Assembly (NCBI RefSeq): GCF_001275675.1
Contig: NZ_LITM01000001.1
Location: 107,696-171,695 of the forward strand
DNA: 64,000 nt
DNA from: Lysinibacillus sp. FJAT-14745
GTDB taxonomy: Bacteria; Bacillota; Bacilli; Bacillales_A; Planococcaceae
Direction: 5' to 3'
Shown here: positions 1-64,000 of the stretch, one piece after another
Layout: the number at the start of each line of letters is the position of its first letter
Position numbering within the stretch: position 1 is the first letter of the stretch
Made by a program: the position numbers and the translations under genes
Notes under the pieces: model-generated
The model's database searches: none
What the model saw: the letters and a program-made list of their open reading frames with translations, nothing else
What the model was told of the DNA's origin: nothing

Positions 1-35
1 GCGGACTGTTCTTGATTTCCGTATATATGGATGAA

Positions 36-78
36 TCCCAAGGAAAAGCGGATAAGTCTCTTTTCCTTGGGATTTTGT
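36..78 (+). terminator. Terminator-like hairpin at window edge
   Basis: CCCAAGGAAAAG pairs with CTTTTCCTTGGG and is followed by ATTTTGT. It probably ends a gene lying before the window or serves the convergent XRE gene. Confidence 0.5.
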
Positions 79-93
79 ATATGATAAATTCAA

Positions 94-489
94 CTAATTC
101 GAATAATTTCGCATGTAAACATAAAATTCAATACCTAGCATAAAGAGCGTTGCAATTAAAAATCCAATCATAAAAATTTCGTGTACAAGTGCAAAATACG
201 CTATATAAATTACAATAGCAACTAAAAATAAGATTACAAGAAAATGAAACTTAACTGCTTTTTCATTATTCACGATTTGCTTTTTTATATTGCTATTACC
301 TTTAATCAAATTATCTAAACTAATATTCATTTCATCGCTTAATAAAATTAAATTTTCAATATCAGGAGCACCTTTTTCTTGTTCCCATTTTGAAATGGCT
401 TGTCTAGTTACACCGATTTTATTAGCCAATTGTTCTTGGCTTAAATTATTACTTTTGCGATAATCTAAAATCGATTTGCTAATTTGCAT
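94..489 (-). CDS. XRE-family regulator with two C-terminal membrane helices
   Basis: 131-residue protein. Residues 1-65 form a helix-turn-helix of the XRE/Cro family (SQEQLANKIGVTRQAISKWE, then APDIENLILLSDEMNISLDNLI). Two hydrophobic helices follow after about residue 80. Membrane-tethered XRE proteins of this size are common in Bacillota and usually act as local repressors; the target is unknown. The frame stays open 66 codons upstream, but the start at 489 is preferred because an AAAGGA-type ribosome site precedes it and homology to the HTH family begins there. No partner gene is visible on this side of the window. Confidence 0.8.
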   Translation of the reverse strand: MQISKSILDYRKSNNLSQEQLANKIGVTRQAISKWEQEKGAPDIENLILLSDEMNISLDNLIKGNSNIKKQIVNNEKAVKFHFLVILFLVAIVIYIAYFALVHEIFMIGFLIATLFMLGIEFYVYMRNYSN

Positions 490-819
490 TTTTATCATTC
501 CTTTCATATTTGATATCATCACCATACCAAATTTACTGCTGTTGCAAACGAAACCAATAGTATCAAGTCCGCAACGCTCCGTTGATGAAAAAAGAGTGCC
601 ATTGTTTTTAACCCTCTCGGCGTATCCAAACCTTCTTTTTTCAAGAAAATAAGATTTGCATACGAAGCAGAATTTTAGGTTCTTCACTAAAAGTCATGAT
701 AGTTTTTCTATAAATTCAATAATCTTACATTTATCTGAAAAAGAAAAGTGAAAACTCACGTATGGTAATTGTTGTTGAGACAAACCAAAAGAAGAGTTTT
801 CGCTTTGGAATTATACAAT

Positions 820-1470
820 TTAATATTGAAATTTCACTCGAACAGTCGCATTAATGGCTATTTGACCTTGCTCAATAGGTGTAGAAATTTTGGAATCAAC
901 CATCGCCATTGATCTATACAGGATAGGTGCACCTTCATGTTCCTCAACAATTTCAATTGGTTGTGGTTGTAAAGGCAAATGCATCGTCTCTGCAATTGTT
1001 TTAGCCTTCATTTGGGCATTATGAAGGGCTAAACTGAGAGCTTGTTGATAATAGGCATCTACATTGTCGATGTTGAATTGGATAGAGGAAATCCGATTTG
1101 CTCCATTTTCTACTGCTGTATCAATAATTTCACCAATCTGGCTCGTATCCGTTACTTTAACGGTAATAGCATTTGTTACTTCGTAGCCATTAAAAATCTG
1201 TTTGCCGTTCTCATAATCATAAAGTGGTGAAATAGTATAGAAAGCTGTTTGAATATTTTCTCTTGGGATATGGAGAGCTAAAAGAGATTGGATGACACGA
1301 TTCATAATAATTGCATTTTCCTGCTGTGCCTCTTGTACATTTTTCCCTCTTGTCTGGACTTCTATTTGGATTTGAACATAGTTTGGAGTAGCCACTACTT
1401 TTCCATTTCCGGTGACCTCAATCACGCGAGAAGTATGGGGCGATAGCTGACTAACATTTGCATAGTACAT
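820..1470 (-). CDS. SIMPL domain-containing protein (DUF541)
   Basis: 216 residues. The N-terminal pattern (RVIEVTGNGKVVATPNYVQI, then a heptad-rich helix ENAIIMNRVIQSL) and the repeated beta-alpha fold are typical of the SIMPL/DUF541 family, related to E. coli YggE and Bacillus secreted paralogues. There is no clear signal peptide or membrane segment, so a cytoplasmic location is likely. The family has been linked loosely to oxidative stress, but no enzymatic function is established. It is transcribed alone; the flanking sequence shows no operon partner. Confidence 0.85.
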   Translation of the reverse strand: MYYANVSQLSPHTSRVIEVTGNGKVVATPNYVQIQIEVQTRGKNVQEAQQENAIIMNRVIQSLLALHIPRENIQTAFYTISPLYDYENGKQIFNGYEVTNAITVKVTDTSQIGEIIDTAVENGANRISSIQFNIDNVDAYYQQALSLALHNAQMKAKTIAETMHLPLQPQPIEIVEEHEGAPILYRSMAMVDSKISTPIEQGQIAINATVRVKFQY

Positions 1471-1545
1471 AGAATACCACCTTTCGAATGGTTCATATTA
1501 GTTATGCTATGCTGGCTACAGAGGAATATTGTTTAGCTATTTTCT

Positions 1546-1650
1546 TTACCTTTTCAATAATTTATCATGGAATTTTGTCAATAACAGTAAAGCTAAAACG
1601 GTTCCAATGATGGCTAAAAACATGTCCCATTGTACATCCCAGCGATCTCC
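1546..1650 (-). pseudogene. 3' remnant of a DUF2238 (YjdF-like) membrane protein gene
   Basis: Read on the minus strand, about 34 codons give GDRWDVQWDMFLAIIGTVLA followed by a Leu-rich helix, HDKLLKR and a stop. This resembles the conserved C-terminus of DUF2238 inner-membrane proteins. An in-frame TAG lies immediately upstream and no longer homologous frame is visible, so only the 3' end survives. It suggests a past deletion between the SIMPL and YunC genes. Confidence 0.5.
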
Positions 1651-1721
1651 CTAGTAGCTTACATCAACTAAAAAAGCGTCTAGTAATAGCACTGACGCTT
1701 TATTTATGCAAAAGATAACTG

Positions 1722-2024
1722 TTATATCATTTTTAATAATGCCTCTATACCAGACATTCCTTCAGTAATACCGAGCTGCTGAGCTTCATAAGTAACGGAT
1801 TCTAATGGAGCCGTCAATAACTCATCAATGGTTTTCACGCCAACTGCTCGACCTGCAATGATTTTTCGGTCTGCTAAGCGATCATTTAATAAACCAACAT
1901 CTAAAGCCCCACACATGATGTAACCCATATCATTTGAAATTGTCAGTAGGGTTGTTTTCGGTAATTGGACCATTACAGCAGTGAAAAAATGCCCTTGAAT
2001 CATAATAGGCTCAATTGTCACCAT
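1722..2024 (-). CDS. yunC: YunC-like DUF1805 protein
   Basis: 100 residues, matching the compact DUF1805 family of Bacillus (GYIMCGALDVGLLNDRLADR and RKIIAGRAVGVKT are the conserved core). The biochemical function is unknown. The start at 2024 (ATG) is chosen because AGGAG lies eight bases upstream; an in-frame GTG three codons earlier would sit directly on the ribosome site. It appears monocistronic and is followed by the DUF2238 remnant. Confidence 0.88.
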   Translation of the reverse strand: MVTIEPIMIQGHFFTAVMVQLPKTTLLTISNDMGYIMCGALDVGLLNDRLADRKIIAGRAVGVKTIDELLTAPLESVTYEAQQLGITEGMSGIEALLKMI

Positions 2025-2153
2025 CAAAATCACTCCTTTTCTCTATATACATATGGCAATAGATAAAAAGGTGTTCGACATTTCTCTAAAATTATTTGTT
2101 ACTTGAAACGAACGGCACAAATGTATCTTCTCGATTAAAAACTTTATAAATGA

Positions 2154-2180
2154 TGTCACAACCGATTAAGTGAATTCGTT
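2154..2180 (+). promoter_or_regulatory. ECF41-type sigma promoter (TGTCACA-N16-CGTT)
   Basis: TGTCACA at 2154-2160 is followed by exactly 16 bases and CGTT at 2177-2180. ECF41 sigma factors recognise TGTCACA-N16-CGTC. It lies 22 bases before the FAD oxidoreductase start, and the ECF41-like sigma gene is next in the operon, so autoregulation is likely. Confidence 0.7.
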
Positions 2181-2201
2181 ATAAGGGAAAAAGGAGGAGA
2201 T

Positions 2202-3386
2202 ATGATGAAGAATATTGTCATTGTTGGCGGAGGTTATGCAGGAATAAATTTATTAGAGGGATTGAAAAAGGAATTTCAAGGTCAAATCGGAAAATCAGTA
2301 AGAATCATTTTAATTGATAAAAATAGTTATCATTTAAAAAAAGTATTACTTGTTCGGGCTGCGATAAGGGATATAAATTTGAAAATACCTTTTAGCGAAT
2401 ACTGTCAGGACGGAATAGAATTTATTCAAGGGGAAGCAGTAGCTCTTCAGAAGCAAAATCAACAAATTACCATTAATATAGGAAATGAAAAAACTGGTAA
2501 TTTACATTATGATTACTTGGTGCTGGCCTTTGGAAGTGTAATTAAAGAGATACCTAAAGATTTTGGTGGAATCACTTTAAAAGATAGACAGAGCGCCATA
2601 GAAATAAGAGAACAACTATTGTCTCTGATGGAATCATTTAAAGCCTTGGAAAAATCACAACAAAACCAAAGTTTATTTAAGGTAGCCGTTGTAGGTGGAG
2701 GAATCGCAGGCATTGAAACAGCTGCTGAAATTGCTGTGTGGTCTAAAGAACAGTTGACAGAAGCAGGTGTTAATCCAAATTTAGTAGAAGTTTTACTTTT
2801 TGATGCAAAGGATCGACTTTTACCAGAGGCTCCTGAGAAAGTAAGTGAAAAACTCGCCAATCATCTTAAAAATGTGGGGGTGGTTGTCAAAAATAAAACT
2901 AGGGTTTCTCATTGTAAAGAGGGTCAGTTATATACTAATGATGGTCAAAAATATGCTGTAGGAACTTGTATCTTTAATCCTGGGGTAGAAGCGAATCCGA
3001 TAATCTCTAAATTAGGTGTATCTATGTCAGAAAAAAATCAAATTATTGTTAATCATTCCTATCAAGTTAAAGATGAAGAACATATCTATTCCATTGGTGA
3101 TTGTGCACTAATAGCAGATTATAAAAATAATCATCCAGATGGTATGACATGTAAGGAAGCTATTCCACAAGCGACAAGGTTAAGTAAAATATTGAAGGCA
3201 TCAATCAGCCAAACACCCGTGAACATATTGCACGAATCATATCCCGTAAAATTCTTTTGTATTAGTTTAGGTCCAAATAACGGGTTTTTGTGGACACAAA
3301 AATGGGGTCTTGATTTTACGATAGCCGGAAAATTAGGTGCAAAAATAAGAAACTACACTTGGGAGTTAGCAAGTCTTCAAAAATAA
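2202..3386 (+). CDS. FAD-dependent NAD(P)H oxidoreductase (NDH-2-like)
   Basis: 394 residues of the pyridine nucleotide-disulfide oxidoreductase class, close to type II NADH dehydrogenases. FAD-binding IVGGGYAG lies at residues 7-14, the second dinucleotide fold GGGIAGIETAAE near 165-176, and the FAD-contacting IGDCAL near 300. There is no CxxC redox pair and no obvious C-terminal membrane helix, so substrate and electron acceptor are open. The gene starts behind a strong GGAGGA site and is followed after a few bases by the ECF41-like sigma factor, a partnership typical of ECF41 loci, which usually carry an oxidoreductase or carboxymuconolactone decarboxylase-like target. Transcription probably starts at the TGTCACA-N16-CGTT promoter. 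Confidence 0.85.
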   Translation: MMKNIVIVGGGYAGINLLEGLKKEFQGQIGKSVRIILIDKNSYHLKKVLLVRAAIRDINLKIPFSEYCQDGIEFIQGEAVALQKQNQQITINIGNEKTGNLHYDYLVLAFGSVIKEIPKDFGGITLKDRQSAIEIREQLLSLMESFKALEKSQQNQSLFKVAVVGGGIAGIETAAEIAVWSKEQLTEAGVNPNLVEVLLFDAKDRLLPEAPEKVSEKLANHLKNVGVVVKNKTRVSHCKEGQLYTNDGQKYAVGTCIFNPGVEANPIISKLGVSMSEKNQIIVNHSYQVKDEEHIYSIGDCALIADYKNNHPDGMTCKEAIPQATRLSKILKASISQTPVNILHESYPVKFFCISLGPNNGFLWTQKWGLDFTIAGKLGAKIRNYTWELASLQK

Positions 3387-3405
3387 ACAGCTTATGAGGT
3401 GTGCT

Positions 3406-4287
3406 ATGGATAATGAGTTAATAAGTCAGCTATATAAAGAGCATAAATCACTTCTTTTTTCAATTGCCTATCGTATGACTGGTAGTGCTTCAGATGCCGA
3501 GGATATCGTACAGGACGTATTTACACGGATAGGGAAAACCGAAGTAAAACATATGAACAATATAAAAGCTCTTTTATGCAAAATGGTGACGAATCGTTGC
3601 TTGGATTTGTTAAAGTCATCGAGGAAAAAAAGAGAATTATATACGGGAACATGGCTACCTGAACCTCTGGCATTGGATGAGGATGATCCTTTGTTTACTG
3701 TTTTAAATGATACTAGCATTTCCCTAGCCATTATGATTTTGTTTGAGGAACTAAATCCAATCGAGCGAGCTATTTTTATTCTGAGAGAAGTTTTTGAGTA
3801 TGAGTATCCAACAATTGCTGAAATCGTTGAAAAAAGTGAGATAAATTGCCGAAAAATCTTAAGTAGAATTAAAAAGAAATTACCTGAGCTAGTGAGAAAA
3901 AATAGTATCGTTACCAATAAGTTGGAAATACAAAATACAGTGACTGTTTTTATGTCTGCTTTTCAACAAGGAAAGGTCGATCAGCTCGTTCATATTTTAA
4001 AAGAAGATGTTGCTTATTATGCAGATGGTGGAGGAAAGGTTACAGCTGCATTACATCCTATTTACGGTCGCGAAAAAGTTTTCCGTTTATTATCTGCTCT
4101 TTTCCGTAAGTTTGAAAATAATGATGAAATTTATCAATTAGAATTGATGAATGTTAATGGTACAACTGGCTTAGCATTAATATCTGAAAATAAAATTCAG
4201 GCAGTAATTGGCTTCGAAGTTGAACATGGGCAGATCGAAGCAATTTATTATATGGTAAATCCTGATAAGTTAAGATGTGTTTGTTAA
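3406..4287 (+). CDS. ECF41/SigJ-like RNA polymerase sigma factor with SnoaL-like C-terminal domain
   Basis: 293 residues. Region 2 (LFSIAYRMTGSASDAEDIVQ) and region 4 (LNPIERAIFILREVFEYEYP) are followed by an extension of about 110 residues (TVTVFMSAFQQGKVDQLVHI, YADGGGKVTAAL) of the NTF2/SnoaL fold. In ECF41 factors this extension replaces an anti-sigma factor and modulates activity. Start 3406 has a GAGGTG site; an ATG four codons earlier overlaps that site. It is co-transcribed with the upstream FAD oxidoreductase, and the ECF41-type promoter ahead of the pair supports self-control. Confidence 0.88.
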   Translation: MDNELISQLYKEHKSLLFSIAYRMTGSASDAEDIVQDVFTRIGKTEVKHMNNIKALLCKMVTNRCLDLLKSSRKKRELYTGTWLPEPLALDEDDPLFTVLNDTSISLAIMILFEELNPIERAIFILREVFEYEYPTIAEIVEKSEINCRKILSRIKKKLPELVRKNSIVTNKLEIQNTVTVFMSAFQQGKVDQLVHILKEDVAYYADGGGKVTAALHPIYGREKVFRLLSALFRKFENNDEIYQLELMNVNGTTGLALISENKIQAVIGFEVEHGQIEAIYYMVNPDKLRCVC

Positions 4288-4312
4288 AAATTGATTTATA
4301 CGTAAAAAGGTA

Positions 4313-4347
4313 AAAGAATCAACTCGTTTCATAAGAGTTGATTCTTT
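4313..4347 (+). terminator. Bidirectional terminator
   Basis: AAAGAATCAACTC pairs with GAGTTGATTCTTT; A-run before and T-rich sequence after. It separates the ECF41 operon from the convergent small gene. Confidence 0.75.
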
Positions 4348-4350
4348 AAA

Positions 4351-4473
4351 TTATTTTGTATAAGAAAGCATAGCTGTTTGCTTGAAATTGTTTAATGCAA
4401 CCGTTGCCTCGTTTTTAGATTTATACTCGAACATACGATAAGTATTTTGTTCAAAAACTGTAATAATCCACAT
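4351..4473 (-). CDS. Small hypothetical protein (40 aa)
   Basis: A 40-residue frame beginning MWIITVFEQNTYRMFEYKSK with ATG at 4473 and an AAAGGGG ribosome site seven bases upstream. It stops just before the bidirectional terminator. Good initiation signals and sensible amino acid use argue it is a real gene. It resembles short uncharacterised Bacillaceae proteins of the MW(I/V)ITVF type; I know no function for them. No signal peptide or membrane helix. Confidence 0.65.
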   Translation of the reverse strand: MWIITVFEQNTYRMFEYKSKNEATVALNNFKQTAMLSYTK

Positions 4474-4767
4474 AATGAAAAATCCCCTTTGTTGTTTTTT
4501 TGTACTATAACAACTAGTAAAATATTTGATTTTTTCTCTTGTTGTTATACATCAGTTATGTTTTTTATTTTACATCAATCATTGAAAAAATAAAGTACTA
4601 TGTGAGTGTTTTCACATTTTGTTCAAAATATAACTGGGAATTTATAAAATTTTTATGCATTTTTTATAAGGAGAAAACAGCCAAACCCTTCATAAGTATA
4701 ATTCATTACAATTCGTAAATAGTAAGTTGACGGAGTTATGTGAATTTGAACTTGGGAGGTGATGCTT

Positions 4768-5505
4768 ATGACACGTAAATATGTATTGGTTTTATCCCTT
4801 TGTTTTTTAATCATATCGGTATTTTCTACAGAGTTGACAACTTATGCGGATAAAGGTCGACCTTATTATGAGGAGACAGGGGAAGTTGTGTGGGACATTA
4901 ACACAAAAGACAAAATAATTGCGCTAACCTTTGACGATGGACCTCATCCTAAATATACGGCAGCTATTTTAGATTTATTGGCAAAGTATGATGCAAAGGC
5001 GACGTTTTTTATTATTGGAAAAAATGCAGAAAAATATCCAGACCTTGTTTTACGATCTTATTCAGAAGGGCATGAGCTGGCCAATCATACGTATTCACAT
5101 CCGTTTAAAGCTTCCGTAGCTGAATTACAGGCACAACTGCGTAAGACAAAGGCAATAATTTATAGTATTACTGGATTTGCACCGGTTTTGTTCCGTCCTG
5201 TAGGTGGTTACTATAATGATCAAATGATCAATTCCGCTGTTAAGGATGGCTACAAAGTAGTTATGTGGTCTTGGCATCAGGATACTCAAGATTGGAAACA
5301 GCCGGGGGTTAACAAAATTGTACAAAAAGTGATGAAGGGGTCGAAGCCTGGAGATGTTATTTTGTTCCATGATGGAGGCGGCGATCGTACGCAGACCATT
5401 AAGGCACTGGAAGAAATCTTACCAGAACTTAAAAAACAGGGTTATACATTTGTCACAATATCCGAGTTGATTAAAAGCAAACAGCAACAAGAGCAAGTGC
5501 AATAA
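4768..5505 (+). CDS. Secreted polysaccharide deacetylase (NodB homology domain)
   Basis: About 245 residues. An N-terminal signal peptide (VLVLSLCFLIISVFS) is followed by a NodB domain: TFDDGPH carries the catalytic Asp and metal Asp, HTYSHP the zinc histidines, RPVGGYY motif 3, and LFHDGGG the last histidine motif. Carbohydrate esterase family 4 enzymes of this kind remove N-acetyl groups from cell-wall or spore-cortex glycans outside the membrane. The start at ATG 4768 has GGGAGGT at ideal spacing; earlier in-frame GTG and ATG codons overlap that site. Monocistronic, with its own terminator. Confidence 0.9.
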   Translation: MTRKYVLVLSLCFLIISVFSTELTTYADKGRPYYEETGEVVWDINTKDKIIALTFDDGPHPKYTAAILDLLAKYDAKATFFIIGKNAEKYPDLVLRSYSEGHELANHTYSHPFKASVAELQAQLRKTKAIIYSITGFAPVLFRPVGGYYNDQMINSAVKDGYKVVMWSWHQDTQDWKQPGVNKIVQKVMKGSKPGDVILFHDGGGDRTQTIKALEEILPELKKQGYTFVTISELIKSKQQQEQVQ

Positions 5506-5510
5506 GGGGA

Positions 5511-5549
5511 AATAAGCCATCTCAGTAACGTGAAATGGCTTATTTTTTT
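5511..5549 (+). terminator. Rho-independent terminator
   Basis: AATAAGCCAT and ATGGCTTATT form the stem, followed by a T-run; it ends the deacetylase gene. Confidence 0.85.
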
Positions 5550-5606
5550 CCCGATGACAGTAAGTCTGTCAGCGCGCAGCGGATTGTATAATTAGTCATT
5601 TCGATA

Positions 5607-5864
5607 TTACCAAAATAATAGTGGTGCTAGTGCAATTCCGGCAACTACCCCAAGTGCGATTCCAACACCAAAGCCTGCTCCGCCTCCTCCCCAACCCCAA
5701 TAACCTAAACCATAACCGCCAAATCGTCTATCAGGTAGAATCCACACTTGTCTTCTATCCACCCTAGTTATTTCTCCGTAATGTACTCTGCCACCACGTT
5801 CTTCAATTCTTACACGTTTACCATGATATTGACAACAAAGATTATAAGTATTAGCTGGATTCAC
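5607..5864 (-). CDS. Small Gly-rich hypothetical protein
   Basis: 85 residues. The N-terminal half looks like a small beta-barrel (GKRVRIEERGGRVHYGEITR, then VDRRQVWILP). The C-terminal half is Gly/Trp/Tyr-rich and ends in a hydrophobic helix (VGIALGVVAGIALAPLLFW) that could insert in the membrane. Proteins with this layout recur in Bacillus and some are spore-surface components, but I cannot assign a function. Ribosome site AAAGGAGGG precedes the ATG. Confidence 0.75.
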   Translation of the reverse strand: MNPANTYNLCCQYHGKRVRIEERGGRVHYGEITRVDRRQVWILPDRRFGGYGLGYWGWGGGGAGFGVGIALGVVAGIALAPLLFW

Positions 5865-5971
5865 AAACTATCCCTCCTTTCGACTTCCTTACAAGCTAAT
5901 ATATGCGGTTGCAATCATTATCGTTAGCCGATTGTCTACTTTAGACATAAGTTATAGTAAGGAGGGAATGT

Positions 5972-6763
5972 ATGTCAGTAATACCTACAGATGTGTGGCT
6001 CAATGAATTAATGGCTAGTCAAAAGCTTAATAACAGTAAAAATCTTGAAGACTTACAACGCTCTATTCTTTGCGGTCGTTTAGTAGAGATTTTTATTGGT
6101 GGATCTCCAGATGAAATACAATTTGAACTACAGCAACAGGGGCTTTTCAAATCACATGAGAAAATAGACATTAACAAGTTAAAAAAACAAAACGTATGGG
6201 AAGTAGTACAGAAGGAATTTATCTATTTAAAGGAGAGATGGAGCGGTCCCAATATACCAATCTATATCTTCCCGATAACGCAGGAGCAAACTATTACTAA
6301 TAAAAACGGTGTTGCCTATCCAAATGCTATGTTTCTATATATTGGAGAGCTTGAAAAGAAGGAGCTTAAAGCGTTATTTGCACATGAATATAATCATGTT
6401 TGTCGTCTGCAATACTTAAATAAATCACTAGCCGAAGTGACGTTGTTAGATTCTTTAATATTAGAGGGATTAGCAGAGTGTGCGGTGGAGGAGATTTACG
6501 GTGATAAATGGTTAGCACCATGGTTGGGATCCTACTCAGTAGATAAAATGCTAGAAATTTGGAAAGGTCATTTTTTACCTCAAATCAATATTCAGGGTTT
6601 AAACAATCATGCTGAATTTTTATATGGTGGAAAGCTTCCTCAATGGATTGGGTATTGTATTGGTTATGAGATTGTAAGGACATATATAAAAAACCATTCA
6701 TCCAATAACCTGCATGTAAAAAGCTCAAAGGAAATACTGGCTGGCTCTGATTTTTCTTTATAA
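5972..6763 (+). CDS. DUF2268 (YjaZ-like) putative zinc protease
   Basis: 263 residues. The signature is HEYNHVCRL (HExxH with catalytic Glu) near residue 137, followed about 30 residues later by LEGLAE, which supplies the downstream Glu ligand. This is the DUF2268 family of predicted Zn-dependent proteases. There is no signal peptide, so a cytoplasmic enzyme is expected; substrates are unknown. A clean AAGGAGG site supports the ATG. Transcribed alone. Confidence 0.85.
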   Translation: MSVIPTDVWLNELMASQKLNNSKNLEDLQRSILCGRLVEIFIGGSPDEIQFELQQQGLFKSHEKIDINKLKKQNVWEVVQKEFIYLKERWSGPNIPIYIFPITQEQTITNKNGVAYPNAMFLYIGELEKKELKALFAHEYNHVCRLQYLNKSLAEVTLLDSLILEGLAECAVEEIYGDKWLAPWLGSYSVDKMLEIWKGHFLPQINIQGLNNHAEFLYGGKLPQWIGYCIGYEIVRTYIKNHSSNNLHVKSSKEILAGSDFSL

Positions 6764-6830
6764 TCAAAATCTATGTTCATGACCGATAGATGGGAATGAC
6801 ACTTTGTTGAAACGTATGTGATGAGGATAA

Positions 6831-6920
6831 GTTGATTGGAGTGGAGGCTGGGTGATTCCTTGGGGATTAGCGGCTCATCGGACGCCCCAAGGAATGCGCC
6901 CAGCCGAAACGAAAATCAAC
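6831..6920. repeat. R2 repeat, copy a (short complete form)
   Basis: Begins GTTGATTGGAGTGGAG and ends AAAATCAAC, giving terminal inverted repeats GTTGATT/AATCAAC. Inside, GGCTGGG..TTCCTTGGGG pairs imperfectly with CCCCAAGGAA..GCCCAGCC around GGATTAGCGGCTCATCGGAC. The GC content is well above the flanks. This general type of long GC-rich intergenic hairpin is seen in many Bacillaceae. Confidence 0.75.
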
Positions 6921-7022
6921 CCCACTGTATAGTGATGAACCTTGATTTTCGGTATTTGATACATGCACTTCCATGACATTGACACAAATTTTCCGCTACA
7001 ATATAAGGAAGGAGTGATTGTC

Positions 7023-7535
7023 ATGTCGAATGAACTTAAAAATGTATTACCACCAGTTATTGACTTGTCAACGAAGGTGCTAATTGTCGGCTCAATGCCG
7101 GGAAAGCAATCATTAGAGAAGCAGCAATATTATGGTAACCCACGCAATCACTTTTGGCCGATTATTGGGGAAATAGTAGAGATGGATGTACCTCAGGATT
7201 ATGGACAAAGATTAAAATGGCTAAAGAGCCATCATATCGGTCTCTGGGATACAATAGAATCGTGCGAGCGTAAAGGAAGCTTAGATGCAGCCATTCGTAA
7301 TGAAAAACCGAATGATTTTAAAATGCTTTTTGAACACTATCCGAATATTGAGTTAGTGCTTTTCAATGGTGCAAAGGCATTCGAGGTTTTTAAAAAACAT
7401 ATCGGCCTTGGGGTTTTAGATGGTCGAGCATATCAGAAAATGCCTTCAACTAGCCCAATACCAGGTAAAAATATTAAATCTTTTGAAGAAAAGCTTGAGG
7501 ATTGGCGAGTGATGCACTCTTATTTGCCTAGATAA
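7023..7535 (+). CDS. DNA-deoxyinosine glycosylase (UDG superfamily, family 6 type)
   Basis: 170 residues. GSMPGKQSLEKQQYYGNPRN followed by HFW is the active-site motif of the hypoxanthine-DNA glycosylase branch of the uracil-DNA glycosylase superfamily, and STSPIPG is the second conserved loop. The enzyme should excise hypoxanthine (deaminated adenine), and possibly uracil, to start base excision repair. The ATG at 7023 has AAGGAGTG upstream; the frame continues 20 codons further upstream but without homology. Monocistronic. Confidence 0.88.
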   Translation: MSNELKNVLPPVIDLSTKVLIVGSMPGKQSLEKQQYYGNPRNHFWPIIGEIVEMDVPQDYGQRLKWLKSHHIGLWDTIESCERKGSLDAAIRNEKPNDFKMLFEHYPNIELVLFNGAKAFEVFKKHIGLGVLDGRAYQKMPSTSPIPGKNIKSFEEKLEDWRVMHSYLPR

Positions 7536-7550
7536 CTATATTACAAAAAA

Positions 7551-7586
7551 ATCCCCTCTGATTAGTGTTACTTGACGGAGAGGATT
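7551..7586. terminator. Bidirectional terminator between convergent genes
   Basis: AATCCCCTCTG pairs with CGGAGAGGATT (10 of 11 positions), with A-rich sequence upstream. Confidence 0.6.
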
Positions 7587-7605
7587 ATAAGCACTATTTA
7601 ATAGA

Positions 7606-7932
7606 TTACTGCCATGTATTGTAGTAAGATCCTGCCGGGCTATAAAAGAATTTAAAATGATATTTTTCAGCTAAAGCATGACTTTTCTGTTCATCGTTAA
7701 ATCCGATGGTCATCACCTGTTTACCGAATTTTTCTCGTGTCTGAACTAATTGCTGTATCATTTTTAACGACCATTCATCTTCTCCGACTATATCATACGA
7801 AAAGTTTTCCCACATAACAAAATCGATATATGGTGCTGTAAAATCAGCTAAAGTTTGAAAGCCCCAAATTCCAACCGTAAAAATACGAATGCAGTTAGTC
7901 CGGCTGTACCAAGCTAATAGGCGACTGCTCAA
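7606..7932 (-). pseudogene. C-terminal remnant of a putative polysaccharide-active (GH114-like) protein
   Basis: 108 codons, opening at a TTG without a ribosome site. The segment DFTAPYIDFVMWENFSYD followed by helices and MTIGFNDEQKSHALAEKYHF looks like the back half of a TIM-barrel hydrolase of the putative endo alpha-1,4 polygalactosaminidase type. The N-terminal half, signal peptide and first catalytic loop are absent. I read it as a truncated gene; the family assignment is tentative. Confidence 0.4.
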
Positions 7933-7983
7933 CGGTTATTAGCCCTTTCACATATATTGAATTATGTAAAGGAGGGGTTTATC

Positions 7984-8427
7984 ATGTACAATCCATATGA
8001 AGAAATTATGCCACTGCCAGAACCCGGTTTCGAACCATCATTTGGACTGCCTGGTTTTGGACCACCACCATCATCTAGACCACCAAGTTTTGGACCGCCA
8101 CCATCGTCTGGACCGCCTGGTTATGGACCATCACCACCATTTGGACCACCTGGTTTCGGTCCACCACCAGCAGGTCAAATGCCTCTTGGACCACCGCCTA
8201 GCTTTGTGCCATCAGTTCCACCTTTTGGAGTAGGTACAAGTGGTATTCAATCATGCTTATTCAGGAATACGTATATATGGATGTTAAATGGAACAGGCTT
8301 TTGGTTCTTCCTAACTGCTGTAGGAAGAGAGTTTATTGCAGGGTTCCGATGGAGTAGTAGAAGTGGTTGGCGCTTCCAAACAATTGCGAGAAGGAATATT
8401 CGCTCGTATGAATGTTCGAGATGGTAA
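7984..8427 (+). CDS. Pro-rich repeat protein (FGPPP repeats)
   Basis: 147 residues. Residues 10-80 are built of tandem PGFGPPP/SFGPPP-like units, some preceded by SS or SR. The C-terminal 60 residues form a separate conserved module (CLFRNTYIWMLNGTGFWFFL, GREFIAGFRW) found at the end of similar Bacillus proteins with Pro- or Gly-rich repeats, some spore- or surface-associated. A surface location is inference; there is no signal peptide. AAAGGAGGGG precedes the ATG at 7984. The repeat number probably varies by slippage. Confidence 0.75.
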   Translation: MYNPYEEIMPLPEPGFEPSFGLPGFGPPPSSRPPSFGPPPSSGPPGYGPSPPFGPPGFGPPPAGQMPLGPPPSFVPSVPPFGVGTSGIQSCLFRNTYIWMLNGTGFWFFLTAVGREFIAGFRWSSRSGWRFQTIARRNIRSYECSRW

Positions 8428-8498
8428 TGAAGAGTATGGAGAAGCCATGTTAATGAAATAAAGGTGTCATTAATAGGGAAATTTTATTGGTTCATAGT

Positions 8499-8602
8499 GT
8501 TGAAAAAATGGCCAAGGAAATCTTCCTGAATTGACCATTTTGTTTTTCAACACGAATAAAACCCCTAAAGCATATGTCTCTGCTTTAGGAGTTTTATTCG
8601 TG
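8499..8602. terminator. Two stacked terminator hairpins
   Basis: First stem GTTGAAAAA..TTTTTCAAC (8499-8551); second CACGAATAAAACCCCTAAAG pairing with CTTTAGGAGTTTTATTCGTG (8551-8602). They serve the Pro-rich gene and the convergent SRPBCC gene. Confidence 0.7.
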
Positions 8603-8609
8603 ATTTTGC

Positions 8610-9101
8610 TTAAATCTCCTTAATATCATCCACGAGCTGCTTATACTCCGCAAACCACTTTTGCCATACTTCCATTGGAAATTCTTCATGTACAGTTCCA
8701 TTTAATAAGTCCGAAAGCAGGTCTAAGCATATATGCCAGCCGGCTAAATCTTTAGGCGTATGCTCAGTTAGCTCACCAATCGTTTCAAGTAATACTAATA
8801 TGGCGCCGCTGCTAGTAGGGGAGAGCTCAAACCTTACTGTATCTTTGCCCCAATCAAACTCGAGTATATTCTTCTCAGCATAGTCTGTAATTGCTATTTC
8901 TTGATAAGCATTTGTTCCATCATTCATATTAAAATGGATCTTGCCGTTCTTTCGAAGATCAATGATTTCTAAATTATTCATCCATTTTTGAAGCTTTTCA
9001 TTCTCTGTTAATACTGTCCAAATAGCATCCACTGAATATGACAGTGGACGGTTGAATTTTACGATATAGTTATTTTGTTGTTTTTGAATAGTAGCGAGCA
9101 T
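8610..9101 (-). CDS. SRPBCC (AHSA1/START-like) domain protein
   Basis: 163 residues with the SRPBCC fold of the activator-of-Hsp90 ATPase homologue type: N-terminal FNRPLSYSVDAIWTVLTE, WMNNLEIIDLRKNGKIHFNM and C-terminal helix GWHICLDLLSDLL. These proteins bind small hydrophobic ligands; no specific role is known. It sits 15 bases downstream of the MocR regulator on the same strand, so the two are probably co-transcribed. Confidence 0.8.
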   Translation of the reverse strand: MLATIQKQQNNYIVKFNRPLSYSVDAIWTVLTENEKLQKWMNNLEIIDLRKNGKIHFNMNDGTNAYQEIAITDYAEKNILEFDWGKDTVRFELSPTSSGAILVLLETIGELTEHTPKDLAGWHICLDLLSDLLNGTVHEEFPMEVWQKWFAEYKQLVDDIKEI

Positions 9102-9116
9102 AGGTATCCTCCTTGT

Positions 9117-10517
9117 TTACTTTTCCACATCATAAACTGCTTGAAATAGTCTTGTCACGCCTTCATCTATTTCATTCTTCTTTAAATGACCATAGCCTAA
9201 AATAATTTGATTAGTATATTTCCCTTTCTCAATTGTGTGATCCTCTACAGGGTATACCCTTACACCAAATTGTTCGATTTGTAACAATAACTCTTTAGAA
9301 AAATGAATATTCTCCAGTTCAACAATTAAATGCATGCCAGTAGAGTAACCTAAAACTTTTACTTTATTTGAAAAGGTTGTATGTAAACATTGGATAAGGA
9401 AATCACGCTGGCTTTTATAAAATTTCTTCATTTTTGTAATATGTCGTTCTAAGTAACCTTCCTTAATAAAACGAGCGAGAATAAGCTGATCTAATGATGG
9501 TGAGTGTAAATCAGTAAACCATTTCAGCTGCCGACATTTCTCAATTAGATGAGTTGGGAGAACGATGTAACCTATTCTTAATGCTGGAGAAAGAATCTTA
9601 CTAAAGGAGCCGATATAAAGTACGCGTTCTGGATCTAGGCCTTGTAAAGAACTGACAGGTGGACCTTCATAGCGAAACTCACTATCATAATCATCTTCAA
9701 CTAAAAAACAATTATTCCTCCTAGCGAAGTTGATTAATTGAATTCTGCGCTGTATGGGTAGCGTACCCCCTAGTGGGAATTGGTGTGATGGAGTCAGGAA
9801 AACAAATTTAGGATGCAAACTCTCAGGTATTAAGACTGTCTTCATGCCATCTTCATCTACAGGTATTGGATAAATAGAGGCACCCGAAGATTTAAAAATT
9901 GTTTGAATATCATTCGTAATAGGATCTTCCATAATGGCTGTATCCTTAGGCGATAAAAGCAACCTAGAAACAAGTGTCATTGCCTGTGTAGCGCCTGATG
10001 TAATGACAATTTGTTCTGGATGACAGTTAACACATCTAGTTCTCAATAAGTAGTGTGCCAACGTTTGTCTTAATTCGAGACGACCTTCTGGAAAGTCATA
10101 TCCAAAATTAGATGATTCACTATCATTCCACAGTTGGTGTGATAATTTTGCCCAAGTTTTACGTGGAAATAAATCCAATGCTGGAATGCCTGAACGGAAA
10201 TTAATAATATGATTTTTAATCTCATTTTCATCTGCTTCATGTAATAAAAATGATGAATCATGCTGTGTTAAAAGGGCCCCCTCTGCCACAAATGTACCTG
10301 ATCCTCTTCTTGCTAATAAAAATCCTTCTGCTAACAATTGATCGTAAGCGTCCAATATAACATTTCTGGAAACCTTTAACTCGGCGGAAAGCTCACGGGT
10401 TGATGCTAGCTTTTCACCTGCTTGAAGATGTCCATTTAAAATTTTTTCCCGAATTTGCTGATATACTTGCCGATTTAAAGGAATATCTGAAGAACGGTCG
10501 ATCGGTATCCATAACAA
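9117..10517 (-). CDS. MocR/PdxR-family regulator (GntR HTH plus aminotransferase-like domain)
   Basis: 466 residues. N-terminal GntR winged helix (PLNRQVYQQIREKILNGHLQ, SRNVILDAYDQL) is fused to a fold-type I aminotransferase domain with the PLP lysine in IGSFSKILSPALRIGY. Such proteins sense PLP or an amino-acid aldimine. The gene starts at TTG 10517 and is divergent from a proline dehydrogenase-like gene, suggesting it controls that gene and itself through the shared 116-base spacer. Proline or a related amine as effector is inference. Confidence 0.9.
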   Translation of the reverse strand: MLWIPIDRSSDIPLNRQVYQQIREKILNGHLQAGEKLASTRELSAELKVSRNVILDAYDQLLAEGFLLARRGSGTFVAEGALLTQHDSSFLLHEADENEIKNHIINFRSGIPALDLFPRKTWAKLSHQLWNDSESSNFGYDFPEGRLELRQTLAHYLLRTRCVNCHPEQIVITSGATQAMTLVSRLLLSPKDTAIMEDPITNDIQTIFKSSGASIYPIPVDEDGMKTVLIPESLHPKFVFLTPSHQFPLGGTLPIQRRIQLINFARRNNCFLVEDDYDSEFRYEGPPVSSLQGLDPERVLYIGSFSKILSPALRIGYIVLPTHLIEKCRQLKWFTDLHSPSLDQLILARFIKEGYLERHITKMKKFYKSQRDFLIQCLHTTFSNKVKVLGYSTGMHLIVELENIHFSKELLLQIEQFGVRVYPVEDHTIEKGKYTNQIILGYGHLKKNEIDEGVTRLFQAVYDVEK

Positions 10518-10539
10518 CTTTGTCTCGCCTCCTATTTAA

Positions 10540-10585
10540 AAGTGGTACCTTGAAAAAAACTATAAAGTGGTTCTTATTCTACCAA
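10540..10585. promoter_or_regulatory. Candidate MocR operator: direct repeats AAAGTGGT
   Basis: AAAGTGGTAC and AAAGTGGTTC lie about 25 bases apart in the divergent spacer, with a TTGAAA -35-like element between them. MocR-type regulators commonly bind widely spaced direct repeats. Confidence 0.45.
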
Positions 10586-10633
10586 TTTTATCATGTTAAA
10601 GTACTGGTAAATAGCTAGGAGGGAGGAATAAAA

Positions 10634-11593
10634 ATGAAAAAAGCAGAAGAATTGGTGGTTCAAGCATTAAAATCTGCAGCGAGAGATAAGGGAATGAAAC
10701 ATGCCGTTCAACAATCAACAGAACTCTATCCGTTATTATGGAAGGCAGCGAAACGGTATGTTACGGGTGAAAAGAGACAGGATGCCCTCCCAATGGCTCG
10801 AGAGTTCATCGCCAAGGATTATCGAATTTCCATTGAATTTATTGGGGAAAATACAACAGATTTGTTGGAATGCCAGAAGGCCAAAGATGAATTGTTGCAA
10901 CTTATCGAGAGTATGGGTGCCTCATCAATGAAACAAACCGTTTCGTTTGATTTGTCTCATATTGGTCTTTCTGTCAACGCAGAACTTGCTTATAAACACT
11001 TGGTAGAGCTTGCTCAAAAAGCAAATCAATATGAAATTACTTTAATGATTAGTATGGAGGAGTCATCAAAAACGAGCGATATTCTCAACATTTATAAAAA
11101 AATAGCTAGCCAATATTCCAATGTCGGGATTACACTACAAGTTCATCTCTATCGTACAGAGGAGGATATACAGCAGCTTATTCAATATCCAGGGAAAATA
11201 AGGCTTGTTAAAGGTGCTTTCCAGGAGCCAATCGACGTTGCGCTGAAAAGATCAGCGGAATTGAATGAACGTTATCTTCATTATGTAGAGCAGTTGATTA
11301 ATGCCAATCATCCAATCTTGATAGCTACGCATGATGAAGTATTGATTCAAGAAATGGAACAAAGACAATATTTTAATCAACCAAATGTTGAGATAGAAAT
11401 GCTTTATGGCATACGGCCAGATTTGATTCATCAATTAAAAGCGAAGGGCTATCGTTGTAAGGTTTATCTTACGTATGGAACTGATTGGTATTTATACTTA
11501 TGCCATCGTCTTGCTGAATATCCGGAAAATCTATTTTTGGCTGTGGCAGACATTATTAATCCATCTATGTTATCTAGAAGTGAAGGTTATTAA
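10634..11593 (+). CDS. Proline dehydrogenase family protein
   Basis: 319 residues, the size of monofunctional Bacillota PRODH enzymes. Barrel motifs are visible: DLSHIGLSV, RLVKGAFQEP (substrate/FAD region), ATHDEVL, EMLYGIRPDLI and the C-terminal YLTYGTDWYLYLCHRLAEYP, close to the family YVPYG..W..Y..RRLAENP signature. The reaction expected is FAD-dependent oxidation of proline to pyrroline-5-carboxylate; departures from the signature (TDW in place of the usual segment) leave room for a different cyclic amine. Divergent from the MocR regulator. Confidence 0.8.
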   Translation: MKKAEELVVQALKSAARDKGMKHAVQQSTELYPLLWKAAKRYVTGEKRQDALPMAREFIAKDYRISIEFIGENTTDLLECQKAKDELLQLIESMGASSMKQTVSFDLSHIGLSVNAELAYKHLVELAQKANQYEITLMISMEESSKTSDILNIYKKIASQYSNVGITLQVHLYRTEEDIQQLIQYPGKIRLVKGAFQEPIDVALKRSAELNERYLHYVEQLINANHPILIATHDEVLIQEMEQRQYFNQPNVEIEMLYGIRPDLIHQLKAKGYRCKVYLTYGTDWYLYLCHRLAEYPENLFLAVADIINPSMLSRSEGY

Positions 11594-11693
11594 ACAAATA
11601 AATACATCAAACTAAGTTCTTATGTCCTTGGTATTATTAGACCTTTATGTAGAGCAGAATATCAGCTAATATGGTTGATAAGGGGGGGACCAC

Positions 11694-12053
11694 ATGCCGT
11701 ATCAACAAGCTTTAGAGAGCTATATTGCAGCGACAAATCCCCATGATTTTAATAACGTAAAGGGAATTTTGCATCCGCAGGCGGTATATTGGTTTTCGGA
11801 TAAAACATGCATAACTTTAAAAGAAATAGGAGTTTATTTCAATAATGCATGGGATTTGATAAAGGAAGAAGTTTATTCGGCTACCGATGTCCAGTGGCTT
11901 ACGGTTGATGAACAATCAGCTACCTGTATTTATACATACCATTATGAAGGCTATCATAACGGAAAATTTGTATCAGGTAGCGGGAGAGCAACGAATATTT
12001 TTACGGTCTTAAACAATGAGTGGAAGTTAATTCATGAACATTTAAGTAGTTAA
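11694..12053 (+). CDS. NTF2/SnoaL-like (DUF4440-type) small protein
   Basis: 119 residues with the cone-shaped NTF2-like fold signature: N-terminal helix LESYIAATNPHDFNNVKGIL, central strands and C-terminal SGRATNIFTVLNNEWKLIHEHLS. Members act as small enzymes or ligand-binding proteins; no catalytic residues can be assigned. Ribosome site AGGGGGG is strong. Its stop codon overlaps the end of the convergent TauE gene by four bases. Confidence 0.78.
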   Translation: MPYQQALESYIAATNPHDFNNVKGILHPQAVYWFSDKTCITLKEIGVYFNNAWDLIKEEVYSATDVQWLTVDEQSATCIYTYHYEGYHNGKFVSGSGRATNIFTVLNNEWKLIHEHLSS

Positions 12054-12844
12054 ATTATTTTTATTGCTACTTGAATAAGTAGTAAAGAAATGATGATTAT
12101 TAATAGTATTTTAGCTATTTTTATCGGAATTTTCGGTAAAATTAAAAGTCCGAGCTGAGAGCCGATAATGGAGCCTACTGCCATCGCAATTGCATAATGC
12201 CATTGAATAAAGCCAGTTTGGTAAAATACTAAAAATGCTCCTGTACAGCTCCCGAAAATAAGTACGCGTGTGAGCTGTACAGCCTTTATGTAGGAGTAAT
12301 GATAGCGTAAAAAATGTAGTATGCTGAAGGTTGAAGAGCCAGGTCCAAAACAGCCATCATAAACTGCGATAAAAAATGGCTGCCATAATTTATTGCTGTG
12401 TTTAGTGTCGTTTTCTTCTGAGCTAACAGTCCATTCTTTATTTTTCAACGTCATAAATAGGGCGAAAATAAGTAGCATACATGCAATAATATTCATTGTT
12501 TTTTCTGAGATGGATACTGTTAGGAGTGCTCCACAAACGCCTCCGACAATTGCTACAGCAACATATTTCATAATAGCTGCTAGACGAAGCTCTTTATGAT
12601 AAAGAAGATAAAAGATGCTCGACAAAGCTGCAATGCCCGATGAAAATTTATTCGTAGCAATGCCTGTTTGAATAGGTATACCAACAAGCATCATAGCAGG
12701 GATCGTAATTAGCCCAGCACCTCCAGCAAGTGTACCGATAAAAGCAGCAATAATTCCGATACCGACGAGCGTCAGTGAAATCTTTGTATAAGAAAGTCCC
12801 ATTATAATGGCGAAAATCACAATCAAAATAAAAGGTTTTTTCAT
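12050..12844 (-). CDS. TauE/SafE-family sulfite/anion exporter
   Basis: 264 residues with seven to eight hydrophobic helices and the family repeats AAFIGTLAGGAGLITIPAM (first half) and FFIAVYDGCFGPGSSTF (second half). TauE/SafE proteins export or import sulfonates, sulfite or organic anions across the membrane. It lies 31 kb from the sulfur island and is monocistronic, so a link with that island is not supported. Start ATG 12844 follows an AAAGGAGA site. Confidence 0.88.
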   Translation of the reverse strand: MKKPFILIVIFAIIMGLSYTKISLTLVGIGIIAAFIGTLAGGAGLITIPAMMLVGIPIQTGIATNKFSSGIAALSSIFYLLYHKELRLAAIMKYVAVAIVGGVCGALLTVSISEKTMNIIACMLLIFALFMTLKNKEWTVSSEENDTKHSNKLWQPFFIAVYDGCFGPGSSTFSILHFLRYHYSYIKAVQLTRVLIFGSCTGAFLVFYQTGFIQWHYAIAMAVGSIIGSQLGLLILPKIPIKIAKILLIIIISLLLIQVAIKII

Positions 12845-12917
12845 AAGCGTCTCCTTTAACGTTGGTAGTTAAAGGGTACGGGTAAATGATTTATAAATCT
12901 AATATATTATTTTTCGT

Positions 12918-12942
12918 TTTGTATAAATGATATTTATACAAA
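12918..12942. promoter_or_regulatory. Perfect inverted repeat TTTGTATAAAT-gat-ATTTATACAAA
   Basis: Eleven-base arms with a 3-base centre between the TauE gene and the divergent hydrolase pseudogene. The size and symmetry suit an operator for a dimeric repressor; no regulator gene is adjacent. Confidence 0.4.
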
Positions 12943-13096
12943 GGACAATTGATTTTTTCTCTTTCATCTTGAAATACTGTCCCCTTAAAGCTCCAGTCTC
13001 TCCTAATTTGCCCTGCTTAGCCCCTATGAAATTGAATTGTAAATAGTTATTATTGTAAGTAATGGGAGTAATTATTTGCCGAAGGGGATGGTAGCA

Positions 13097-14098
13097 ATGA
13101 AACAAAACATATATCAATGGGGCGACTCACAAAATCCAACTTTACTCTTTTTACATGGCCTAGGGAGTACGGGCTTAGCATATGGAGAATTAGCAAAATA
13201 TTTACCAGAGTATCATATCGTATCCTTTGATTTACCTGGACACGGCTATGCAAAAGCCTTGGAAGAAGAAGAGGCTTATTTGCCTTCCAATTTGATTGAA
13301 GAGATAGAAGCAACAATAAATCAGCAGTTAGGGAATACATCTCATTATTTAACTTCTTTCAACAGAAGCCCCTACCCTATATGTGTTGAGATGAATGCGG
13401 TTTTAAGTCACTTTTCAGCGGGTGTCCAATTATCCGCTGAAAGAAGTTAAAGCCTCCGGCGGATGTCACAGAATCGGAAAGGAGTTCTTTGTGCAAGCAC
13501 AAAGCCGATTCCGGACGCAATTATGCCGAGGCATAATTGATTTGGTCATTCTTTTGGAGCTGATTTGGCATTACATTATGCCGCTAAATACCCAAAACGA
13601 TCAAAGGGAATAATTTTGTTAGATGGCGGTTATTTGTCATCGCAAGATTTAGGCATGACATTAGAAAACGAATTACAAAGTATAGAGAAATTTTGCGAAG
13701 AAGTAAAATTCCCATCTTGGGACGTATTTTTTGAATCGGAAAAAGAAGAGCTTTCACGATGGTCGGAAGAGCTTGAAGAAGCATCAAGGGCTCAAGTTAA
13801 GGAGCAGGATGGAGAAATTAGACTAACGATGTCTACTTTTACAGGGCAATCCATCATAAAAGGTATTGATGCGGAACCTGTCAAAGATATAGTAGAACAG
13901 GTGCATTGCCCGACTCTCTTGATCTGCGCAACAAAACCAAGCGAATTAGAAGCTATTAGAAAGAAGAGTATTCAATTTTTGCAAACTAGAATTAAGAGCT
14001 TCGATATTGAACCAATCGCAGATGCAGGCCATGATATTTTTCGTGAAGCACCTAAGGATGTTGCCCAAAAAATAAGAACATGGGTTGAGAATCATTAA
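13097..14098 (+). pseudogene. Alpha/beta hydrolase gene interrupted by an R1 element
   Basis: The 5' part (from ATG 13097) encodes FLHGLGSTG (oxyanion loop) and FDLPGHG, ending HYL at 13351. After the R1 element the same reading frame resumes with GHSFGADLALHYAAKYP, the nucleophile elbow carrying the catalytic Ser, and continues to the Asp/His region (TLLICATKP, DAGHDIF). The inserted 189 bases are a multiple of three but contain stops (TAA 13448-13450, TGA 13538-13540). Removing 13353-13541 restores HYL-I-GHSFGA, the normal family sequence. The gene is therefore recently broken; no other damage is seen. Confidence 0.9.
13353..13541 (+). mobile_element. R1 element, copy A (inside hydrolase gene)
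   Basis: Starts CTTCTTTC after TTTAA and ends GGCATAATTGAT. Left hairpin CTTCTTTCA..TGAAAGAAG encloses an extra block of about 60 bases; then the common core GCCTCCGGCGGATGTCAC, the nested hairpin (GAATCGG/CCGATTC and CTTTGTGC/GCACAAAG) and the end hairpin AATTATGCC/GGCATAATT. One G-to-A change (ACAGAATCGG) weakens the outer nested stem. Confidence 0.88.
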
Positions 14099-14140
14099 TA
14101 AGGAAGCAGCGCAAGCATGGTATGACAAATTCAGAGGTGA

Positions 14141-14707
14141 ATGAAACTGATAAAAACAGAAGAAGAGCTAAAAAGCTTAATTGCAGCAGATGAATGGATG
14201 ATGCACATTTTAACAACTGTAGAAAAGCTACAATTACCTGATTCATGGGTATGTGCTGGATTTATTCGTTCAAAGGTGTGGGATTATTTACACGAAAAAG
14301 AATACAGAACACCATTAGCCGATATTGATGTGATATATTTTGATAAAGTAAATTCTTTAGAGAACTATGAGAAGCAATATGAACAAGAATTGAAGAAGTA
14401 TTTACCGAATGAGCCATGGTCTGTGAAAAATCAAGCAAGAATGCATGAAATAAATAATAGTGAGCCTTATCAATCCTCTATTGATGGCATTGCACATTTT
14501 CCAGAAATACCAACAGCTATCGGTGTGAGGCTTGCTAATGGAAGACTTGAAATAGCTGCACCGCATGGTATCGAGCATTTAGTTTCTGGAATTGTCGCTC
14601 CTACACCATATTTTCAAAAAGGCTCTCAACAGCATGAGGTTTATATGAATAGAGTTCGAAACAAGCAGTGGGATTTATGTTGGCCGAAGCTACAGATTGT
14701 CTACTAA
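14141..14707 (+). CDS. Nucleotidyltransferase family protein (COG3575 type)
   Basis: 188 residues. WVCAGFIRSKVWDYLHEKEY, then LADIDVIYFD, carries the G..R and D-x-D elements of minimal nucleotidyltransferase folds; GIEHLVSGIVAPTP is a conserved C-terminal signature of this family. Substrate unknown. It begins at ATG 14141 behind AGAGGTGA, 42 bases after the broken hydrolase, and precedes a DinB gene by 23 bases, so it may belong to a small accessory operon. Confidence 0.8.
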   Translation: MKLIKTEEELKSLIAADEWMMHILTTVEKLQLPDSWVCAGFIRSKVWDYLHEKEYRTPLADIDVIYFDKVNSLENYEKQYEQELKKYLPNEPWSVKNQARMHEINNSEPYQSSIDGIAHFPEIPTAIGVRLANGRLEIAAPHGIEHLVSGIVAPTPYFQKGSQQHEVYMNRVRNKQWDLCWPKLQIVY

Positions 14708-14730
14708 AATGAAACGAAGGAGGTAAAGAC

Positions 14731-15225
14731 TTGTATCACGATAAAAATCAAATAATCTCGCATTATGAAAAATCTATAGCATTTGTGGGAAATTTAGTAA
14801 GTTTAACTGAAGAACAATGGCGTACACCTATAGAACCTGGAAAATGGACGGTTGCAGAGATAATTGGACATCTTACACCATGGGATGAATTCGTGTTAAA
14901 TCAACGTCTACCGTTTCTTTTTACAGAAGAAAGCTTACCGAAAGGGCCACCTGTAGAAGAAACGAATGCAAGCGCATCAAGGAATAGTCGTGTACAAAGT
15001 AAAGAAGCAACGATAACTAATTTTATAAATCAGAGACATCAGCTAATGAACGCACTTCATCCATTTGATGATAAGCAATGGCAACAGCCTTTTAAAATAG
15101 GTACAACTGAATTAACACTCCACGGGTATTTTGCTAGTTTAGTAGATCATGATCTGCATCATTTTTCACAAATCCAAAATGTTTTAAAGAATGTAGAGGC
15201 AGTAAAGTGGATATCAAGCATTTAA
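14731..15225 (+). CDS. DinB-like four-helix bundle protein
   Basis: 164 residues of the DinB/YfiT superfamily. The three metal-binding histidines fit H in EIIGHLTPWDEF near residue 50 and the pair in VDHDLHHFSQIQ near 140. Many Bacillota members are thiol (bacillithiol) S-transferases, but this one is unassigned. TTG start with a strong AAGGAGGT site. The 3' end overlaps the AraC regulator start by 19 bases, implying translational coupling. Confidence 0.82.
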   Translation: MYHDKNQIISHYEKSIAFVGNLVSLTEEQWRTPIEPGKWTVAEIIGHLTPWDEFVLNQRLPFLFTEESLPKGPPVEETNASASRNSRVQSKEATITNFINQRHQLMNALHPFDDKQWQQPFKIGTTELTLHGYFASLVDHDLHHFSQIQNVLKNVEAVKWISSI

Positions 15226-16037
15226 TCGATTACTATGCACATGCATCTGTAAGCTTTACGGATGTTTTTACAAATAAAATGGAACCAGGTCAAGTAGATA
15301 CAGGACGAATAACAGCTCCTGGGAAGTGCGGGTTAGTTGTGCCACTTGCTGGTAGTGCCATATTTAGTTTTAATGGTATCCCTTATGTAATGGAGCCAGG
15401 TATGGTCGTACATGCAGGGCCACAAATGCCAATCGAAATTAAAGTTTCCGATGATAAGGAATGGGAGTATGCGGTTATCCATTATCAACTTCCTCCCGAA
15501 GAAGCAACTTTATATCCATTATCAGTTCAGCATTTTTTAATCAATACAGGCTATCATACAAAAATTATCGATTATGTACAGCAGCTAATAGAAAGCCAAG
15601 CAATGCCAGGTAATATGTCAATATTCAAAGCAAAGACGCTATTTATGAATCTTTTAGAAGTCATTCTTATGTCGGCAAAAGTGAAGGTTCTTGATACGGC
15701 AAGTGATCAGATGGAGCAAGCTTTGCAGTATATACATGAGAATTATGCTAAGCAACTTTCTGTTTCGAAAATTGCTGAAGAATTTGGCGTGGAGCGTCGT
15801 CGGTTTGCTTATCTGTTTGAACAGCATACTGGGATGAATCCTAGCGTCTATTTAACGGAATATCGCATACGGCGGTCGGAGGAGTTACTAAAATATGACG
15901 ATTCTCCAGTAGCAGAAATAGCAGAATGTGTAGGTTATGTAGATTGCTTTTACTTCAGTCGAGTATTTAAAAAATGTACTGGAATGTCCCCGACAGCTTA
16001 TCGAAAATTAATGATTGAGGAAGCTAAATACGTATAA
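15207..16037 (+). CDS. AraC-family transcriptional regulator next to siderophore operon
   Basis: 276 residues: N-terminal cupin-like sensor domain (APGKCGLVVPLAGSAIFSFN, YVMEPGMVVHAGPQM) and C-terminal double HTH (QLSVSKIAEEFGVERRRFAY, VAEIAECVGYVDCFYFSRVF, KKCTGMSPTAYRK). In B. subtilis the AraC-type regulator Btr activates feuABC-ybbA for bacillibactin uptake and sits beside it; this one lacks the extra binding-protein domain of Btr but has the same position. GTG start. Activation of the downstream uptake operon is therefore a reasonable inference. Confidence 0.85.
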   Translation: MDIKHLIDYYAHASVSFTDVFTNKMEPGQVDTGRITAPGKCGLVVPLAGSAIFSFNGIPYVMEPGMVVHAGPQMPIEIKVSDDKEWEYAVIHYQLPPEEATLYPLSVQHFLINTGYHTKIIDYVQQLIESQAMPGNMSIFKAKTLFMNLLEVILMSAKVKVLDTASDQMEQALQYIHENYAKQLSVSKIAEEFGVERRRFAYLFEQHTGMNPSVYLTEYRIRRSEELLKYDDSPVAEIAECVGYVDCFYFSRVFKKCTGMSPTAYRKLMIEEAKYV

Positions 16038-16039
16038 AA

Positions 16040-16074
16040 AGTTGTTTCTTGATAATAGAAGCAGCTTTTTTTTT
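16040..16074 (+). terminator. Terminator of the AraC gene
   Basis: AGTTGTTTCT pairs with AGAAGCAGCT, followed by nine T. The R1 fragment copy B begins immediately after the T-run. Confidence 0.8.
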
Positions 16075-16135
16075 GTGACATCCGCCGGAGGCTTTAACTT
16101 CTTTCATCAGGTGTTTGAACACCTGATGAAAGAAG
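16075..16135 (-). repeat. R1 element, copy B (truncated, inverted)
   Basis: On the minus strand it reads TTTTCAA, CTTCTTTCATCAGG, a perfect 20-bp hairpin, then GAAGTTAAAGCCTCCGGCGG and ATGTCAC, where it stops. The nested and terminal hairpins are missing. It is the only copy in this orientation. Confidence 0.8.
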
Positions 16136-16218
16136 TTGAAAATCGGCAAAAGTCCATGAGATTCATGAAATTGTCCATTCACAATAAGTTTTCTCTTTGT
16201 TAGGATAGTATCCGTAAA

Positions 16219-16233
16219 TGATAATGAATATCA
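16219..16233. promoter_or_regulatory. Fur box 1
   Basis: TGATAATGAATATCA matches the Bacillus 7-1-7 Fur consensus TGATAATNATTATCA at 14 of 15 positions. Confidence 0.7.
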
Positions 16234-16252
16234 ATTAAAACAACAAAGTCTA

Positions 16253-16280
16253 TTGACTTATAAATGAAAATGATTATCAT
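16253..16280 (+). promoter_or_regulatory. SigA promoter overlapped by Fur box 2
   Basis: TTGACT (16253-16258), 16-base spacer, TATCAT (16275-16280). The second Fur box TGAAAATGATTATCA (16265-16279, 14 of 15 to the 7-1-7 consensus) covers the spacer and -10, so iron-loaded Fur would block transcription of the siderophore operon. Confidence 0.8.
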
Positions 16281-16318
16281 TATCAATATAATTAAGTTCG
16301 TTAGGAGAGAATAAATCT

Positions 16319-17302
16319 ATGAATAAATATTTTAAAATGTGTGCACCCGCTCTATTAGCGCTATCCTTGGCTGCATGTGGTACGGATAAAGCGGAAGAGT
16401 CTACTGCATCTACAAATAATGCCGCTGAAACTAGTACAACAGAAACACAAACGAATCAGGCGAAAACACAGACAATTACATACTTAGGCGAAAAATATGA
16501 ACTTCCTGCAGAAGTGAAAAACATTGTAGCTGCAAGTTTAGAATCTATGGAGGATGCGACAATGCTTGGTATCAAGCCTGTTGGGGTGCTTGATATCGGT
16601 GGGAAAATCCCTTCATATCTTGCTTCTGAATTAGAAGGTGCTGAGCTTGTTGGAAATAAAATGTCACCGAATACTGAAGCCATTCTTAAACTTGATCCAG
16701 ATGTCATTTTAGGTTCCTCAAAATATCCTGAGGAAATGGCTGAAAAGCTTAAAAAAATTCAAACGATGATTCCTTATTCACATGTCTCTACAAATTGGAA
16801 GGAGAATCTAACATTACTCGCCCAGCTTACAGGTAAAGAAGATGAGGCGAAAAAAATCATTGCTGATTATGAAGCGAAGGTTGCTGATTCTCAAGTGAAA
16901 TCTAAAGAGCAATTAGCAGATAAGCAAGTTCTAGTTATTCGAGTACGTGGTGGCATCATGTATATCTATCCTGCAGGCGTTTACTTAAACCCTGTTTTAT
17001 ATGAAGATTTAGGGGCTCCAGTACCAGAGGTTTTAAAAACAGCTAAGGCACAGGCTGAACTATCGCTTGAAACATTAGCAGAGGTTAATCCTGATGCTAT
17101 TTTCCTTCAATTTGAGGAATCAGAAAATGCCGATGCACCAAAAGCGTTAGAAGAGCTCCAAAAAAATCCGATTTTCGCAAGCTTAAAGGCATCACAAAAT
17201 AAACAGGTTTTCGTTAATGCAATTGAACCTTTAGCACAAGGTGGTACAGCATGGTCTAAGGTGAAATTCTTAGATATCGCAGCGGAAAAATTACTTAAAT
17301 AG
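16319..17302 (+). CDS. Iron-siderophore ABC transporter binding lipoprotein (FeuA/YfiY-like)
   Basis: 327 residues. Lipobox LSLAAC with Cys at about residue 20 is followed by a Thr/Ser-rich linker and a class III periplasmic-binding-protein fold (YLGEKYELPAEVKNIVAAS, PDVILGSSKYPEEM, GGTAWSKVKFLDIAAEKLL). It should capture a ferric siderophore at the outer face of the membrane and deliver it to the two permeases that follow. First gene of a Fur-controlled operon; a hairpin after it probably raises its level over the distal genes. The siderophore type cannot be read from sequence, though the esterase at the operon end suggests a catecholate triester. Confidence 0.9.
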   Translation: MNKYFKMCAPALLALSLAACGTDKAEESTASTNNAAETSTTETQTNQAKTQTITYLGEKYELPAEVKNIVAASLESMEDATMLGIKPVGVLDIGGKIPSYLASELEGAELVGNKMSPNTEAILKLDPDVILGSSKYPEEMAEKLKKIQTMIPYSHVSTNWKENLTLLAQLTGKEDEAKKIIADYEAKVADSQVKSKEQLADKQVLVIRVRGGIMYIYPAGVYLNPVLYEDLGAPVPEVLKTAKAQAELSLETLAEVNPDAIFLQFEESENADAPKALEELQKNPIFASLKASQNKQVFVNAIEPLAQGGTAWSKVKFLDIAAEKLLK

Positions 17303-17310
17303 TTTAGATA

Positions 17311-17357
17311 GGCTGGTAGTAGATTTGGTGGCATCACCAGGCTATTACCAGCCTTTT
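17311..17357 (+). terminator. Intercistronic attenuating hairpin
   Basis: GGCTGGTA pairs with TACCAGCC, with an inner GGTG/CACC stem, followed by TTTT. The short T-run suggests partial termination between binding protein and permeases. Confidence 0.6.
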
Positions 17358-17391
17358 ATAGGCATAATTGATATAGAAAAAGGTGTGGAAG

Positions 17392-18399
17392 TTGAAAAAA
17401 ACAAACATTGTGGCATTTTCAATAGTAGCGGTTTCTCCATTCCTAATTGCGATTGTGGCATTAGTATCCGTTATGTATGGCACAAAAGACATTAGTGCAA
17501 TAACGGTGTGGCAGGCGATTACTGCATTCGACTCTTCAAATGTGGATCACCAAATTATTCGAACAGGGCGTATCCCTAGAATAGCTGCAGTTTTACTGGT
17601 GGGAGCATTTTTAGCAGTAGCTGGGGCAGTGATGCAAGGTATTACACGAAATTATTTAGCATCCCCTTCGTTAATGGGCGTTAATGATGGTTCTGCATTT
17701 GTGATTACGTTAGCGATAGTATTTTTCCCAGGGCTTCCAAATTACCAAATGATTCTACTTTCAATGCTTGGTTCAGCATTAGGAGCAGGGATTGTCTTTG
17801 GTTTTGGCTCTTTAATTCGAAATGGTTTATCACCAGTAAGACTGGCCATTATTGGAACGGTCATTGGTACGTTTTTAAGCAGTATTACTACAGCCATTGC
17901 GATGTATTTCCAAGTATCACAAACGGTAAGTGTTTGGTATAACACAAAGGTACATATGGTAGATATGGATATGCTCATGCTAGCTATCCCATTTGGATTA
18001 ATTGGTTTAGTTCTTGCACTTTTATCAGCTAAGGCTATTACAATAACTTCACTAGGCGAAGATATCGCTATTGGACTTGGACAAAAAACAAAAGCAGTGA
18101 AAATTATTAGTATGCTTGCTGTTGTTTGTTTAACAGGTACAGCAGTTGCACTTGTAGGAAAGATTGCCTTTGTAGGGTTAGTCATTCCTCATATTACACG
18201 TTTCCTTGTTGGAGTCGATTACCGCTTTATCATTCCTTGTGCAGCAGTAATAGGTGCGTTTTTCTTAGCGCTCTGTGATGTACTCAGCCGCTTTGTTAAT
18301 TATCCATTCGAAACCCCAATCGGCGTCTTAACGGCCTTGGTTGGTGTTCCATTCTTCCTATATTTAGTTCGTAAACACGGAGGTGAACAACGTGCGTAA
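17392..18399 (+). CDS. Siderophore ABC permease (FecCD family), subunit 1
   Basis: About 335 residues with nine to ten hydrophobic helices. The FecCD core GRIPRIAAVLLVGAFLAVAG, AGAVMQGITRNYLASPSLMG and FVGLVIPHITRFLVG (the coupling helix that contacts the ATPase) are all present. It forms the heterodimeric membrane channel with the next gene product. A TTG start at 17392 has AAAGGTG at suitable spacing; GTG 17383 is an alternative. Its end overlaps the next reading frame. Confidence 0.9.
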   Translation: MKKTNIVAFSIVAVSPFLIAIVALVSVMYGTKDISAITVWQAITAFDSSNVDHQIIRTGRIPRIAAVLLVGAFLAVAGAVMQGITRNYLASPSLMGVNDGSAFVITLAIVFFPGLPNYQMILLSMLGSALGAGIVFGFGSLIRNGLSPVRLAIIGTVIGTFLSSITTAIAMYFQVSQTVSVWYNTKVHMVDMDMLMLAIPFGLIGLVLALLSAKAITITSLGEDIAIGLGQKTKAVKIISMLAVVCLTGTAVALVGKIAFVGLVIPHITRFLVGVDYRFIIPCAAVIGAFFLALCDVLSRFVNYPFETPIGVLTALVGVPFFLYLVRKHGGEQRA

Positions 18400-19423
18400 A
18401 AAAACCTCAAGTGTATTCGTCATGACTGTTTCCATACTCATGCTATTTATTTTTGGCGCCGGCTATCTCCATATGACAAATGGTGTCTTTGATATGTCGG
18501 TGATGGATGTTTTAAAAACATTGCTACGCATTGAACCAAATCCAAAATTTGATCTTGTCATTTTTGAATTTCGTTTACCACGTATCGTCATTGCAGCATT
18601 AGTAGGTGTTGGCTTAGGGATGGCAGGGGTTGTGCTACAAGGTATTACGCGTAATGGCCTAGCAGATCCGGGGATTTTAGGGATTAATGCTGGGGCTGGT
18701 GCAGCGGTGGTTATATTTATGTTTTTCTTTCAATTACGTCTCACATCCGCAGATTATAGTAGCTGGTTATCGATTTTGATGATGCCGATTTTTGGATTCG
18801 TCGGTGGTGCGATGGCAGCTGTGTTGATTTTCTCATTTGCCCGGAAAAATGGTCATTTAGATATGCAACGGCTAATTTTAACGGGGATTGCGATTAATAG
18901 TGGCTTTGGGGCATTGTCACTTTTTTTATCATTGAAAATGAATGCTCAAGATTATGAAGCTGCCGCCGTTTGGATGGCAGGCTCTATTTATAATGCAAAC
19001 TGGATCTTTGTTGTGACAATGCTACCGTGGCTTATTTTATTAGGCTTTTATGTTTATCGGAAATCGTATTTGCTCGATTATTTTCAATTGGAAGAGGATA
19101 GTATTACTAGCTTAGGAATAGCAGTAGAAAAAGAGAAAATGAAGCTGTTATTGGCAAGCGTCGGCTTAGTAAGTGCCTGTGTATCAGTATCAGGTAGTAT
19201 CGGTTTTATTGGATTAATGGCACCACATATTGCTAAACAGCTTGTTGGTATACAACATCGTTATGTCATGCCAGTAAGTGCGTTGATAGGCGCGGGATTG
19301 CTTATATTAGCTGATTTTATAGGAAAAACAGTATTTGCGCCGTCTGAGCTGGCGGTAGGTATTGTTGTCTCGATTATTGGGATTCCGTATTTCTTATATT
19401 TACTAGTGAAATCAAAGGCATAG
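18392..19423 (+). CDS. Siderophore ABC permease (FecCD family), subunit 2
   Basis: About 343 residues, same family as the preceding gene: FRLPRIVIAALVGVGLGMAG, VVLQGITRNGLADPGILGIN and IGFIGLMAPHIAKQLVG mark the FecCD fold. GTG at 18392 is chosen because GGAGG lies eight bases upstream, inside the end of subunit 1 (8-base overlap, translational coupling). Partner of subunit 1 in ferric siderophore import. Confidence 0.9.
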   Translation: MRKKTSSVFVMTVSILMLFIFGAGYLHMTNGVFDMSVMDVLKTLLRIEPNPKFDLVIFEFRLPRIVIAALVGVGLGMAGVVLQGITRNGLADPGILGINAGAGAAVVIFMFFFQLRLTSADYSSWLSILMMPIFGFVGGAMAAVLIFSFARKNGHLDMQRLILTGIAINSGFGALSLFLSLKMNAQDYEAAAVWMAGSIYNANWIFVVTMLPWLILLGFYVYRKSYLLDYFQLEEDSITSLGIAVEKEKMKLLLASVGLVSACVSVSGSIGFIGLMAPHIAKQLVGIQHRYVMPVSALIGAGLLILADFIGKTVFAPSELAVGIVVSIIGIPYFLYLLVKSKA

Positions 19424-19434
19424 GAGGAAAAAGT

Positions 19435-20235
19435 GTGCAAACTGCATTTAGAATGGAAAATTTATCTTCTGGCTATGAGCAGGTTCGTGTGTTTGAAAGC
19501 TTGAATTTAACAATAGAGGAGGGGAAGGTTACGACCATTATAGGTCCCAATGGATGTGGAAAATCTACACTGTTAAAAACAATTGGTCGTATATTAAAGA
19601 AGCAGCAGGGCACGGTTTATTTACAGGATCAAAACATGCAAAATTTATCGACGAAGGAAATTGCGAAAAAGCTCGCTATCTTGTCCCAGACACCTATCGC
19701 CCCAGGTCAGTTAAAGGTGAAGGAGCTCATTGCTTATGGCCGTTATCCCCATCGAAATAATGTTAATCGCTTAACGAAAAAGGACGAGGAAATGGTTGAA
19801 TGGGCCTTAAATGTAACGAATACGATGGAGTACCGAAATCGAGAGCTTGCTCAGCTTTCGGGCGGTCAACGCCAGCGTGTATGGCTTGCAATGGCCTTAG
19901 CGCAAGAAACAAGTATTTTGTTATTAGACGAACCGACAACCTATTTAGATATGGCACATCAGCTAGAGGTGTTAGAAATTGTAAAAGACTTAAACGAACA
20001 GCATCGTTGTACGATTGTTATGGTATTGCACGATATTAATCACGCGGCACGATATTCAGATCATTTAATTGCAATGAGGCAGGGAGCTGTAATGAAAACT
20101 GGAACACCTGAGGAAATTTTATGTGCAGATGTTATGCGGAACGTCTTCAATATTAATGCTCGTATTATGGAAGATCCAGTTACGAAAACACCAGTATGCT
20201 ATGGCTATGATGTTATGAAGGAGACCGACAAATGA
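19435..20235 (+). CDS. Siderophore ABC transporter ATP-binding protein
   Basis: 266 residues. Walker A GPNGCGKST near residue 40, Q-loop LSQTPIAPG, signature LSGGQRQRVWLAMALAQE, Walker B ILLLDEPTTYLD and switch histidine in VLHDINHA. It is the FecE/FepC-type ATPase that drives the two FecCD permeases. GTG start behind AGGAGG, 11 bases after the second permease; its end overlaps the esterase by four bases. Confidence 0.92.
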   Translation: MQTAFRMENLSSGYEQVRVFESLNLTIEEGKVTTIIGPNGCGKSTLLKTIGRILKKQQGTVYLQDQNMQNLSTKEIAKKLAILSQTPIAPGQLKVKELIAYGRYPHRNNVNRLTKKDEEMVEWALNVTNTMEYRNRELAQLSGGQRQRVWLAMALAQETSILLLDEPTTYLDMAHQLEVLEIVKDLNEQHRCTIVMVLHDINHAARYSDHLIAMRQGAVMKTGTPEEILCADVMRNVFNINARIMEDPVTKTPVCYGYDVMKETDK

Positions 20236-21011
20236 TTGAGGAGAAAATCGTGAAAGCACTTGATTATATGACGCAGCAAATTACTTCGAAATTTACAGAT
20301 TATACGTATACCGTAAATGTCTATGTACCGAACGGAGAAGTACCGAAAGGAGGTTTTCCGATCTTATACGTATTAGATGGATCTTCATATTTCCACCTTA
20401 TAAAGGAAGCGGTTCGCCTACAAAGCCGTAATGCACCTAAAACAGGAGTCTTACCAGCCGTTGTTGTTGGTATTGGGCATGGTGCAGACATGCACGAACG
20501 ACGATTTTATGATTTTACAGGACAAGCCGAAACGTATACTTATCCTGCAAGATTTAAAGGTAAGGGTCATGAGAAACATGGAGGAGCAGAGAACTTTAGT
20601 AGATTTTTAGAGGAGGAATTAAAGCCAAGTATTCAGGCTGAATTCCCAGTAAATATACAGCATGAAGCACTGTTTGGGCATTCATTAGCTGGTTATTTTG
20701 TACTTTGGCAATTATTCCATCATCAAGCAAGTTTCCAACGCTATATAGCGATTAGCCCTTCTATTTGGTGGAATGAGCATGAACTAGTAGGTTATGCGTC
20801 AACATTTTTAAAAGAGCGTCCATTTGCTTATGAAAAACTATTCATCGGTGTGGGAGAACTAGAAATCTTTATGGTTGATGATGCACAACAAATCGCGAGT
20901 AAATTGCAGAATATCATGGATATCTCCTTCTATGAAGCGTTGGAGGAAAATCATGCTTCAATCGTTCCAACTGTTATGAGTAGAGCAATACGTTTTGTGA
21001 ACAAAAAATAA
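20232..21011 (+). CDS. Ferri-siderophore esterase (BesA/IroE-like alpha/beta hydrolase)
   Basis: 259 residues of the esterase D-like family used for trilactone siderophores. Visible elements are FPILYVLDGSSYFHL, the nucleophile elbow LFGHSLAGYF (Ser), and the late ENHASIVP segment supplying the His. BesA of B. subtilis hydrolyses ferri-bacillibactin in the cytoplasm to release iron. Its ATGA overlap with the ABC ATPase and the Fur boxes upstream tie it to iron release here. Exact substrate is inference. Confidence 0.85.
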   Translation: MIEEKIVKALDYMTQQITSKFTDYTYTVNVYVPNGEVPKGGFPILYVLDGSSYFHLIKEAVRLQSRNAPKTGVLPAVVVGIGHGADMHERRFYDFTGQAETYTYPARFKGKGHEKHGGAENFSRFLEEELKPSIQAEFPVNIQHEALFGHSLAGYFVLWQLFHHQASFQRYIAISPSIWWNEHELVGYASTFLKERPFAYEKLFIGVGELEIFMVDDAQQIASKLQNIMDISFYEALEENHASIVPTVMSRAIRFVNKK

Positions 21012-21020
21012 ATAGTGATG

Positions 21021-21047
21021 ACCGCATTATTTCAAGGTAATGCGGTT
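21021..21047 (+). terminator. Terminator of the siderophore operon
   Basis: ACCGCATTA pairs with TAATGCGGT, followed by TTATTTAT. Confidence 0.65.
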
Positions 21048-21049
21048 TA

Positions 21050-21091
21050 TTTATGGTTAAAAATACATTATAATGTATTTTTAACCATAAA
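21050..21091. promoter_or_regulatory. Perfect 42-bp palindrome upstream of the GNAT pseudogene
   Basis: Twenty-one bases on each side of 21070/21071 are exactly complementary (TTTATGGTTAAAAATACATT and TATA at the centre). An AAGGAG ribosome site follows at once. It may be a cruciform-forming operator or an RNA hairpin. Confidence 0.6.
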
Positions 21092-21105
21092 AGGAGTGTT
21101 GACAG

Positions 21106-21708
21106 ATGAACATTATTTTAGCGCAAGTAGAGGATGCTTCAGTAATTCATAATGTTATGCTGCGAGCTTTTAAATTCTTTCAGCGCTTGACTACCCGCTG
21201 AAAGAATTTAAAGCCTCCGGCGGATGTCACGGAATCGGAAAGGAGTTCTTTGTGCTTGCACAAAGCCGATTCCGGACGCAATTATGCCGAGGCATAATTG
21301 ATAGAGTATGAACATGCAACACCACCATCAAGTGCACTAAGTGAAACAGTTGAATCGATTGAACAGGCGATGAAAAAAGGTGAGCATGCCTTCATCGGAT
21401 ATATCGATGAACAACCAGTTGCAATGGTAAGATTTACACTAAGCGCTCAAGGAATTTATTTTTTTAGATTATCTGTAATTCCAGAAATGCAAGGACAAGG
21501 ATTGGCCAAAGCATTAATTACCGAGCTTGAGCAATTCGCATGGGCGAAAGGAAAAACGATAAGCGAATGTAAAGTACGTATGAGTGTACCGAGAAATATT
21601 GAGTTATATCACTCATTGGGGTATATTGTCACAAAAGAAAGCGAGGAAGAAAATCGTAACGGTTTCTCTCTTTCTGTAGCGACAATGGAAAAACAGCTTA
21701 ATAATTAG
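21106..21708 (+). pseudogene. GNAT acetyltransferase gene interrupted by an R1 element
   Basis: The 5' part (ATG 21106) encodes MNIILAQVEDASVIHNVMLR and AF; after the R1 element the same frame continues EYEHATPPSSALSETVESIE through the acetyl-CoA loop (SVIPEMQGQGLAKALI) to the end at 21708. Excision of 21174-21302 gives AFKEYEHATPPSSAL, which fits the family start. The 129 inserted bases are a multiple of three but bring TGA at 21199-21201. The 3' part could in principle be translated from TTG 21298 but lacks the first beta-strand and helix. Confidence 0.88.
21174..21302 (+). mobile_element. R1 element, copy C (inside GNAT gene)
   Basis: Follows TTTAA; begins ATTCTTTCAGCG and closes CGCTGAAAGAAT, so the first stem pair differs from other copies (A-T for C-G) with compensation on both sides. 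Core, nested hairpin (GGAATCGG/CCGATTCC, CTTTGTGC/GCACAAAG) and end hairpin are complete; ends GGCATAATTGAT. Confidence 0.9.
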
Positions 21709-21720
21709 GGGGGATAGCTC

Positions 21721-22365
21721 TTGAGGAAAACGCTTGGCTGTTTACATGCACATTATTCAAATATTGAGTATATAGAACAGGCATTTCAAAACATTGAGAA
21801 AGTAGAACTGGTACATTTTGTGGATCCTGGTCTTATACAGCAAGTATCAAAAGGGACTGGAGAGTTAGCCTTTAAGGTTAAAGAGCAACTTGAATGGATG
21901 GAAAGTTGTGATATGGATGCCATCTTAATAACGTGCACTAACTATATTGCATTATTAGAGGAAGAACAGCTAGAACTTTCTATTCCGATTGTTAAAATAG
22001 ATGAGCCGTTCTTTGAAACGGTATGTGAAGAAGAACAGCCTCAAACGATTCTTTTTACAAATCCTGAAACCGTAGAAGGAACAATGAACAGACTTCAGCA
22101 ATATGCTTTACTACATGAAAAATCCATTAATGCTGAAGTAAAAGTTATCGACAATACGTTTGAATTGATTATCCAAGGAAAAAAGGATGCATATAATAAC
22201 GCTATTATACAAGCTCTTCATGATGTAGCAGGTGAACAGCAGCATATTTCAGTTGCACAGCTTTCAATGGTTGAGGCTGCACGGCAATTCGAAAAAGAGT
22301 CAACGTTAACGATTACGCATCCGCTAAAGTCGTTAGCTAAATTTGTGATGCAAGCTATAGAATAA
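21721..22365 (+). CDS. Aspartate/glutamate racemase family protein
   Basis: 214 residues of the Asp/Glu/hydantoin racemase superfamily. The first catalytic Cys is plausible in ITCTNYIALL near residue 76; the second position in this family (C-terminal half, around QLSMVEAARQ) is Ser rather than Cys, so it may not be a two-cysteine racemase. TTG start behind AGGGGGG, 12 bases after the broken GNAT gene. Function not assigned beyond family. Confidence 0.7.
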   Translation: MRKTLGCLHAHYSNIEYIEQAFQNIEKVELVHFVDPGLIQQVSKGTGELAFKVKEQLEWMESCDMDAILITCTNYIALLEEEQLELSIPIVKIDEPFFETVCEEEQPQTILFTNPETVEGTMNRLQQYALLHEKSINAEVKVIDNTFELIIQGKKDAYNNAIIQALHDVAGEQQHISVAQLSMVEAARQFEKESTLTITHPLKSLAKFVMQAIE

Positions 22366-22457
22366 TAGTTTGTGTGTAGTTTTCGGAATACTCTGTAACA
22401 ATTTGTGCAATACATTCGTTTCATAGGAAATAACTATGACTTGTAGGGAGTGTGGTA

Positions 22458-22940
22458 ATGAGGGTATGGATAATTATGGTAGCTTCGTTGTTATTGTTGG
22501 TAGGCTGTTCAATGAACGGGAAAGCAGTAACTCTGCCAAATGATTTACCTGATTTTGTGCAAGAAAGTGATTTTAAATCGATTGATTGGGACAAAAAGGC
22601 GGTAGAGTTTGGAGACAGAGGTATTATTGGTAATGCGAATAAATCAGGTGTTATCGGGGCCAATATGCCGAGTTTAAACACTCAAAAATGGATGTGGCAT
22701 CTTTGGGGAATTGAAGAAGGTCGTGATAGCAAGTTAACAATTGTCGGGTATCATAAAGATTCTAAAACGGTGTATCCTATCTTGGTAGATGGGTGGACAA
22801 TAGGGCTTGGTGGACCTGTTAATGGTGCAGATGCTCATACACCTTCAAATGTAAAAATACCAAAACCTGGTGAATGGGCAATTTTACTTTATACGAATGG
22901 GAACTATTTTGATACGTTAATTTACGATATTAATGAATAG
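22458..22940 (+). CDS. DUF4871-like lipoprotein
   Basis: 160 residues. Signal peptide of type II with lipobox LLLVGC (Cys near residue 18). The mature part is beta-rich and contains MPSLNTQKWMWHLWGIEE, VDGWTIGLGGPVNGADAHTP and GEWAILLYTNG, features of a Bacillus lipoprotein family without known role. Located on the outer face of the membrane. ATG 22458 preferred over the upstream GTG. Monocistronic, ending at a strong terminator. Confidence 0.78.
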   Translation: MRVWIIMVASLLLLVGCSMNGKAVTLPNDLPDFVQESDFKSIDWDKKAVEFGDRGIIGNANKSGVIGANMPSLNTQKWMWHLWGIEEGRDSKLTIVGYHKDSKTVYPILVDGWTIGLGGPVNGADAHTPSNVKIPKPGEWAILLYTNGNYFDTLIYDINE

Positions 22941-22962
22941 AGAGTGAATATTGCATACAACG

Positions 22963-23005
22963 ACCCTCATTTTGTAAGTATAATTCTTACAAAATGAGGG
23001 TTTTG
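22963..23005 (+). terminator. Rho-independent terminator
   Basis: ACCCTCATTTTGTAAG pairs perfectly with CTTACAAAATGAGGGT, followed by TTTTG. Confidence 0.9.
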
Positions 23006-23019
23006 CTTAAAAGATTTAA

Positions 23020-23213
23020 CTTCTTTCAGCGGGTGTCCAAACATCGCTGAAAAAGAGAAACTCAGGCTAAAACCTTCACATCCTGTGAAAACGCCTGAGT
23101 GACCAACATCGTGTTGGCCCAAAGCCTCCGGCGGATGTCACGGAATCGGAAAGGAGTTCTTTGTGCTTGCACAAAGCCGATTCCGGACGCAATTATGCCG
23201 AGGCATAATTGAT
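23020..23213 (+). mobile_element. R1 element, copy D (extended 5' domain)
   Basis: Follows TTTAA 15 bases after a terminator. After CTTCTTTCAGCG..CGCTGAAAA the left hairpin opens into extra stems not seen in other copies: ACTCAGGC/GCCTGAGT with inner TTCACA/TGTGAA, then CCAACA/TGTTGG (23052-23119). Core, nested hairpin and terminal hairpin are then complete; ends GGCATAATTGAT. Confidence 0.88.
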
Positions 23214-23283
23214 TGCAAATGGCGTAAAAAATATAAAATTGGTAATATGAAAAGTAAGAAAATAGAAGTGGAGGATAGCTATT

Positions 23284-23796
23284 ATGACCGATTTACGATA
23301 TCCAATTGGACAATTTCAATTTCCGGAAGTAGTTACAGCACAGCAAGTAAAGGAATGGATGGAGGATATTCGTCTATTACCGAAACAACTAGCAGAGACT
23401 CTTAATGGAGCAAGTGAACAAGCATTAACAAAATCCTACCGAGAAAATGGCTGGACGGTTACGCAGCTTGTCCACCATATTGCAGATAGTCATATGAATA
23501 GCTTTATCCGTTTTAAGCTAGCTTTGACGGAGGATATTCCAACGATTAAACCTTACAATGAAGAAGATTGGGCAAAGCTTCCTGATTCAGAAATGCCTGC
23601 TTCAACATCTTATAAAATGATTGAGAGCTTACATGAACGTTGGGTTTATTTACTAACAAGCTTAACAACAGAGCAATTACAACGAGCATTTAATCATCCA
23701 GATTCAGGATTAATGACACTTGAAAAAGCTGTAGCCTTATATGCTTGGCACGGAAAGCATCATCTTGCTCATATTCAAATTGCTTTGGCGAAATAG
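23284..23796 (+). CDS. bstA: YfiT/BstA-type bacillithiol S-transferase (DinB superfamily)
   Basis: 170 residues. The pattern YPIGQFQFP at the start, WTVTQLVHHIADSHMN (first metal His) and AWHGKHHLAHI (two more) identify the YfiT subgroup, in which BstA of Staphylococcus and YfiT of Bacillus conjugate bacillithiol to electrophiles. Cytoplasmic. ATG at 23284 with GGAGG upstream. It stands alone after R1 copy D. The presence of FosB 5 kb away, another bacillithiol-dependent enzyme, fits. Confidence 0.82.
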   Translation: MTDLRYPIGQFQFPEVVTAQQVKEWMEDIRLLPKQLAETLNGASEQALTKSYRENGWTVTQLVHHIADSHMNSFIRFKLALTEDIPTIKPYNEEDWAKLPDSEMPASTSYKMIESLHERWVYLLTSLTTEQLQRAFNHPDSGLMTLEKAVALYAWHGKHHLAHIQIALAK

Positions 23797-23949
23797 ATGC
23801 TCAAGTAAATAAGGTATTGGCTCAATCAATGGATTTTGAAAAAGCAGTTGAATCATAAATGACGCTTGCTTGATGACTTGATCCACAAATTGAATGAGCT
23901 AACTATAGAACTTAATACTGATAAAACTGTATAAAGTATGTTATTGAAG

Positions 23950-23990
23950 GCTGTTTCAAAAGTAAGACAAGACACTTTTGAAACAGCTAT
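23950..23990. terminator. Strong terminator hairpin
   Basis: GCTGTTTCAAAAGT pairs with ACTTTTGAAACAGC, then TATTTT. The 150 bases between bstA and this hairpin show no gene. Confidence 0.75.
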
Positions 23991-24047
23991 TTTAATGTTA
24001 TTCGGGGATTCTACATAATTGTAGAGCAATCATATCTTGCCTTAATA

Positions 24048-24197
24048 TTATTTCGTTTCTCGGTGCAATGTAACTCTTTTCAAGCGCGGGGAATATTTCT
24101 TAAGCTCCAGCCTTTCAGGATTAGTTCGTTTATTTTTTGTAGTGATATAGTTTTTATCACCTGTTTCTGTGCAGGCTAATGTCACTTGTACACGCAT
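24048..24197 (-). CDS. rpmG: Ribosomal protein L33, zinc-independent paralogue
   Basis: 49 residues beginning [20 protein letters not shown] and ending [12 protein letters not shown]: bacterial L33. Only one Cys is present, so this is the C-minus form that does not bind zinc. A Zur box directly upstream shows that it is made when zinc is scarce, replacing the zinc-binding L33 and sparing zinc (the rpmGC role in B. subtilis, where the 168 copy is a pseudogene; here it is intact). ATG 24197 with AAGGAGG. Divergent from zagA. Confidence 0.93.
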
Positions 24198-24213
24198 AAA
24201 ATAACCTCCTTTT

Positions 24214-24234
24214 AAATCGTAATTATTACGCTTT
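24214..24234. promoter_or_regulatory. Zur box for rpmG
   Basis: AAATCGTAATTATTACGCTTT, nearly the full B. subtilis Zur palindrome AAATCGTAATNATTACGATTT. Confidence 0.85.
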
Positions 24235-24331
24235 ATACATTATTATTTTTATTGAAATATGTCAATATCGTATTTCCGCAAAGTTTTTAGCGTTGCATTT
24301 TGTAGGATACTATGTTTTAATTACAAACTAT

Positions 24332-24352
24332 AAATAGTAATCATTACGATTT
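24332..24352. promoter_or_regulatory. Zur box for zagA
   Basis: AAATAGTAATCATTACGATTT, close to the Zur consensus, ending just before the ribosome site AAGGGG. Confidence 0.85.
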
Positions 24353-24366
24353 AAGGGGTTGTAAAA

Positions 24367-25560
24367 ATGACAAGAAAAATTCCAGTTACAGTTTTAAGTG
24401 GTTATTTAGGTTCTGGTAAAACAACAATGATGAATCACATTTTACAAAATGAAAAAGATATGCGTGTAGCTGTTATCGTCAATGATATGAGTGAAATTAA
24501 TATTGATGCAGAGTTAATTGCAAATGGAAGTGGAATTTCACGAACAGAGGAAAAATTTGTAGAGTTATCGAATGGTTGCATTTGCTGCACGTTACGCGAG
24601 GATTTATTGCAGGAGGTGGAGCGTCTCGCAAAGCTCGGTACTATTGATTATATTTTAATTGAATCAACAGGGATTAGTGAGCCAATACCTGTTGCCCAAA
24701 CGTTTAGCTATTTAGACGAAGAGCTTGGTATTGATTTAACAAAGTTTTGCCAGCTTGATACGATGGTGACGGTTGTAGATGCGAATCGTTTTTGGCATGA
24801 TTTTCAGTCGGGTGAAAGCCTTTTAGAGCGTAAGGAGGCAGTGGGCGAATTAGATGAACGGGATGTTGCGGACTTACTCATTGAGCAAATCGAGTTTTGT
24901 GATGTCCTTGTATTAAACAAATGTGATTTAGTATCAGGTGAAGAGCTTGAAAGATTAGAGCGTATTTTGCGCGCTTTACAACCTGAAGCAAAGCTAATTC
25001 GTACAGTTAATGGTGTAATAGAGCCAGCTGAGATATTAAATACTGGACGCTTTGATTTTGAACGAGTATCGGAATCTGCTGGTTGGTTAAAGGAATTAGA
25101 ACTTGGCCATGAAAATCATACACCTGAAACAGAGGAGTACGGCATTTCTTCGTTCACCTATATACGTAGAAGACCCTTTCATCCAATGCGTTTTGTAGAA
25201 TGGTGTGACCAGATGCCAGAATCGATTGTCCGAGCAAAGGGGATTATTTGGAGTGCAAAGCATCAAGATGTTGCATTATTGCTATCACAGGCAGGCTCAT
25301 CAGCAAAAATAGAGCCCGTTTCTTATTGGGTAGCTGCTTTACCAAAAGAACAGCAGCAGGATGTTTTCTTGCAAAGCCCCGAGGTACTAGAGGATTGGGA
25401 TGAGGAATTCGGAGATCGCATGACACAGCTCGTAATAATTGGTGTTGATTTAGATAAAGAGGCGATTATAAAAGAATTGGACAAGTGTTTATTAACGGAA
25501 GATGAGTTTAATAATTCATGGGAGAGTTTACAAGATCCGTTCAATTGGGAATGGCATTAA
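24367..25560 (+). CDS. zagA: COG0523 zinc metallochaperone GTPase (ZagA/YciC)
   Basis: 397 residues, the length of B. subtilis ZagA. Walker A GYLGSGKTTMMN near residue 14, the metal-binding GCICCTLREDL near 73 and the NKCD guanine motif are all present, with a C-terminal CobW domain (FHPMRFVEWCDQMPESIVRA). It hydrolyses GTP and delivers zinc to client proteins such as FolE under zinc limitation. The Zur box immediately upstream confirms the role. It ends at a terminator shared with bpsB. Confidence 0.92.
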   Translation: MTRKIPVTVLSGYLGSGKTTMMNHILQNEKDMRVAVIVNDMSEINIDAELIANGSGISRTEEKFVELSNGCICCTLREDLLQEVERLAKLGTIDYILIESTGISEPIPVAQTFSYLDEELGIDLTKFCQLDTMVTVVDANRFWHDFQSGESLLERKEAVGELDERDVADLLIEQIEFCDVLVLNKCDLVSGEELERLERILRALQPEAKLIRTVNGVIEPAEILNTGRFDFERVSESAGWLKELELGHENHTPETEEYGISSFTYIRRRPFHPMRFVEWCDQMPESIVRAKGIIWSAKHQDVALLLSQAGSSAKIEPVSYWVAALPKEQQQDVFLQSPEVLEDWDEEFGDRMTQLVIIGVDLDKEAIIKELDKCLLTEDEFNNSWESLQDPFNWEWH

Positions 25561-25570
25561 AGATAAAAAC

Positions 25571-25607
25571 AAAGAAGATTTCGGCTAGGATTCCGAAATC
25601 TTCTTTT
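25571..25607. terminator. Bidirectional terminator between zagA and bpsB
   Basis: AAAGAAGATTTCGG pairs with CCGAAATCTTCTTT; the bpsB stop codon lies inside the hairpin. Confidence 0.85.
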
Positions 25608-26127
25608 GAAATATATGATTGTAATTTGTAGCATCTCGCAAAGCTTTTTCCTCAATTGGAATGCGCACGGACAGCATTGTCACATTTAAAAGTGTAAAGC
25701 AAAATGCTGTGAAATATGCTTGAAACATTAAAGGCAGAAGAATAATTTCTAAGCAAACCACAGCGTAATTTGGGTGACGCATAAATGTGTAAGGGCCTTT
25801 CCGTACAACTTCGGCATCCGGTAATATGAGTATTTTTGTGTTCCAAAAAGACCCTAATGAACGAATACACCAAATACGTAATGCCTGAACGGCAATAAAT
25901 AATATGAACAATAACGGAAATAAAGGCGATAAACTTTTATGATTAGTAACGACTTCAATAATTAAAAACAGGAAAAAACCGGCGTGCAAAGAAACCATAT
26001 ATGGATAATGAGAGGAGCCAACTTCGTATGCCCCTTGTGAAAGCATCCATTTTTCATTGCGTTTTGCAATGAAAACTTCTGTCAATCTTTGTAGAATGAC
26101 GAGGATCAAAATAATGTAAATAATCAT
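25585..26127 (-). CDS. bpsB: BpsB/YpbQ-like isoprenylcysteine-type O-methyltransferase
   Basis: About 180 residues with four to five membrane helices and the ICMT/PEMT motif RKGPYTFMRHPNYAVVCLEI, where the RHPNY element binds S-adenosylmethionine. In B. subtilis BpsB methylates alkylpyrones made by BpsA. The genes are adjacent here: the ATG at 26127 follows the bpsA stop by one base, with GGAGGGAG inside the end of bpsA. Membrane-embedded enzyme. Confidence 0.85.
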   Translation of the reverse strand: MIIYIILILVILQRLTEVFIAKRNEKWMLSQGAYEVGSSHYPYMVSLHAGFFLFLIIEVVTNHKSLSPLFPLLFILFIAVQALRIWCIRSLGSFWNTKILILPDAEVVRKGPYTFMRHPNYAVVCLEIILLPLMFQAYFTAFCFTLLNVTMLSVRIPIEEKALRDATNYNHIFQKKISES

Positions 26128-26128
26128 G

Positions 26129-27211
26129 CTACTCCCTCCATTTAAGTAATACAGCTTCAGCACAGAAGCCAGGGCCGAGAGCGACGAGTAAACCAGTATC
26201 CTCTACTTGTCCTTCATTTAACATAAATTGCTCCAATACATATAGCACGGTAGGAGATGACATATTTCCGTGAAATTTCAATATTTCCCGAGAAATATCG
26301 GTTTTTTTGGAAGCTAGATACAGAGAATCTTCATAAGCTTTTAACACTTTTTTACCGCCAGGATGTGCAATGAAGTGGTTAAGCTGTTCACTATATAGTT
26401 CATGTTCTAATAAAAATTGTTCAATGAATGGCCCGAACCATTGGGTGATTATGGCAGGAATACTTTTCTGAAAAACGACATGTAGACCATTATTTTTAAT
26501 ATTCCAACCCATAACATTTTCTGAATCTGGCATCCATTTAGAGCCAGTCCCGATAATAGCAGGTACTGATTTTTTTACTGCGATATTCACTTCATCTCCA
26601 CAGACGAGTATACATGCGGCTCCATCTGCAAAAAGAGAGGCACCGATTAAATTACTTTTTGAAAAATCATTTGGCTGAAAGGTTAGACTACAAAGCTCGA
26701 CACAAACGACAAGAACTTTTGCTTCTGGATGGGCACGACAAAAATCATAGGCTCTACTAACACCGGCCGCACCACCAGCGCAACCAAGTCCCCAAAGTGG
26801 AATGCGTTTAAGTCTGTCTGAAAAAGGAAGTTTATTCATAACTCGTGCATCAATACTTGGTGTGGAAATGCCAGTAGAACTCACGAAAATGATGGCATCA
26901 ATATCTTTAGGAGAAATAGGTGAATGTAAAAACGCTTCATTTTGTAAACAGGCTTGAATGACGTCAACGCTATATTGTGTAGCTAGCTCAATATATAAAT
27001 CATTACGTTCCTCAAAGGAATGATCCGTACGATGCCATTCTGGTGGCACACAAAAATGGCGTGTTGCAATACCACCATTCTCAAAAACTTTTAAGTAGCG
27101 TTCTAATTTGGGAATCTTTGCATGAAAAAGCTCCTTCGTTAGCTCCTCTGCGTTTGTCTGCTGTAATGTGTACGGTGGTTGGTATGTACTGATAGAAATG
27201 ATTTTTGACAA
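26129..27211 (-). CDS. bpsA: Type III polyketide synthase (BpsA, chalcone/stilbene synthase family)
   Basis: About 360 residues. Catalytic triad visible: Cys in PLWGLGCAGGAAGVSRA, His in FIAHPGGKKVL and Asn in FHGNMSSPTVLYVLEQ. BpsA condenses long-chain acyl-CoA with malonyl-CoA to triketide alkylpyrones, which BpsB then methylates; products are thought to sit in the membrane. TTG at 27211 is favoured because AAGGAG lies eight bases upstream; an in-frame ATG 12 codons earlier has no such site. Confidence 0.88.
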   Translation of the reverse strand: MSKIISISTYQPPYTLQQTNAEELTKELFHAKIPKLERYLKVFENGGIATRHFCVPPEWHRTDHSFEERNDLYIELATQYSVDVIQACLQNEAFLHSPISPKDIDAIIFVSSTGISTPSIDARVMNKLPFSDRLKRIPLWGLGCAGGAAGVSRAYDFCRAHPEAKVLVVCVELCSLTFQPNDFSKSNLIGASLFADGAACILVCGDEVNIAVKKSVPAIIGTGSKWMPDSENVMGWNIKNNGLHVVFQKSIPAIITQWFGPFIEQFLLEHELYSEQLNHFIAHPGGKKVLKAYEDSLYLASKKTDISREILKFHGNMSSPTVLYVLEQFMLNEGQVEDTGLLVALGPGFCAEAVLLKWRE

Positions 27212-27289
27212 TTCAACATCTCCTTCGCAACTAGTGGTCTTGTTCATTGTATGCAGGGGGATAGGGGGTACATGCTTGTTAGATTATAA

Positions 27290-27318
27290 TTGACAATTTC
27301 GGAATATTTCGCTATATT
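27290..27318 (+). promoter_or_regulatory. Strong SigA promoter for the rsgA leader
   Basis: TTGACA (27290-27295), 17-base spacer, TATATT (27313-27318). Transcription should start near 27325, giving a leader of about 257 bases before rsgA. Confidence 0.8.
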
Positions 27319-27351
27319 GAAAATAACTAAATCGGAAGTAGGTGATGTGAC

Positions 27352-27426
27352 ATGATGAATAGATCCGTTTTTAACGAACTGCAATTCGGTTTGTTCAATT
27401 TCACACGCCTAAAATATATAAATTGA
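27352..27426 (+). CDS. Candidate leader peptide (24 aa)
   Basis: ATG 27352 with AGGTGA at seven bases; encodes MMNRSVFNELQFGLFNFTRL then KYIN and stops at 27426. Codons 10-13 contain GCAATTCGG (27381-27389), exactly complementary to CCGAATTGC in the loop of the downstream terminator. The peptide is rich in Phe, Asn and Leu with no run of one codon, so it is not a typical amino-acid attenuator. Short peptides ahead of antibiotic-resistance genes work by drug-induced ribosome stalling; this would fit an operon with rsgA and fosB. Confidence 0.5.
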   Translation: MMNRSVFNELQFGLFNFTRLKYIN

Positions 27427-27487
27427 CCACGCAGTGTATTTCAATCACAATTGTGGTGATTTGTATATTCTCTTAAATGTGCCTGTG

Positions 27488-27528
27488 AACCTTGTAACTG
27501 CCGAATTGCGCAGAGACAAGGTTTTTTT
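27488..27528 (+). terminator. Leader terminator of the rsgA-fosB operon
   Basis: AACCTTGT pairs with ACAAGGTT, inner CTGC/GCAG stem, loop with CCGAATTGC, then seven T. It lies between the promoter and rsgA, so read-through must be controlled. Confidence 0.85.
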
Positions 27529-27581
27529 GTGTTTATTATCAATTGAGTACAAAGGATTTTCACATTTAGGAGGAAAACAAA

Positions 27582-28658
27582 TTGAATTTAACAACTTTAG
27601 GATTTTCAACATATTTTGAAGAGCAAATGACTGGATTTAAACAGGAGGCTAAGCTGGCGAACTGTGTGCCGGCTAGGGTTACTTTAGAGCATAAGCATTC
27701 TTATCGTGTACTGGCTGAAGAAGGAGAGTGGCTGGCAACGATTGCTGGACATTACGCGTATACATCATTAGCACGTGAGGATTTCCCGGCAGTTGGGGAT
27801 TGGGTGCTAGTTGAGAAAATGCCTGGTGAGGAAAAGGCGATTATTCATAAATTGTTTACACGAAAATCAGTGTTTTCACGTAAGGCTGCGGGTATGGAAA
27901 TACAAGAGCAAATTGTAGCATCGAATGTTGATATCGTGCTTCTCGTTATGAGCTTAAATGCAGACTTTAATATTCGTCGTTTAGAACGTTATTTAGTAGC
28001 TGCGTGGGATTCAGGTGCGAAGCCGATCGTTGTATTGACGAAGGCTGATCTCTGTGAAGATATTTCTAGTAAACTACGTGAGGTTGAGTCTGTAGCGTTC
28101 GGTGTGGATGTTTTTGTGACTAGCGCTCTGTCAGGTGAGGGCTTAGAAGATATTCGTACGCTATTTACAGAAGGCGTGACGGGAGCATTGCTCGGCTCTT
28201 CTGGTGCCGGAAAATCTACATTGACAAATGCTCTTTGTGGTGAGGAGCTTATGAAGGTTTCGGGTATTCGTGAAGATGATGCGAAGGGGCGCCATACTAC
28301 AACACATCGTGAGTTAGTTCTATTGCCAGAAGGCGGCTGTTTAATTGATACGCCTGGAATGCGAGAGCTACAATTATGGGACCAAGGTGATAGCTTATCC
28401 TCTAGTTTTAAGGATATTGAGGAACTTTCTGCGGCCTGCCGTTACAGGGATTGTACACATCAGAAGGAGCCGTATTGTGCTGTGCAGCAAGCAATTACAG
28501 ATGGCGTGCTCGAACAATCCCGCCTTCAAAGCTACTTTAAGTTGCAAAGAGAGCTTGCTTTTATTGAACGCAAAACAAATACTCAAGCAAAATTAAGTGA
28601 GCAACGCAAATGGAAGCAAATTTCGAAAGGCTTAAAGAAAGGTAAAAAATCAAATTAA
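27582..28658 (+). CDS. rsgA: Ribosome small subunit-dependent GTPase A
   Basis: 358 residues. Circularly permuted GTPase: G4 VLTKADLCED precedes G1 GSSGAGKSTLTN and G3 DTPGMREL. N-terminal OB-fold and a C-terminal zinc knuckle CRYRDCTHQKEPYCAV. RsgA/YjeQ checks and releases the maturing 30S subunit. This longer form differs from the usual approximately 300-residue Bacillus YloQ, so it may be a second paralogue. TTG start behind GGAGG. First gene after the attenuator-like leader, 43 bases before fosB. Confidence 0.9.
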   Translation: MNLTTLGFSTYFEEQMTGFKQEAKLANCVPARVTLEHKHSYRVLAEEGEWLATIAGHYAYTSLAREDFPAVGDWVLVEKMPGEEKAIIHKLFTRKSVFSRKAAGMEIQEQIVASNVDIVLLVMSLNADFNIRRLERYLVAAWDSGAKPIVVLTKADLCEDISSKLREVESVAFGVDVFVTSALSGEGLEDIRTLFTEGVTGALLGSSGAGKSTLTNALCGEELMKVSGIREDDAKGRHTTTHRELVLLPEGGCLIDTPGMRELQLWDQGDSLSSSFKDIEELSAACRYRDCTHQKEPYCAVQQAITDGVLEQSRLQSYFKLQRELAFIERKTNTQAKLSEQRKWKQISKGLKKGKKSN

Positions 28659-28701
28659 ACTTGAAATATGAGTGAGCGATTTCATAGCTGGAGGCACGAA
28701 A

Positions 28702-29127
28702 ATGACAATCCAAAACATAAATCATTTATTATTTTCAGTTTCAAATTTAGAGAAATCCATCGCATTTTATGAAAAGGTTTTTGACGCAAAATTATTAGTG
28801 AAGGGTAGAACTACAGCCTATTTAGATGTAAATGGGCTGTGGCTTGCCCTGAATGTAGAAAAGGATATCCCACGCAATGACATACATCAATCCTATACAC
28901 ATATAGCGTTTTCTATCCAGGAGGACGATTTTGACAAAATGTATGAAAAGCTAGTCCATCATAATGTCAACATTCTAGAAGGCAGACAAAGAGATGTGCG
29001 TGATAGAAAATCGATTTATTTCACGGATCCAGACGGTCATAAATTCGAATTTCATACAGGAACTTTACAGGATCGATTGGATTACTATAAGAAGGAAAAA
29101 ACGCATATGGAGTTTTTTAATGTCTAA
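28702..29127 (+). CDS. fosB: Metallothiol transferase FosB (fosfomycin resistance)
   Basis: 141 residues of the VOC superfamily. Metal ligands: His8 ([15 protein letters not shown]), His in QSYTHIAF near 65 and Glu in [16 protein letters not shown] near 115. The signature [16 protein letters not shown] and [16 protein letters not shown] match Bacillus FosB, which adds bacillithiol or cysteine to the fosfomycin epoxide. ATG 28702 with GGAGG upstream; the upstream frame extension lacks homology. Operon position after rsgA. Confidence 0.93.
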
Positions 29128-29182
29128 TGGTTGCAACACTTCTTCAAATGAAAACGTTGCTAATAGTAGAAGGGGTGATCTT

Positions 29183-29830
29183 ATGAAAAAAGCTATTATT
29201 TTTGATATGGATGGTACTTTATTTCAAACAAACCTAATATTAGAGCCAGCACTAGCGGCAACGTTCGATGTGTTACGTGCGAAAGGCTTATGGCAGGGAG
29301 AAACACCAATAGAGAAATACCGCCAAATTATGGGGGTTCCATTACCTGTTGTTTGGGAAACGTTATGTCCAATGCACACGCTAGAGACACGTGCAGAAAG
29401 CAATGCATTATTCCATGTTAAGCTGATTGAACAAATACGTAATCGCCAGGGCGCATTGTATCCAAATGCAGAGCAAACACTTGCTACTTTGGCAGAAAAC
29501 TATGATTTATTCATTGCTAGTAATGGGCAAACCGAGTATTTACAAGCGATAGTAGAAACTTATCAATTACAGCGTTTTATCAAAGGTACATATAGTATTC
29601 AGTCCATTTCGAGCGGTCATAAATCTGATTTAGTGAAAAAGGTCATCGAGGAAAATGCCATTGACCGTGGAGCAGTTATAGGTGACCGTTCTTCTGATAT
29701 TCAGGCAGCTCATGACAATCAGTTACTCTCTGTTGGTGTACGTTTCGACTTTGCGCAGGAAACAGAATTACAAAAAGCAGACATTATTATTGATGATTTA
29801 AAAGAGCTACTTTATATAAAGCTAGGATAA
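29183..29830 (+). CDS. HAD-superfamily hydrolase (phosphoglycolate phosphatase-like)
   Basis: 215 residues. Motif I FDMDGTLFQT with nucleophile Asp, motif II IASNGQTEYL, Lys in SGHKSDLVKK and motif IV IGDRSSDIQAA. Cap subdomain type C1 between motifs I and II. A small-molecule phosphatase or phosphonatase-like enzyme; substrate unknown. ATG 29183 with AGGGGTGA. Probably the last gene of the rsgA-fosB operon, 55 bases downstream of fosB. Confidence 0.85.
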   Translation: MKKAIIFDMDGTLFQTNLILEPALAATFDVLRAKGLWQGETPIEKYRQIMGVPLPVVWETLCPMHTLETRAESNALFHVKLIEQIRNRQGALYPNAEQTLATLAENYDLFIASNGQTEYLQAIVETYQLQRFIKGTYSIQSISSGHKSDLVKKVIEENAIDRGAVIGDRSSDIQAAHDNQLLSVGVRFDFAQETELQKADIIIDDLKELLYIKLG

Positions 29831-29910
29831 AATTTTATCGACTACATTTTCTGATTTATCGCCTAACTTTTTCATTTTATCGAAAACTTTCAATCGTTTA
29901 TCGACATGCA

Positions 29911-29939
29911 TTGCAATTCAAAAGTAGAAAGAGTAGAAT
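29911..29939 (+). promoter_or_regulatory. SigA promoter for the metG leader
   Basis: TTGCAA (29911-29916), 17-base spacer, TAGAAT (29934-29939), just upstream of the T-box RNA. Confidence 0.6.
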
Positions 29940-29944
29940 GGTGG

Positions 29945-30373
29945 AAATCTATAGTAAAAGCATTGATAAGGAAAAGTAAATTGGATAAGCATTATATAGA
30001 GAGCCTCTGTTGGTGGAAATGAGGTAAATGCCCCCTTTTGAAAATGACCTTTGAGCTTCGTACCGAAAGCAAGTTTGCGAGTAGATTACGACGAGATAGG
30101 CACTCGTTACAACAGCGGCAGTATCTTTCACTTCTTCCAGCAGATGTCTAAACACCCGTTGGAAGAAGTTCAAGCCTCCGGCGGATGTCACGGAATCGGA
30201 AAGGAGTTCTTTGTGCAAGCACAAAGCCGATTCCGGACGCAATTATGCCGAGGCATAATTGATTAAATAAGATGGCACGTACTGATGGAGGCAAATAGTG
30301 TGAGCTATTTGTGAATATAGGTGGTAACACGGGTATACTCGTCCTAATCAATTTTGATTAGGGCGTTTTTTTT
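29945..30373 (+). ncRNA. T-box riboswitch (methionine specifier) split by R1 copy E
   Basis: Stem I with AGAGAG..GGTGG region and a specifier loop GAAAATGACC (ATG at 30044-30046, methionine), stem II region (GAGTAGATTACGACGAG), then R1 copy E, then stem III (CAAATAG/CTATTTG), the antiterminator ATAGGTGGTAACACGGG (30316-30332) and a terminator CCTAATC/GATTAGG plus eight T (30343-30372). Uncharged tRNA-Met should promote read-through into metG. The insertion sits in the linker between stem II and stem III and may leave function intact. Confidence 0.88.
30131..30263 (+). mobile_element. R1 element, copy E (inside T-box leader)
   Basis: Begins CTTCTTCCAGC and closes GTTGGAAGAAG; the stem has TTCC/GGAA where other copies have TTTC/GAAA, a compensated change. 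Core, nested hairpin and end hairpin complete; ends GGCATAATTGAT. The left flank is TTTCA rather than TTTAA. Confidence 0.88.
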
Positions 30374-30375
30374 AT

Positions 30376-30496
30376 CTTCATTCAGGGCTTACCTGAATAA
30401 AGATAAAGCCTCCGGCGGATGTCATGGATTTTAAAAGGAAGAATTGTGCTAGCACAATTCAAAATCCAGACGCAATTACGCCGAGGCGTAATTGAT
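30376..30496 (+). mobile_element. R1 element, copy F (divergent subfamily, metG 5'UTR)
   Basis: Follows TTTAT at the end of the T-box terminator T-run. All stems are kept with different bases: CTTCATTCAGG/CCTGAATAAAG, GGATTTT/AAAATCC, GAATTGTGC/GCACAATTC and AATTACGCC/GGCGTAATT. The core GCCTCCGGCGGATGTCA is unchanged. Ends GGCGTAATTGAT. This copy gives the best evidence that structure, not sequence, is conserved. Confidence 0.9.
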
Positions 30497-30540
30497 CTAC
30501 ACTTTTTCTGTACAATTTTTTCGAGGGGAGCAACTAAAGA

Positions 30541-32174
30541 TGACAATTGTTATTGGAGGCGCGTGGCCATATGCAAATGGTTCGTTGCATTTAGGACATG
30601 TTGCCGCATTATTACCAGGTGATATTTTGGCTAGATATTACCGACAAAAGGGCGAGAAGGTTTTATATGTTTCGGGAAGTGACTGTAATGGCACACCGAT
30701 TTCTATTCGGGCTGCACAGGAAAACACGACAACGGAAGCAATTGCTAATCATTATCATGAGGAGTTTTCAAGGTGCTTCAATGATTTAGGATTTACCTAT
30801 GATTTGTATACGCGAACGGATGCGCCACACCATCATGATTCTGTTCAGACAATTTTTTTGCAACTACTAGCGAACAATTTTTTATACAAAAAGAAAATTG
30901 AACAAGCGTATTGTGAAACGGACAAGCAGTTTTTGCCGGACCGATTTGTAGAGGGGATTTGTCCAAACTGTGGTGCGAAGGCGCGTGGTGACCAATGTGA
31001 TAATTGCTCAACAATTTTAGACCCACTCGATTTAATCGATAAACGCTGTAAAATTTGTGGGAATGAGCCAATTATCAGGGAGACAGAGCATTTTTATTTT
31101 GCTTTTAGTCAGTTTCAAGGGAGGTTGGAGACTTATTTAGCAGAGGCAAAGGCGGAAAAACGCTGGCGAGACAATGCTTTAGGTTTAACAGAACGTTACT
31201 TGGCAGAAGGGGTTCCGGACCGCGCTGTAACAAGGGATTTACCAAATGGAATAGACGTGCCAGTACCAGGTTTTGAAGGCAAAAAAATATATGTGTGGAT
31301 TGAAGCTGTAGCAGGTTACTTAACAGCGAGTATTGAATGGGCAAAGCAGCATCAAATAGCGATTGAAGATTTGTGGAATGAAGAAACGATTTCGTATTAT
31401 GTGCATGGTAAGGATAATATTCCGTTCCACACAGTTATATGGCCAGCTATTCTTATGGGGATAGGAGCAAAGGCCTTACCTACACATATTGTATCAAACG
31501 AATATTTAACATTAGAAAAACGAAAATTATCGACGAGCCAAAACTGGGCAGTATGGGTGCCGTATATTTTGAGTCGATACGATGCAGATTCTATTCGTTA
31601 TTTTTTAACAATGAATGCGCCAGAAAATCGTGATACTGATTTTTCTTGGCGAGAATTTATTTATAGCCATAATGGCGAATTACTTGGCGCTTACGGTAAT
31701 TTTGTCAATCGAACATTGAAGTTTTTAGAGAAATCATTCGATAGCAAAGTGCCTCAAACCGAGATAGATACCACTATTCGAAAACACACGATTCAGCTAT
31801 TTAATGATGTTGGGATTCATTTAGAAGCGGGTCATTTTAAACAAGCTTTAGAGGCTATTTTTGAATACATTCGTGGGGCTAATCGTTATTTTGACGAGCA
31901 GCAGCCTTGGCTACAGGTGAAAGAGAATGTAGAAGCCGGCAATCGAACACTAGCAACATGTGTTTATATGATTGCTAATCTTGGCCAGCTGTTACATCCA
32001 TTTTTACCGTTTTCAGCTGAGAAGGTGAGAAAAATGTTAGGAATCAATGAAGTGATGTGGCATGAGCAAGTGGAGTTACCAACAAGCATTGGCGAAGTGA
32101 CACCATTGTTTGAACGTCTTGATATTGAATTAATTGAAGAGGAATATCAAAAGTTAGTGGAGGGCAGCCGCTAG
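30541..32174 (+). CDS. metG: Methionyl-tRNA synthetase
   Basis: 544 residues. HIGH motif as HLGH in [20 protein letters not shown], a zinc domain with [16 protein letters not shown] and CKICGNEP, and KMSKS as KLSTS in [12 protein letters not shown]. It lacks the C-terminal tRNA-binding/dimer domain of the main Bacillus enzyme and has the four-Cys double knuckle, so it may be a second MetRS; B. anthracis carries such a second form with altered inhibitor sensitivity. Charges tRNA-Met in the cytoplasm. ATG 30541 with GAGGGGAG. Controlled by the methionine T-box; R1 copy F lies in its 5'UTR. Confidence 0.92.
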
Positions 32175-32182
32175 GAAAAATG

Positions 32183-32217
32183 AAAGCAGTATGACTCGAT
32201 ATTGTCATACTGCTTTT
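32183..32217 (+). terminator. metG terminator
   Basis: AAAGCAGTATGAC pairs with GTCATACTGCTTT, then TTTT. Confidence 0.9.
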
Positions 32218-32219
32218 AA

Positions 32220-32257
32220 CTTCTTGTTGAACGCAATTATGCCGAGGCATAATTGAT
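32220..32257 (+). repeat. R1 element, copy H (internally deleted)
   Basis: CTTCTTG.TTGAACGC followed by the intact terminal hairpin AATTATGCC/GGCATAATT and GAT. The left hairpin arm, core and nested hairpin are lost. It lies directly after the metG terminator and four bases from the convergent leuA stop. Confidence 0.8.
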
Positions 32258-32261
32258 CTAT

Positions 32262-33833
32262 TTAATTCATAACAGGTGTTAATTTAGCGACAACAATACT
32301 ATTGATAGCATTAATATAAGCTAGCGCACTCGCTTTTAAAATATCTGTATCCGCAGCTTTTGCGATATATTTTTCACCTTCATGCTCGATTGTAATTTTT
32401 ACTTTACCAAGCGCTTCTTTACCACGAGAAACACTATTGATATTATACTCCACAAGTTTCACGTCAATGTTTGTAATTTCTGCGATGGCCGAATATAGGG
32501 CATCAATTGGACCTGAGCCAACCGCACTTGCTTTAAATATCTCGCCACCTTTACGTACTTTCACACTTGCTGAAGGGAAGCTTGCATTGCTGACGACTTG
32601 TAAATCATCGAAGTCAAAGAACTGATCACTATAATGAGTGGCATTAGCATTGTTGGCGTCATGTTTTTCATAATAGCTTTCCACAATGACATATAAATCG
32701 TGATCGTAAACTTCTTTCTTAGCATCAGCAAGTTTCAAAAAGCCTTCGAAAATCCCTTCAAATTCATCTGTAGAAAGATTTGAGAAGCCAAGTTTTTCAA
32801 GGGCATTTTTCACCGCGTGACGCCCGGAGCGAGCTGTCAGAACAAGCTCCATATCATCAAGACCTACATCTTCAGGGTGCACAATCTCATAGGCATCACG
32901 AGATTTAAGAAGGCCGTCTTGATGAATACCAGATGAATGGGCAAAAGCATTATCCCCAGTAATCGCTTTGTTTACTTGTACGTCTAAGCCCATAAAGCTT
33001 GAAACAAGACGAGACGTATTCATAATTTCTCTTGTATTGATACGTGTCTCAGCATTATATACCGAGCCACGTGTTTTCAGCGCCATGACGACTTCTTCTA
33101 ATGCAGCATTACCTGCACGTTCCCCAATGCCGTTAATTGTACATTCCACTTTATCCGCGCCGTTTTTAATCGCAGCAAGCGTGTTAGCAGTTGCCATACC
33201 AAGATCATTATGGCAATGAACACTTAGTAAAACGCTATCGTCTAAGTTCTTCATACGTTCATTTAGTTTATAAATCATTGCTCCGAATTCTTCCGGTTCT
33301 GCAAAGCCGACCGTGTCAGGTACATTAATCATTGTTGCCCCAGCTTTCATCACAGCTTCAATGGTTTTCCAAAGATACTCGAAATCAGAGCGAGATGCGT
33401 CTTCTGTTGAATATTGGACTTGTGGTAGAAGAGTTTTCGCATATTTTACTGCATCAACGCCAATTTGTAGAATTTGATCCTTGGATTTGCTAAATTTTTT
33501 CTCAACATGAATATCAGAAGTACCAAGTACCATATGAATCATAGGGTTTTCAGCATATTTTACAGCGTTATAAACAGCATCAATATCTGCCTGTACAGCA
33601 CGTGCTAAAGCAGTAATCATAATATCACTTGTATGACCAACTTTTTGTGCGACAGCTTTAACTGCATCAAAATCTCCTTGTGATGAAGCAGGGAAACCAG
33701 CCTCGATAATATCGACGCCTAATTTTTTGAGTTGCTGAGCAATCTCTACTTTTTCATATAAATTCAGTTTTGCCCCAGGCACTTGCTCGCCATCACGTAA
33801 AGTTGTATCAAACACCCAAATTTTTCTTCCCAT
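32262..33833 (-). CDS. leuA: 2-isopropylmalate synthase
   Basis: 523 residues. Catalytic barrel opens IWVFDTTLRDGEQVPGAKLN (metal Asp), with VHCHNDLGMATANTLAAI (metal histidines) and NGIGERAGNAALEEVVMAL; the C-terminal regulatory domain for leucine feedback is complete (SGPIDALYSAIAEITNIDVK). It condenses acetyl-CoA with 2-oxoisovalerate, the first step of leucine synthesis. The remaining leu/ilv genes are not in the window. Start ATG 33833 with AAAGGAGTG. Transcription is governed by a leucine T-box. Confidence 0.95.
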   Translation of the reverse strand: MGRKIWVFDTTLRDGEQVPGAKLNLYEKVEIAQQLKKLGVDIIEAGFPASSQGDFDAVKAVAQKVGHTSDIMITALARAVQADIDAVYNAVKYAENPMIHMVLGTSDIHVEKKFSKSKDQILQIGVDAVKYAKTLLPQVQYSTEDASRSDFEYLWKTIEAVMKAGATMINVPDTVGFAEPEEFGAMIYKLNERMKNLDDSVLLSVHCHNDLGMATANTLAAIKNGADKVECTINGIGERAGNAALEEVVMALKTRGSVYNAETRINTREIMNTSRLVSSFMGLDVQVNKAITGDNAFAHSSGIHQDGLLKSRDAYEIVHPEDVGLDDMELVLTARSGRHAVKNALEKLGFSNLSTDEFEGIFEGFLKLADAKKEVYDHDLYVIVESYYEKHDANNANATHYSDQFFDFDDLQVVSNASFPSASVKVRKGGEIFKASAVGSGPIDALYSAIAEITNIDVKLVEYNINSVSRGKEALGKVKITIEHEGEKYIAKAADTDILKASALAYINAINSIVVAKLTPVMN

Positions 33834-33948
33834 TTTCAAACACTCCTTTTGTAGTAGTTGTCTTTATATTGATATTGTCTCTACTTTGAACCGTTAGCTC
33901 TGCTAGAGACGAAATCCACACTTAGGCCAATAAACTTTTTGGAATCAA

Positions 33949-34225
33949 TAAAAAAACCCGCCTCTATATAAAAATATAGAGACGAGTTTATGCTCGCGGT
34001 ACCACTCTAATTGACCTTCTCTTTACAGAAAAAGTCCCCTTATCGACAGCCATCACTGTCTATCCCTTTAACGGAGGAAACCGACGTCCCTTACTTAAAG
34101 TTCAGGGAGTGGCTCATGGACGAGTTCAAAATGTGTGCCTATCGGTTTGCACCAACCACCGACTCTCTACAAGTACACTTGCATTTCTACTATTTCCAAT
34201 CATGGCCTAAAATAATGTGTTGTTG
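33949..34225 (-). ncRNA. T-box riboswitch (leucine specifier) upstream of leuA
   Basis: On the minus strand: stem I with AGAGAGTCGGTGGTTGGTGC, specifier loop GAACTCG (CTC Leu codon at 34122-34124), T-box sequence AGAGTGGTACCGCGAGC (33991-34008) and a terminator CTCTATAT/ATATAGAG followed by GGCGGGTTTTTTT (33949-33989). Uncharged tRNA-Leu(GAG) should cause antitermination. Confidence 0.93.
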
Positions 34226-34231
34226 AAGGCA

Positions 34232-34260
34232 ATGATACTTTGATATCTCTGAATTGTCAA
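34232..34260 (-). promoter_or_regulatory. SigA promoter of leuA
   Basis: Minus strand TTGACA (34260-34255), 17-base spacer, TATCAT (34237-34232), a few bases before the T-box RNA. Confidence 0.8.
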
Positions 34261-34356
34261 CAATATTCTAAAAATTATTTTTTTTCTGTCTTATAAGATG
34301 TTCAATTATTTATTATGAAATCGATCATTTGATAATGAAAAAAACACTCTTAATTT

Positions 34357-34405
34357 TGGCTCATCGGACGCCCCAAGAAAGCGCCCAGCCTGAACTGAAA
34401 TCAAC
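34357..34405. repeat. R2 repeat, copy b (right half only)
   Basis: Starts at GGCTCATCGGACGCCCC and runs through GCGCCCAGCC to AAATCAAC. The left half, with the GTTGATT end, is absent. Confidence 0.7.
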
Positions 34406-34501
34406 CCCACAATATGGTTATTTGCTTTATTTTTCACAATAGATGTAAATATTTATGAGATAATAAATAGGCAATTAACAGTTTAGAAAGAGGGCGTGAC
34501 A

Positions 34502-35251
34502 ATGAAATTTGTATTTGATTTAGACGGTACGATTTGTTTTAAGGGCCAACCATTAAGTAAGGGAATTACTAATGCTCTAGAAGCTTGTATTGAGAATGAC
34601 CATGAAATTATTTTTGCATCAGCTCGTCCGATTCGTGATTTATTACCTGTATTACCTGAAACAATGCGGAAATTTCCAATGGTCGGGGGAAATGGTGCAT
34701 TCGTTGCACAGAACGGAGAAACTGTTGAGGTAACAGCATTTGCAGCAGAAATTGTAGAAGAGATTCAAAACATTATTTCAGCATTTCAACTGCCGTATTT
34801 AGTAGACAGTGATTGGGATTATGCGTATACAGGTAGTGAGGCACATCCAATTTATCAAAATCTAGATCCACTAAAGCTTGCGAAAAAAGTAGCATTACAT
34901 GAACTAAACGATATCGTAAAAATTGTTTTATTTCCTGGAGAGCATCATAAAGAAATATTGGCTGAATTACAGAAGTTGCCTATCTCGTTATACGAGCATA
35001 GTGCAGAAAATATTGTAGATATGAGTCCTAATGGCATTGATAAATGGAATGGCTTAATGAAATTAGGTGTCGCTGAAGGGGAATTTATCGCATTTGGGAA
35101 TGACGCGAATGATGCTTCAATGTTTGTAAAGGCAAAAGAAAGTGTTTGTGTAGGTGAGCATAAAGTACGTGAGCTTGCATCGTTACAAGTACCAAGTACG
35201 GAAACGGCAGTAATTGATATGCTAAATGTCTTAAATGAAAAGTATAAATAA
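34502..35251 (+). CDS. HAD-superfamily hydrolase, Cof-like (class IIB)
   Basis: 249 residues. Motif I FVFDLDGTICFKG at the N-terminus, motif II IFASARPIRD, a C2 cap (residues 80-180), and the motif III/IV region SPNGIDKWNGL..FGNDANDASMF. These are Mg-dependent phosphatases acting on sugar or nucleotide phosphates; substrate unknown. ATG 34502 favoured over GTG 34496 by spacing to AGAGG. No operon partner. Confidence 0.87.
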   Translation: MKFVFDLDGTICFKGQPLSKGITNALEACIENDHEIIFASARPIRDLLPVLPETMRKFPMVGGNGAFVAQNGETVEVTAFAAEIVEEIQNIISAFQLPYLVDSDWDYAYTGSEAHPIYQNLDPLKLAKKVALHELNDIVKIVLFPGEHHKEILAELQKLPISLYEHSAENIVDMSPNGIDKWNGLMKLGVAEGEFIAFGNDANDASMFVKAKESVCVGEHKVRELASLQVPSTETAVIDMLNVLNEKYK

Positions 35252-35280
35252 GAGACTTTATCGGATTAGATTTTAGTGCT

Positions 35281-35364
35281 ACCCGAGCAGTTATTGACTT
35301 TACCTGATCAGATTTCAGAGCAACCCGAGCAGTTATGGGTCTTACCTGATCAGATTTCAGAGCA
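35281..35364. repeat. 42-nt tandem direct repeat (two full units plus a degenerate half)
   Basis: Units 35281-35322 and 35323-35364 are identical except in a 6-base stretch (TGACTT versus GGGTCT). Each begins ACCCGAGCAGTTAT and ends TACCTGATCAGATTTCAGAG plus CA. The preceding 35262-35280 looks like a decayed right half. The array abuts the truncated HD-hydrolase gene. Confidence 0.8.
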
Positions 35365-35690
35365 TGCTAAAAGAAGAAAAGAGACAAAATGAAATTCTAG
35401 CGATTGAAAAAATAAGAGATATGTTAGGCAATGACACAGGCCAACAGTTTTATGATTTGAGGTTTAAATTTGAGCATAAAGATACATATGAGGCCAAAGT
35501 GGCAAATGCTCTAGATAAACTAGAAGTACAAATTCAGCACAACGAAGCTGCCATTGAAACGTGGTTACCGATTGAGCATGAAATGACATTTTTGCTAGGA
35601 AAACATACTGATTTTTACATAGTGTTAACTGAGCTCAAGAACCTTATTGAAGCGGAAGGTGCGGAGAAATTAAGGCAAGCGGGGTTTTAA
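35364..35690 (+). pseudogene. HD-domain phosphohydrolase fragment (N-terminus missing)
   Basis: About 108 codons. VANALDKLEVQIQHNEAAIE, WLPIEHEMTF and the C-terminal ELKNLIEAEGAEKLR match the second half of the YfbR-like/HD-domain nucleotidase family, but the N-terminal half that carries the metal-binding His and HD residues is missing. Its first codon is the last base of the 42-nt repeat array, so the 5' half appears to have been lost at a repeat. No ribosome site is seen. Likely non-functional. Confidence 0.65.
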
Positions 35691-35767
35691 TAAATGAAAT
35701 CATTGAATGACATATACTAGATTCGGGGTTTTCCTTCCGAACTGTTTAAAAGATATAAAAAAGTTAT

Positions 35768-35810
35768 CCTCTCCCGAATTGTATGTAATAAACAAATACA
35801 ATTCGGGAGA
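35768..35810. terminator. Bidirectional terminator
   Basis: CTCCCGAATTGTAT and ATACAATTCGGGAG form a perfect stem between the HD fragment and the convergent chemoreceptor gene. Confidence 0.8.
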
Positions 35811-35855
35811 TTTATTATGGATAACGATAAACAAGCTTGTGGAAAAAAGGACTTG

Positions 35856-37550
35856 TTACTCCACCTTAAAACGTGAAACCTGTGTTTGTAGTTCCTCGGC
35901 CATGTTTGATAATGTAGCAGCGGAAGCGGCAACTTCTTCAATAGTCGCTAGTTGTTCCTCAGAAGCAGAAGCTACATTTTGCAAATTAGATGAAGACATC
36001 TGTGCGATTGTTGCAATTTCATCGAAGGATGCGTAAATTTGCTCAGCACTCGATGACATTTCTTCAGAAACTGTTGTTGCTTCTTGAATTTGCTTGGATA
36101 CTTGTTCAATCAGTTCAACGATTTTTGAGAAGCCTTCCTCCGCTACTTTTACAACTTGCATACCCACTTGTACCTCTTGTGTACCAGTATCCATAACAGT
36201 TACGGCGTGGTTTGTATTTTGTTGGATTTCTGAAATCAAAGTTGCAATTTGTTCAGCAGATCGTTTGGATTGCTCCGCTAACTTTTTCACTTCATCGGCA
36301 ACTACTGCAAAGCCACGACCATGATCCCCTGCACGTGCTGCCTCAATTGCAGCATTCAGTGCTAGTAAATTTGTTTGCTCTGCGATATCCGTAATGAGAC
36401 CAATAATATTTCCAATTTCAACAGAATGGTTTTCTAAATTTTTCACAACGCTAGCAGATTCTAAAACTGCTGAATTAATTGTGTCCATCTGTGTAATAAC
36501 GCGGTGTAGCGAATCATTGCCTCTATTAGCTTCAGTATTTGTCTCTATAGCAAGTTCTGAAACGGCAGCTGTAGTCGCAGCTAGTTGTTGAATGCCTTTT
36601 GTCATATTTTTCATAGCTGCTGAGCTTTCAGTAGCATTTTTTCCTTGAGTTTCGGAGCCACTTGCTACTTCTTGTATAGAGGAAGTAATTTGTTCGGTCG
36701 CTTGGATTGTTTGTTCAGCACTTGCGGTTAACTCAGCGGCAGAACCACTCACTTGCACAGTGTTATGACGTACATTTGTAATAAGGTCCTTTAAGTTTAC
36801 TGCCATTTGATTAAAGGCAAGTGCTAAATCACCTACCTCATCACGATTCTTAATGTGAATTTGCTCAGCTGTTAAATCACCCTCAGCAATCTTTTTCGCA
36901 GTCTTTGCCATACCTTTGATAGGGCGGGAAATAAGACTTCCCATGACCATAGCAATTATCAGACTAATGACAACAGCAAACACGCCAAGAATAATCATTT
37001 GGAATTTAATAGCTTGAATTTCTTTTGATGTAGCAACGATTTTTCCTTGTATATGCTCATCTTGGTAGTTAGCGAGGTTAGCTACACGTTCATCGAATTG
37101 TTTAATAATTAGTCGGCCTTGTGTGCTATCAAGTTTTTCGTATTGCTCTGTTTCTCCAGCAGACTTTAATGAAAACATTCGATCTGCGAACTGTTGGGCA
37201 TCTTGCTCGCTTTTATTGATGGCTTCTAATAATTCAGTAGATTTTTGAGAATCGAACGATGCCATTAATTCATCATATTTCTTTTTAAATTCTTCACGGG
37301 ACGCCTTATTACTTTGAAAATTTTGCTTGTCCCCAAGTAATAGATAGCCTCTCATACTTACAATTTCTTGTTTAGCAATTACACGTAGCTCTTGAATACT
37401 AATAGATTTAGTTGTTTGTTCTTCAAGTAACACACGATATGTCTTGTTTACGGAATTAAGCTGTTTAATATTTAATCCGATTGTGCCAACTAGTACTAAA
37501 ATAACAATAAAAAAACCAAGTATTAACTTTTTGTAGATAGTAAATCGCAT
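35856..37550 (-). CDS. Methyl-accepting chemotaxis protein
   Basis: 564 residues. N-terminal membrane helix ([18 protein letters not shown]), a four-helix-bundle sensor of about 160 residues, second helix ([19 protein letters not shown]), HAMP domain, and a long coiled-coil signalling domain with the conserved tip [20 protein letters not shown] plus [19 protein letters not shown]. It should relay ligand binding to CheA/CheW. The ligand is unknown. It is monocistronic; I see no convincing SigD promoter. Confidence 0.93.
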
Positions 37551-37861
37551 AGTTGTTGTTTCCTTTCTCTATATTTTAGTAGAAATGTTACAAAAAAATG
37601 AAATATGTATATACCATTTATATCAGATTATATGAATTTTACAAAGTATTATGAGTATTTTTACTATAATGAATAGGATTAATAAGGAAGTAAGTTGTAG
37701 ACAAAATGATAAAAAAAGCAGAATAAATTGCTGTTTTACCGTTAGTGAAAGCGGATAGTTACCTGTATATAACAAACAATTGTGACGATTTACATAATTT
37801 TGAAACTAATTGAATTGTAGTAACGTAGAATAAAAAAAGGAATAAGCAAGGAAGTGTGAAG
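37551..37861. other. Intergenic region with no recognised feature
   Basis: AT-rich spacer between the divergent chemoreceptor and DUF1648 genes. It must hold both promoters, but I could not fix clear elements. No ORF or repeat of note. Confidence 0.5.
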
Positions 37862-38356
37862 ATGTATAGACCAATTTTGAATTTGCCGAAAACGAAATAT
37901 GAAAAGATTTGGGATTATATCGGTGGCGGGTTATTTGTACTGTCCATTCTTTATATTTTTGTAATGTGGGGCAAACTCCCCGAAGAGATTCCAGGTCATT
38001 TTAATGGAGCAGGAGAAGTTGATCGTTGGGGTTCGAAAATAGAGGTACTCATCCTTCCGTTCATCGGACTATTTCTATGGATCTTGCTAGGGTTACTTGA
38101 AAAAGCTCCTCATATGCATAATTACCCGGCACGCTTAAACGAAAGTAATGTAGAGGCATTTTATTTGAATAGCCGAAAAGGATTGAATGAAATAAAAAAC
38201 CTCTGTCTAATTTTATTTGCAGCTATATCATTCCAAATGATACGTATTGCACTTGGGAAGGTAGAGAATATCGGTTGGTGGTTCTTACCAATCGTGCTAA
38301 TTGTAATAGCTATTCCGATTATTAAAGGAATAATTGCGACTACAAAAATTAAGTAA
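37862..38356 (+). CDS. DUF1648 membrane protein
   Basis: 164 residues with four hydrophobic helices. The DUF1648 signature LPEEIPGHFNGAGEVDRWGS lies after the first helix; this domain is shared with SdpI immunity-type proteins, though the SdpI C-terminal domain is absent. Function unknown. ATG 37862 with AAGGAAG. Monocistronic with its own terminator. Confidence 0.8.
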   Translation: MYRPILNLPKTKYEKIWDYIGGGLFVLSILYIFVMWGKLPEEIPGHFNGAGEVDRWGSKIEVLILPFIGLFLWILLGLLEKAPHMHNYPARLNESNVEAFYLNSRKGLNEIKNLCLILFAAISFQMIRIALGKVENIGWWFLPIVLIVIAIPIIKGIIATTKIK

Positions 38357-38370
38357 CTTATCTCAATTTT

Positions 38371-38400
38371 AAACGCTCGAGAATGTTCGAGCGTTTTTTT
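38371..38400 (+). terminator. Rho-independent terminator
   Basis: AAACGCTCGA pairs with TCGAGCGTTT, followed by seven T. Confidence 0.92.
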
Positions 38401-38480
38401 ATACGAAAATTTCACTAAATCAGCTATACTATCAAAACTAAGAGAAAATTGTATTGATAAGTAGAAGAGGTGTCAAAACT

Positions 38481-39137
38481 ATGCAAAAGAAATTTAAAAT
38501 GAAGGATGGATTGTCCATTGCTATTCATAATCAACCACAGGAGATGCTTTTAGAGGGAATATCCCAAACAGGAAATGCACCTCATGATCGAATCATTGCC
38601 TTTGTGTTTAATATCGATGAAATGGTAACGTATTTACAAAATGCACTAAAGTTAAACACTCTTACGGAACAAGGCTATTTATTTTTTGTTTATCCGAAAA
38701 AGGGGAATAAGAAGTATGAACAGTTTATCCATCGCGATGAAATCTTCCCAGCAATTCAAGTGGACGAGGAAAAATACATTGTCGACAGTGATTATAAATT
38801 TGCAAGTCTGATGTCGTTAGATGAGACATTTTCTATATTAAGTATAAAGAGAGATGGCAAGGGACGTGGTAAGAAGAAGACAGCGAGTAGTCAGTGCGTT
38901 AGTGACTATGAAGGTATGATTCCTCAATTGCGTGATTCACTTGCGGAAAATCCGGATGATTTAACATTTTACGATGGATTAACACCGGGTTATCAGAAGG
39001 ACTGGGCCCGTTATATCTATAGTGCGAAAAAGGAAGAGACGCAAGTAGCACGTCTAGAGGAGATGCGTGAAATTATTAGATTAGGCTACAAAACAAAGGA
39101 ATTATACCGAAAAGCAAAGGCAGAAGGTAAAGCATAA
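38481..39137 (+). CDS. YdeI/OmpD-associated family protein
   Basis: 218 residues. The C-terminal third (LRDSLAENPDDLTFYDGLTP, GYQKDWARYIYSAKKEETQV then ARLEEM) is the bacteriocin-protection/OmdA motif of the YdeI family; the N-terminal 140 residues are a separate, unassigned domain. Cytoplasmic; role unclear. Start ATG 38481 with AGAGGTG, 27 bases inside a longer open frame. Confidence 0.75.
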   Translation: MQKKFKMKDGLSIAIHNQPQEMLLEGISQTGNAPHDRIIAFVFNIDEMVTYLQNALKLNTLTEQGYLFFVYPKKGNKKYEQFIHRDEIFPAIQVDEEKYIVDSDYKFASLMSLDETFSILSIKRDGKGRGKKKTASSQCVSDYEGMIPQLRDSLAENPDDLTFYDGLTPGYQKDWARYIYSAKKEETQVARLEEMREIIRLGYKTKELYRKAKAEGKA

Positions 39138-39278
39138 ATAATAAAGAGACTTTATTTGTTCCTATAAATGATGCTATATTCATTGGAATTGGTAATCCAT
39201 CATTAGCTATTTTGTGAAATAGTGCAGAGGTTTAGCGACTAAGTAGGATTCATTACGCGCATAGCGATTGAGGATAAG

Positions 39279-39325
39279 TGGCTCATCGGACGCCCCAAAA
39301 AGCGCCCAGTTGGAACGGGAATCAA
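39279..39325. repeat. R2 repeat, copy c (right half only)
   Basis: GGCTCATCGGACGCCCC through GCGCCCAGTTGGAACGGG to AATCAA. Like copy b it starts at GGCTCATCGG, so both lost the same left half. Confidence 0.7.
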
Positions 39326-39413
39326 ATCTAAGTTATGTAATGAGTCTTTTAATTAATAAAAATTGTTAGTCAAAAAATTTAGCAATAATACTATGTTGAA
39401 AAGAGGGCAGAGT

Positions 39414-39851
39414 ATGAAGAACACATATATTGAACAAGTGGATGAAAAATGGCGAGAGAGTTTTGCTAAACTTGTGGATGTGGTAGAAAGCAATTTACCA
39501 GAGGGTTTTGAAGAGAGTATGTATTATGACATGGTAAGCTATGTTGTCCCACTATCTACTTATCCGAAGGGCTATCATGTCACACCAAATACTCCTTTGC
39601 CCTTTATAAGTCTTGCTGCACAAAAACGCCATATCGCAGTTTATCATATGGGCATTTATGCAGATCAAGCGTTACTCTCGTGGTTCCAGGAGGAATATGC
39701 GAAACGAGTACCGACGAAACTCAATATGGGGAAGAGCTGTATTCGTTTTACAAGCACTAAAAATATTCCGTATGAATTAATTGGAGAGCTTGTTTCGAAA
39801 ATGACACCAGCGCAATGGATTACAAAATATGAAGGGGAGTTAAATAAATGA
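39414..39851 (+). CDS. DUF1801 (YdhG/YdeI-like) protein
   Basis: 145 residues. LPEGFEESMYYDMVSYVVPL, then YPKGYHVTPNTPLPFISLAA, YHMGIYADQ and MGKSCIRFTSTKNIP are typical of the DUF1801 fold, distantly frataxin-like. No enzymatic assignment. ATG 39414 behind AGAGGGC. Its stop overlaps the start of the next gene by four bases, so the two are translationally coupled. Confidence 0.8.
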   Translation: MKNTYIEQVDEKWRESFAKLVDVVESNLPEGFEESMYYDMVSYVVPLSTYPKGYHVTPNTPLPFISLAAQKRHIAVYHMGIYADQALLSWFQEEYAKRVPTKLNMGKSCIRFTSTKNIPYELIGELVSKMTPAQWITKYEGELNK

Positions 39852-40225
39852 AAAGTGCCACTACATTTTTAATGTTTCAGGGACAAGCCAATGAAGCTAT
39901 TCAGCAATATCAACAGTGGTTTTCAGAATTACAAGTGGAAAGCTTAACTTATATGGAAAACTCAAAACAGGTTGCGATGGCTGTTCTTCATTTAAAAGGC
40001 TTGAAAATGATGGTGAATGATAGTGTAATACAGCATAACTTTACATTTACACCGTCAACTTCTATTTTTATGGAATGTGAGTCTGAAGAAGAAATCGACA
40101 GTCTAGTTGCTCAAATTTTAGAGGGTGGACAAGCGTTAATGCCACTTAATAATTATGGATTTTCTAAGAAATTTGCCTGGATTCAGGATCGTTTCGGTGT
40201 ATCCTGGCAACTAACGTATAATTGA
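39848..40225 (+). CDS. VOC-family PhnB/3-demethylubiquinone methyltransferase-like protein
   Basis: 125 residues of the glyoxalase/VOC fold: TFLMFQGQANEAIQQYQQWF at the start and SKKFAWIQDRFGVSWQLTYN at the end are characteristic of the PhnB-like group. Most members lack proven catalysis. Overlaps the DUF1801 gene by four bases (ATGA). Confidence 0.8.
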   Translation: MKSATTFLMFQGQANEAIQQYQQWFSELQVESLTYMENSKQVAMAVLHLKGLKMMVNDSVIQHNFTFTPSTSIFMECESEEEIDSLVAQILEGGQALMPLNNYGFSKKFAWIQDRFGVSWQLTYN

Positions 40226-40329
40226 TTTTTAGAAGAAATATATATGAATAAATGGATGAAATAACTTTATTATGTTAGTAGAGGATGATACAAAATCCGT
40301 TGTTAATCATGTTAAAAGGAGAATAGCAT

Positions 40330-41310
40330 ATGGTAGTAACTTTAGTGAGACACGATATAAAATATGCTGAAGCGATGCATGCATTGTCTTCTATGCCACA
40401 GGTTCGAGATGCGCTAGGGTTACCTGCTGGCAAAGTGGAAGATACGATTAATTTTATTAAACGTGAATGTGTGGACGAAGAAGCTGGAAAGACAGTCCCT
40501 CGTGTTGTTCTGGATGAGGAAGGACAACTTATTGGTGTGACGGCATTAATGTTTATTGATCACACTAAAAAGAGCTGTCATATTGGCTCTTGGCTGGGCT
40601 ATGAATTTTGGGGAAAAGGCTATAATCTTCAATCAAAAGTTGCGATTTTAGATATTGCATTCTTTGAGTTAGGGCTAGAGCATGTTTTTGCAGGAGCTAG
40701 AATGGTCAATATTCGCTCACAAAAGGCACAGGAAAAGTTGTCTTTTATTCTATTAGGAGTTGAGAAAGACTTTCCGCAGGAGCATTCATGGCTAGAGGTC
40801 AAAGAAAAGCAACCATGTGTTTTAAATGTTTTTGAGCGCGAAGATTTTGTTCGATATCGTACATCCTTAAAGAAAGTGGAAGGTGTGCGGGAAGACTATA
40901 TACCACAATTATTATTAGCTGATGAAAGTGAAGTCGCTGTTCGTGAATATTTAAATAACGGTGAATTATACGAAATTAAATGTGGTGAGGAATTAGCGGG
41001 TGTAGCGTTACTTCTTGCACAGTCTGATACGACAGTAGAGTTAAAAAATATTGCGATTGTACCGAAGTATCAAGGTAAAGGGCTTGGAAAAGAAGCACTG
41101 CGACAAATAACAACAATTTGTCAATCGCAAGGATATCGAACGATAATAGTTGGAACAGCAAATTCTAGTATTGATAATATTGCCTTCTATCAAAAAGCAG
41201 GTTTTCGTATGGAAGCAATTGAAAAAGATTTTTTCAGTAATTACCCAGAGCCAATCTATGAAAATGGAATTCGTGCACTAGATATGATTTTCTTTTCCAA
41301 GGCATTATAA
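40330..41310 (+). CDS. Tandem GNAT acetyltransferase (RimL-like plus GNAT)
   Basis: 326 residues with two acetyltransferase domains. Residues 1-170 resemble RimJ/RimL ribosomal-protein acetyltransferases (SWLGYEFWGKGYNLQSKVAI). Residues 190-326 form a second, complete GNAT fold with the acetyl-CoA loop VPKYQGKGLGKEALRQIT and AFYQKAGFRMEAIEKDFFSN. One uninterrupted frame, so a natural fusion is more likely than a sequence error. Substrates unknown. Ends at a bidirectional terminator facing nsrR. Confidence 0.85.
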   Translation: MVVTLVRHDIKYAEAMHALSSMPQVRDALGLPAGKVEDTINFIKRECVDEEAGKTVPRVVLDEEGQLIGVTALMFIDHTKKSCHIGSWLGYEFWGKGYNLQSKVAILDIAFFELGLEHVFAGARMVNIRSQKAQEKLSFILLGVEKDFPQEHSWLEVKEKQPCVLNVFEREDFVRYRTSLKKVEGVREDYIPQLLLADESEVAVREYLNNGELYEIKCGEELAGVALLLAQSDTTVELKNIAIVPKYQGKGLGKEALRQITTICQSQGYRTIIVGTANSSIDNIAFYQKAGFRMEAIEKDFFSNYPEPIYENGIRALDMIFFSKAL

Positions 41311-41329
41311 AATAATATAGACATAAAGA

Positions 41330-41365
41330 AATACCCGTCCAACTTGAGTTGTGCGGGTATTTTTA
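41330..41365. terminator. Bidirectional terminator
   Basis: AATACCCG pairs with CGGGTATT, flanked by A-rich and T-rich tracts; shared by the tandem GNAT gene and nsrR. Confidence 0.8.
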
Positions 41366-41800
41366 TTCGCCAAGCAACAGTGCCATCAACTTTTCTTTCG
41401 AATGTAAAAAGTCATCTAGAGTATAGCGATCTAGGACGGCTAAATAGGCTTGTAGTGCTTCGTATAATACACCTTTTAGCTGACATTCTGGCGCAATCTT
41501 ACATAGATTATTTTCTTTGTCAAAGCATTCGACAAGATGAAAATCCTCTTCTGTATGGCGTACTATTTCACCTATTGTAATGGTCTTTGGATCAATTGCT
41601 AGGCGAATTCCGCCACCACGCCCTCGAATCGTTTCAATATAGCCCAATAATCCAAGCTGGTGTGTCACCTTCATTAAATGGTTTTTCGATATATTATAAG
41701 CATCTGAAATTTCTTGGATAGTTGATAATTGGCCATCTTCCTTTGCACCCAAATATATGAGTGTTCGAAGGGAATAATCTGTGTATAAAGTTAAGCGCAT
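41363..41800 (-). CDS. nsrR: Rrf2-family nitric oxide sensor NsrR
   Basis: 145 residues. Rrf2 winged helix (MRLTLYTDYSLRTLIYLGAK, SKNHLMKVTHQLGLLGYIET) and an iron-sulfur site with three Cys in ECFDKENNLCKIAPEC. In B. subtilis NsrR binds a 4Fe-4S cluster and represses hmp and nitrite genes until NO disrupts it. Here it is divergent from hmp, and NsrR-type palindromes lie in the shared spacer. Confidence 0.92.
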   Translation of the reverse strand: MRLTLYTDYSLRTLIYLGAKEDGQLSTIQEISDAYNISKNHLMKVTHQLGLLGYIETIRGRGGGIRLAIDPKTITIGEIVRHTEEDFHLVECFDKENNLCKIAPECQLKGVLYEALQAYLAVLDRYTLDDFLHSKEKLMALLLGE

Positions 41801-41881
41801 AAGAACACCCTACTTTCTATAGTTCAAAATAATTATAGCATTTTTACCTTGAAGTATTATGAATTCAATACTTTTTTAAAG

Positions 41882-41898
41882 ATGTATTTAAAATACAT
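41882..41898. promoter_or_regulatory. NsrR box 1 (perfect ATGTATTT-A-AAATACAT)
   Basis: A perfect 8-1-8 palindrome matching the Bacillota NsrR consensus ATGYATTTNAAATRCAT, 93 bases upstream of hmp. Confidence 0.85.
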
Positions 41899-41921
41899 TA
41901 ATTATGTCCATTTTGTTAAAG

Positions 41922-41938
41922 ATGTATTTTATATATTG
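41922..41938. promoter_or_regulatory. NsrR box 2 (partial)
   Basis: ATGTATTTTATATATTG: left half perfect, right half degenerate; 40 bases (about four helical turns) from box 1, suggesting cooperative binding near the hmp promoter. Confidence 0.6.
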
Positions 41939-41990
41939 CTTTTAAAAAGTGAGAGCGTTATATTGTAATCACGAAAGGATGGTAAGCGAT

Positions 41991-43157
41991 ATGTTAAAAC
42001 AAGAAACAGTACAAATTATTAAAGCAACAGTTCCTGTATTAGAAGTTCATGGAGTGGAAATTACTAAAACGTTTTATAAAAATATGTTTCAAGCTCATCC
42101 AGAATTATTAAATATTTTTAACCATACAAATCAAGAAAAAGGCCGTCAGCAAACGGCGTTAGCAAACACAGTTTATGCTGCAGCAGTCCATATTGAAAAT
42201 TTAGAAGCTATTTTACCAGCAGTGATGTTAATTGCTCATAAACACCGTAGTCTAGGTATTTTACCTGAGCACTATCCAATAGTAGGAGAAAACTTACTAA
42301 AAGCGATTAAAGAAGTACTTGGTGATGCAGCAACAGATGATATTATTAATGCTTGGGCTGAAGCATATGGCGTCATTGCAGATATCTTCATTCAAGTAGA
42401 AGAAGAGCTATATCAAAAAGCTGAGGGTAATGGCGGATGGCGCTTATTTAAACCATTGAAAGTAGCGAAAAAAGTAGTAGAAAGTGATCTTGTTACATCT
42501 ATCTACTTTGAAAATGAAGATGGTTCTCCACTACCAGCTTATGAGCCAGGTCAATATATCAGTATTCGTGTGAAAGTACCGGGTGAAGAATATTTAATGA
42601 ACCGTCAATATACACTTTCACAAGCAAGTACAGAAGATGGTTATCGCATTTCGGTAAAACGTGAAAGCGATCATACGCCAAATGGTAAAGTATCTAACTT
42701 TATTCACGACGTATTAGAAGTCGGAGATTTAGTGGATGTAAGTGCTCCAGCAGGGCTGTTTGTATTAGAAGAAACTGCTGCTCCAATTACATTTGTAAGT
42801 GGTGGTATCGGTGTAACTCCATTAAACAGTATGCTGCAATCATTAAAAGATAATGCGGCAAATGAGGTGAGCTTTATCCAATGTGCGCGCAACGAAAAAG
42901 TTGTGGCATTTAGCGATGACATTCAAAAGAAAGTAAGTGTTCTCCCAAACGCGACATACACAGCGTTATATTCGGATGAAGATAAGATAATTACAAAAGA
43001 ATTTTTAGCTGAAAAAGTAGCCAATAATGCAGATGTTTACGTATGTGGACCTGTTGGCTTTATGGAAGCAGTCATTAAAAATTTACAAGAGATTGGCGTG
43101 AAAGACGAAAAAATTCATTATGAATTCTTTGGTCCAGCCATGCAATTAGCAAAATAA
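41991..43157 (+). CDS. hmp: Flavohemoglobin (nitric oxide dioxygenase)
   Basis: 388 residues. N-terminal globin domain (residues 1-140; heme pocket [20 protein letters not shown] with proximal His), FAD domain ([23 protein letters not shown]) and NAD domain ([22 protein letters not shown]). It oxidises NO to nitrate using O2 and NADH in the cytoplasm. ATG 41991 with AAAGGATG. NsrR boxes upstream indicate NO-inducible expression. Confidence 0.95.
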
Positions 43158-43168
43158 ATAAATAGATG

Positions 43169-43217
43169 AACCCTTGTTATAAGAAGCAGTTATCTGCACT
43201 TGTAGCAAGGGTTTTTG
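43169..43217 (+). terminator. hmp terminator
   Basis: AACCCTTG pairs with CAAGGGTT after a long loop with TAAGAAGCAGTTATCTGC; five T follow. Confidence 0.75.
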
Positions 43218-43340
43218 AGTGCATAGGTTCGGAAGAATTATTAGATTTTTCGTAGTTTTTGAAAAAGTAATTGAATTCATAGTAAAACAGGTGGTAATAT
43301 ATCTTATAAGAATACTTGGGTATAGAAAGGGGAATTGTGG

Positions 43341-44402
43341 ATGGTCCAAATGGTTATTACAGGACTTATTTGTGGAGCTTTACTAGGATTTGTAATGCAG
43401 CGTGGTCGCTTTTGCTTAACTGGCGGATTCCGCGATATGTATTTGACAAAAGATAATCGTATGTTTTACGCATTACTGATTGCGATAGCAATTCAAAGTG
43501 TTGGTGTGTATACCTTAATTAGTTTAAAGGTATTTAAATTCAATGCTGGTTCTTTACCAATCGTAGCTGTTATTGTTGGTTCATTTATTTTTGGAATTGG
43601 CATTATTTTCGCTGGTGGTTGTGCAACAGGGACTTGGTATCGGGCAGGAGAAGGTTTAATTGGCAGTTGGATTGCATTAGCTGGATATATGCTTGTAGCA
43701 GCAATGATGAAATCAGGCGTATTGTTGCCACTGGATAAAGCTATTCAAGAAACGAGCATTGAAAGTAATTCTATTGCTGAGACAATTGGCGTAAACAACT
43801 GGTTGATTATAACGATTTTTGTAGTAGTTGTAGCATTTATCATTTACCGTGAGCTCAAGAAGCCACGATTGAAAATCCCGGGGTTAAAGCCGAAAAAAAC
43901 GGGATTAGCACATATTTTATTTGAAAAACGTTGGCATCCATTTATAACTGCAACAATTGTTGGTGTGATTGCAATTTTAGCATGGCCATTAAGTGTTGCT
44001 ACTGGTCGCATACATGGATTAGGAGTTACAACACCTTCTGCTAATATTTTGCAATTTTTAGTGACAGGACAAATTAGCTACATCAACTGGGGTGTTTTTC
44101 TAGTACTAGGAATTTTCTTAGGATCATTATTCGCAGCAAAAATGAGTGGCGAATTTAGATTCCGTATTCCAGATACAAAAACAGCGATTAACAGCTTCTG
44201 CGGTGGACTTATGATGGGGTTCGGCGCAGGTTTAGCAGGAGGTTGCTCAATTGGTAATGGATTGGTGATGACAGCGATGATGACTTGGCAAGGCTGGATT
44301 TCATTAGGGTTTATGATTTTAGGTACATGGACAGCATCTTACTTTGTATTCGTTCGACCAAGTAAAAAAGCTAAGCAATCTACGCAAGTAATAACAGCGT
44401 AA
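43341..44402 (+). CDS. tsuA: Thiosulfate transporter, YeeE/YedE (TsuA) family
   Basis: 353 residues with about nine hydrophobic helices. Three conserved motifs carry the Cys residues that form the substrate relay in TsuA: GRFCLTGGFRD near residue 20, FAGGCATGTWYRAGEG near 90 and AGGCSIGNGLVMTAMMTWQG near 300. TsuA brings thiosulfate into the cell. ATG 43341 has AAAGGGG at good spacing; a TTG two codons earlier is less likely. The next gene is a TusA-like partner as in known tsuA-tsuB pairs. Confidence 0.88.
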   Translation: MVQMVITGLICGALLGFVMQRGRFCLTGGFRDMYLTKDNRMFYALLIAIAIQSVGVYTLISLKVFKFNAGSLPIVAVIVGSFIFGIGIIFAGGCATGTWYRAGEGLIGSWIALAGYMLVAAMMKSGVLLPLDKAIQETSIESNSIAETIGVNNWLIITIFVVVVAFIIYRELKKPRLKIPGLKPKKTGLAHILFEKRWHPFITATIVGVIAILAWPLSVATGRIHGLGVTTPSANILQFLVTGQISYINWGVFLVLGIFLGSLFAAKMSGEFRFRIPDTKTAINSFCGGLMMGFGAGLAGGCSIGNGLVMTAMMTWQGWISLGFMILGTWTASYFVFVRPSKKAKQSTQVITA

Positions 44403-44418
44403 GAAGGAGTGTTTTTAT

Positions 44419-44643
44419 ATGAAAAGAACATTAGAAGTAATGGGGATGGTTTGTCCATTTCCTTTAGTAGAGGCAAAAGAAGCTATAAAAGACTTAAATT
44501 CAGGTGATGAATTAGAAGTGCAATTTGATTGCACACAAGGTACAGAATCCATTCCTCGTTGGGCTGCTGAAGAAGGGCACGAGGTAACAGAGTATGAACA
44601 AGTTGGCGAAGCTGCTTGGACAATTACTATTAAAAAGAAATAA
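44419..44643 (+). CDS. tsuB: TusA-family sulfurtransferase (TsuB-like)
   Basis: 74 residues with the CPFPLVEAK motif (CPxP; catalytic Cys near residue 12) of the TusA/SirA fold. Beside a TsuA transporter the TusA-like TsuB is needed for thiosulfate use and probably takes the sulfane sulfur. The gene follows tsuA by 16 bases and ends at a strong terminator. Confidence 0.87.
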   Translation: MKRTLEVMGMVCPFPLVEAKEAIKDLNSGDELEVQFDCTQGTESIPRWAAEEGHEVTEYEQVGEAAWTITIKKK

Positions 44644-44676
44644 GCTATCATAGCAATGTGCTATAAAGTCTATTTA

Positions 44677-44722
44677 AGCGAGCAATTCGATGGTAAAATC
44701 GTCGAATTGCTCGCTTTTTTTG
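44677..44722 (+). terminator. tsuAB terminator
   Basis: AGCGAGCAATTCGA pairs with TCGAATTGCTCGCT, followed by seven T. Confidence 0.93.
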
Positions 44723-44777
44723 ATACAAGAGGAAAAAACATTGTAATGATGTTTAAGAAAAAATAAGAACTTTCACG

Positions 44778-44806
44778 TTGACATTATACCTAACGGGGTA
44801 TATTAT
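44778..44806 (+). promoter_or_regulatory. SigA promoter with embedded CstR-type operator
   Basis: TTGACA (44778-44783), 17-base spacer, TATTAT (44801-44806). ATACCTAACGGGGTAT (44786-44801) fills the spacer; this is the ATACC-N4-GGGGTAT style of operator bound by CsoR/CstR repressors. Persulfide-sensitive autoregulation is expected. Confidence 0.82.
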
Positions 44807-44857
44807 GAATCTCGTAAGCAAGTTCAATCGATCGTTTTGAAAGGGGGCATGAACAGT

Positions 44858-45118
44858 ATGGCTTACGGTACAAAAACAACTAATCGAGTGAAGCGAATAG
44901 AAGGTCAATTGCGCGGTGTTTTACGCATGATGGAAGAAGAAAAAAGCTGTAAAGATGTGATTACGCAGCTATCTGCCGTGCGTTCTGCGGTTGATCGAAC
45001 TATCGGAGTAATTGTTAGTGAAAATTTATTGGAGTGTGTAACAACTGCTGAAGGAGATGCTGAAAAAGTAAATACAGCAATCCAAGAAGCAATGGATTTA
45101 GTCGTGAAAAGCAGATAA
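44858..45118 (+). CDS. cstR: CstR-type persulfide-sensing repressor (CsoR family)
   Basis: 86 residues, all-helical CsoR/RcnR family: TNRVKRIEGQLRGVLRMMEE then KSCKDVITQLSAVRSAVDRT and ENLLECVTTAEGD. The two Cys (near 30 and 59) are kept, but the metal-binding His four residues before the second Cys is Asn, the pattern of CstR, which senses sulfane sulfur by Cys cross-linking instead of copper. It corresponds in position to B. subtilis yrkD. ATG 44858 is ten bases from GGGGG. Operator-like sequence lies in its promoter. Confidence 0.85.
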   Translation: MAYGTKTTNRVKRIEGQLRGVLRMMEEEKSCKDVITQLSAVRSAVDRTIGVIVSENLLECVTTAEGDAEKVNTAIQEAMDLVVKSR

Positions 45119-45161
45119 ATTTTATATACCCTGAATAGTATGTGGGAGGAGGCAATGGTAC

Positions 45162-45506
45162 TTGGGAACATGGATTATACTTGCTGTCGTTATAGCGTTT
45201 TTCGTTTGGCGAATGAAGCCAACGAAAGGGGTACAGTCAATTTCGGCGGCACAATTGAAAAATATTTTGAATGATAAGGATAAAGTTTTTATCGATGTGC
45301 GTACACCAGCTGAATATAAGGGGCGAAATATTATCCCGCAATTTAAAAATATTCCACTTGGTTCAAGCTTCGATAAATTACCGAAAGATAAAGAGATAGT
45401 GGTCATTTGTCAAAGTGGAATGCGTAGTAGTCAAGCGTGTAAGCAATTAAAAAAACAAGGATTCGAGCGTGTTACAAATGTCCGCGGTGGCATGAGCGCG
45501 TATTAG
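45162..45506 (+). CDS. Membrane-anchored rhodanese-like sulfurtransferase
   Basis: 114 residues. A short N-terminal membrane helix (GTWIILAVVIAFFVWRM) is followed by a single rhodanese domain; VFIDVRTPAEYKGR and the active loop CQSGMRSS (catalytic Cys near residue 86) are intact. The domain probably faces the cytoplasm. TTG start behind GGGAGGAGG. 43 bases after cstR and 12 bases before another rhodanese, so part of the same operon. Confidence 0.85.
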   Translation: MGTWIILAVVIAFFVWRMKPTKGVQSISAAQLKNILNDKDKVFIDVRTPAEYKGRNIIPQFKNIPLGSSFDKLPKDKEIVVICQSGMRSSQACKQLKKQGFERVTNVRGGMSAY

Positions 45507-45518
45507 GAAGAAAATAGC

Positions 45519-45815
45519 ATGAAGGAAATTTCAGCAAAAGAAGTGCAACAAGCTTTAGAGCAAGGTCAGGCAATAAATTTAATCGACGTACGTGAAGTAG
45601 ATGAAGTGGAGGCAGGTCACATACCAGGCATTATTCATATCCCACTTGGCTTACTTGAATTTCGTATGCATGAGCTAAATAAAAATGAACCATATGTTAT
45701 AGTCTGTCGATCAGGTGGTCGTAGTGGAAATGCTACGCAGTTTTTAGAAAGCCAAGGCTTCAATGTATCCAATATGGTAGGTGGTATGCTTGCTTGGGAT
45801 GGCGCAGTAAAGTAA
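45519..45815 (+). CDS. Cytoplasmic rhodanese-like sulfurtransferase
   Basis: 98 residues; NLIDVREVDEVEAGHIPGII and the active loop CRSGGRSG identify a single-domain rhodanese resembling YqhL/PspE types. It probably passes persulfide sulfur between low-molecular-weight thiols and TusA-type carriers. Second of two adjacent rhodaneses; followed by R1 copy G, which separates it from yrkF. Confidence 0.88.
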   Translation: MKEISAKEVQQALEQGQAINLIDVREVDEVEAGHIPGIIHIPLGLLEFRMHELNKNEPYVIVCRSGGRSGNATQFLESQGFNVSNMVGGMLAWDGAVK

Positions 45816-45855
45816 GCAGAGGTGGGGAACCTGTAGCGCTTGCTATTTTTTTAAA

Positions 45856-45979
45856 CTTCTTTCAGGATGGATCGCTGAAAGAAGTTAAAGCCTCCGGCGG
45901 ATGTCACGGAATCAGAAAGGAGTTCTTTGTGCATGCACAAAGCCGATTCCGGACGCAATTATGCCGAGGCATAATTGAT
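45856..45979 (+). mobile_element. R1 element, copy G (inside sulfur operon)
   Basis: Follows TTTTTTTAAA; left hairpin CTTCTTTCAG..CTGAAAGAAG with a shortened loop (GATGGATCG). Core intact, nested hairpin with one change (GGAATCAG) that weakens the outer stem, GTGCATGCAC inner loop, end hairpin complete; ends GGCATAATTGAT, nine bases before an operator-like palindrome. Confidence 0.88.
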
Positions 45980-45987
45980 CTAAAACA

Positions 45988-46003
45988 ATACCTGTGTAGG
46001 TAT
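45988..46003. promoter_or_regulatory. Operator-like palindrome before yrkF
   Basis: ATACCTGTGTAGGTAT, a palindromic ATACC/GGTAT pair similar in half-sites to the cstR operator, located just ahead of the yrkF ribosome site AGGAGG. Confidence 0.5.
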
Positions 46004-46016
46004 ATAGGAGGAAGTT

Positions 46017-46571
46017 ATGAGTATTAAGGCAGATTTTCAGCTAGATGCCAAGGGACTTTCTTGTCCTATGCCAATCGTTAAAACGAAAAAGGCGATGGCT
46101 GATTTAGTAGATGGTCAAATTTTAGAAGTATCAGCAACAGATAAGGGTTCGAAGGCGGATATTGCTGCATGGGCTGAATCCGTGGGCCATCAATATATTG
46201 GGACAGTGGAAGAAGAAAGTGTGCTTAAACATTACATTCGTAAATGTTCAGACGACATGATGGATGAGCAAACGTTTGAACATACAATTGAGTTAAAAGA
46301 GGCAATAGAAAGAGAAGGTCTTCTTCTCGATGTTCGTGAGGAGGGAGAGTTTGCTTTTGGCCACATAGAGGGAGCGAAGTCTATTCCGATGGGTGAGCTG
46401 GAGGGGCGCCTTTCTGAGCTTGATAAAGAGCAAGAGATTTATGTCGTTTGTCGAACTGGGAAGCGTAGTGATTTAGCTGCTCAAAAGCTTGCGGCACATG
46501 GTTTTGCAAAGGTATTTAACGTTCTGCCGGGGATGACATCTTGGGCGGGCGATTTAACAAAACATATTTAG
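46017..46571 (+). CDS. yrkF: TusA-rhodanese fusion sulfurtransferase (YrkF-like)
   Basis: 184 residues, matching the size of B. subtilis YrkF. Residues 1-75 are a TusA domain with LSCPMPIVKTKKAM (CPxP Cys near 15). Residues 90-184 are a rhodanese with LLLDVREEGEFAFGHIEGAK and active loop CRTGKRSD. The fusion lets sulfane sulfur pass between two carrier cysteines, as in CstA of Staphylococcus. Followed after 12 bases by the DsrE-like gene. Confidence 0.9.
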   Translation: MSIKADFQLDAKGLSCPMPIVKTKKAMADLVDGQILEVSATDKGSKADIAAWAESVGHQYIGTVEEESVLKHYIRKCSDDMMDEQTFEHTIELKEAIEREGLLLDVREEGEFAFGHIEGAKSIPMGELEGRLSELDKEQEIYVVCRTGKRSDLAAQKLAAHGFAKVFNVLPGMTSWAGDLTKHI

Positions 46572-46583
46572 GGGGAATTTATT

Positions 46584-46979
46584 ATGTCAAATAAAGTAGC
46601 AATTATTGCAAGTAACGGTGGTCTTTTCGATGCGTATAAGGTGTTCAATATTGCAACGGCAGCAGCGGCGACAGAGAAAGAAGTAGCTATCTTCTTTACA
46701 TTCGAAGGATTGAATTTAATTCATAAGCAAGGAATGCATGCATTACCTATGCCTGAGGGAACAGAGCATTTTGCAGAAGGGTTTGCGAAAGCTAATGTAC
46801 CAGCAATTCCGCAATTGGTGGAAATGGCACAGGAATTAGGTGTGAAATTGATTGCCTGTCAAATGACTATGGATGTAATGGGTTTAACGACAGATGATTT
46901 TGTTGAAGGTATCGAGTTTGGGGGAGCTGTGACGTTCTTGGAGTTTGCAAAAGATGCAGCACCGTCATTAACGTTCTAA
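46584..46979 (+). CDS. yrkE: DsrE/DsrF-like protein (YrkE-like)
   Basis: 131 residues of the DsrE/DrsH family: NKVAIIASNGGLFDAYKVFN, AIFFTFEGLNLI and a Cys-containing IACQMTMDVMGLTTDDF. The Cys may carry a persulfide. B. subtilis YrkE has the same neighbours. Cytoplasmic. Start ATG with AGGGGG. Confidence 0.87.
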   Translation: MSNKVAIIASNGGLFDAYKVFNIATAAAATEKEVAIFFTFEGLNLIHKQGMHALPMPEGTEHFAEGFAKANVPAIPQLVEMAQELGVKLIACQMTMDVMGLTTDDFVEGIEFGGAVTFLEFAKDAAPSLTF

Positions 46980-47048
46980 AAAAATGAAACTAAACTAACA
47001 ATTCAGGCGGAGAGGACAGTCCTTTCCGCTAAAAAAACCAACAAAACA

Positions 47049-47064
47049 ATACCTTAGGGGGTAA
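47049..47064. promoter_or_regulatory. Operator-like sequence before yrkH
   Basis: ATACCTTAGGGGGTAA, close to ATACC-N4-GGGGTAT. The G-run also serves as ribosome site for yrkH, so the match may be partly coincidental. Confidence 0.4.
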
Positions 47065-47069
47065 CTAAA

Positions 47070-48197
47070 GTGTCAGTTCTAAAATGGAACGCAGCACAGG
47101 TAGCGAAAAAAGTAATTAATAATGAAGAACTATTTATCTTAGATGTTCGAAATGCAGATGCATTCGAAGGTTGGAAAATTGATGGCCGTAAATTTGAATA
47201 CCTTAATATTCCGTATTTTGAGCTATTAGACGGCGTCGAAGATATTTTAACGAAGATTCCAGCGGATAAGGATGTGTTAGTCGTTTGTGCGAAAGAAGGT
47301 TCATCGCTGATGGTAGCCGAGATGTTATCAGAAGCGGGACGCACGGTGGCTTATTTAGAAGGTGGAATGAAAACATGGAGTGAATATTTAGAACCGATTA
47401 AAGTTGGAGATTTAACAGGTGGTGGTGAGCTTTATCAATTTGTCCGTTTAGGGAAGGGCTGCCTTTCTTATATGGTCATCTCTGAGGGAGAAGCAGCAAT
47501 TATCGATGCGGTGCGTTTTACTGACGCATTTACAAGCTTTGCAGAAGGGAAAAATGTAAAGATTAAATATGTGTTCGATACACATTTGCATGCTGATCAT
47601 ATTTCTGGTGGACGGCATATAGCAGCTACTACTGATGCGACGTATTATTTACCACCAAAAGATGCAGAAGAAGTTGTGTTTGACTATACACCTTTACTTG
47701 ATGGAACAACTGTACAAGTTGGCACATCTAAAATTGACGTAGGAGCAATTTATTCGCCTGGTCATACAATTGGTTCAACGTCATTCGTTGTGGACAACAA
47801 GTATTTATTAACTGGAGATATTTTATTTATTGATTCAATTGGACGCCCAGATTTAGCGGGTCTTGCAGAAGATTGGGTTGGAGATTTGCGCGAAACACTT
47901 TACAAACGATACAGAGAATTATCGAATGATTTACTTGTTTTACCGGCTCATTTTATGATTATTGATGAACTAAATGAAGATGGAACTGTAGCAAAACATC
48001 TTGGCCAATTATTTGCCGAAAATCACGGCTTAAATATTAAAGATGAAGCAGAATTCCGAAGTGTCGTAACGGAGCATTTGCCTCCGCAGCCAAACGCATA
48101 TCAAGAAATTCGTCAAGTAAATATGGGTAAGATTACCCCAACGCAGGATGAGCAAACAGAGATGGAAATTGGTCCGAATCGTTGCGCAGTTCGATAG
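47070..48197 (+). CDS. yrkH: Rhodanese-persulfide dioxygenase fusion (YrkH/CstB-like)
   Basis: 375 residues, the size of B. subtilis YrkH. Residues 1-105: rhodanese domain ([20 protein letters not shown], loop CAKEGSS). Residues 115-375: metallo-beta-lactamase fold of the persulfide dioxygenase type with [11 protein letters not shown] (iron-binding HxHxDH), SPGHTIGST and [16 protein letters not shown]. CstB-type enzymes oxidise low-molecular-weight persulfide to sulfite and convert it with another persulfide to thiosulfate. Domain order here is rhodanese first, opposite to ETHE1-rhodanese fusions such as staphylococcal CstB. GTG start. Confidence 0.9.
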
Positions 48198-48356
48198 TTG
48201 ATTTATAAAAGAATGTTGAAATGCAATGAGTACGCATGCATGATTATAGCGTGTAAATACCGCGAAGCGAAGGCGCTCATCCTTTGTAAAGTCGTGAAAA
48301 AACAAACAGAACCGGCAAAATCGCTTACAACCTTTGCCGTTCCAAAGGAGAAAAAT

Positions 48357-48584
48357 ATGAAATCAAACTTACAACTAGACGCAAAGGGTTTATCTTGTCC
48401 AATGCCTATAGTGAAAACAAAAAAAGCGATAGATACATTAGCTTCAGGGGAAGTTTTAGAGGTCCAAGTAACAGATAAGGGAGCTCTAGCGGACATCCCT
48501 GCTTGGGCAAAAGCTGGCGGTCATACAATTTTAGAAAAATGTGAAGACGCTAGTGTCATTACATTCTTTATTCAGAAAGCTTAA
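48357..48584 (+). CDS. yrkI: TusA-like sulfur carrier (YrkI-like)
   Basis: 75 residues; LDAKGLSCPMPIVKTKKAID is nearly identical to the TusA half of the yrkF product, so the two are local paralogues. Catalytic Cys in CPMP. ATG 48357 behind AAAGGAG; the frame is open further upstream but without homology. The 160 bases between yrkH and this gene hold no other gene. Confidence 0.88.
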   Translation: MKSNLQLDAKGLSCPMPIVKTKKAIDTLASGEVLEVQVTDKGALADIPAWAKAGGHTILEKCEDASVITFFIQKA

Positions 48585-48592
48585 GACTGGTG

Positions 48593-48631
48593 GGGGTTGT
48601 CTCTTCTATTTGATGGTAGAACAACCCTCCT
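48593..48631 (+). other. Intercistronic hairpin
   Basis: GGGGTTGT pairs with ACAACCCT after a 22-base loop; only a weak T-tract follows (CCTTTCCTT), so it may stabilise or partly terminate the message between yrkI and yrkJ. Confidence 0.45.
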
Positions 48632-48677
48632 TTCCTTATATTGGTCCTTAGTGAAGTAACCGGAAAGAAGGAAAAGT

Positions 48678-49454
48678 ATGGATTTAGCATGGATTATTAC
48701 AATATTTTCAATTGGTTTTGTAGGTTCGTTTGCATCAGGAATGCTAGGAATTGGCGGAGCAATTATTAAATATCCAATGTTGTTATATATCCCACCTTTA
48801 CTTGGTTTTGCGGCATTTTCAGCTCACGAGGTATCAGGGATTAGTGCAGTAGAAGTGTTGTTTGCTTCTATGGCTGGGGTATGGGCATATCGAAAAGGTG
48901 GTTATTTAAATAAATCACTAATTATATATATGGGTGGTGCCGTATTAGCGGGAAGTTTCATTGGTAGTTATGGCTCCAAATTTTTATCTGAAGTGGGAGT
49001 TAACCTCGTTTATGGTGTATTGGCGTTGATTGCTGCAGTGATGATGTTTATTCCTAAGAAGCAAAATGACGACAAGCCTTTAGATGAGGTAACGTTCAAT
49101 AAACCGATAGCAGCTGTATTAGCGTTTATTGTTGGTATTGGATCAGGGATTGTAGGAGCAGCTGGTGGTTTCTTGTTGGTGCCTATAATGCTGGTAGTAT
49201 TAGGAATACCAACACGTATGACAATCGCTACAAGCCTTGCTATTACCTTTGTATCCTCAATAGGCGGAACAATAGGAAAATTGATGACCGGACAAGTTAA
49301 TTACTATCCTGCGTTCATTATGATTATAGCTAGCCTAGTAGCTGCTCCACTAGGTGCAAAAGCGGGAAAAAAATTAAATACAAAAATTTTAAAAGCTATT
49401 TTAGCGGTGCTTATATTGGCAACTGCTATTAAAATTTGGGTAGATATATTGTAG
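48678..49454 (+). CDS. yrkJ: TauE/SafE-family exporter (YrkJ-like)
   Basis: 258 residues, eight hydrophobic helices, motifs [20 protein letters not shown] and [20 protein letters not shown] of TauE/SafE. In staphylococcal cst and Bacillus yrk clusters the TauE-like permease is thought to export sulfite or related oxidised sulfur made by the persulfide dioxygenase. Membrane protein. Followed by the DsbA-like gene after 13 bases. Confidence 0.88.
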
Positions 49455-49467
49455 GAGGCAGTAATAT

Positions 49468-50172
49468 ATGAAAATTGAGGTTTTTTCGGATTTTACATGT
49501 CCGTTCTGCTATATTGGCAAACGGGAATTGGAACGTGCTATTGACTTAGCGGGTTATTCAGGGCAGGTAGAAATTGAATATAAAACATATCAAATTGGAC
49601 CACATACGCCTAAGAAAGATGCACCAATTTTATATGATGGGATGGCTGAGAAATTTAACGCCACACTGGAAGAAGTAAAGGAAATGACTAAAGGTATAGC
49701 AGCACGGGCCGAAGAGGTTGGCTTGCATTATAATTTTGAAGATATGAAAACAGCTCATACTGAAAAAGCTCATCGATTGGCAAAATGGACAAAACAGTTT
49801 GGTAAAGAGTCGGTCTATACGGAAGAGCTTATGAGTGGTTATTTTACGGAAGGAAAAGACTTAAACGATGATAGGTTTTTGTTAAAAGTCATTGGAAATT
49901 TAGACTTAGATGTTGAAATAGCAAAGGGTGTTCTGGCATCAAACGATTTCAGTGAAGCTTTAGACAAAGATCGATATGATGCCCAACAATTAGGTGTACA
50001 AAGTGTTCCGTTCTTTGTTTTTGAAAATCGTTACGGTATTAAAGGTGCAGAGCCGAATGAGGTTTTTGTACGAACTTTGCATCAAGCGGCAGAGATAGCG
50101 GGTATCCAGCCGGCATTAAAGATGATAGGTGATGGTGAAGCAATTTGTGCTGATGGTGAATGTAAATTATAA
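49468..50172 (+). CDS. DsbA-family oxidoreductase (FrnE-like)
   Basis: 234 residues. VFSDFTCPFCYIGKRELERA contains CPFC active site; the helical insertion and the SVPFFVFENRYGIKGAEP cis-Pro segment are as in FrnE. The C-terminal ICADGECKL adds a second Cys pair, seen in the Deinococcus/Bacillus FrnE group. No signal peptide, so cytoplasmic; it may reduce or form disulfides and persulfides on the island proteins. Last gene of the operon, ended by a terminator. Confidence 0.87.
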   Translation: MKIEVFSDFTCPFCYIGKRELERAIDLAGYSGQVEIEYKTYQIGPHTPKKDAPILYDGMAEKFNATLEEVKEMTKGIAARAEEVGLHYNFEDMKTAHTEKAHRLAKWTKQFGKESVYTEELMSGYFTEGKDLNDDRFLLKVIGNLDLDVEIAKGVLASNDFSEALDKDRYDAQQLGVQSVPFFVFENRYGIKGAEPNEVFVRTLHQAAEIAGIQPALKMIGDGEAICADGECKL

Positions 50173-50183
50173 GGGAACGCTAT

Positions 50184-50217
50184 AATGCCGGGTGCAATGC
50201 TGTGCTCGGCATTTTTT
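50184..50217 (+). terminator. Terminator of the sulfur operon
   Basis: AATGCCG pairs with CGGCATT, followed by TTTTT; R1 copy I begins three bases later. Confidence 0.85.
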
Positions 50218-50219
50218 AT

Positions 50220-50323
50220 CTTCATTCAGCGAATTTTTTCTGTGCGAAAGCAAAGCGACAGCAACAAATCTTTTCTGTGCGAAAGCAAAGCGACAGCAAC
50301 AATTACGTCGAGGCGTAATTGAT
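50220..50323 (+). mobile_element. R1 element, copy I (degenerate; internal duplication)
   Basis: Follows TTTAT. Only the left start CTTCATTCAGCG and the end hairpin AATTACGTC/GGCGTAATT plus GAT are recognisable. The middle is replaced by a 32-nt sequence present twice exactly (50236-50267 and 50271-50302), each able to fold as CTGT..GCAAAG..ACAG. Belongs to the copy F subfamily by its ends. Confidence 0.75.
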
Positions 50324-50478
50324 TAGGAAAAATTACATACTACAAGAGGTATTAAGTCTCGTTTGATGTGTTATAGAACAAAAGAATTCATAATTTTATC
50401 CTCTAAATGGTTCTATTTACGCAAGGTGTGAGAAAATTCACATCGAAAAACATGCTGCTTTGCTAAAATATAGGTGAT

Positions 50479-50495
50479 TATACAAAGGGGGGTAT
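50479..50495. promoter_or_regulatory. Operator-like sequence before the TsdA-like gene
   Basis: ATACAAAGGGGGGTAT resembles ATACC-N4-GGGGTAT with one change in the left half-site; the G-run doubles as ribosome site. Confidence 0.4.
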
Positions 50496-50500
50496 TGTAG

Positions 50501-51451
50501 ATGAAACCTATAGTAGCAGGAGTAGCGGGGACAGTACTGTTAGCAGGTACACTTTTTGTAGGGGCAGTTATTAGCGACAAAATTTTAGGGGATGCAAAAG
50601 GAGAAAGCAATGAAGCCGCTGTACAAACAAAAATACCAACATCAGCAGCTGCTCAGTCAGTTGTCTATGCGCCGCCAAGCATTGAGGAAGTACCAGATGG
50701 GCCTATGAAGGAAGCGATATTATATGGCTATGAGCTTGTAAATAATACACATGTTGCTGCAGAAGAATACGTTGGGAATCAATTGTCTTGCACAAGCTGT
50801 CATGCAGGGGCAGGTTACGATGAGCAAGTTTCGTCATTAGTAGGTGTTATGGCGAATTATCCCCAATATATTGCACGCTCAGGTGATATTGTAACGATTG
50901 AGGAGCGTATTAACGGTTGTATGGTTCGCAGTATGAACGGTAAGAAATTTGACATGAATAGTAAAGAGTTAGAAGCAATGGTCTCATACTTTGCTTATAT
51001 TTCAGAAGGTGTACCTATCGGGGCAGAGCGTGAATGGGTAGGTACAAGTACTATGAAGAACATTCCTGTACCGGATGTTAAGAACGGTGAGGAAGTATAT
51101 GCCCAGTCTTGTATTACTTGTCACGCAGCTGATGGCTCAGGTACTGGTGCTAATACAGGTCCGGCATTATGGGGTAAAAACTCATTCAATGATGGGGCGG
51201 GTATGGCGAGAATGTCGAAAATGGCTGGCTACATCAAACATAATATGCCAGTCGGCGCAACAGGTACTTTAACAGATCAAGATGCCGCTGATTTAGCAGC
51301 CTTTATTTTATCGCAGGATCGACCTGAATGGGCTAATCATGGTAAAGATTGGCCAAAAGGCGGACGTCCTAATGATATTATGAATAAAGAAAAACGGGAA
51401 CAAGTTAAAAATGGCACAATAAATTGGGAGCAAGTGCTTTCCACTAATTAA
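50501..51451 (+). CDS. tsdA: Diheme c-type cytochrome, thiosulfate dehydrogenase (TsdA)-like
   Basis: 316 residues. N-terminal signal anchor (VAGVAGTVLLAGTLFVGAVI). First heme site CTSCH near residue 92 and, downstream, RINGCMVRSMNGKKFD, where the Cys matches the unusual axial heme ligand of TsdA; second heme site CITCH near 203 in a standard cytochrome c domain. TsdA oxidises two thiosulfates to tetrathionate outside the membrane. Its position directly after the thiosulfate/persulfide genes strengthens the call. Direction of reaction in vivo is uncertain. Confidence 0.83.
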   Translation: MKPIVAGVAGTVLLAGTLFVGAVISDKILGDAKGESNEAAVQTKIPTSAAAQSVVYAPPSIEEVPDGPMKEAILYGYELVNNTHVAAEEYVGNQLSCTSCHAGAGYDEQVSSLVGVMANYPQYIARSGDIVTIEERINGCMVRSMNGKKFDMNSKELEAMVSYFAYISEGVPIGAEREWVGTSTMKNIPVPDVKNGEEVYAQSCITCHAADGSGTGANTGPALWGKNSFNDGAGMARMSKMAGYIKHNMPVGATGTLTDQDAADLAAFILSQDRPEWANHGKDWPKGGRPNDIMNKEKREQVKNGTINWEQVLSTN

Positions 51452-51492
51452 AATGAGGGAACTTGCGAGTAGAAATCATATACGTTTCCATT

Positions 51493-51527
51493 TACCTTTA
51501 GAATTTTTTGTCTAAAGGTATTTTTTT
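51493..51527 (+). terminator. Rho-independent terminator
   Basis: TACCTTTAGA pairs with TCTAAAGGTA, followed by seven T. Confidence 0.9.
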
Positions 51528-51649
51528 ATCTAAAGATGGAAATCTACATCTGAGGTCGTATAGGCGCGTTATCCTTCGATTGCTATATTTAGTAATGGTG
51601 ATTATTATCACGGATTTTAGACATAAGGAGGAAGTTTATTATTAAAAAA

Positions 51650-52534
51650 ATGTTGCGAAAGTATGGTTACACAAACGGCGCTTTAATAGGATTCATTTTA
51701 TTGTTATGGATCAGTGTTCTTTTTAGTGGTGGCTTATATGGAGCATATTCATGGGCAATACTTAAATTAGTTTTACCAATCGTAGGGGCGCTAGGATTAA
51801 TGATTAATTTGATTATGTTGATTATATTCATTGTTAAAAAGCGAAAAAGTGTAAAGCTGTTTATTAATATAGTCGTAAACATAATGTTAATCTTTCCAAT
51901 ACTAATGACCATGAATATTATTCCTTATGCTTACCCGAACACTATTGAACGTGCTCAACCATCTATAACTGTAAGCTGGCCGTTAGCTGCAGAAACTGTA
52001 GTTGGGTGGGGCGGTAATAATGTTAAAGATAATTTGCCTCATGCAGTATGGGCATCAGAGAGATGGGCCTACGATTTAGTAATGGAACCATATAGTATTA
52101 ATAGTGAAAGTAATGAGGATTACGGAATATGGAATAAAGAAATTTACTCACCTGTTTCTGGAGTTGTTATTGCTGTTTCAAATAATGAAGCTGACATTAC
52201 ACCAGGGACGGAAGATTTTAAGTCGATAGAAGGAAATTACGTGTACATAAAAATAAAGGAAACAGGTACGTATCTTTTACTTAATCATTTAAAAAAAGGT
52301 AGCGTATCTGTTGAAGTTGGAGATACTGTAGAACCTGGAGATTTCATAGGACGTGTTGGAAATAGCGGTTCATCCTCGGAACCTCACTTGCATATTCACC
52401 ATCAAAGACAAGATCCAACGAAAGTTATACATCCTATCTTAGCGGAAGGACTGCCTCTATTTTTTCAAGATATAGATGGTGATGTCATGCCAAAAAAAGA
52501 TACTATTATAAAACCACACCCTTTATCAAAGTAA
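51650..52534 (+). CDS. M23-family peptidase with N-terminal membrane domain
   Basis: 294 residues. Three N-terminal hydrophobic helices (GALIGFILLLWISVLFSGG, LVLPIVGALGLMINLIMLII, INIVVNIMLIFPILMTM) are followed by an extracellular LytM/M23 domain: ERWAYDLVM (zinc Asp position; the usual first His is replaced), LNHLKKGS and HLHIHHQ. The missing first His leaves peptidase activity doubtful. The AAGGAGG site lies 17 bases before ATG 51650; an in-frame ATT at 51641 has better spacing and may be the true start. Confidence 0.78.
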   Translation: MLRKYGYTNGALIGFILLLWISVLFSGGLYGAYSWAILKLVLPIVGALGLMINLIMLIIFIVKKRKSVKLFINIVVNIMLIFPILMTMNIIPYAYPNTIERAQPSITVSWPLAAETVVGWGGNNVKDNLPHAVWASERWAYDLVMEPYSINSESNEDYGIWNKEIYSPVSGVVIAVSNNEADITPGTEDFKSIEGNYVYIKIKETGTYLLLNHLKKGSVSVEVGDTVEPGDFIGRVGNSGSSSEPHLHIHHQRQDPTKVIHPILAEGLPLFFQDIDGDVMPKKDTIIKPHPLSK

Positions 52535-52630
52535 CTATTTCCCTGGTTACTCGTTCTATACATTAAAAGAAGAAAATGACGTATTTTGTTATACTAGCAG
52601 TATTAGGAAGTAGCATCGGAGGTGACGCTG

Positions 52631-54619
52631 TTGATTTTTTTGAAATTTTTAATCCAAATCATTGTTGTGTCAGGGCTTATTTATTTTGTAAGTGGTCGAT
52701 TAATTGGTTCAAACATTAATTTTATACGTAGGGTTCTTTCTGTAGTCATTAGTGTGACGCTAACGTCCTTTGTTTACTGGTATACCTATTTACGTCATAC
52801 AGACTTATTGTACGAACCAATGATGCAAACAGTGACAGAGGTTAGTACGCTTGTTTGGATTGGCTGTATGTTACTAATTTCGATGTTGCTCTATCTCGTT
52901 TTTGAGCTTTTTGATCCAAGTGGTATGACAGCTAGAGATCGTCGTAATGGCAAAAAAAATTTATTATTGCGCCTTCGTAGCTACTGGCGACAGCAAAAGC
53001 GTTTGCGTCAGGTGTTAAAAATAGCGGTGACAAATGGCGTTGTTCAAACGATTAAATACGCAAGACAACGAGAAAATGAAAAGGAGCTTGCCATTGCTTT
53101 AAGGGTAACTTTGGAGCAATGTGGTGGGATATTTATTAAATTTGGTCAGGTACTTTCTACTCGTAAGGAACTGTTTTCGCCGATCTTTATTGCCGAGTTA
53201 GAGAAGTTACAACATAGTGTGAAGCCACTATCGTCAGAGCAGGTAACACAAATTTTAGAAGAGTCACTTCCGAAGCCTATGAATGAAATATTTGCAAGCT
53301 TTCAAATGGAGCCTATTGCGGCAGCATCTATTGGGCAAGTACATAAGGCACGATTGAAAAATTTTGATGAAGTCGTGGTGAAGCTACTACGTCCGGAAGT
53401 GAAGGGAATCATGCGAGACGATCTCGATATTTTAGAGGAATTTGCCAATTGGCTTTCAACCAAGTCTACTTGGGCTGAGTCACTTGGTTTTAGAGAGCTT
53501 GCTAAAGGATTTGGCGATGGGTTACGCGAGGAAATTCATTTAGATATAGAGGCTCGTAATACAATGCAGGTGACGAATGCTCTTGCCAAAAGCGAATATA
53601 AGGTGCGGATTCCTAAAATTTATACAGAATATTGTTGTGAAAATATTATTGTCATGGAATATGTACGGGGGAAAAGTGTTGCAAATGCTGAGGCTGAATT
53701 TAATCGATTAGAAAATAGTCGTAGGAAGTTTGCGCAGACTGTTTTATACTCCTTCATTGAACAAATGCTTTTTTCGGGTATATTTCATGCAGATCCACAT
53801 CCAGGAAATATTCATGTTGATGAGACGGATGGCACACCGATCCTTCTTGATTTTGGGGCTGTTGGCCGTTTGGGAGCTACACAACAAGATGGCTTAAAGC
53901 TAATTTTAATGGGGATCCATTTAAATGATTCATGTACTTTATTTGACGGCTTAACATTGTTGGTTGAAAATGCAGATCATGCAGAACGTGCAAAGATAGA
54001 GCAAGCAATTGATCAAATTCTCTTGAAAATCTCTTACGTGGATCGAATTCCAACAGAGGAATTAATACATGCGTTATTTAAGGTTGTTCGTGATTTCGGT
54101 CTTGTTTTCTATCCAGCAGTAGGTTTAGCGCTGCGTTCATTTGTAACATTGGAGGGGACATTACGAGTAATTGACCCGGATTTTGATATTTTTTCGGAAG
54201 CGAAAGATTTTTCATCTGCATATATGCGAGCATCCTTCCTGAAGCCATTTAAAGAACCGATGGCAACAAAGGAACGTTTACAAGAAGAATTAGCAATGCT
54301 TATTCCGACATTGCGCAAAATACCAAGACGAGTTGACCAGCTCATTCAACGGGTGGAGGGCGGAAAAATTACCTTACATCACGATGTTTTTTCGGATGAG
54401 GATAATGCTCGTTTTATTACACATTTGTTTTCCCGTTTCGTCTTACTTCTCGTAGGTATTACCTTTGGCATTATTTCTGTAGCACTTTTAGCAATTTCAC
54501 AATTTATTCGTGACGCGTACGCTGTTTACTTAAATACAGCTGCATACTTGGGATTATTTTTATGTGCCATTCTTTTAGTACGCCTTTCTATCCAAGCGCT
54601 ACGTTCTATGAGGCAATAG
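52631..54619 (+). CDS. AarF/UbiB (ABC1)-family atypical kinase
   Basis: About 660 residues. Two or three N-terminal membrane helices, then the ABC1 kinase-like domain: KFGQVLSTRKELFSP (KxGQ motif), AAASIGQVHKA (Ala-rich nucleotide loop), VVKLLRPEV, GIFHADPHPGNIHVD and LDFGAVGRLG; two C-terminal membrane helices. UbiB-like proteins support isoprenoid quinone metabolism in bacteria and organelles; in menaquinone users the role is unclear. TTG 52631 with GGAGGTG at eight bases. Confidence 0.88.
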   Translation: MIFLKFLIQIIVVSGLIYFVSGRLIGSNINFIRRVLSVVISVTLTSFVYWYTYLRHTDLLYEPMMQTVTEVSTLVWIGCMLLISMLLYLVFELFDPSGMTARDRRNGKKNLLLRLRSYWRQQKRLRQVLKIAVTNGVVQTIKYARQRENEKELAIALRVTLEQCGGIFIKFGQVLSTRKELFSPIFIAELEKLQHSVKPLSSEQVTQILEESLPKPMNEIFASFQMEPIAAASIGQVHKARLKNFDEVVVKLLRPEVKGIMRDDLDILEEFANWLSTKSTWAESLGFRELAKGFGDGLREEIHLDIEARNTMQVTNALAKSEYKVRIPKIYTEYCCENIIVMEYVRGKSVANAEAEFNRLENSRRKFAQTVLYSFIEQMLFSGIFHADPHPGNIHVDETDGTPILLDFGAVGRLGATQQDGLKLILMGIHLNDSCTLFDGLTLLVENADHAERAKIEQAIDQILLKISYVDRIPTEELIHALFKVVRDFGLVFYPAVGLALRSFVTLEGTLRVIDPDFDIFSEAKDFSSAYMRASFLKPFKEPMATKERLQEELAMLIPTLRKIPRRVDQLIQRVEGGKITLHHDVFSDEDNARFITHLFSRFVLLLVGITFGIISVALLAISQFIRDAYAVYLNTAAYLGLFLCAILLVRLSIQALRSMRQ

Positions 54620-55024
54620 GAAGCGCCAACGGAGTGAAAATCATCTTTGTTTATTTTCTATTCTTTTGTCAACAAGCTGAGGTAGGGGAAATGCTCCCTT
54701 ACCCTTTTTTATTTTAAAAATGCTCTTGAGAAATATTACAAAAACATTACAAAACAAATAATGGGTCTAATGGTAAAGTAGTTAAAAACGTTGTTATGTA
54801 GAATAAAACGGTATTTTGTAGAATATACAAGGATATACGTGAATGTTACAAGAATGTTTCGAGTTTTACTAAACGATTAAAAAGACGTGAAATAGTATAA
54901 AAGTTATGCTAATAATGCTAAACTTTAAAAGGCTAATAAAATATAAGAATAAACAAAAGAAATCGTTCCAGTGATTACATTAAAATACTAAGAGCGAAAT
55001 TGACTAGTGAAGGGAAAGAATAAC
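54620..55024. promoter_or_regulatory. Upstream region of the CwlO-like gene with WalR-type boxes
   Basis: A terminator for the UbiB-like gene lies at about 54682-54713 (GGTAGGG/CCCTTACC then T-run). ATTACA-N5-ATTACA at 54735-54751 is the reverse of the WalR box TGTAAT-N5-TGTAAT; TGTTAC-N5-TGTTTC at 54844-54860 is a weaker forward copy. Control by the WalRK cell-wall system is likely. The rest is AT-rich leader. Confidence 0.6.
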
Positions 55025-56209
55025 GTGGGTAAGCGCAATAAATGGCGTAAGTCGATGGTGCTAGCATTAGCACTAGCTGGCGGCTTATTATTTAATACGG
55101 TTCAACCAACAGTAGTGCATGCAGAAGAAACATCTCAACAAATGATTGATAAGAAAGCTAAAATAGATAAAGAGGTTAAAGAGCTTCAAGACGAATTAAC
55201 TAAATTACAAAAAGAGATCGATGAAAAAGTAAAAGTATTTAACAAAGTACAAGCAGATATTAAAGAAGTTGACGCAAATATTGTAGATACAAAAAAACGT
55301 ATTGAGCAACGTTCAGCGATTTTAAGTGATCGTATGGCTGCATACCAAGCTCAAGATAATACTGTGGGTATTTATTTAAGTGCTGTTCTTGAATCAAAAA
55401 GCATTGCAGATTTAATGGACCGTGTCGTAGCGGTAAAAACATTAATGGATGCTGACCAAGAATTAGTAGATCAACAAGAAGCAGATAAGACTAACTTAGA
55501 GAAACAAAAAACAACATTAGATGAAAAACAAAAAGAGCTTCAAAAGCAATTCCAAGAGCTTCAACAAAAGGAAAGCGAAATGGAAGTAAAAAAAGCTGAA
55601 AATGAAGCGAAATCTCTTGCATTAAAAGCACAAATTGCAACGAAACAAGAAGCAGAACGTTTAGAAGCAGAACGTAAAGCAGCAGAGGAAGAAGCAGCTC
55701 GTTTACGTGCACTTCAAGCAGCTACTCCAGTTGTACAAGCAACAGACAACAACGGTAACAATAACAATACCGACAATAGCGCTAACAACAGCAGCAATGC
55801 GAACAATGGAAAATCACCACAAAAAGTCGTTATCGGTTCTGGAGCAGGCACTGCATCTTCAGGTGATGCTATTTCAACTGCAAAGCAATTCCTAGGCCGT
55901 AGCTATGTTTGGGGCGGAAGTAACCCATCAACAGGATTTGACTGTTCAGGTCTTGTACAATGGTCTTACAAACAGGCAGGCGTATCTTTACCACGTACAG
56001 CATCACAACAATATTTAGCAACACAACATATTTCAGCAAGTGAAGCAAGTGTAGGTGACCTAGTATTCTTCAGCTATGGTTCAGGCATAGCCCATGTAGG
56101 TATTTACTTAGGGAACAACACGATGATCGATGCTCAAAATAAAGGTGTTGTCATTGAATCACTTGATTGGTGGAATCAATATTTAGTAGGCTTCGGTCGT
56201 ATTCAATAA
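55025..56209 (+). CDS. CwlO-like D,L-endopeptidase (coiled coil plus NlpC/P60)
   Basis: 394 residues. Signal peptide (MVLALALAGGLLF..VVHA, cleaved before EE). Residues 35-230 are a long coiled coil rich in Glu, Lys and Gln, as in CwlO/PcsB-type enzymes that dock on FtsEX. An Asn/Gly linker is followed by NlpC/P60: STGFDCSGLVQWSYKQAG (catalytic Cys), GIAHVGIYLG (His). It cleaves gamma-D-Glu-mDAP-type bonds to allow wall elongation. GTG 55025 is chosen by ribosome site; GTG 55007 is an alternative. WalR-type boxes upstream. Confidence 0.9.
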   Translation: MGKRNKWRKSMVLALALAGGLLFNTVQPTVVHAEETSQQMIDKKAKIDKEVKELQDELTKLQKEIDEKVKVFNKVQADIKEVDANIVDTKKRIEQRSAILSDRMAAYQAQDNTVGIYLSAVLESKSIADLMDRVVAVKTLMDADQELVDQQEADKTNLEKQKTTLDEKQKELQKQFQELQQKESEMEVKKAENEAKSLALKAQIATKQEAERLEAERKAAEEEAARLRALQAATPVVQATDNNGNNNNTDNSANNSSNANNGKSPQKVVIGSGAGTASSGDAISTAKQFLGRSYVWGGSNPSTGFDCSGLVQWSYKQAGVSLPRTASQQYLATQHISASEASVGDLVFFSYGSGIAHVGIYLGNNTMIDAQNKGVVIESLDWWNQYLVGFGRIQ

Positions 56210-56239
56210 GCCCTACTATTATATAGACGATTTAAATAG

Positions 56240-56286
56240 CGAAAAGGTCATCTTTGTGAAAAAATTACAAAGATGACCTTTTTTAT
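56240..56286 (+). terminator. Terminator of the CwlO-like gene
   Basis: AAAAGGTCATCTTTGT pairs with ACAAAGATGACCTTTT, followed by T-run. Confidence 0.92.
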
Positions 56287-56827
56287 TTTGGATGAGTATT
56301 AGAGTTTAGCCCATAACCAACTGATTAAAATATTACTTCGTACAATGCTATATTTAAGATCATGAGAGTAAACTCATCACGCAACCGATATGGTAATCCA
56401 TTAATTTAGGGTCGACTACTCGACGAATAATGAGTAAAATAACATCTAGGATGAATAAATTTACATAAGTAGATATATTTACTACAATAGCCCTAATACT
56501 GAAATGACAATAGGGCCGAGAGAAGGAATATCACTAGTTATCCATATAATGATTGCCATCGTAATTGTGTATTTTGGTTGGATTTTAAAAGAAGGCCAAT
56601 AAGTGTGACACCTCCAATAATAATGCTAACGTGTAAAATGTATCTTTATATAAATGAAAGAAATGTTCCCTTGCATGTTGAGACTCATTTCTGATAATTT
56701 TGAAATATACAATACGGGAGCTTGCTTTAAATTAAAATTATTGCGACTTTCATTTCGTAGTAGTGAAGACAACACATATAAGTACACCATTTTTTACGTT
56801 CTGAAACAATAAAGGTAGGGATGAATC
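56287..56827. other. Intergenic region with possible decayed minus-strand membrane gene
   Basis: No intact gene is visible over 540 bases. On the minus strand around 56490-56590 one frame reads TITMAIIIWITSDIPSLGPI and VISVLGLL before stops, the look of a short membrane-protein helix, so a decayed gene is possible. Promoter for the HEAT-repeat gene should be near 56750-56810. Confidence 0.35.
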
Positions 56828-57376
56828 ATGGAAAAAAAGATTTTGCAACTTTTTAGTAATTTAACAGAGCGTGACCTTGATATACAATACAAATCATACG
56901 AAGAATTAATGAAAATTATGCAGGAACCAGTTGATTGGACATATTCAGTTTGGGAACAACTTGTTCAGGCTCTTACATACAAAAACGAACATGTGCGTGC
57001 AAGTGCTGCGCAATTTTTATGCGCATTGGCAGCAAAAAGTGATCCTGAAGAAAGAGTATTAGAGGACTTCTTAAAGATTTGGGCAGTAACGTATGATGAA
57101 AAAACAGTGACTGCGAGGCATACTTTACAGGCAATTTGGAGAATAGGTTTAGCAGGGCAGGTACAAAGAGATTTAGTCGTTTCATATTTGGCGAAAAGAT
57201 TTCAAATATGCTTAGACGAAAAGCACCCGACATTAATACGCTATGATATTATTGTATCCTTTAAAAAGCTATTCGATGCAACGAATGACCCGAAACTACT
57301 AAAAATTGCGGAGCGTTTAATTGAGGAAGAACAAGATGTTAAATGCAAAAGAAAATATATGAAAGCCATCCATTAA
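56828..57376 (+). CDS. HEAT-repeat-like helical protein
   Basis: 182 residues, wholly alpha-helical, with repeated helix pairs of about 35 residues (WEQLVQALTYKNEHVRASAA, QFLCALAAKSDPEERVLEDF, ARHTLQAIWRIGLAG). The alpha-solenoid form suggests a protein-binding scaffold. No catalytic motif. It resembles uncharacterised Bacillaceae HEAT-repeat proteins. Ends at a terminator at 57361-57402 (AGCCAT/ATGGCT). Confidence 0.75.
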   Translation: MEKKILQLFSNLTERDLDIQYKSYEELMKIMQEPVDWTYSVWEQLVQALTYKNEHVRASAAQFLCALAAKSDPEERVLEDFLKIWAVTYDEKTVTARHTLQAIWRIGLAGQVQRDLVVSYLAKRFQICLDEKHPTLIRYDIIVSFKKLFDATNDPKLLKIAERLIEEEQDVKCKRKYMKAIH

Positions 57377-57402
57377 AATTCGTGGAATGGCTATTTTTTT
57401 GT
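57361..57402 (+). terminator. Terminator overlapping the end of the HEAT gene
   Basis: AAAGCCATCCATT pairs with AATGGCTATTT, then T-run; the stem includes the stop region. Confidence 0.75.
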
Positions 57403-57647
57403 GAAAATTCTTTCGTTAATAGAGAAATAGTTTATAATATATCCAGGCGTGTTGAGTAGGAAAAAATAGGTTTATTCTTGACCAATAATAGGATTTTTTT
57501 GTTGGAATTTCGCTAATGTATGTTGATGCCCTTAGCGGAAAATACTGTCTTCTAAAATGGTTAATAACACACCTGATAATAGTATGAAAAAGGTTCATCA
57601 CTAAAAGTCGTGGATGACTTTTGATAAAACATATACTATGTAAATAA

Positions 57648-57777
57648 GTTGATTGGAGTGGAGACTGGGCGACTCCTTGGGGATTAGCGTCACAGATGAG
57701 ACCCTGGAGCGAGCAGCGCGAGTGAAGCGGCTCATCGGACGCCCCCAGGAAAGCGCCCAGTCGGAACGGAAATCAAC
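57648..57777. repeat. R2 repeat, copy d (long complete form)
   Basis: GTTGATTGGAGTGGAGACTGGGCG to GGAAATCAAC. Compared with copy a it has an additional arm (TCACAGATGAGACCCTGGAG then CGAGCAGCGCGAGTGAA) between GGGGATTAGCG and GCGGCTCATCGG. The GC-rich block differs from its AT-rich surroundings. The upstream 57403-57647 shows no gene. Confidence 0.78.
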
Positions 57778-57823
57778 CACACGTTTTGGTGATGATCCAT
57801 GAAAAAGTAAAAGGAGTTAAATA

Positions 57824-58369
57824 ATGAGCATTTATAATTATTTAGTAAAGAAGCCAAATGGTGAAATATTATCAATGGAAACTTATCGAGGGAAAACGCT
57901 GTTAATTGTTAATACAGCAAATAAGTGCCGTTTTACATATCAATTCGAAGACTTACAAAAAATGTATGACAAATATGGGAAAGATAATTTTGTCGTATTA
58001 GGTTTTCCTTGTGATCAATTTGATCATCAAAATCCTGAAGATGGCGAACAAACTACGCACCTTTGTAAAATCAACTATGGTGTAACATTCCCAATTTTTG
58101 AACTGGTGCAGGTAAATGGAAATGCGACACACCCATTATTCAATTATTTAAAGCACGAGATAGATTATCGCGAATTTGGCAAGGCAAGTATGCAGGAAAA
58201 AATGTTAGCAGAAGCAATTATCCAAATTGCGCCTAGTTTTTTAGACGGTCGTAATATTCGCTGGAACTTTACGAAATTTTTAATAGATAAAAATGGTAAA
58301 ACAGTTGCCCGCTATGAACCTACAGATTCACAGCTTGATATTGAGCAAGCTATTGAAAAAATCTTATAA
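57824..58369 (+). CDS. Glutathione peroxidase family protein (BsaA-like)
   Basis: 181 residues. Thioredoxin-fold peroxidase with peroxidatic Cys in NTANKCRFTYQFEDLQKMYD, the conserved GFPCDQFDHQNP and C-terminal WNFTKFLIDKNGKTV with the Trp-Asn of the active site. In Bacillota these enzymes usually run on thioredoxin or bacillithiol, not glutathione, and reduce hydroperoxides. ATG with AAAGGAG. Monocistronic. Confidence 0.9.
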   Translation: MSIYNYLVKKPNGEILSMETYRGKTLLIVNTANKCRFTYQFEDLQKMYDKYGKDNFVVLGFPCDQFDHQNPEDGEQTTHLCKINYGVTFPIFELVQVNGNATHPLFNYLKHEIDYREFGKASMQEKMLAEAIIQIAPSFLDGRNIRWNFTKFLIDKNGKTVARYEPTDSQLDIEQAIEKIL

Positions 58370-58664
58370 AACCTTGGATCAATGCTAAAATCCGTTTTTG
58401 ATTAAAAGAGTTGGTTGATAAAAGCATATGGAGGGAGGATTAGACTAAGTTTACGGAAAGCGTCCTCCTATAGTTTATATGTGTAGTCAAGTACATAATT
58501 TTGTGAAGAGCAATAACTTTAAAACTCATGAATTCACAAGAAATGGTTTTCTATAGCTATGTAGACAAAGGGCTTACTATTGTTCGTATTCATTTGTCTT
58601 CCGTTCATTTCAAAGCTATTTTTTCCTATCAATCTATGTTAAACTGCTTTACAAGTGAATAATT

Positions 58665-58862
58665 CTTGCAGAATAAGGGTGCTGAACTATAGCATATTCG
58701 GGAATTCGGTGAAAAACCGAAGCTGTTTCCGCAACTGTAAGTACAGGAATCATAAAGATATACCACTGTCGAATTATTTGATGGGAAGGTTTTTTTATGA
58801 CTCACGACGTGATTGAATGAACTGTACAAGCCAGGAGACCGACCTTTGTTTGAACGTATAGA
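58665..58862 (+). ncRNA. Cobalamin riboswitch
   Basis: Conserved elements in order: AAGGGTGCTGAA, GGAATTCGGTGAAAAACCGA, AGCTGTTTCCGCAACTGTAA and the B12-box region GCCAGGAGACCGACC at 58830-58844. It should bind adenosylcobalamin or a related form and act through the terminator that follows. Confidence 0.93.
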
Positions 58863-58944
58863 TAACTCTTCGGAAGCTAGGAGAATATGCGGCAAATACA
58901 TAGGCTATGACGTGTCTATACGACACACTATTTATGTTATTTTC

Positions 58945-58978
58945 GTTGTTTCCTTAGGCGTGGGAACAGCGTTTTTTT
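58945..58978 (+). terminator. Riboswitch expression-platform terminator
   Basis: GTTGTTTCC pairs with GGGAACAGC (nine pairs including G-U), followed by seven T. It lies between the cobalamin aptamer and the first gene, indicating transcriptional control. Confidence 0.75.
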
Positions 58979-59038
58979 ATGGGCACCGGATGGGCTATAA
59001 AGTAAGAATTTTTCATGAAGGAAAGCGGGGACTTAGAT

Positions 59039-59581
59039 TTGAAAAAAGATGCACGTTATTCTTGTTATCCATTTATGCATGAAAAGGCATCAACGGTAGA
59101 TTTTGAAATTCGAACGGATAGCCTTACAACACATATTGGCGTCGCTGTGGCAGCGGTAAAAAAGGAAATGGTAGAGGTAGTAGCAGATGATTTACTTGCC
59201 ATTTTACCAATGGCTTATCATGTAAATGGCTCAGTACGAGGTAAATTAGCGGTAAACGAAGATGATTTGGCTTGGCTAAGTGATCGCTATGATTTCTATG
59301 TTAGTCATGTTAAGGATGAAATACAAAACTTTGTCTTACCTCATGGAACAGAGGTCGCTACTGCATTACACTTATGCCGTAGTGAAGCGAAAAAATCATA
59401 TCGCGTATTGCATAAAGTATCTGAAGAACGCGAAGTACCGGCTATTCTCTTTGATTATTTAGGATTGCTAGCCAATGTATTTTTTGTAATGGCTGTCTAT
59501 ATGAATCAGCATGCTGGTATTGCTGAAATACCGTTTATTAGTAAGTCATACCCGATGAAAAAGAAAAAGGAGAATCAATGA
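59039..59581 (+). CDS. Cobalamin adenosyltransferase-like protein (divergent PduO type)
   Basis: About 180 residues. The C-terminal half (HGTEVATALHLCRSEAKKSY, RVLHKVSEER, LFDYLGLLANVFFVMAVYMN) follows the PduO-type ATP:cob(I)alamin adenosyltransferase helices, but the usual N-terminal TRTGDxGxT ATP loop and some conserved Arg residues are not found. The riboswitch upstream and btuF downstream support a cobalamin role. TTG 59039 has GGGG at eight bases; ATG 59015 lacks a ribosome site. Enzyme activity is uncertain. Confidence 0.65.
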   Translation: MKKDARYSCYPFMHEKASTVDFEIRTDSLTTHIGVAVAAVKKEMVEVVADDLLAILPMAYHVNGSVRGKLAVNEDDLAWLSDRYDFYVSHVKDEIQNFVLPHGTEVATALHLCRSEAKKSYRVLHKVSEEREVPAILFDYLGLLANVFFVMAVYMNQHAGIAEIPFISKSYPMKKKKENQ

Positions 59582-59582
59582 A

Positions 59583-60545
59583 ATGAAGAAAATGTTTAAG
59601 CTACAATGGCTTTCTGTGCTGATGCTGGCACTCGTATTAGTTGGCTGTGGCGCAAAAGAAGATACGAATAAAGAGACTACTTCAAAAGAAGATCAACAAG
59701 TTGAGAAAACTAGTTATAAAGTTAAAGATGACCGTGGTGTAGAAGTAGAGTTTGCAGCAGTACCTAAAACTATTGTTTCCTTACAACCGAGTAATACAGA
59801 AGTTCTATTTGCTCTAGGTGTGGGTGATAAAATTGTTGGTGCAACTGAGTATGATACGTATCCAGAAGAAGCGCAAAAAATTGAGCGCGTTTCTGATTCT
59901 GTAAAATTCAATAGTGAGCGTATTTTAGCGTTAAAGCCAGATGTCGTTATTGCCTATACAACTGGAGGCGATGAAGAAAATTTAAATGCCTTAAAAGGTC
60001 TCGAAGATGCAGGTATTAAAGTGTTTGCCATTCAATCAGCTAAATCATTTGATGATGTTTATGGGGATATCCAACAAATCGCAACAGTTATGGGAATCAA
60101 AGATAAAGGCGACAAGTTAAATGAAGATATTAAAGGTAAAATTGCAGAAGTCCAAGCGAAAGTCAAAGATGTGAAAGAACCAAAAAAAGTCTATTTAGAA
60201 ATTGGTCCAAAGCCAGACATATATACAGCTGGTTCGGGTACATTCCAACAAGAGATTTTAAATGCTGCAAATGTTAAGAACGTCTTTGCTGACCTCAAAA
60301 GCTGGGCAAAGGTATCTGAGGAAGATATTATTGCGAAAAATCCAGATGTCATTTTAACAACAGTAAACTATGTGAAAAACCCAACGGCAGAAATCCTTTC
60401 TCGTGACGGATGGAATTCAATCACGGCCATTCAAAATAAAGCGGTTTATTCTATAGATACTGATATTTCAAACCGTCCAGGTCCGCGTATTGGCGAAGCT
60501 GTTGAGTTAATAGCAAAAGCAGTATATCCTGAATTATTTAAATAG
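59583..60545 (+). CDS. btuF: Vitamin B12 ABC transporter binding lipoprotein
   Basis: 320 residues. Lipobox LVLVGC (Cys near residue 21), then a class III binding-protein fold: VPKTIVSLQPSNTEVLFALG, GATEYDTYPEEAQKIERVSD, ALKPDVVIAYTTGG and GWNSITAIQNKAVYSID. BtuF captures cobalamin at the outer face and passes it to BtuCD. No btuC or btuD lies downstream, so it must use permeases encoded elsewhere. Starts one base after the preceding stop, under the same riboswitch. Confidence 0.87.
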   Translation: MKKMFKLQWLSVLMLALVLVGCGAKEDTNKETTSKEDQQVEKTSYKVKDDRGVEVEFAAVPKTIVSLQPSNTEVLFALGVGDKIVGATEYDTYPEEAQKIERVSDSVKFNSERILALKPDVVIAYTTGGDEENLNALKGLEDAGIKVFAIQSAKSFDDVYGDIQQIATVMGIKDKGDKLNEDIKGKIAEVQAKVKDVKEPKKVYLEIGPKPDIYTAGSGTFQQEILNAANVKNVFADLKSWAKVSEEDIIAKNPDVILTTVNYVKNPTAEILSRDGWNSITAIQNKAVYSIDTDISNRPGPRIGEAVELIAKAVYPELFK

Positions 60546-60573
60546 TTTATATCGAAAAATAGTATTTTGGAGC

Positions 60574-60603
60574 TGCCCTTTATATCGAGGGCAGTTTTTT
60601 TTT
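60574..60603 (+). terminator. btuF terminator
   Basis: CTGCCCT pairs with AGGGCAG, followed by nine T. Confidence 0.92.
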
Positions 60604-60831
60604 GGATAAGAAGGAGACTTACTCCGCTTTGATGAAAAAGTGATCGGGTAAAGCGGAAAACTGCTCGGGTAAACGCTCACCCGCTCCGCCTAGATAAAGA
60701 AATGCTCAAATAAATCCCCTTATCGCTCTCTAAGTAGTGTATGACATTACCTAGTGTGAAAATTGGTATTATATCGAATTGTTCTATAAAATAGAAATAA
60801 GAATGCTTGCTAACAGAGGGAGGTGCAGTGA

Positions 60832-61599
60832 GTGAAACAGTTTGATATGAAGATTACTCCATTTGAGGCAGTCTATAATTTTCGGGATATGGGTGGTTAT
60901 AAGTCGAGAGATGGGCGTGTTATTAAGAATGGTTTGATTTATCGTTCAGCAGCACTTGGTAAAATGACGAAAGCAGATAAGGAGCTATTTGAAACGCTAG
61001 GTGTGAAAACAATTTTTGATTATCGAGACAACCATGAGGCTCAAAATAATCCTAATCCGGTATTCCCGTATGCCAAGTATATTCAAATACCAGCAAAGGG
61101 AAATCACGCTTTTGAGATGCCTACAAATACTGGTGGAAAAGATTTTTATAAGGTTGTAAGCACGGAGATGTTCAGAGAATTTTATGCACAAATGCCTTTT
61201 AATAATGCCTCGTTCAAGGAGTTAATAGTAACGATTCAACATCCTGAAAATTTAGGGCTTGTTCATCATTGTGCAGTCGGGAAGGATCGAACAGGTATTG
61301 GCAGTGCACTTATTTTACTTGCTTTAGATGTACCTGAGGAAACGATAATGGAGGACTATCTAGATACAAATGTACATCTACGTCCCTTAGTAGAACGAAT
61401 GGCTCAGACGATTCAGCAAGATTATAGCGATCGAGAATTACAGCAATTTTATGCCTTAATGTCTGCCCGTGAGGACTATTTACAAGCAGCATTTGACGCA
61501 ATGGATAACCGATATGGCTCTAAGTCGGCTTTTTTAGAGCAAGAATTTGGCTTAACAACAGAAAAACGTAAGCAATTGCAGGACCATTGCTTACTATGA
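60832..61599 (+). CDS. Tyrosine-protein phosphatase (Y-phosphatase 3 / IphP family)
   Basis: 255 residues. NFRDMGGYKSRDGRVIKNGL, then IYRSAAL, is the N-terminal signature of the family; HHCAVGKDRTGIGSALILLA contains the CX5R catalytic loop (Cys near residue 146) and TIFDYRDNHE the general-acid region. It can dephosphorylate phosphotyrosine or small phosphoesters. GTG start with GGGAGGTG. Monocistronic, with terminator at 61612-61649. Confidence 0.88.
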   Translation: MKQFDMKITPFEAVYNFRDMGGYKSRDGRVIKNGLIYRSAALGKMTKADKELFETLGVKTIFDYRDNHEAQNNPNPVFPYAKYIQIPAKGNHAFEMPTNTGGKDFYKVVSTEMFREFYAQMPFNNASFKELIVTIQHPENLGLVHHCAVGKDRTGIGSALILLALDVPEETIMEDYLDTNVHLRPLVERMAQTIQQDYSDRELQQFYALMSAREDYLQAAFDAMDNRYGSKSAFLEQEFGLTTEKRKQLQDHCLL

Positions 61600-61611
61600 T
61601 AAGAAACCAGA

Positions 61612-61649
61612 AACCCTTTCACATAAATTTGTGAGAGGGATTTTTTTTG
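61612..61649 (+). terminator. Rho-independent terminator
   Basis: ACCCTTTCACA pairs with TGTGAGAGGGA, followed by eight T. Confidence 0.88.
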
Positions 61650-61796
61650 CGTATTATACTAGCTTTACGCAATCTTTACTTTACACCCTAAAAATCTATG
61701 ATAAGATACTATATATTTTCATCCCGTGTTAACAGGCCGTAATTTAACTGCCCGTAAAATCTATCTTTATGAAGCGTAAAGGAGAAGTGAAAAGTA

Positions 61797-63182
61797 TTGG
61801 CAGATACATTAAAAGAAAGTGATATACAAGAGACAAATAAGTTAAGTTTGTTCCAATTAACGTGGCCGATATTCTTAGAAGTATTTTTATTTATGTTAAT
61901 GGGACTAGCCGATACATTTATGCTCAGTGCTTTATCAGACAATGCTGTATCAGGAGTTGGTGCAGCCAATCAATATATTCATATTGCAATTTTAATACTT
62001 GAAGTAGTTGGTAATGGTGCTTCCATTGTTGTATCTCAATATTTAGGTTCAAGGCGCATTTTTGAAGCTGCGAAGATTTCCGCTTTAGCAGTAACGATGA
62101 ATTTGGTCGTTGGACTTATGATGAGTGTCTTATTTTTCTTCTTTTCAAGTCATTTAATGACCATGATGAACTTACAGGGGGAAGTGCTTAAATACGCTCA
62201 AAGCTATTTAATAATTATAGGAAGCTTTATTTTTTTACAGGCAATTATAAATTCATTAGCAGCGATTATCCGTGTACATGGATGGACAAAACAAACGATG
62301 TATGTATCACTAGGTATGAATGTGCTACACGTTGTATTAAACTACGGTTTAATCTTCGGTAATTTAGGATTACCAGAGTTAGGTGTAAAAGGGGCGGCTA
62401 TTTCCTCAGTTATAAGTCGTGGATTAGCAATTCTCGTGTTTTTCTGGCTGTTTTATCAAGTCATGGAAGTAAGAGTGAAGCTAGAATATTATTTCGAGTA
62501 TTCAAAGGAATATGTTCGGAAAATATTAAATATAGGCTTACCGTCAGCATTTGAGCAGGTGCTTTATCAGTTTTGTCAGATTGTTTTCCTTTATTATGCA
62601 ACGTATTTGGGCTCAGAGACACTTGCTGCAAGACAGTATGCCATGAATATTTCGATGTTTACGTATTTATTTGCGATTGCAATCGGGACAGGCACAGCTA
62701 TAATCATTGGGCGAAATGTCGGCGCTGGTAAAAAAGATCGAGCTTATCATCAGCTTTGGTCAAGTGTACGAGCCGCTTTCGCTTTTACGATAACTATGGT
62801 TGCTGTTGTGACGATATTCCGTAAGCAACTTATGCACGTTTTTACTGATGATCCAGAGGTCATAGCCATCGGAGCATCTGTCCTAGCATTAAGCATTCTG
62901 CTTGAAACAGGGCGTACGATGAATATTGTAGTTATTAACTCATTACGTGCCTCAGGGGATGCAAGATTCCCGGTGAAAATCGGTTTCTTATCAATGGTAT
63001 GTATGAGCCTCCCGCTCGGCTACTTGTTTGTATTTGTTTTACATTGGGGTTTAGTAGGTATTTGGCTAGCGATTTCGGCAGATGAATGGATGCGAGCCAT
63101 TATTGTATACTTTAGATGGAGAAGTCGTAAGTGGGAGCGTTTCGTACTTGTTTCACCTACAGAACTGAAGGAGGCAAATTAA
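61797..63182 (+). CDS. MATE-family efflux transporter
   Basis: 461 residues, 12 hydrophobic helices in two homologous halves. FQLTWPIFLEVFLFMLMGLA at the start, then DTFMLSALSDNAVSGVGAAN, and GLPSAFEQVLYQFCQIVFLY opening the second half are typical of MATE multidrug or cation antiporters; pumping is driven by Na+ or H+. Substrate unknown. TTG start with AAAGGAG 13 bases upstream, a long spacing. Stop overlaps the next ATG by one base (TAATG). Confidence 0.92.
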   Translation: MADTLKESDIQETNKLSLFQLTWPIFLEVFLFMLMGLADTFMLSALSDNAVSGVGAANQYIHIAILILEVVGNGASIVVSQYLGSRRIFEAAKISALAVTMNLVVGLMMSVLFFFFSSHLMTMMNLQGEVLKYAQSYLIIIGSFIFLQAIINSLAAIIRVHGWTKQTMYVSLGMNVLHVVLNYGLIFGNLGLPELGVKGAAISSVISRGLAILVFFWLFYQVMEVRVKLEYYFEYSKEYVRKILNIGLPSAFEQVLYQFCQIVFLYYATYLGSETLAARQYAMNISMFTYLFAIAIGTGTAIIIGRNVGAGKKDRAYHQLWSSVRAAFAFTITMVAVVTIFRKQLMHVFTDDPEVIAIGASVLALSILLETGRTMNIVVINSLRASGDARFPVKIGFLSMVCMSLPLGYLFVFVLHWGLVGIWLAISADEWMRAIIVYFRWRSRKWERFVLVSPTELKEAN

Positions 63183-64000
63183 TGGGAGCACTTTCTAAAA
63201 GAGCTGCAGGGGCAGCGTTAATGGATAAAAATATAAAGCTTTTTGCTTGTCCGATATGTCAGGAGTCAATGGATGTTTTTGAGCAAGGTAGATTAGTATG
63301 TTCCTCGAATCATTCTTTTGATATAGCTAAGCAAGGCTATGTCAATATGCTGACACATGGTGCTGTTTCTAAGTACAGTAAAGATCTCTTTGAATCTCGA
63401 AAAGCGGTTATTGATAGTGGAATCTATGATGTAGTAGAAGATAAAATCGGAGAGCTAATTGCTAATGCAGAAACCGTGCTGGATACAGGTTGTGGTGAGG
63501 GTTCACATTTAGCCCGTATTATGGAGGGTCAAAAAGGTAACTGTATTGGCATTGGTATTGATATAGCGAAAGAAGGCATACTTGCTGCATCCCGACATTA
63601 CCCAGAGCAAATTTGGTGTGTTGGTGATTTAGCGAAAAGTCCATTTGCAAGATCAAGCTTCGATGCCATATTAAATATTTTATCGCCCGCCAATTACGAA
63701 GAATTTAAACGGCTATTAACTCACAATGGTTGTGTTGTGAAGGTTGTCCCTCAAAGCAGGTACTTACAGGAGCTTCGAGCACAATTATATGCAGATTCTA
63801 CTAAAGAGTCGTATTCGAATGAACAAATAGTTGCTCGTTTTAAAGAAAGCTTTGCCGATGTTAGTGTGGAGCGTATAACTTATACGGTACCGCTAGCTAC
63901 AGAGCTTGTACCGGCACTGCTTGAAATGACACCGATGGGCTGGCATAAAAAAGAGGAAGCCAATATCGAGTTAAATGAAATTACGATTGATGTTGATATA
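63182..64000 (+). CDS. rlmA: 23S rRNA (guanine-N1)-methyltransferase RlmA, partial at window end
   Basis: 273 codons before the window ends; no stop seen. An N-terminal zinc ribbon ACPICQESMDVF plus VCSSNHSFDIAKQGYVNML (Cys/Cys/Cys/His) is characteristic of RlmA(I)/(II) (B. subtilis YxjB, TlrB). The SAM-binding fold follows: VLDTGCGEGSHLA, IGIDIAKEGILAASR, NILSPANYEEFKRLL. It methylates a guanine in helix 35 of 23S rRNA; TlrB-type enzymes give tylosin resistance. Translationally coupled to the MATE gene by TAATG. Confidence 0.92.
   Translation, partial: MGALSKRAAGAALMDKNIKLFACPICQESMDVFEQGRLVCSSNHSFDIAKQGYVNMLTHGAVSKYSKDLFESRKAVIDSGIYDVVEDKIGELIANAETVLDTGCGEGSHLARIMEGQKGNCIGIGIDIAKEGILAASRHYPEQIWCVGDLAKSPFARSSFDAILNILSPANYEEFKRLLTHNGCVVKVVPQSRYLQELRAQLYADSTKESYSNEQIVARFKESFADVSVERITYTVPLATELVPALLEMTPMGWHKKEEANIELNEITIDVDI

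Follow-up and report, generated by a model that had tools for sequence, protein, structure and literature searches.

R1 copies in the window and among relatives

The window, a stretch of 64 000 nt from the genome of Lysinibacillus sp. FJAT-14745, carries copies of a dispersed hairpin repeat, referred to here as R1. An alpha/beta hydrolase gene is interrupted by copy A, and a GNAT acetyltransferase frame directly follows copy C and is probably interrupted by it, the upstream part of this frame having been read by eye. A preliminary description, made from the sequence of the window, had placed R1 at nine locations; all nine are present, with each start coordinate exact to the base (Table 1). Both ends are present in six copies (A, C, D, E, F and H), and the complete copies are 121–194 nt long with two different ends. 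In fragments G and I, just the initial bases of the left hairpin are left, together with the terminal hairpin, and the R3 sequence found in copy I is another hairpin repeat. At the tip of the terminal hairpin, GCCTC could pair with GAGGC.

Table 1. R1 copies, fragments and associated features in the window
Feature	Positions	Strand	Remarks
Target TTTAA of copy A, retained in the left flank	13348..13352	+	
Copy A, complete, with long left hairpin followed by constant, inner and terminal hairpins and GAT	13353..13541	+	Empty site in three relatives
Copy B, reduced to left hairpin and constant by truncation after GTCAC	16075..16135	-	
Copy C, complete	21174..21302	+	
Copy D, complete; Rfam Bacillaceae-1 module nested at left hairpin	23020..23213	+	
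Bacillaceae-1 (RF01690) module within copy D	23051..23117	+	74.3 bits, gathering score 35
Copy E, within T-box leader of methionyl-tRNA synthetase gene	30131..30263	+	
Copy F, type 2 stems, directly 3' of T run of T-box terminator	30376..30496	+	
Copy G, fragment: left hairpin start fused to terminal hairpin	32220..32257	+	
Copy H, complete, short left hairpin	45856..45979	+	
Copy I, fragment: left hairpin start, two tandem R3 copies, terminal hairpin	50220..50323	+	

The 17-nt constant of R1, GCCTCCGGCGGATGTCA, occurs exactly seven times in the window as compared with 0.05 occurrences expected from dinucleotide shuffles, and seven occurrences were reached in none of 100 such shuffles. The wider searches proposed in the preliminary description extended the family considerably, with 73 exact constants in the host genome (0 for the backward control) and the constant detected in 98 of 261 genomes of the host's order, representing 10 of its 19 genera. 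The constant motif was not found in the literature searched, and none of the matches listed for repeats in Lysinibacillus named this genus. As far as the literature on the constant, on Lysinibacillus repeats and on Bacillaceae-1 was covered by these searches, R1 is undescribed.

Insertion sites, target preference and orientation

The site of copy A is empty in G001, G031 and G024. The filled site consists of CATTATTTAA, the element (CTTC...GAT) and TTGGTCATTC, while the empty site in G001 reads CATTATTTAATTGGTCATTC, which places the element boundaries directly after TTTAA. G001 and the host are 93–94 % identical beside the site and 84 % identical across a longer left flank. The empty sites of G031 and G024 have the same spacing as that of G001, and the local reading frame is uninterrupted. 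Ten pairs with and without a full-length copy were read by eye, a count that omits three pairs with truncated copies; two were exact, four were of equal length and the remaining four were off by 1, 2, 3 and about 11 nt. Target duplication was absent in all ten. At the copy E locus, the element was present in 3 of 29 relatives and absent in 26. R1 copies vary between close relatives, interrupt genes and nest, and R1 is a real repeated mobile DNA element.

R1 had been proposed to be a mobile, non-autonomous, hairpin-ended element resembling the IS200/IS605 family. The empty sites bear out its mobility and the lack of terminal inverted repeats and of target duplication, but not the connection with a Y1 enzyme (see below). 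An origin as a DDE transposon or MITE was rejected, there being neither inverted ends nor duplication. No autonomous, gene-bearing version, with or without inverted repeats, was present in the stretches fetched. R1 right ends lacking a constant within 700 nt were observed (25 of 101 in the host, 6 of 28 in G001 and 10 of 86 in the named genomes), and no gene-bearing form was recognised in the 160 nt inspected at these ends.

R1 has a clear target preference. In 64 host 5' flanks, positions -5 to -2 were T (57), T (61), T (60) and A (62), followed by A (55) or T (9), such that the preferred sites are TTTAA or TTTAT. The right end reads AATTGA and the next base is T in 93 of 101 host copies, 28 of 28 copies in G001 and 81 of 86 copies in the named genomes. 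Guide-like bases sit 3' of the left hairpin; in copy A, the TTTAA target is complementary to TTAAA at 13447–13451. Across the 145 of 224 sites that were usable, flank and guide were complementary at 4.32 of 5 positions versus 3.33 when permuted (0 of 10 000 permutations). Only 24 of 76 non-consensus flanks were fully matched by their own guide, partly through a shift in register, and copies B and E are exceptions. By eye, no right-end guide was recognised.

R1 copies are also biased in orientation, being co-directional with replication in 42 of 48 and 25 of 26 cases in two single-contig genomes. Gene direction partly accounts for this bias, for which P is 0.027 and 0.0055 against a 75 % expectation. 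Of the 115 copies flanked on both sides by G-rich-strand genes, 98 are oriented like those genes, and orientation is evenly split (5 : 5) where the genes on both sides run against the G-rich strand. For intergenic spaces that are convergent or divergent, the G-rich strand was preferred by 28 to 9 (P=0.0026). Such a preference is expected for insertion into the lagging-strand template, and the orientation bias fits this route.

Stem covariation and the nested Bacillaceae-1 module

Compensated stem changes had been reported for copies F, C and E and are as described. Covariation across more copies was examined in 100 distinct right-hand modules of 75–104 nt (42 host, 13 G001, 42 named genomes and 3 other), a set that omits longer modules with a nested module and in which L147 and L195 still include other repeat sequence. 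Standard pairs made up 95.6 % of pair cells, compared with 85.4 % for shuffled and 26–44 % for slid controls, and both sides change in 14 of 25 pairs; the covariation is significant against both controls. RNAalifold, applied to R1 alignment A1, recovered most of the outer and terminal stems, omitted the inner hairpin and added a 3-bp stem inside the constant.

The mismatches in these stems do not have the character of RNA. G.T and A.C mismatches numbered 36 and 37 in the right-hand modules, and 25 and 40 in the left stem, versus 100 : 2 and 105 : 0 (together 205 : 2) in T-box leaders of the same genus, for which the reference structure was picked by energy on the same sequences, a procedure favouring G.T. 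With the pairs chosen by RNAalifold, R1 had 28 G.T and 18 A.C mismatches (count of listed types), which is still unlike the T-box leaders. The covariation can therefore not serve as proof of a selected RNA structure, one of the two possibilities (RNA or single-stranded DNA) raised in the preliminary description, and the lack of a wobble preference indicates that pairing is maintained at the DNA level, for which template switching as well as selection may be the cause. R1 is thus a clear instance of strong covariation, normally taken as proof of RNA structure, that arises from mobile DNA hairpins, and the comparison of G.T with A.C counts is a simple control for separating the covariation of RNA from that of DNA hairpins.

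There is an appreciable chance, although below even, that template switching at palindromes during replication has produced the stem covariation as a by-product and that the structure itself is unselected. The equal numbers of G.T and A.C suit this explanation, as does the orthologous left stem of copy E, in which a dinucleotide change is found on both arms (CTTCTTCC/GGAAGAAG versus CTTCTTTG/CAAAGAAG); template switching is described for RNA stems in the available text of PMC8794818. However, the stems persist across genera at the high level of pairing given above, which also suits selection on single-stranded DNA. Template switching would concern the stems only, and is compatible both with the mobility of R1 and with the preferred explanation of R1 as an element that moves as a single strand.

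Bacillaceae-1 (RF01690) is nested in a hairpin in many R1 copies besides copy D, where the covariance-model match is well above the gathering score. Among the host Bacillaceae-1 copies examined, 41 of 109 lie within R1, all in one orientation, and 86 of these 109, all distinct and taken from the host stretches fetched, are located in R1 or in the repeat R4. The modules replace about 5–6 nt of the R1 hairpin, as read from pairs, and no clear inverted ends were recognised in them. Their mismatches comprise 6 G.T versus 6 A.C without the loop-closing position and 55 versus 6 when it is included; judged from the sequences, these wobble counts do not favour a function as a transcribed RNA. Bacillaceae-1 RNA (RF01690; PMC2864571, in the text available) is classed by Rfam as an sRNA gene. 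The family differs here in being a dispersed hairpin DNA module with no wobble excess, and these findings call its nature as an sRNA gene into question. The module may be a second hairpin element, one that enters R1 and another repeat at their hairpin tips.

Mobilisation of R1 and comparison with known systems

Our preferred explanation, with a probability of about 0.68, is that R1 is a short non-autonomous element whose movement, as with IS200/IS605 and PATE elements, proceeds through a single strand and depends on a trans-acting enzyme. The element strand would fold into the left hairpin and the terminal right hairpin, and an enzyme acting in trans, possibly HUH-like, would join the CTTC left end and the TTGAT right end precisely to a site in the single-stranded lagging-strand template, TTTAA and TTTAT being preferred, with no target duplication. 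TTAAA or ATAAA just 3' of the left hairpin would act as a guide by pairing with the target that remains in the 5' flank. Through this pairing, the target would close the foot of the left hairpin, a possible way in which sites are chosen.

A more far-reaching version, which we put forward tentatively and with the odds against it, regards R1 and Bacillaceae-1 as nested single-stranded-DNA hairpin parasites with a mobiliser that is not a recognisable Y1 enzyme. Bacillaceae-1 would enter hairpin tips one way, replacing a few nucleotides, its Rfam sRNA entry would rest on covariation made by palindromes, and R1 would pick its target by the bases at its own hairpin foot.

A Y1 transposase gene with the end hairpins of R1, as anticipated in the preliminary description, has so far not been found. 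At 59 fetched TnpA/TnpB loci of the genus, searched with 2–5 mismatches allowed such that distant relatives could escape, R1 ends were in no case the ends of the locus itself. A tnpB match in L278 has R1 as a neighbour, L291 contains a degenerate copy and L295 a left-arm match, none of which constitute the gene ends. Searches for Y1 genes by Pfam family also covered 32 genus genomes and 40 genomes chosen from other genera, 20 carrying the R1 motif and 20 lacking it. Numbers of R1 and Y1 were uncorrelated in the genus (rho -0.22, P=0.23), with a Y1 match in 5 of 10 genomes with at least 19 constants versus 10 of 16 with none. There was no match in the R1-rich genus genomes G001, G019, G022, G030 and G031 (39–94 constants). 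In the five richest genomes of other genera (63–101 constants), no match was found in G219 and one fragment each in G206 and G166, and the matches in the R1-rich genomes G217 and G218 were broken or partial only. None of the ten R1-richest relatives has a full-length unbroken Y1 gene, and six have no match at all. TnpB was detected in 17 of the 32 genus genomes (rho with R1 0.30, P=0.09).

These data bear on whether R1 is an ordinary member of the IS200/IS605 family that is mobilised by resident TnpA enzymes, which we consider doubtful. R1 inserts in the same way as this family and has hairpins, target and strand bias in common with it, the host genome has two partial Y1 matches, and full-length Y1 genes occur in R1-bearing genomes both in the genus (G021 and G009) and elsewhere (G066, G191 and G216). 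Some Y1 match was present in 17 of 20 R1-bearing genomes of other genera, but also in 15 of 20 R1-free genomes, and R1 and Y1 are not associated in the genus. The results for the 59 loci and the position of the R1 guide on the opposite side of the hairpin likewise argue against resident TnpA enzymes.

It is improbable that R1 acts as a regulatory or non-coding structured RNA with stems selected as RNA. The strong covariation, the presence of the 17-nt constant in several genera and the orientation of copies like the G-rich-strand genes on either side would agree with such an RNA; however, R1 lacks the wobble excess of the T-box leaders, and its copies interrupt genes, differ among close relatives and nest. 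Group II introns can reverse-splice after the T run of a terminator. Mobility of R1 as RNA in a similar manner would suit the precise insertion behind a sequence with which the element pairs, the strand bias and the location of copies F and I directly after terminators, but is very improbable, as a wobble excess is lacking, no resemblance to a catalytic domain V was recognised in R1 by eye and an Rfam scan of the window at the gathering threshold returned no intron. The wobble counts make both group II introns and other RNA routes less likely.

The single-strand element proposed here resembles IS200/IS605 elements such as IS608 and ISDra2, as presented in the available text of PMC5934647 and PMC6006769, in inserting on the 3' side of a short target that the left flank retains, in having different hairpins near both ends without terminal inverted repeats, and in base-pairing recognition of the target and use of the lagging-strand template. 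The ISDra2 integration site, TTGAT, is identical to the right tip of R1. R1 differs in that it has no TnpA and is not tracked by Y1 genes, and the IS608 guide is 5' of the hairpin foot, the other side from the guide-like bases of R1. REP sequences and TnpA-REP systems, in the available text of PMC6006769, are also dispersed hairpins of high copy number. However, they carry GT[AG]G at the 5' hairpin foot, where R1 mostly has TTTAA or TTTAT, and complete R1 copies, of the lengths given above, have two different ends.

R1 is closest in kind to PATE/IS605-like elements. The palindrome-associated transposable elements (PATE) of Haloquadratum are covered by the available text of PMC3119063. Like R1, these have no terminal inverted repeats, palindromes near both ends and no target duplication, are too short for a transposase and are present in many copies. 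Their palindromes host other small repeats (SMR-A), as R1 hairpins host Bacillaceae-1. SMR-A, itself small, inserts into palindromes of PATE-like elements, with no mobiliser known in that account; it has inverted terminal repeats, whereas Bacillaceae-1 has no clear inverted ends. R1 differs from PATE in being bacterial, in having a left palindrome that begins at the very end of the element with a foot that pairs with the target, and in the identity of the nested module as Bacillaceae-1. The palindromes of PATE are related to those of IS605-type transposons, whereas none of the TnpA/TnpB loci examined had R1 palindromes as its ends. According to the same source, PATE insertions are strain-specific though nearly all resident tnpA genes are broken. 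The Haloquadratum puzzle thus recurs in bacteria, with hairpin elements that are mobile in the presence of hardly any intact Y1 enzyme, and this makes the mobiliser of R1 a definite and testable target.

Architecture and distribution of R1

The nine start positions assigned in the preliminary description to R1, the dispersed hairpin-rich repeat, were all exact (copies A–I). Read on its own strand, a complete copy has as its 5′ flank the target TTTAA or TTTAT. The left hairpin is of one of two types (type 1, CTTCTTTCAGC ... GCTGAAAGAAG; type 2, CTTCATTCAGC ... GCTGAATGAAG), either of which may have a short or a long inside, and spans from the left arm to the constant formed two clusters, of ~48 and ~105 nt. 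After this hairpin come TTAAA or ATAAA and the constant, an exact 17-nt core motif (GCCTCCGGCGGATGTCA). An outer stem (GGAATCGG/CCGATTCC) encloses an inner hairpin (CTTTGTGC/GCACAAAG), and the right end consists of a terminal hairpin (AATTATGCC/GGCATAATT) followed by GAT.

Exact copies of the constant number seven in the window (0.05 expected) and 73 in the whole host genome of 5.16 Mb. Within the genus, 16 of the 32 genomes carry it. At the level of the order it occurs in 10 of 19 genera and 98 of 261 genomes, and a single genome may have as many as 101 copies; a backward control gave no matches in the 261 genomes. Among the matches listed for a longer R1 pattern, the named genomes were Lysinibacillus, Sporosarcina, Rummeliibacillus, Niallia and one assembly named Arthrobacter. 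The latter, Arthrobacter beigongshangensis REN13, carries R1 copies at fetched loci L148, L151, L163, L183 and L200 and is distant from all other genomes with R1, so that the assembly may be mislabelled or contaminated. Two viral matches (L227 and L228) are without hairpins and look like chance.

Coordinates of R1 copies and other features in the window and in fetched loci
Feature	Position	Strand	Remark
R1 copy A	13353		start
R1 copy B	16075	minus	start
R1 copy C	21174		start
R1 copy D	23020		start
R1 copy E	30131-30263		133-nt element within a T-box leader that still exceeds the Rfam gathering score
R1 copy F	30376		start
R1 copy G	32220		start
R1 copy H	45856		start
R1 copy I	50220		start
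R3 repeats	50239-50301		two tandem hairpin repeats (TCTGTGCGAAAGCAAAGCGACAGCAACA) replacing the middle of copy I
R4 repeat	57660-57760		GACTCCTTGGGGATTAGCG ... GAGACCCTGGAGCGAGCA ... GCGGCTCATCGGACGCCC; weaker matches at 6852, 34356, 39278
Second T-box leader	33975-34212	minus	ordinary
Cobalamin riboswitch	58659-58861		ordinary
R1 copy on viral contig	L226 1081-1169		contig classed as viral in IMG/VR
Other clean insert	L071 2901-3021		~120 nt, relative to L185; no resemblance to R1
Iteron array	L225 4438-4546		GCTGATAAA-type, in one genome; absent at the equivalent place in the window's genome

Empty sites, target and strand preference

Copy A lies inside a gene for an alpha/beta hydrolase, whose part upstream of the insert matches Pfam Abhydrolase_1. 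Its site is empty in the relatives G001, G031 and G024, where the frame continues through the nucleophile motif (local, by eye), and the insert is also missing from five more distant loci. Comparison with G001 gave a single solution, an insert CTTC...GAT after TTTAA with 0 nt duplicated and 0 lost. Copy C is directly 5′ of a GNAT acetyltransferase frame which, with boundaries of the copy A type, would be kept and extend upstream (by eye, from the window sequence). The copy E site is filled in G001, G024 and G031, and the copy is absent from the other 26 of 29 relatives' loci. Copy F is older than copy A, because it is recognisable in G024, G030, G019 and G021 and several further genomes have remnants or other sequence at the site. 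All-against-all comparison of fetched loci, by eye and leaving out three pairs with truncated copies, yielded ten full-length presence/absence pairs: two were exact, four were of equal length and four were off by 1, 2, 3 and ~11 nt, with no target duplication in any of the ten. R1 is a real hairpin-ended DNA element, formerly or still mobile.

Left flanks of the 64 host copies with a left end found read T (57), T (61), T (60), A (62) and then A (55) or T (9), and a T directly follows 93 of 101 host right ends. Across the 145 of 224 sites that were usable, 4.32 of the five bases preceding the constant (the guide) were on average complementary to their counterparts in the five-base flank, compared with 3.33 for permuted guides (0/10000); a register effect, with arms ending in GTTAA, accounts for part of this. 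Where the flank was neither TTTAA nor TTTAT, its own guide matched fully in 24 of 76 cases; copies B and E were among the mismatches. Several unusual flanks with a matching guide represent more than a shift (flank/guide TTCAA/TTGAA, L109; TTCAG/CTGAA, L183; TTCAT/ATGAA, L163; TTTCA/TGAAA, L309; TCTAT/ATAGA, L166 and L151; ATTAT/ATAAT, L117; ATTAA/TTAAT, L068). The target would thus close the foot of the left hairpin by pairing with these guide-like bases.

In two single-contig genomes, R1 was co-directional with replication in 42 of 48 copies and in 25 of 26, respectively, with replichores set by coordinate; GC skew supported this assignment only in G001, at the places sampled there. Local GC skew put R1 on the G-rich strand for 43 of 52 host copies, 79 of 101 copies from named genomes and 18 of 24 G001 copies, counts that omit weak-skew copies and for which 5 of 20 G001 stretches were chosen for minority orientation. 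Gene direction accounts for part of this bias. Against an expectation of 75 %, the bias gave P=0.027 and P=0.0055 in the two single-contig genomes; with gene directions taken from simple reading-frame calls, copies between convergent or divergent genes, where there is no gene-direction cue, were divided 28 vs 9 (P=0.0026), and those where both genes oppose the skew 5 vs 5. The strand preferred by R1 is the lagging-strand template.

Stem covariation and the nested Bacillaceae-1 module

The covariation proposed for the stems is real: among 100 right modules (the stem-bearing right-hand part of R1) both partners vary in 14 of 25 pairs, and 95.6 % of cells are paired, compared with 85.4 % for shuffled and 26–44 % for slid modules. 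Unexpectedly, G.T and A.C combinations were even in these modules (36 vs 37), and 147 left stems with at most three mismatches had 25 vs 40. Control methionyl-gene T-box leaders of the same genus gave 100:2 (28 sequences) and 105:0 (22 sequences) on a structure picked by energy, which biases towards G.T; on RNAalifold-chosen pairs R1 gave 28 vs 18 by our own count, still far from the leaders. Because G.T and A.C are similarly frequent, unlike in the leaders, R1 covariation is of the DNA type. The preliminary description had the structure selected as RNA or single-stranded DNA; R1 was not shown to be an RNA, and selection on single-stranded DNA hairpins is a possible source of the pairing. Orthologues of copy E have two adjacent bases changed on both arms of the left stem, which is what template switching in stems, as described in PMC8794818, would do.

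Copy D contains a full match to Bacillaceae-1 (RF01690), an Rfam family filed as an sRNA gene, which has at least 147 matches in the host genome (E<=0.001; 150 scored of 655 first-look candidates). Counts of R1 and RF01690 rise together across the genus (rho 0.82, from the best 112 matches at most per genome), and two R1-free genomes have 14 and 19 matches. The 109 distinct copies in fetched host stretches, a set selected for R1 and RF01690, were located in R4 (45), the R1 inner hairpin (26), the R1 left hairpin (15) or elsewhere (23); R4, another dispersed repeat, often bears the module in the host genome. All 41 copies adjoining an R1 constant were oriented like that constant, and none was on the opposite strand. 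In the orthologous copy E, G031 carries the module in the inner hairpin, replacing ~6 nt, and the host, G001 and G024 are without it; the simplest reading is a gain. The module's stems covary in 97 sequences and had 6 G.T vs 6 A.C, with the loop-closing position (49 G.T) set aside. The 2010 paper defining the motif labels it an RNA that is not cis-regulatory (PMC2864571); the module is read here as a second hairpin element. The reverse complement of R3, a third hairpin repeat, occurs in the tips of modules elsewhere, and loci L192, L100 and L087 have Bacillaceae-1-like modules within or beside other such modules.

Transposase genes and related elements

The 32 genomes of the genus were scanned for Y1_Tnp matches, which mark the IS200/IS605 transposase (Y1/TnpA). 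None was found in G001, G019, G022, G030 or G031, which have 39–94 R1 constants; a match was present in 10 of 16 genomes without R1, and the two counts were not significantly correlated (rho −0.22, P=0.23). In the five R1-richest genomes of another genus (63–101 constants), there was no Y1 match in G219, one fragment each in G206 and G166, and only broken and partial matches in G217 and G218. From both sets of five, therefore, none of the ten R1-richest relatives has a full-length unbroken match. Genomes with fewer R1 copies, among them G021, G009 and G066, do have full-length Y1 genes, and the host has two partial matches. In other genera, some match was present in 17 of 20 R1-bearing and 15 of 20 R1-free genomes. 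A Y1 gene carrying the R1 end hairpins had been suggested as a check; at 0 of 59 TnpA/TnpB loci were the R1 ends the element's own.

The proposed likeness to IS200/IS605 holds in that R1 works like a derivative, but two tests that define the family gave negative results. The guide of IS608 is 5′ of the hairpin (PMC5934647), so the R1 guide is alike in working and different in layout. Three features of R1 are novel: a guide at the foot of the hairpin, an Rfam family nested within the element, and the absence of an associated enzyme. A similar puzzle of a missing enzyme is reported in Haloquadratum, where SMR-A repeats enter the palindromes of PATE, the palindrome-associated elements (PMC3119063); the Bacillaceae-1 module is likewise read as a hairpin element entering another element's palindromes. 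The nearest known kind to R1 is PATE.
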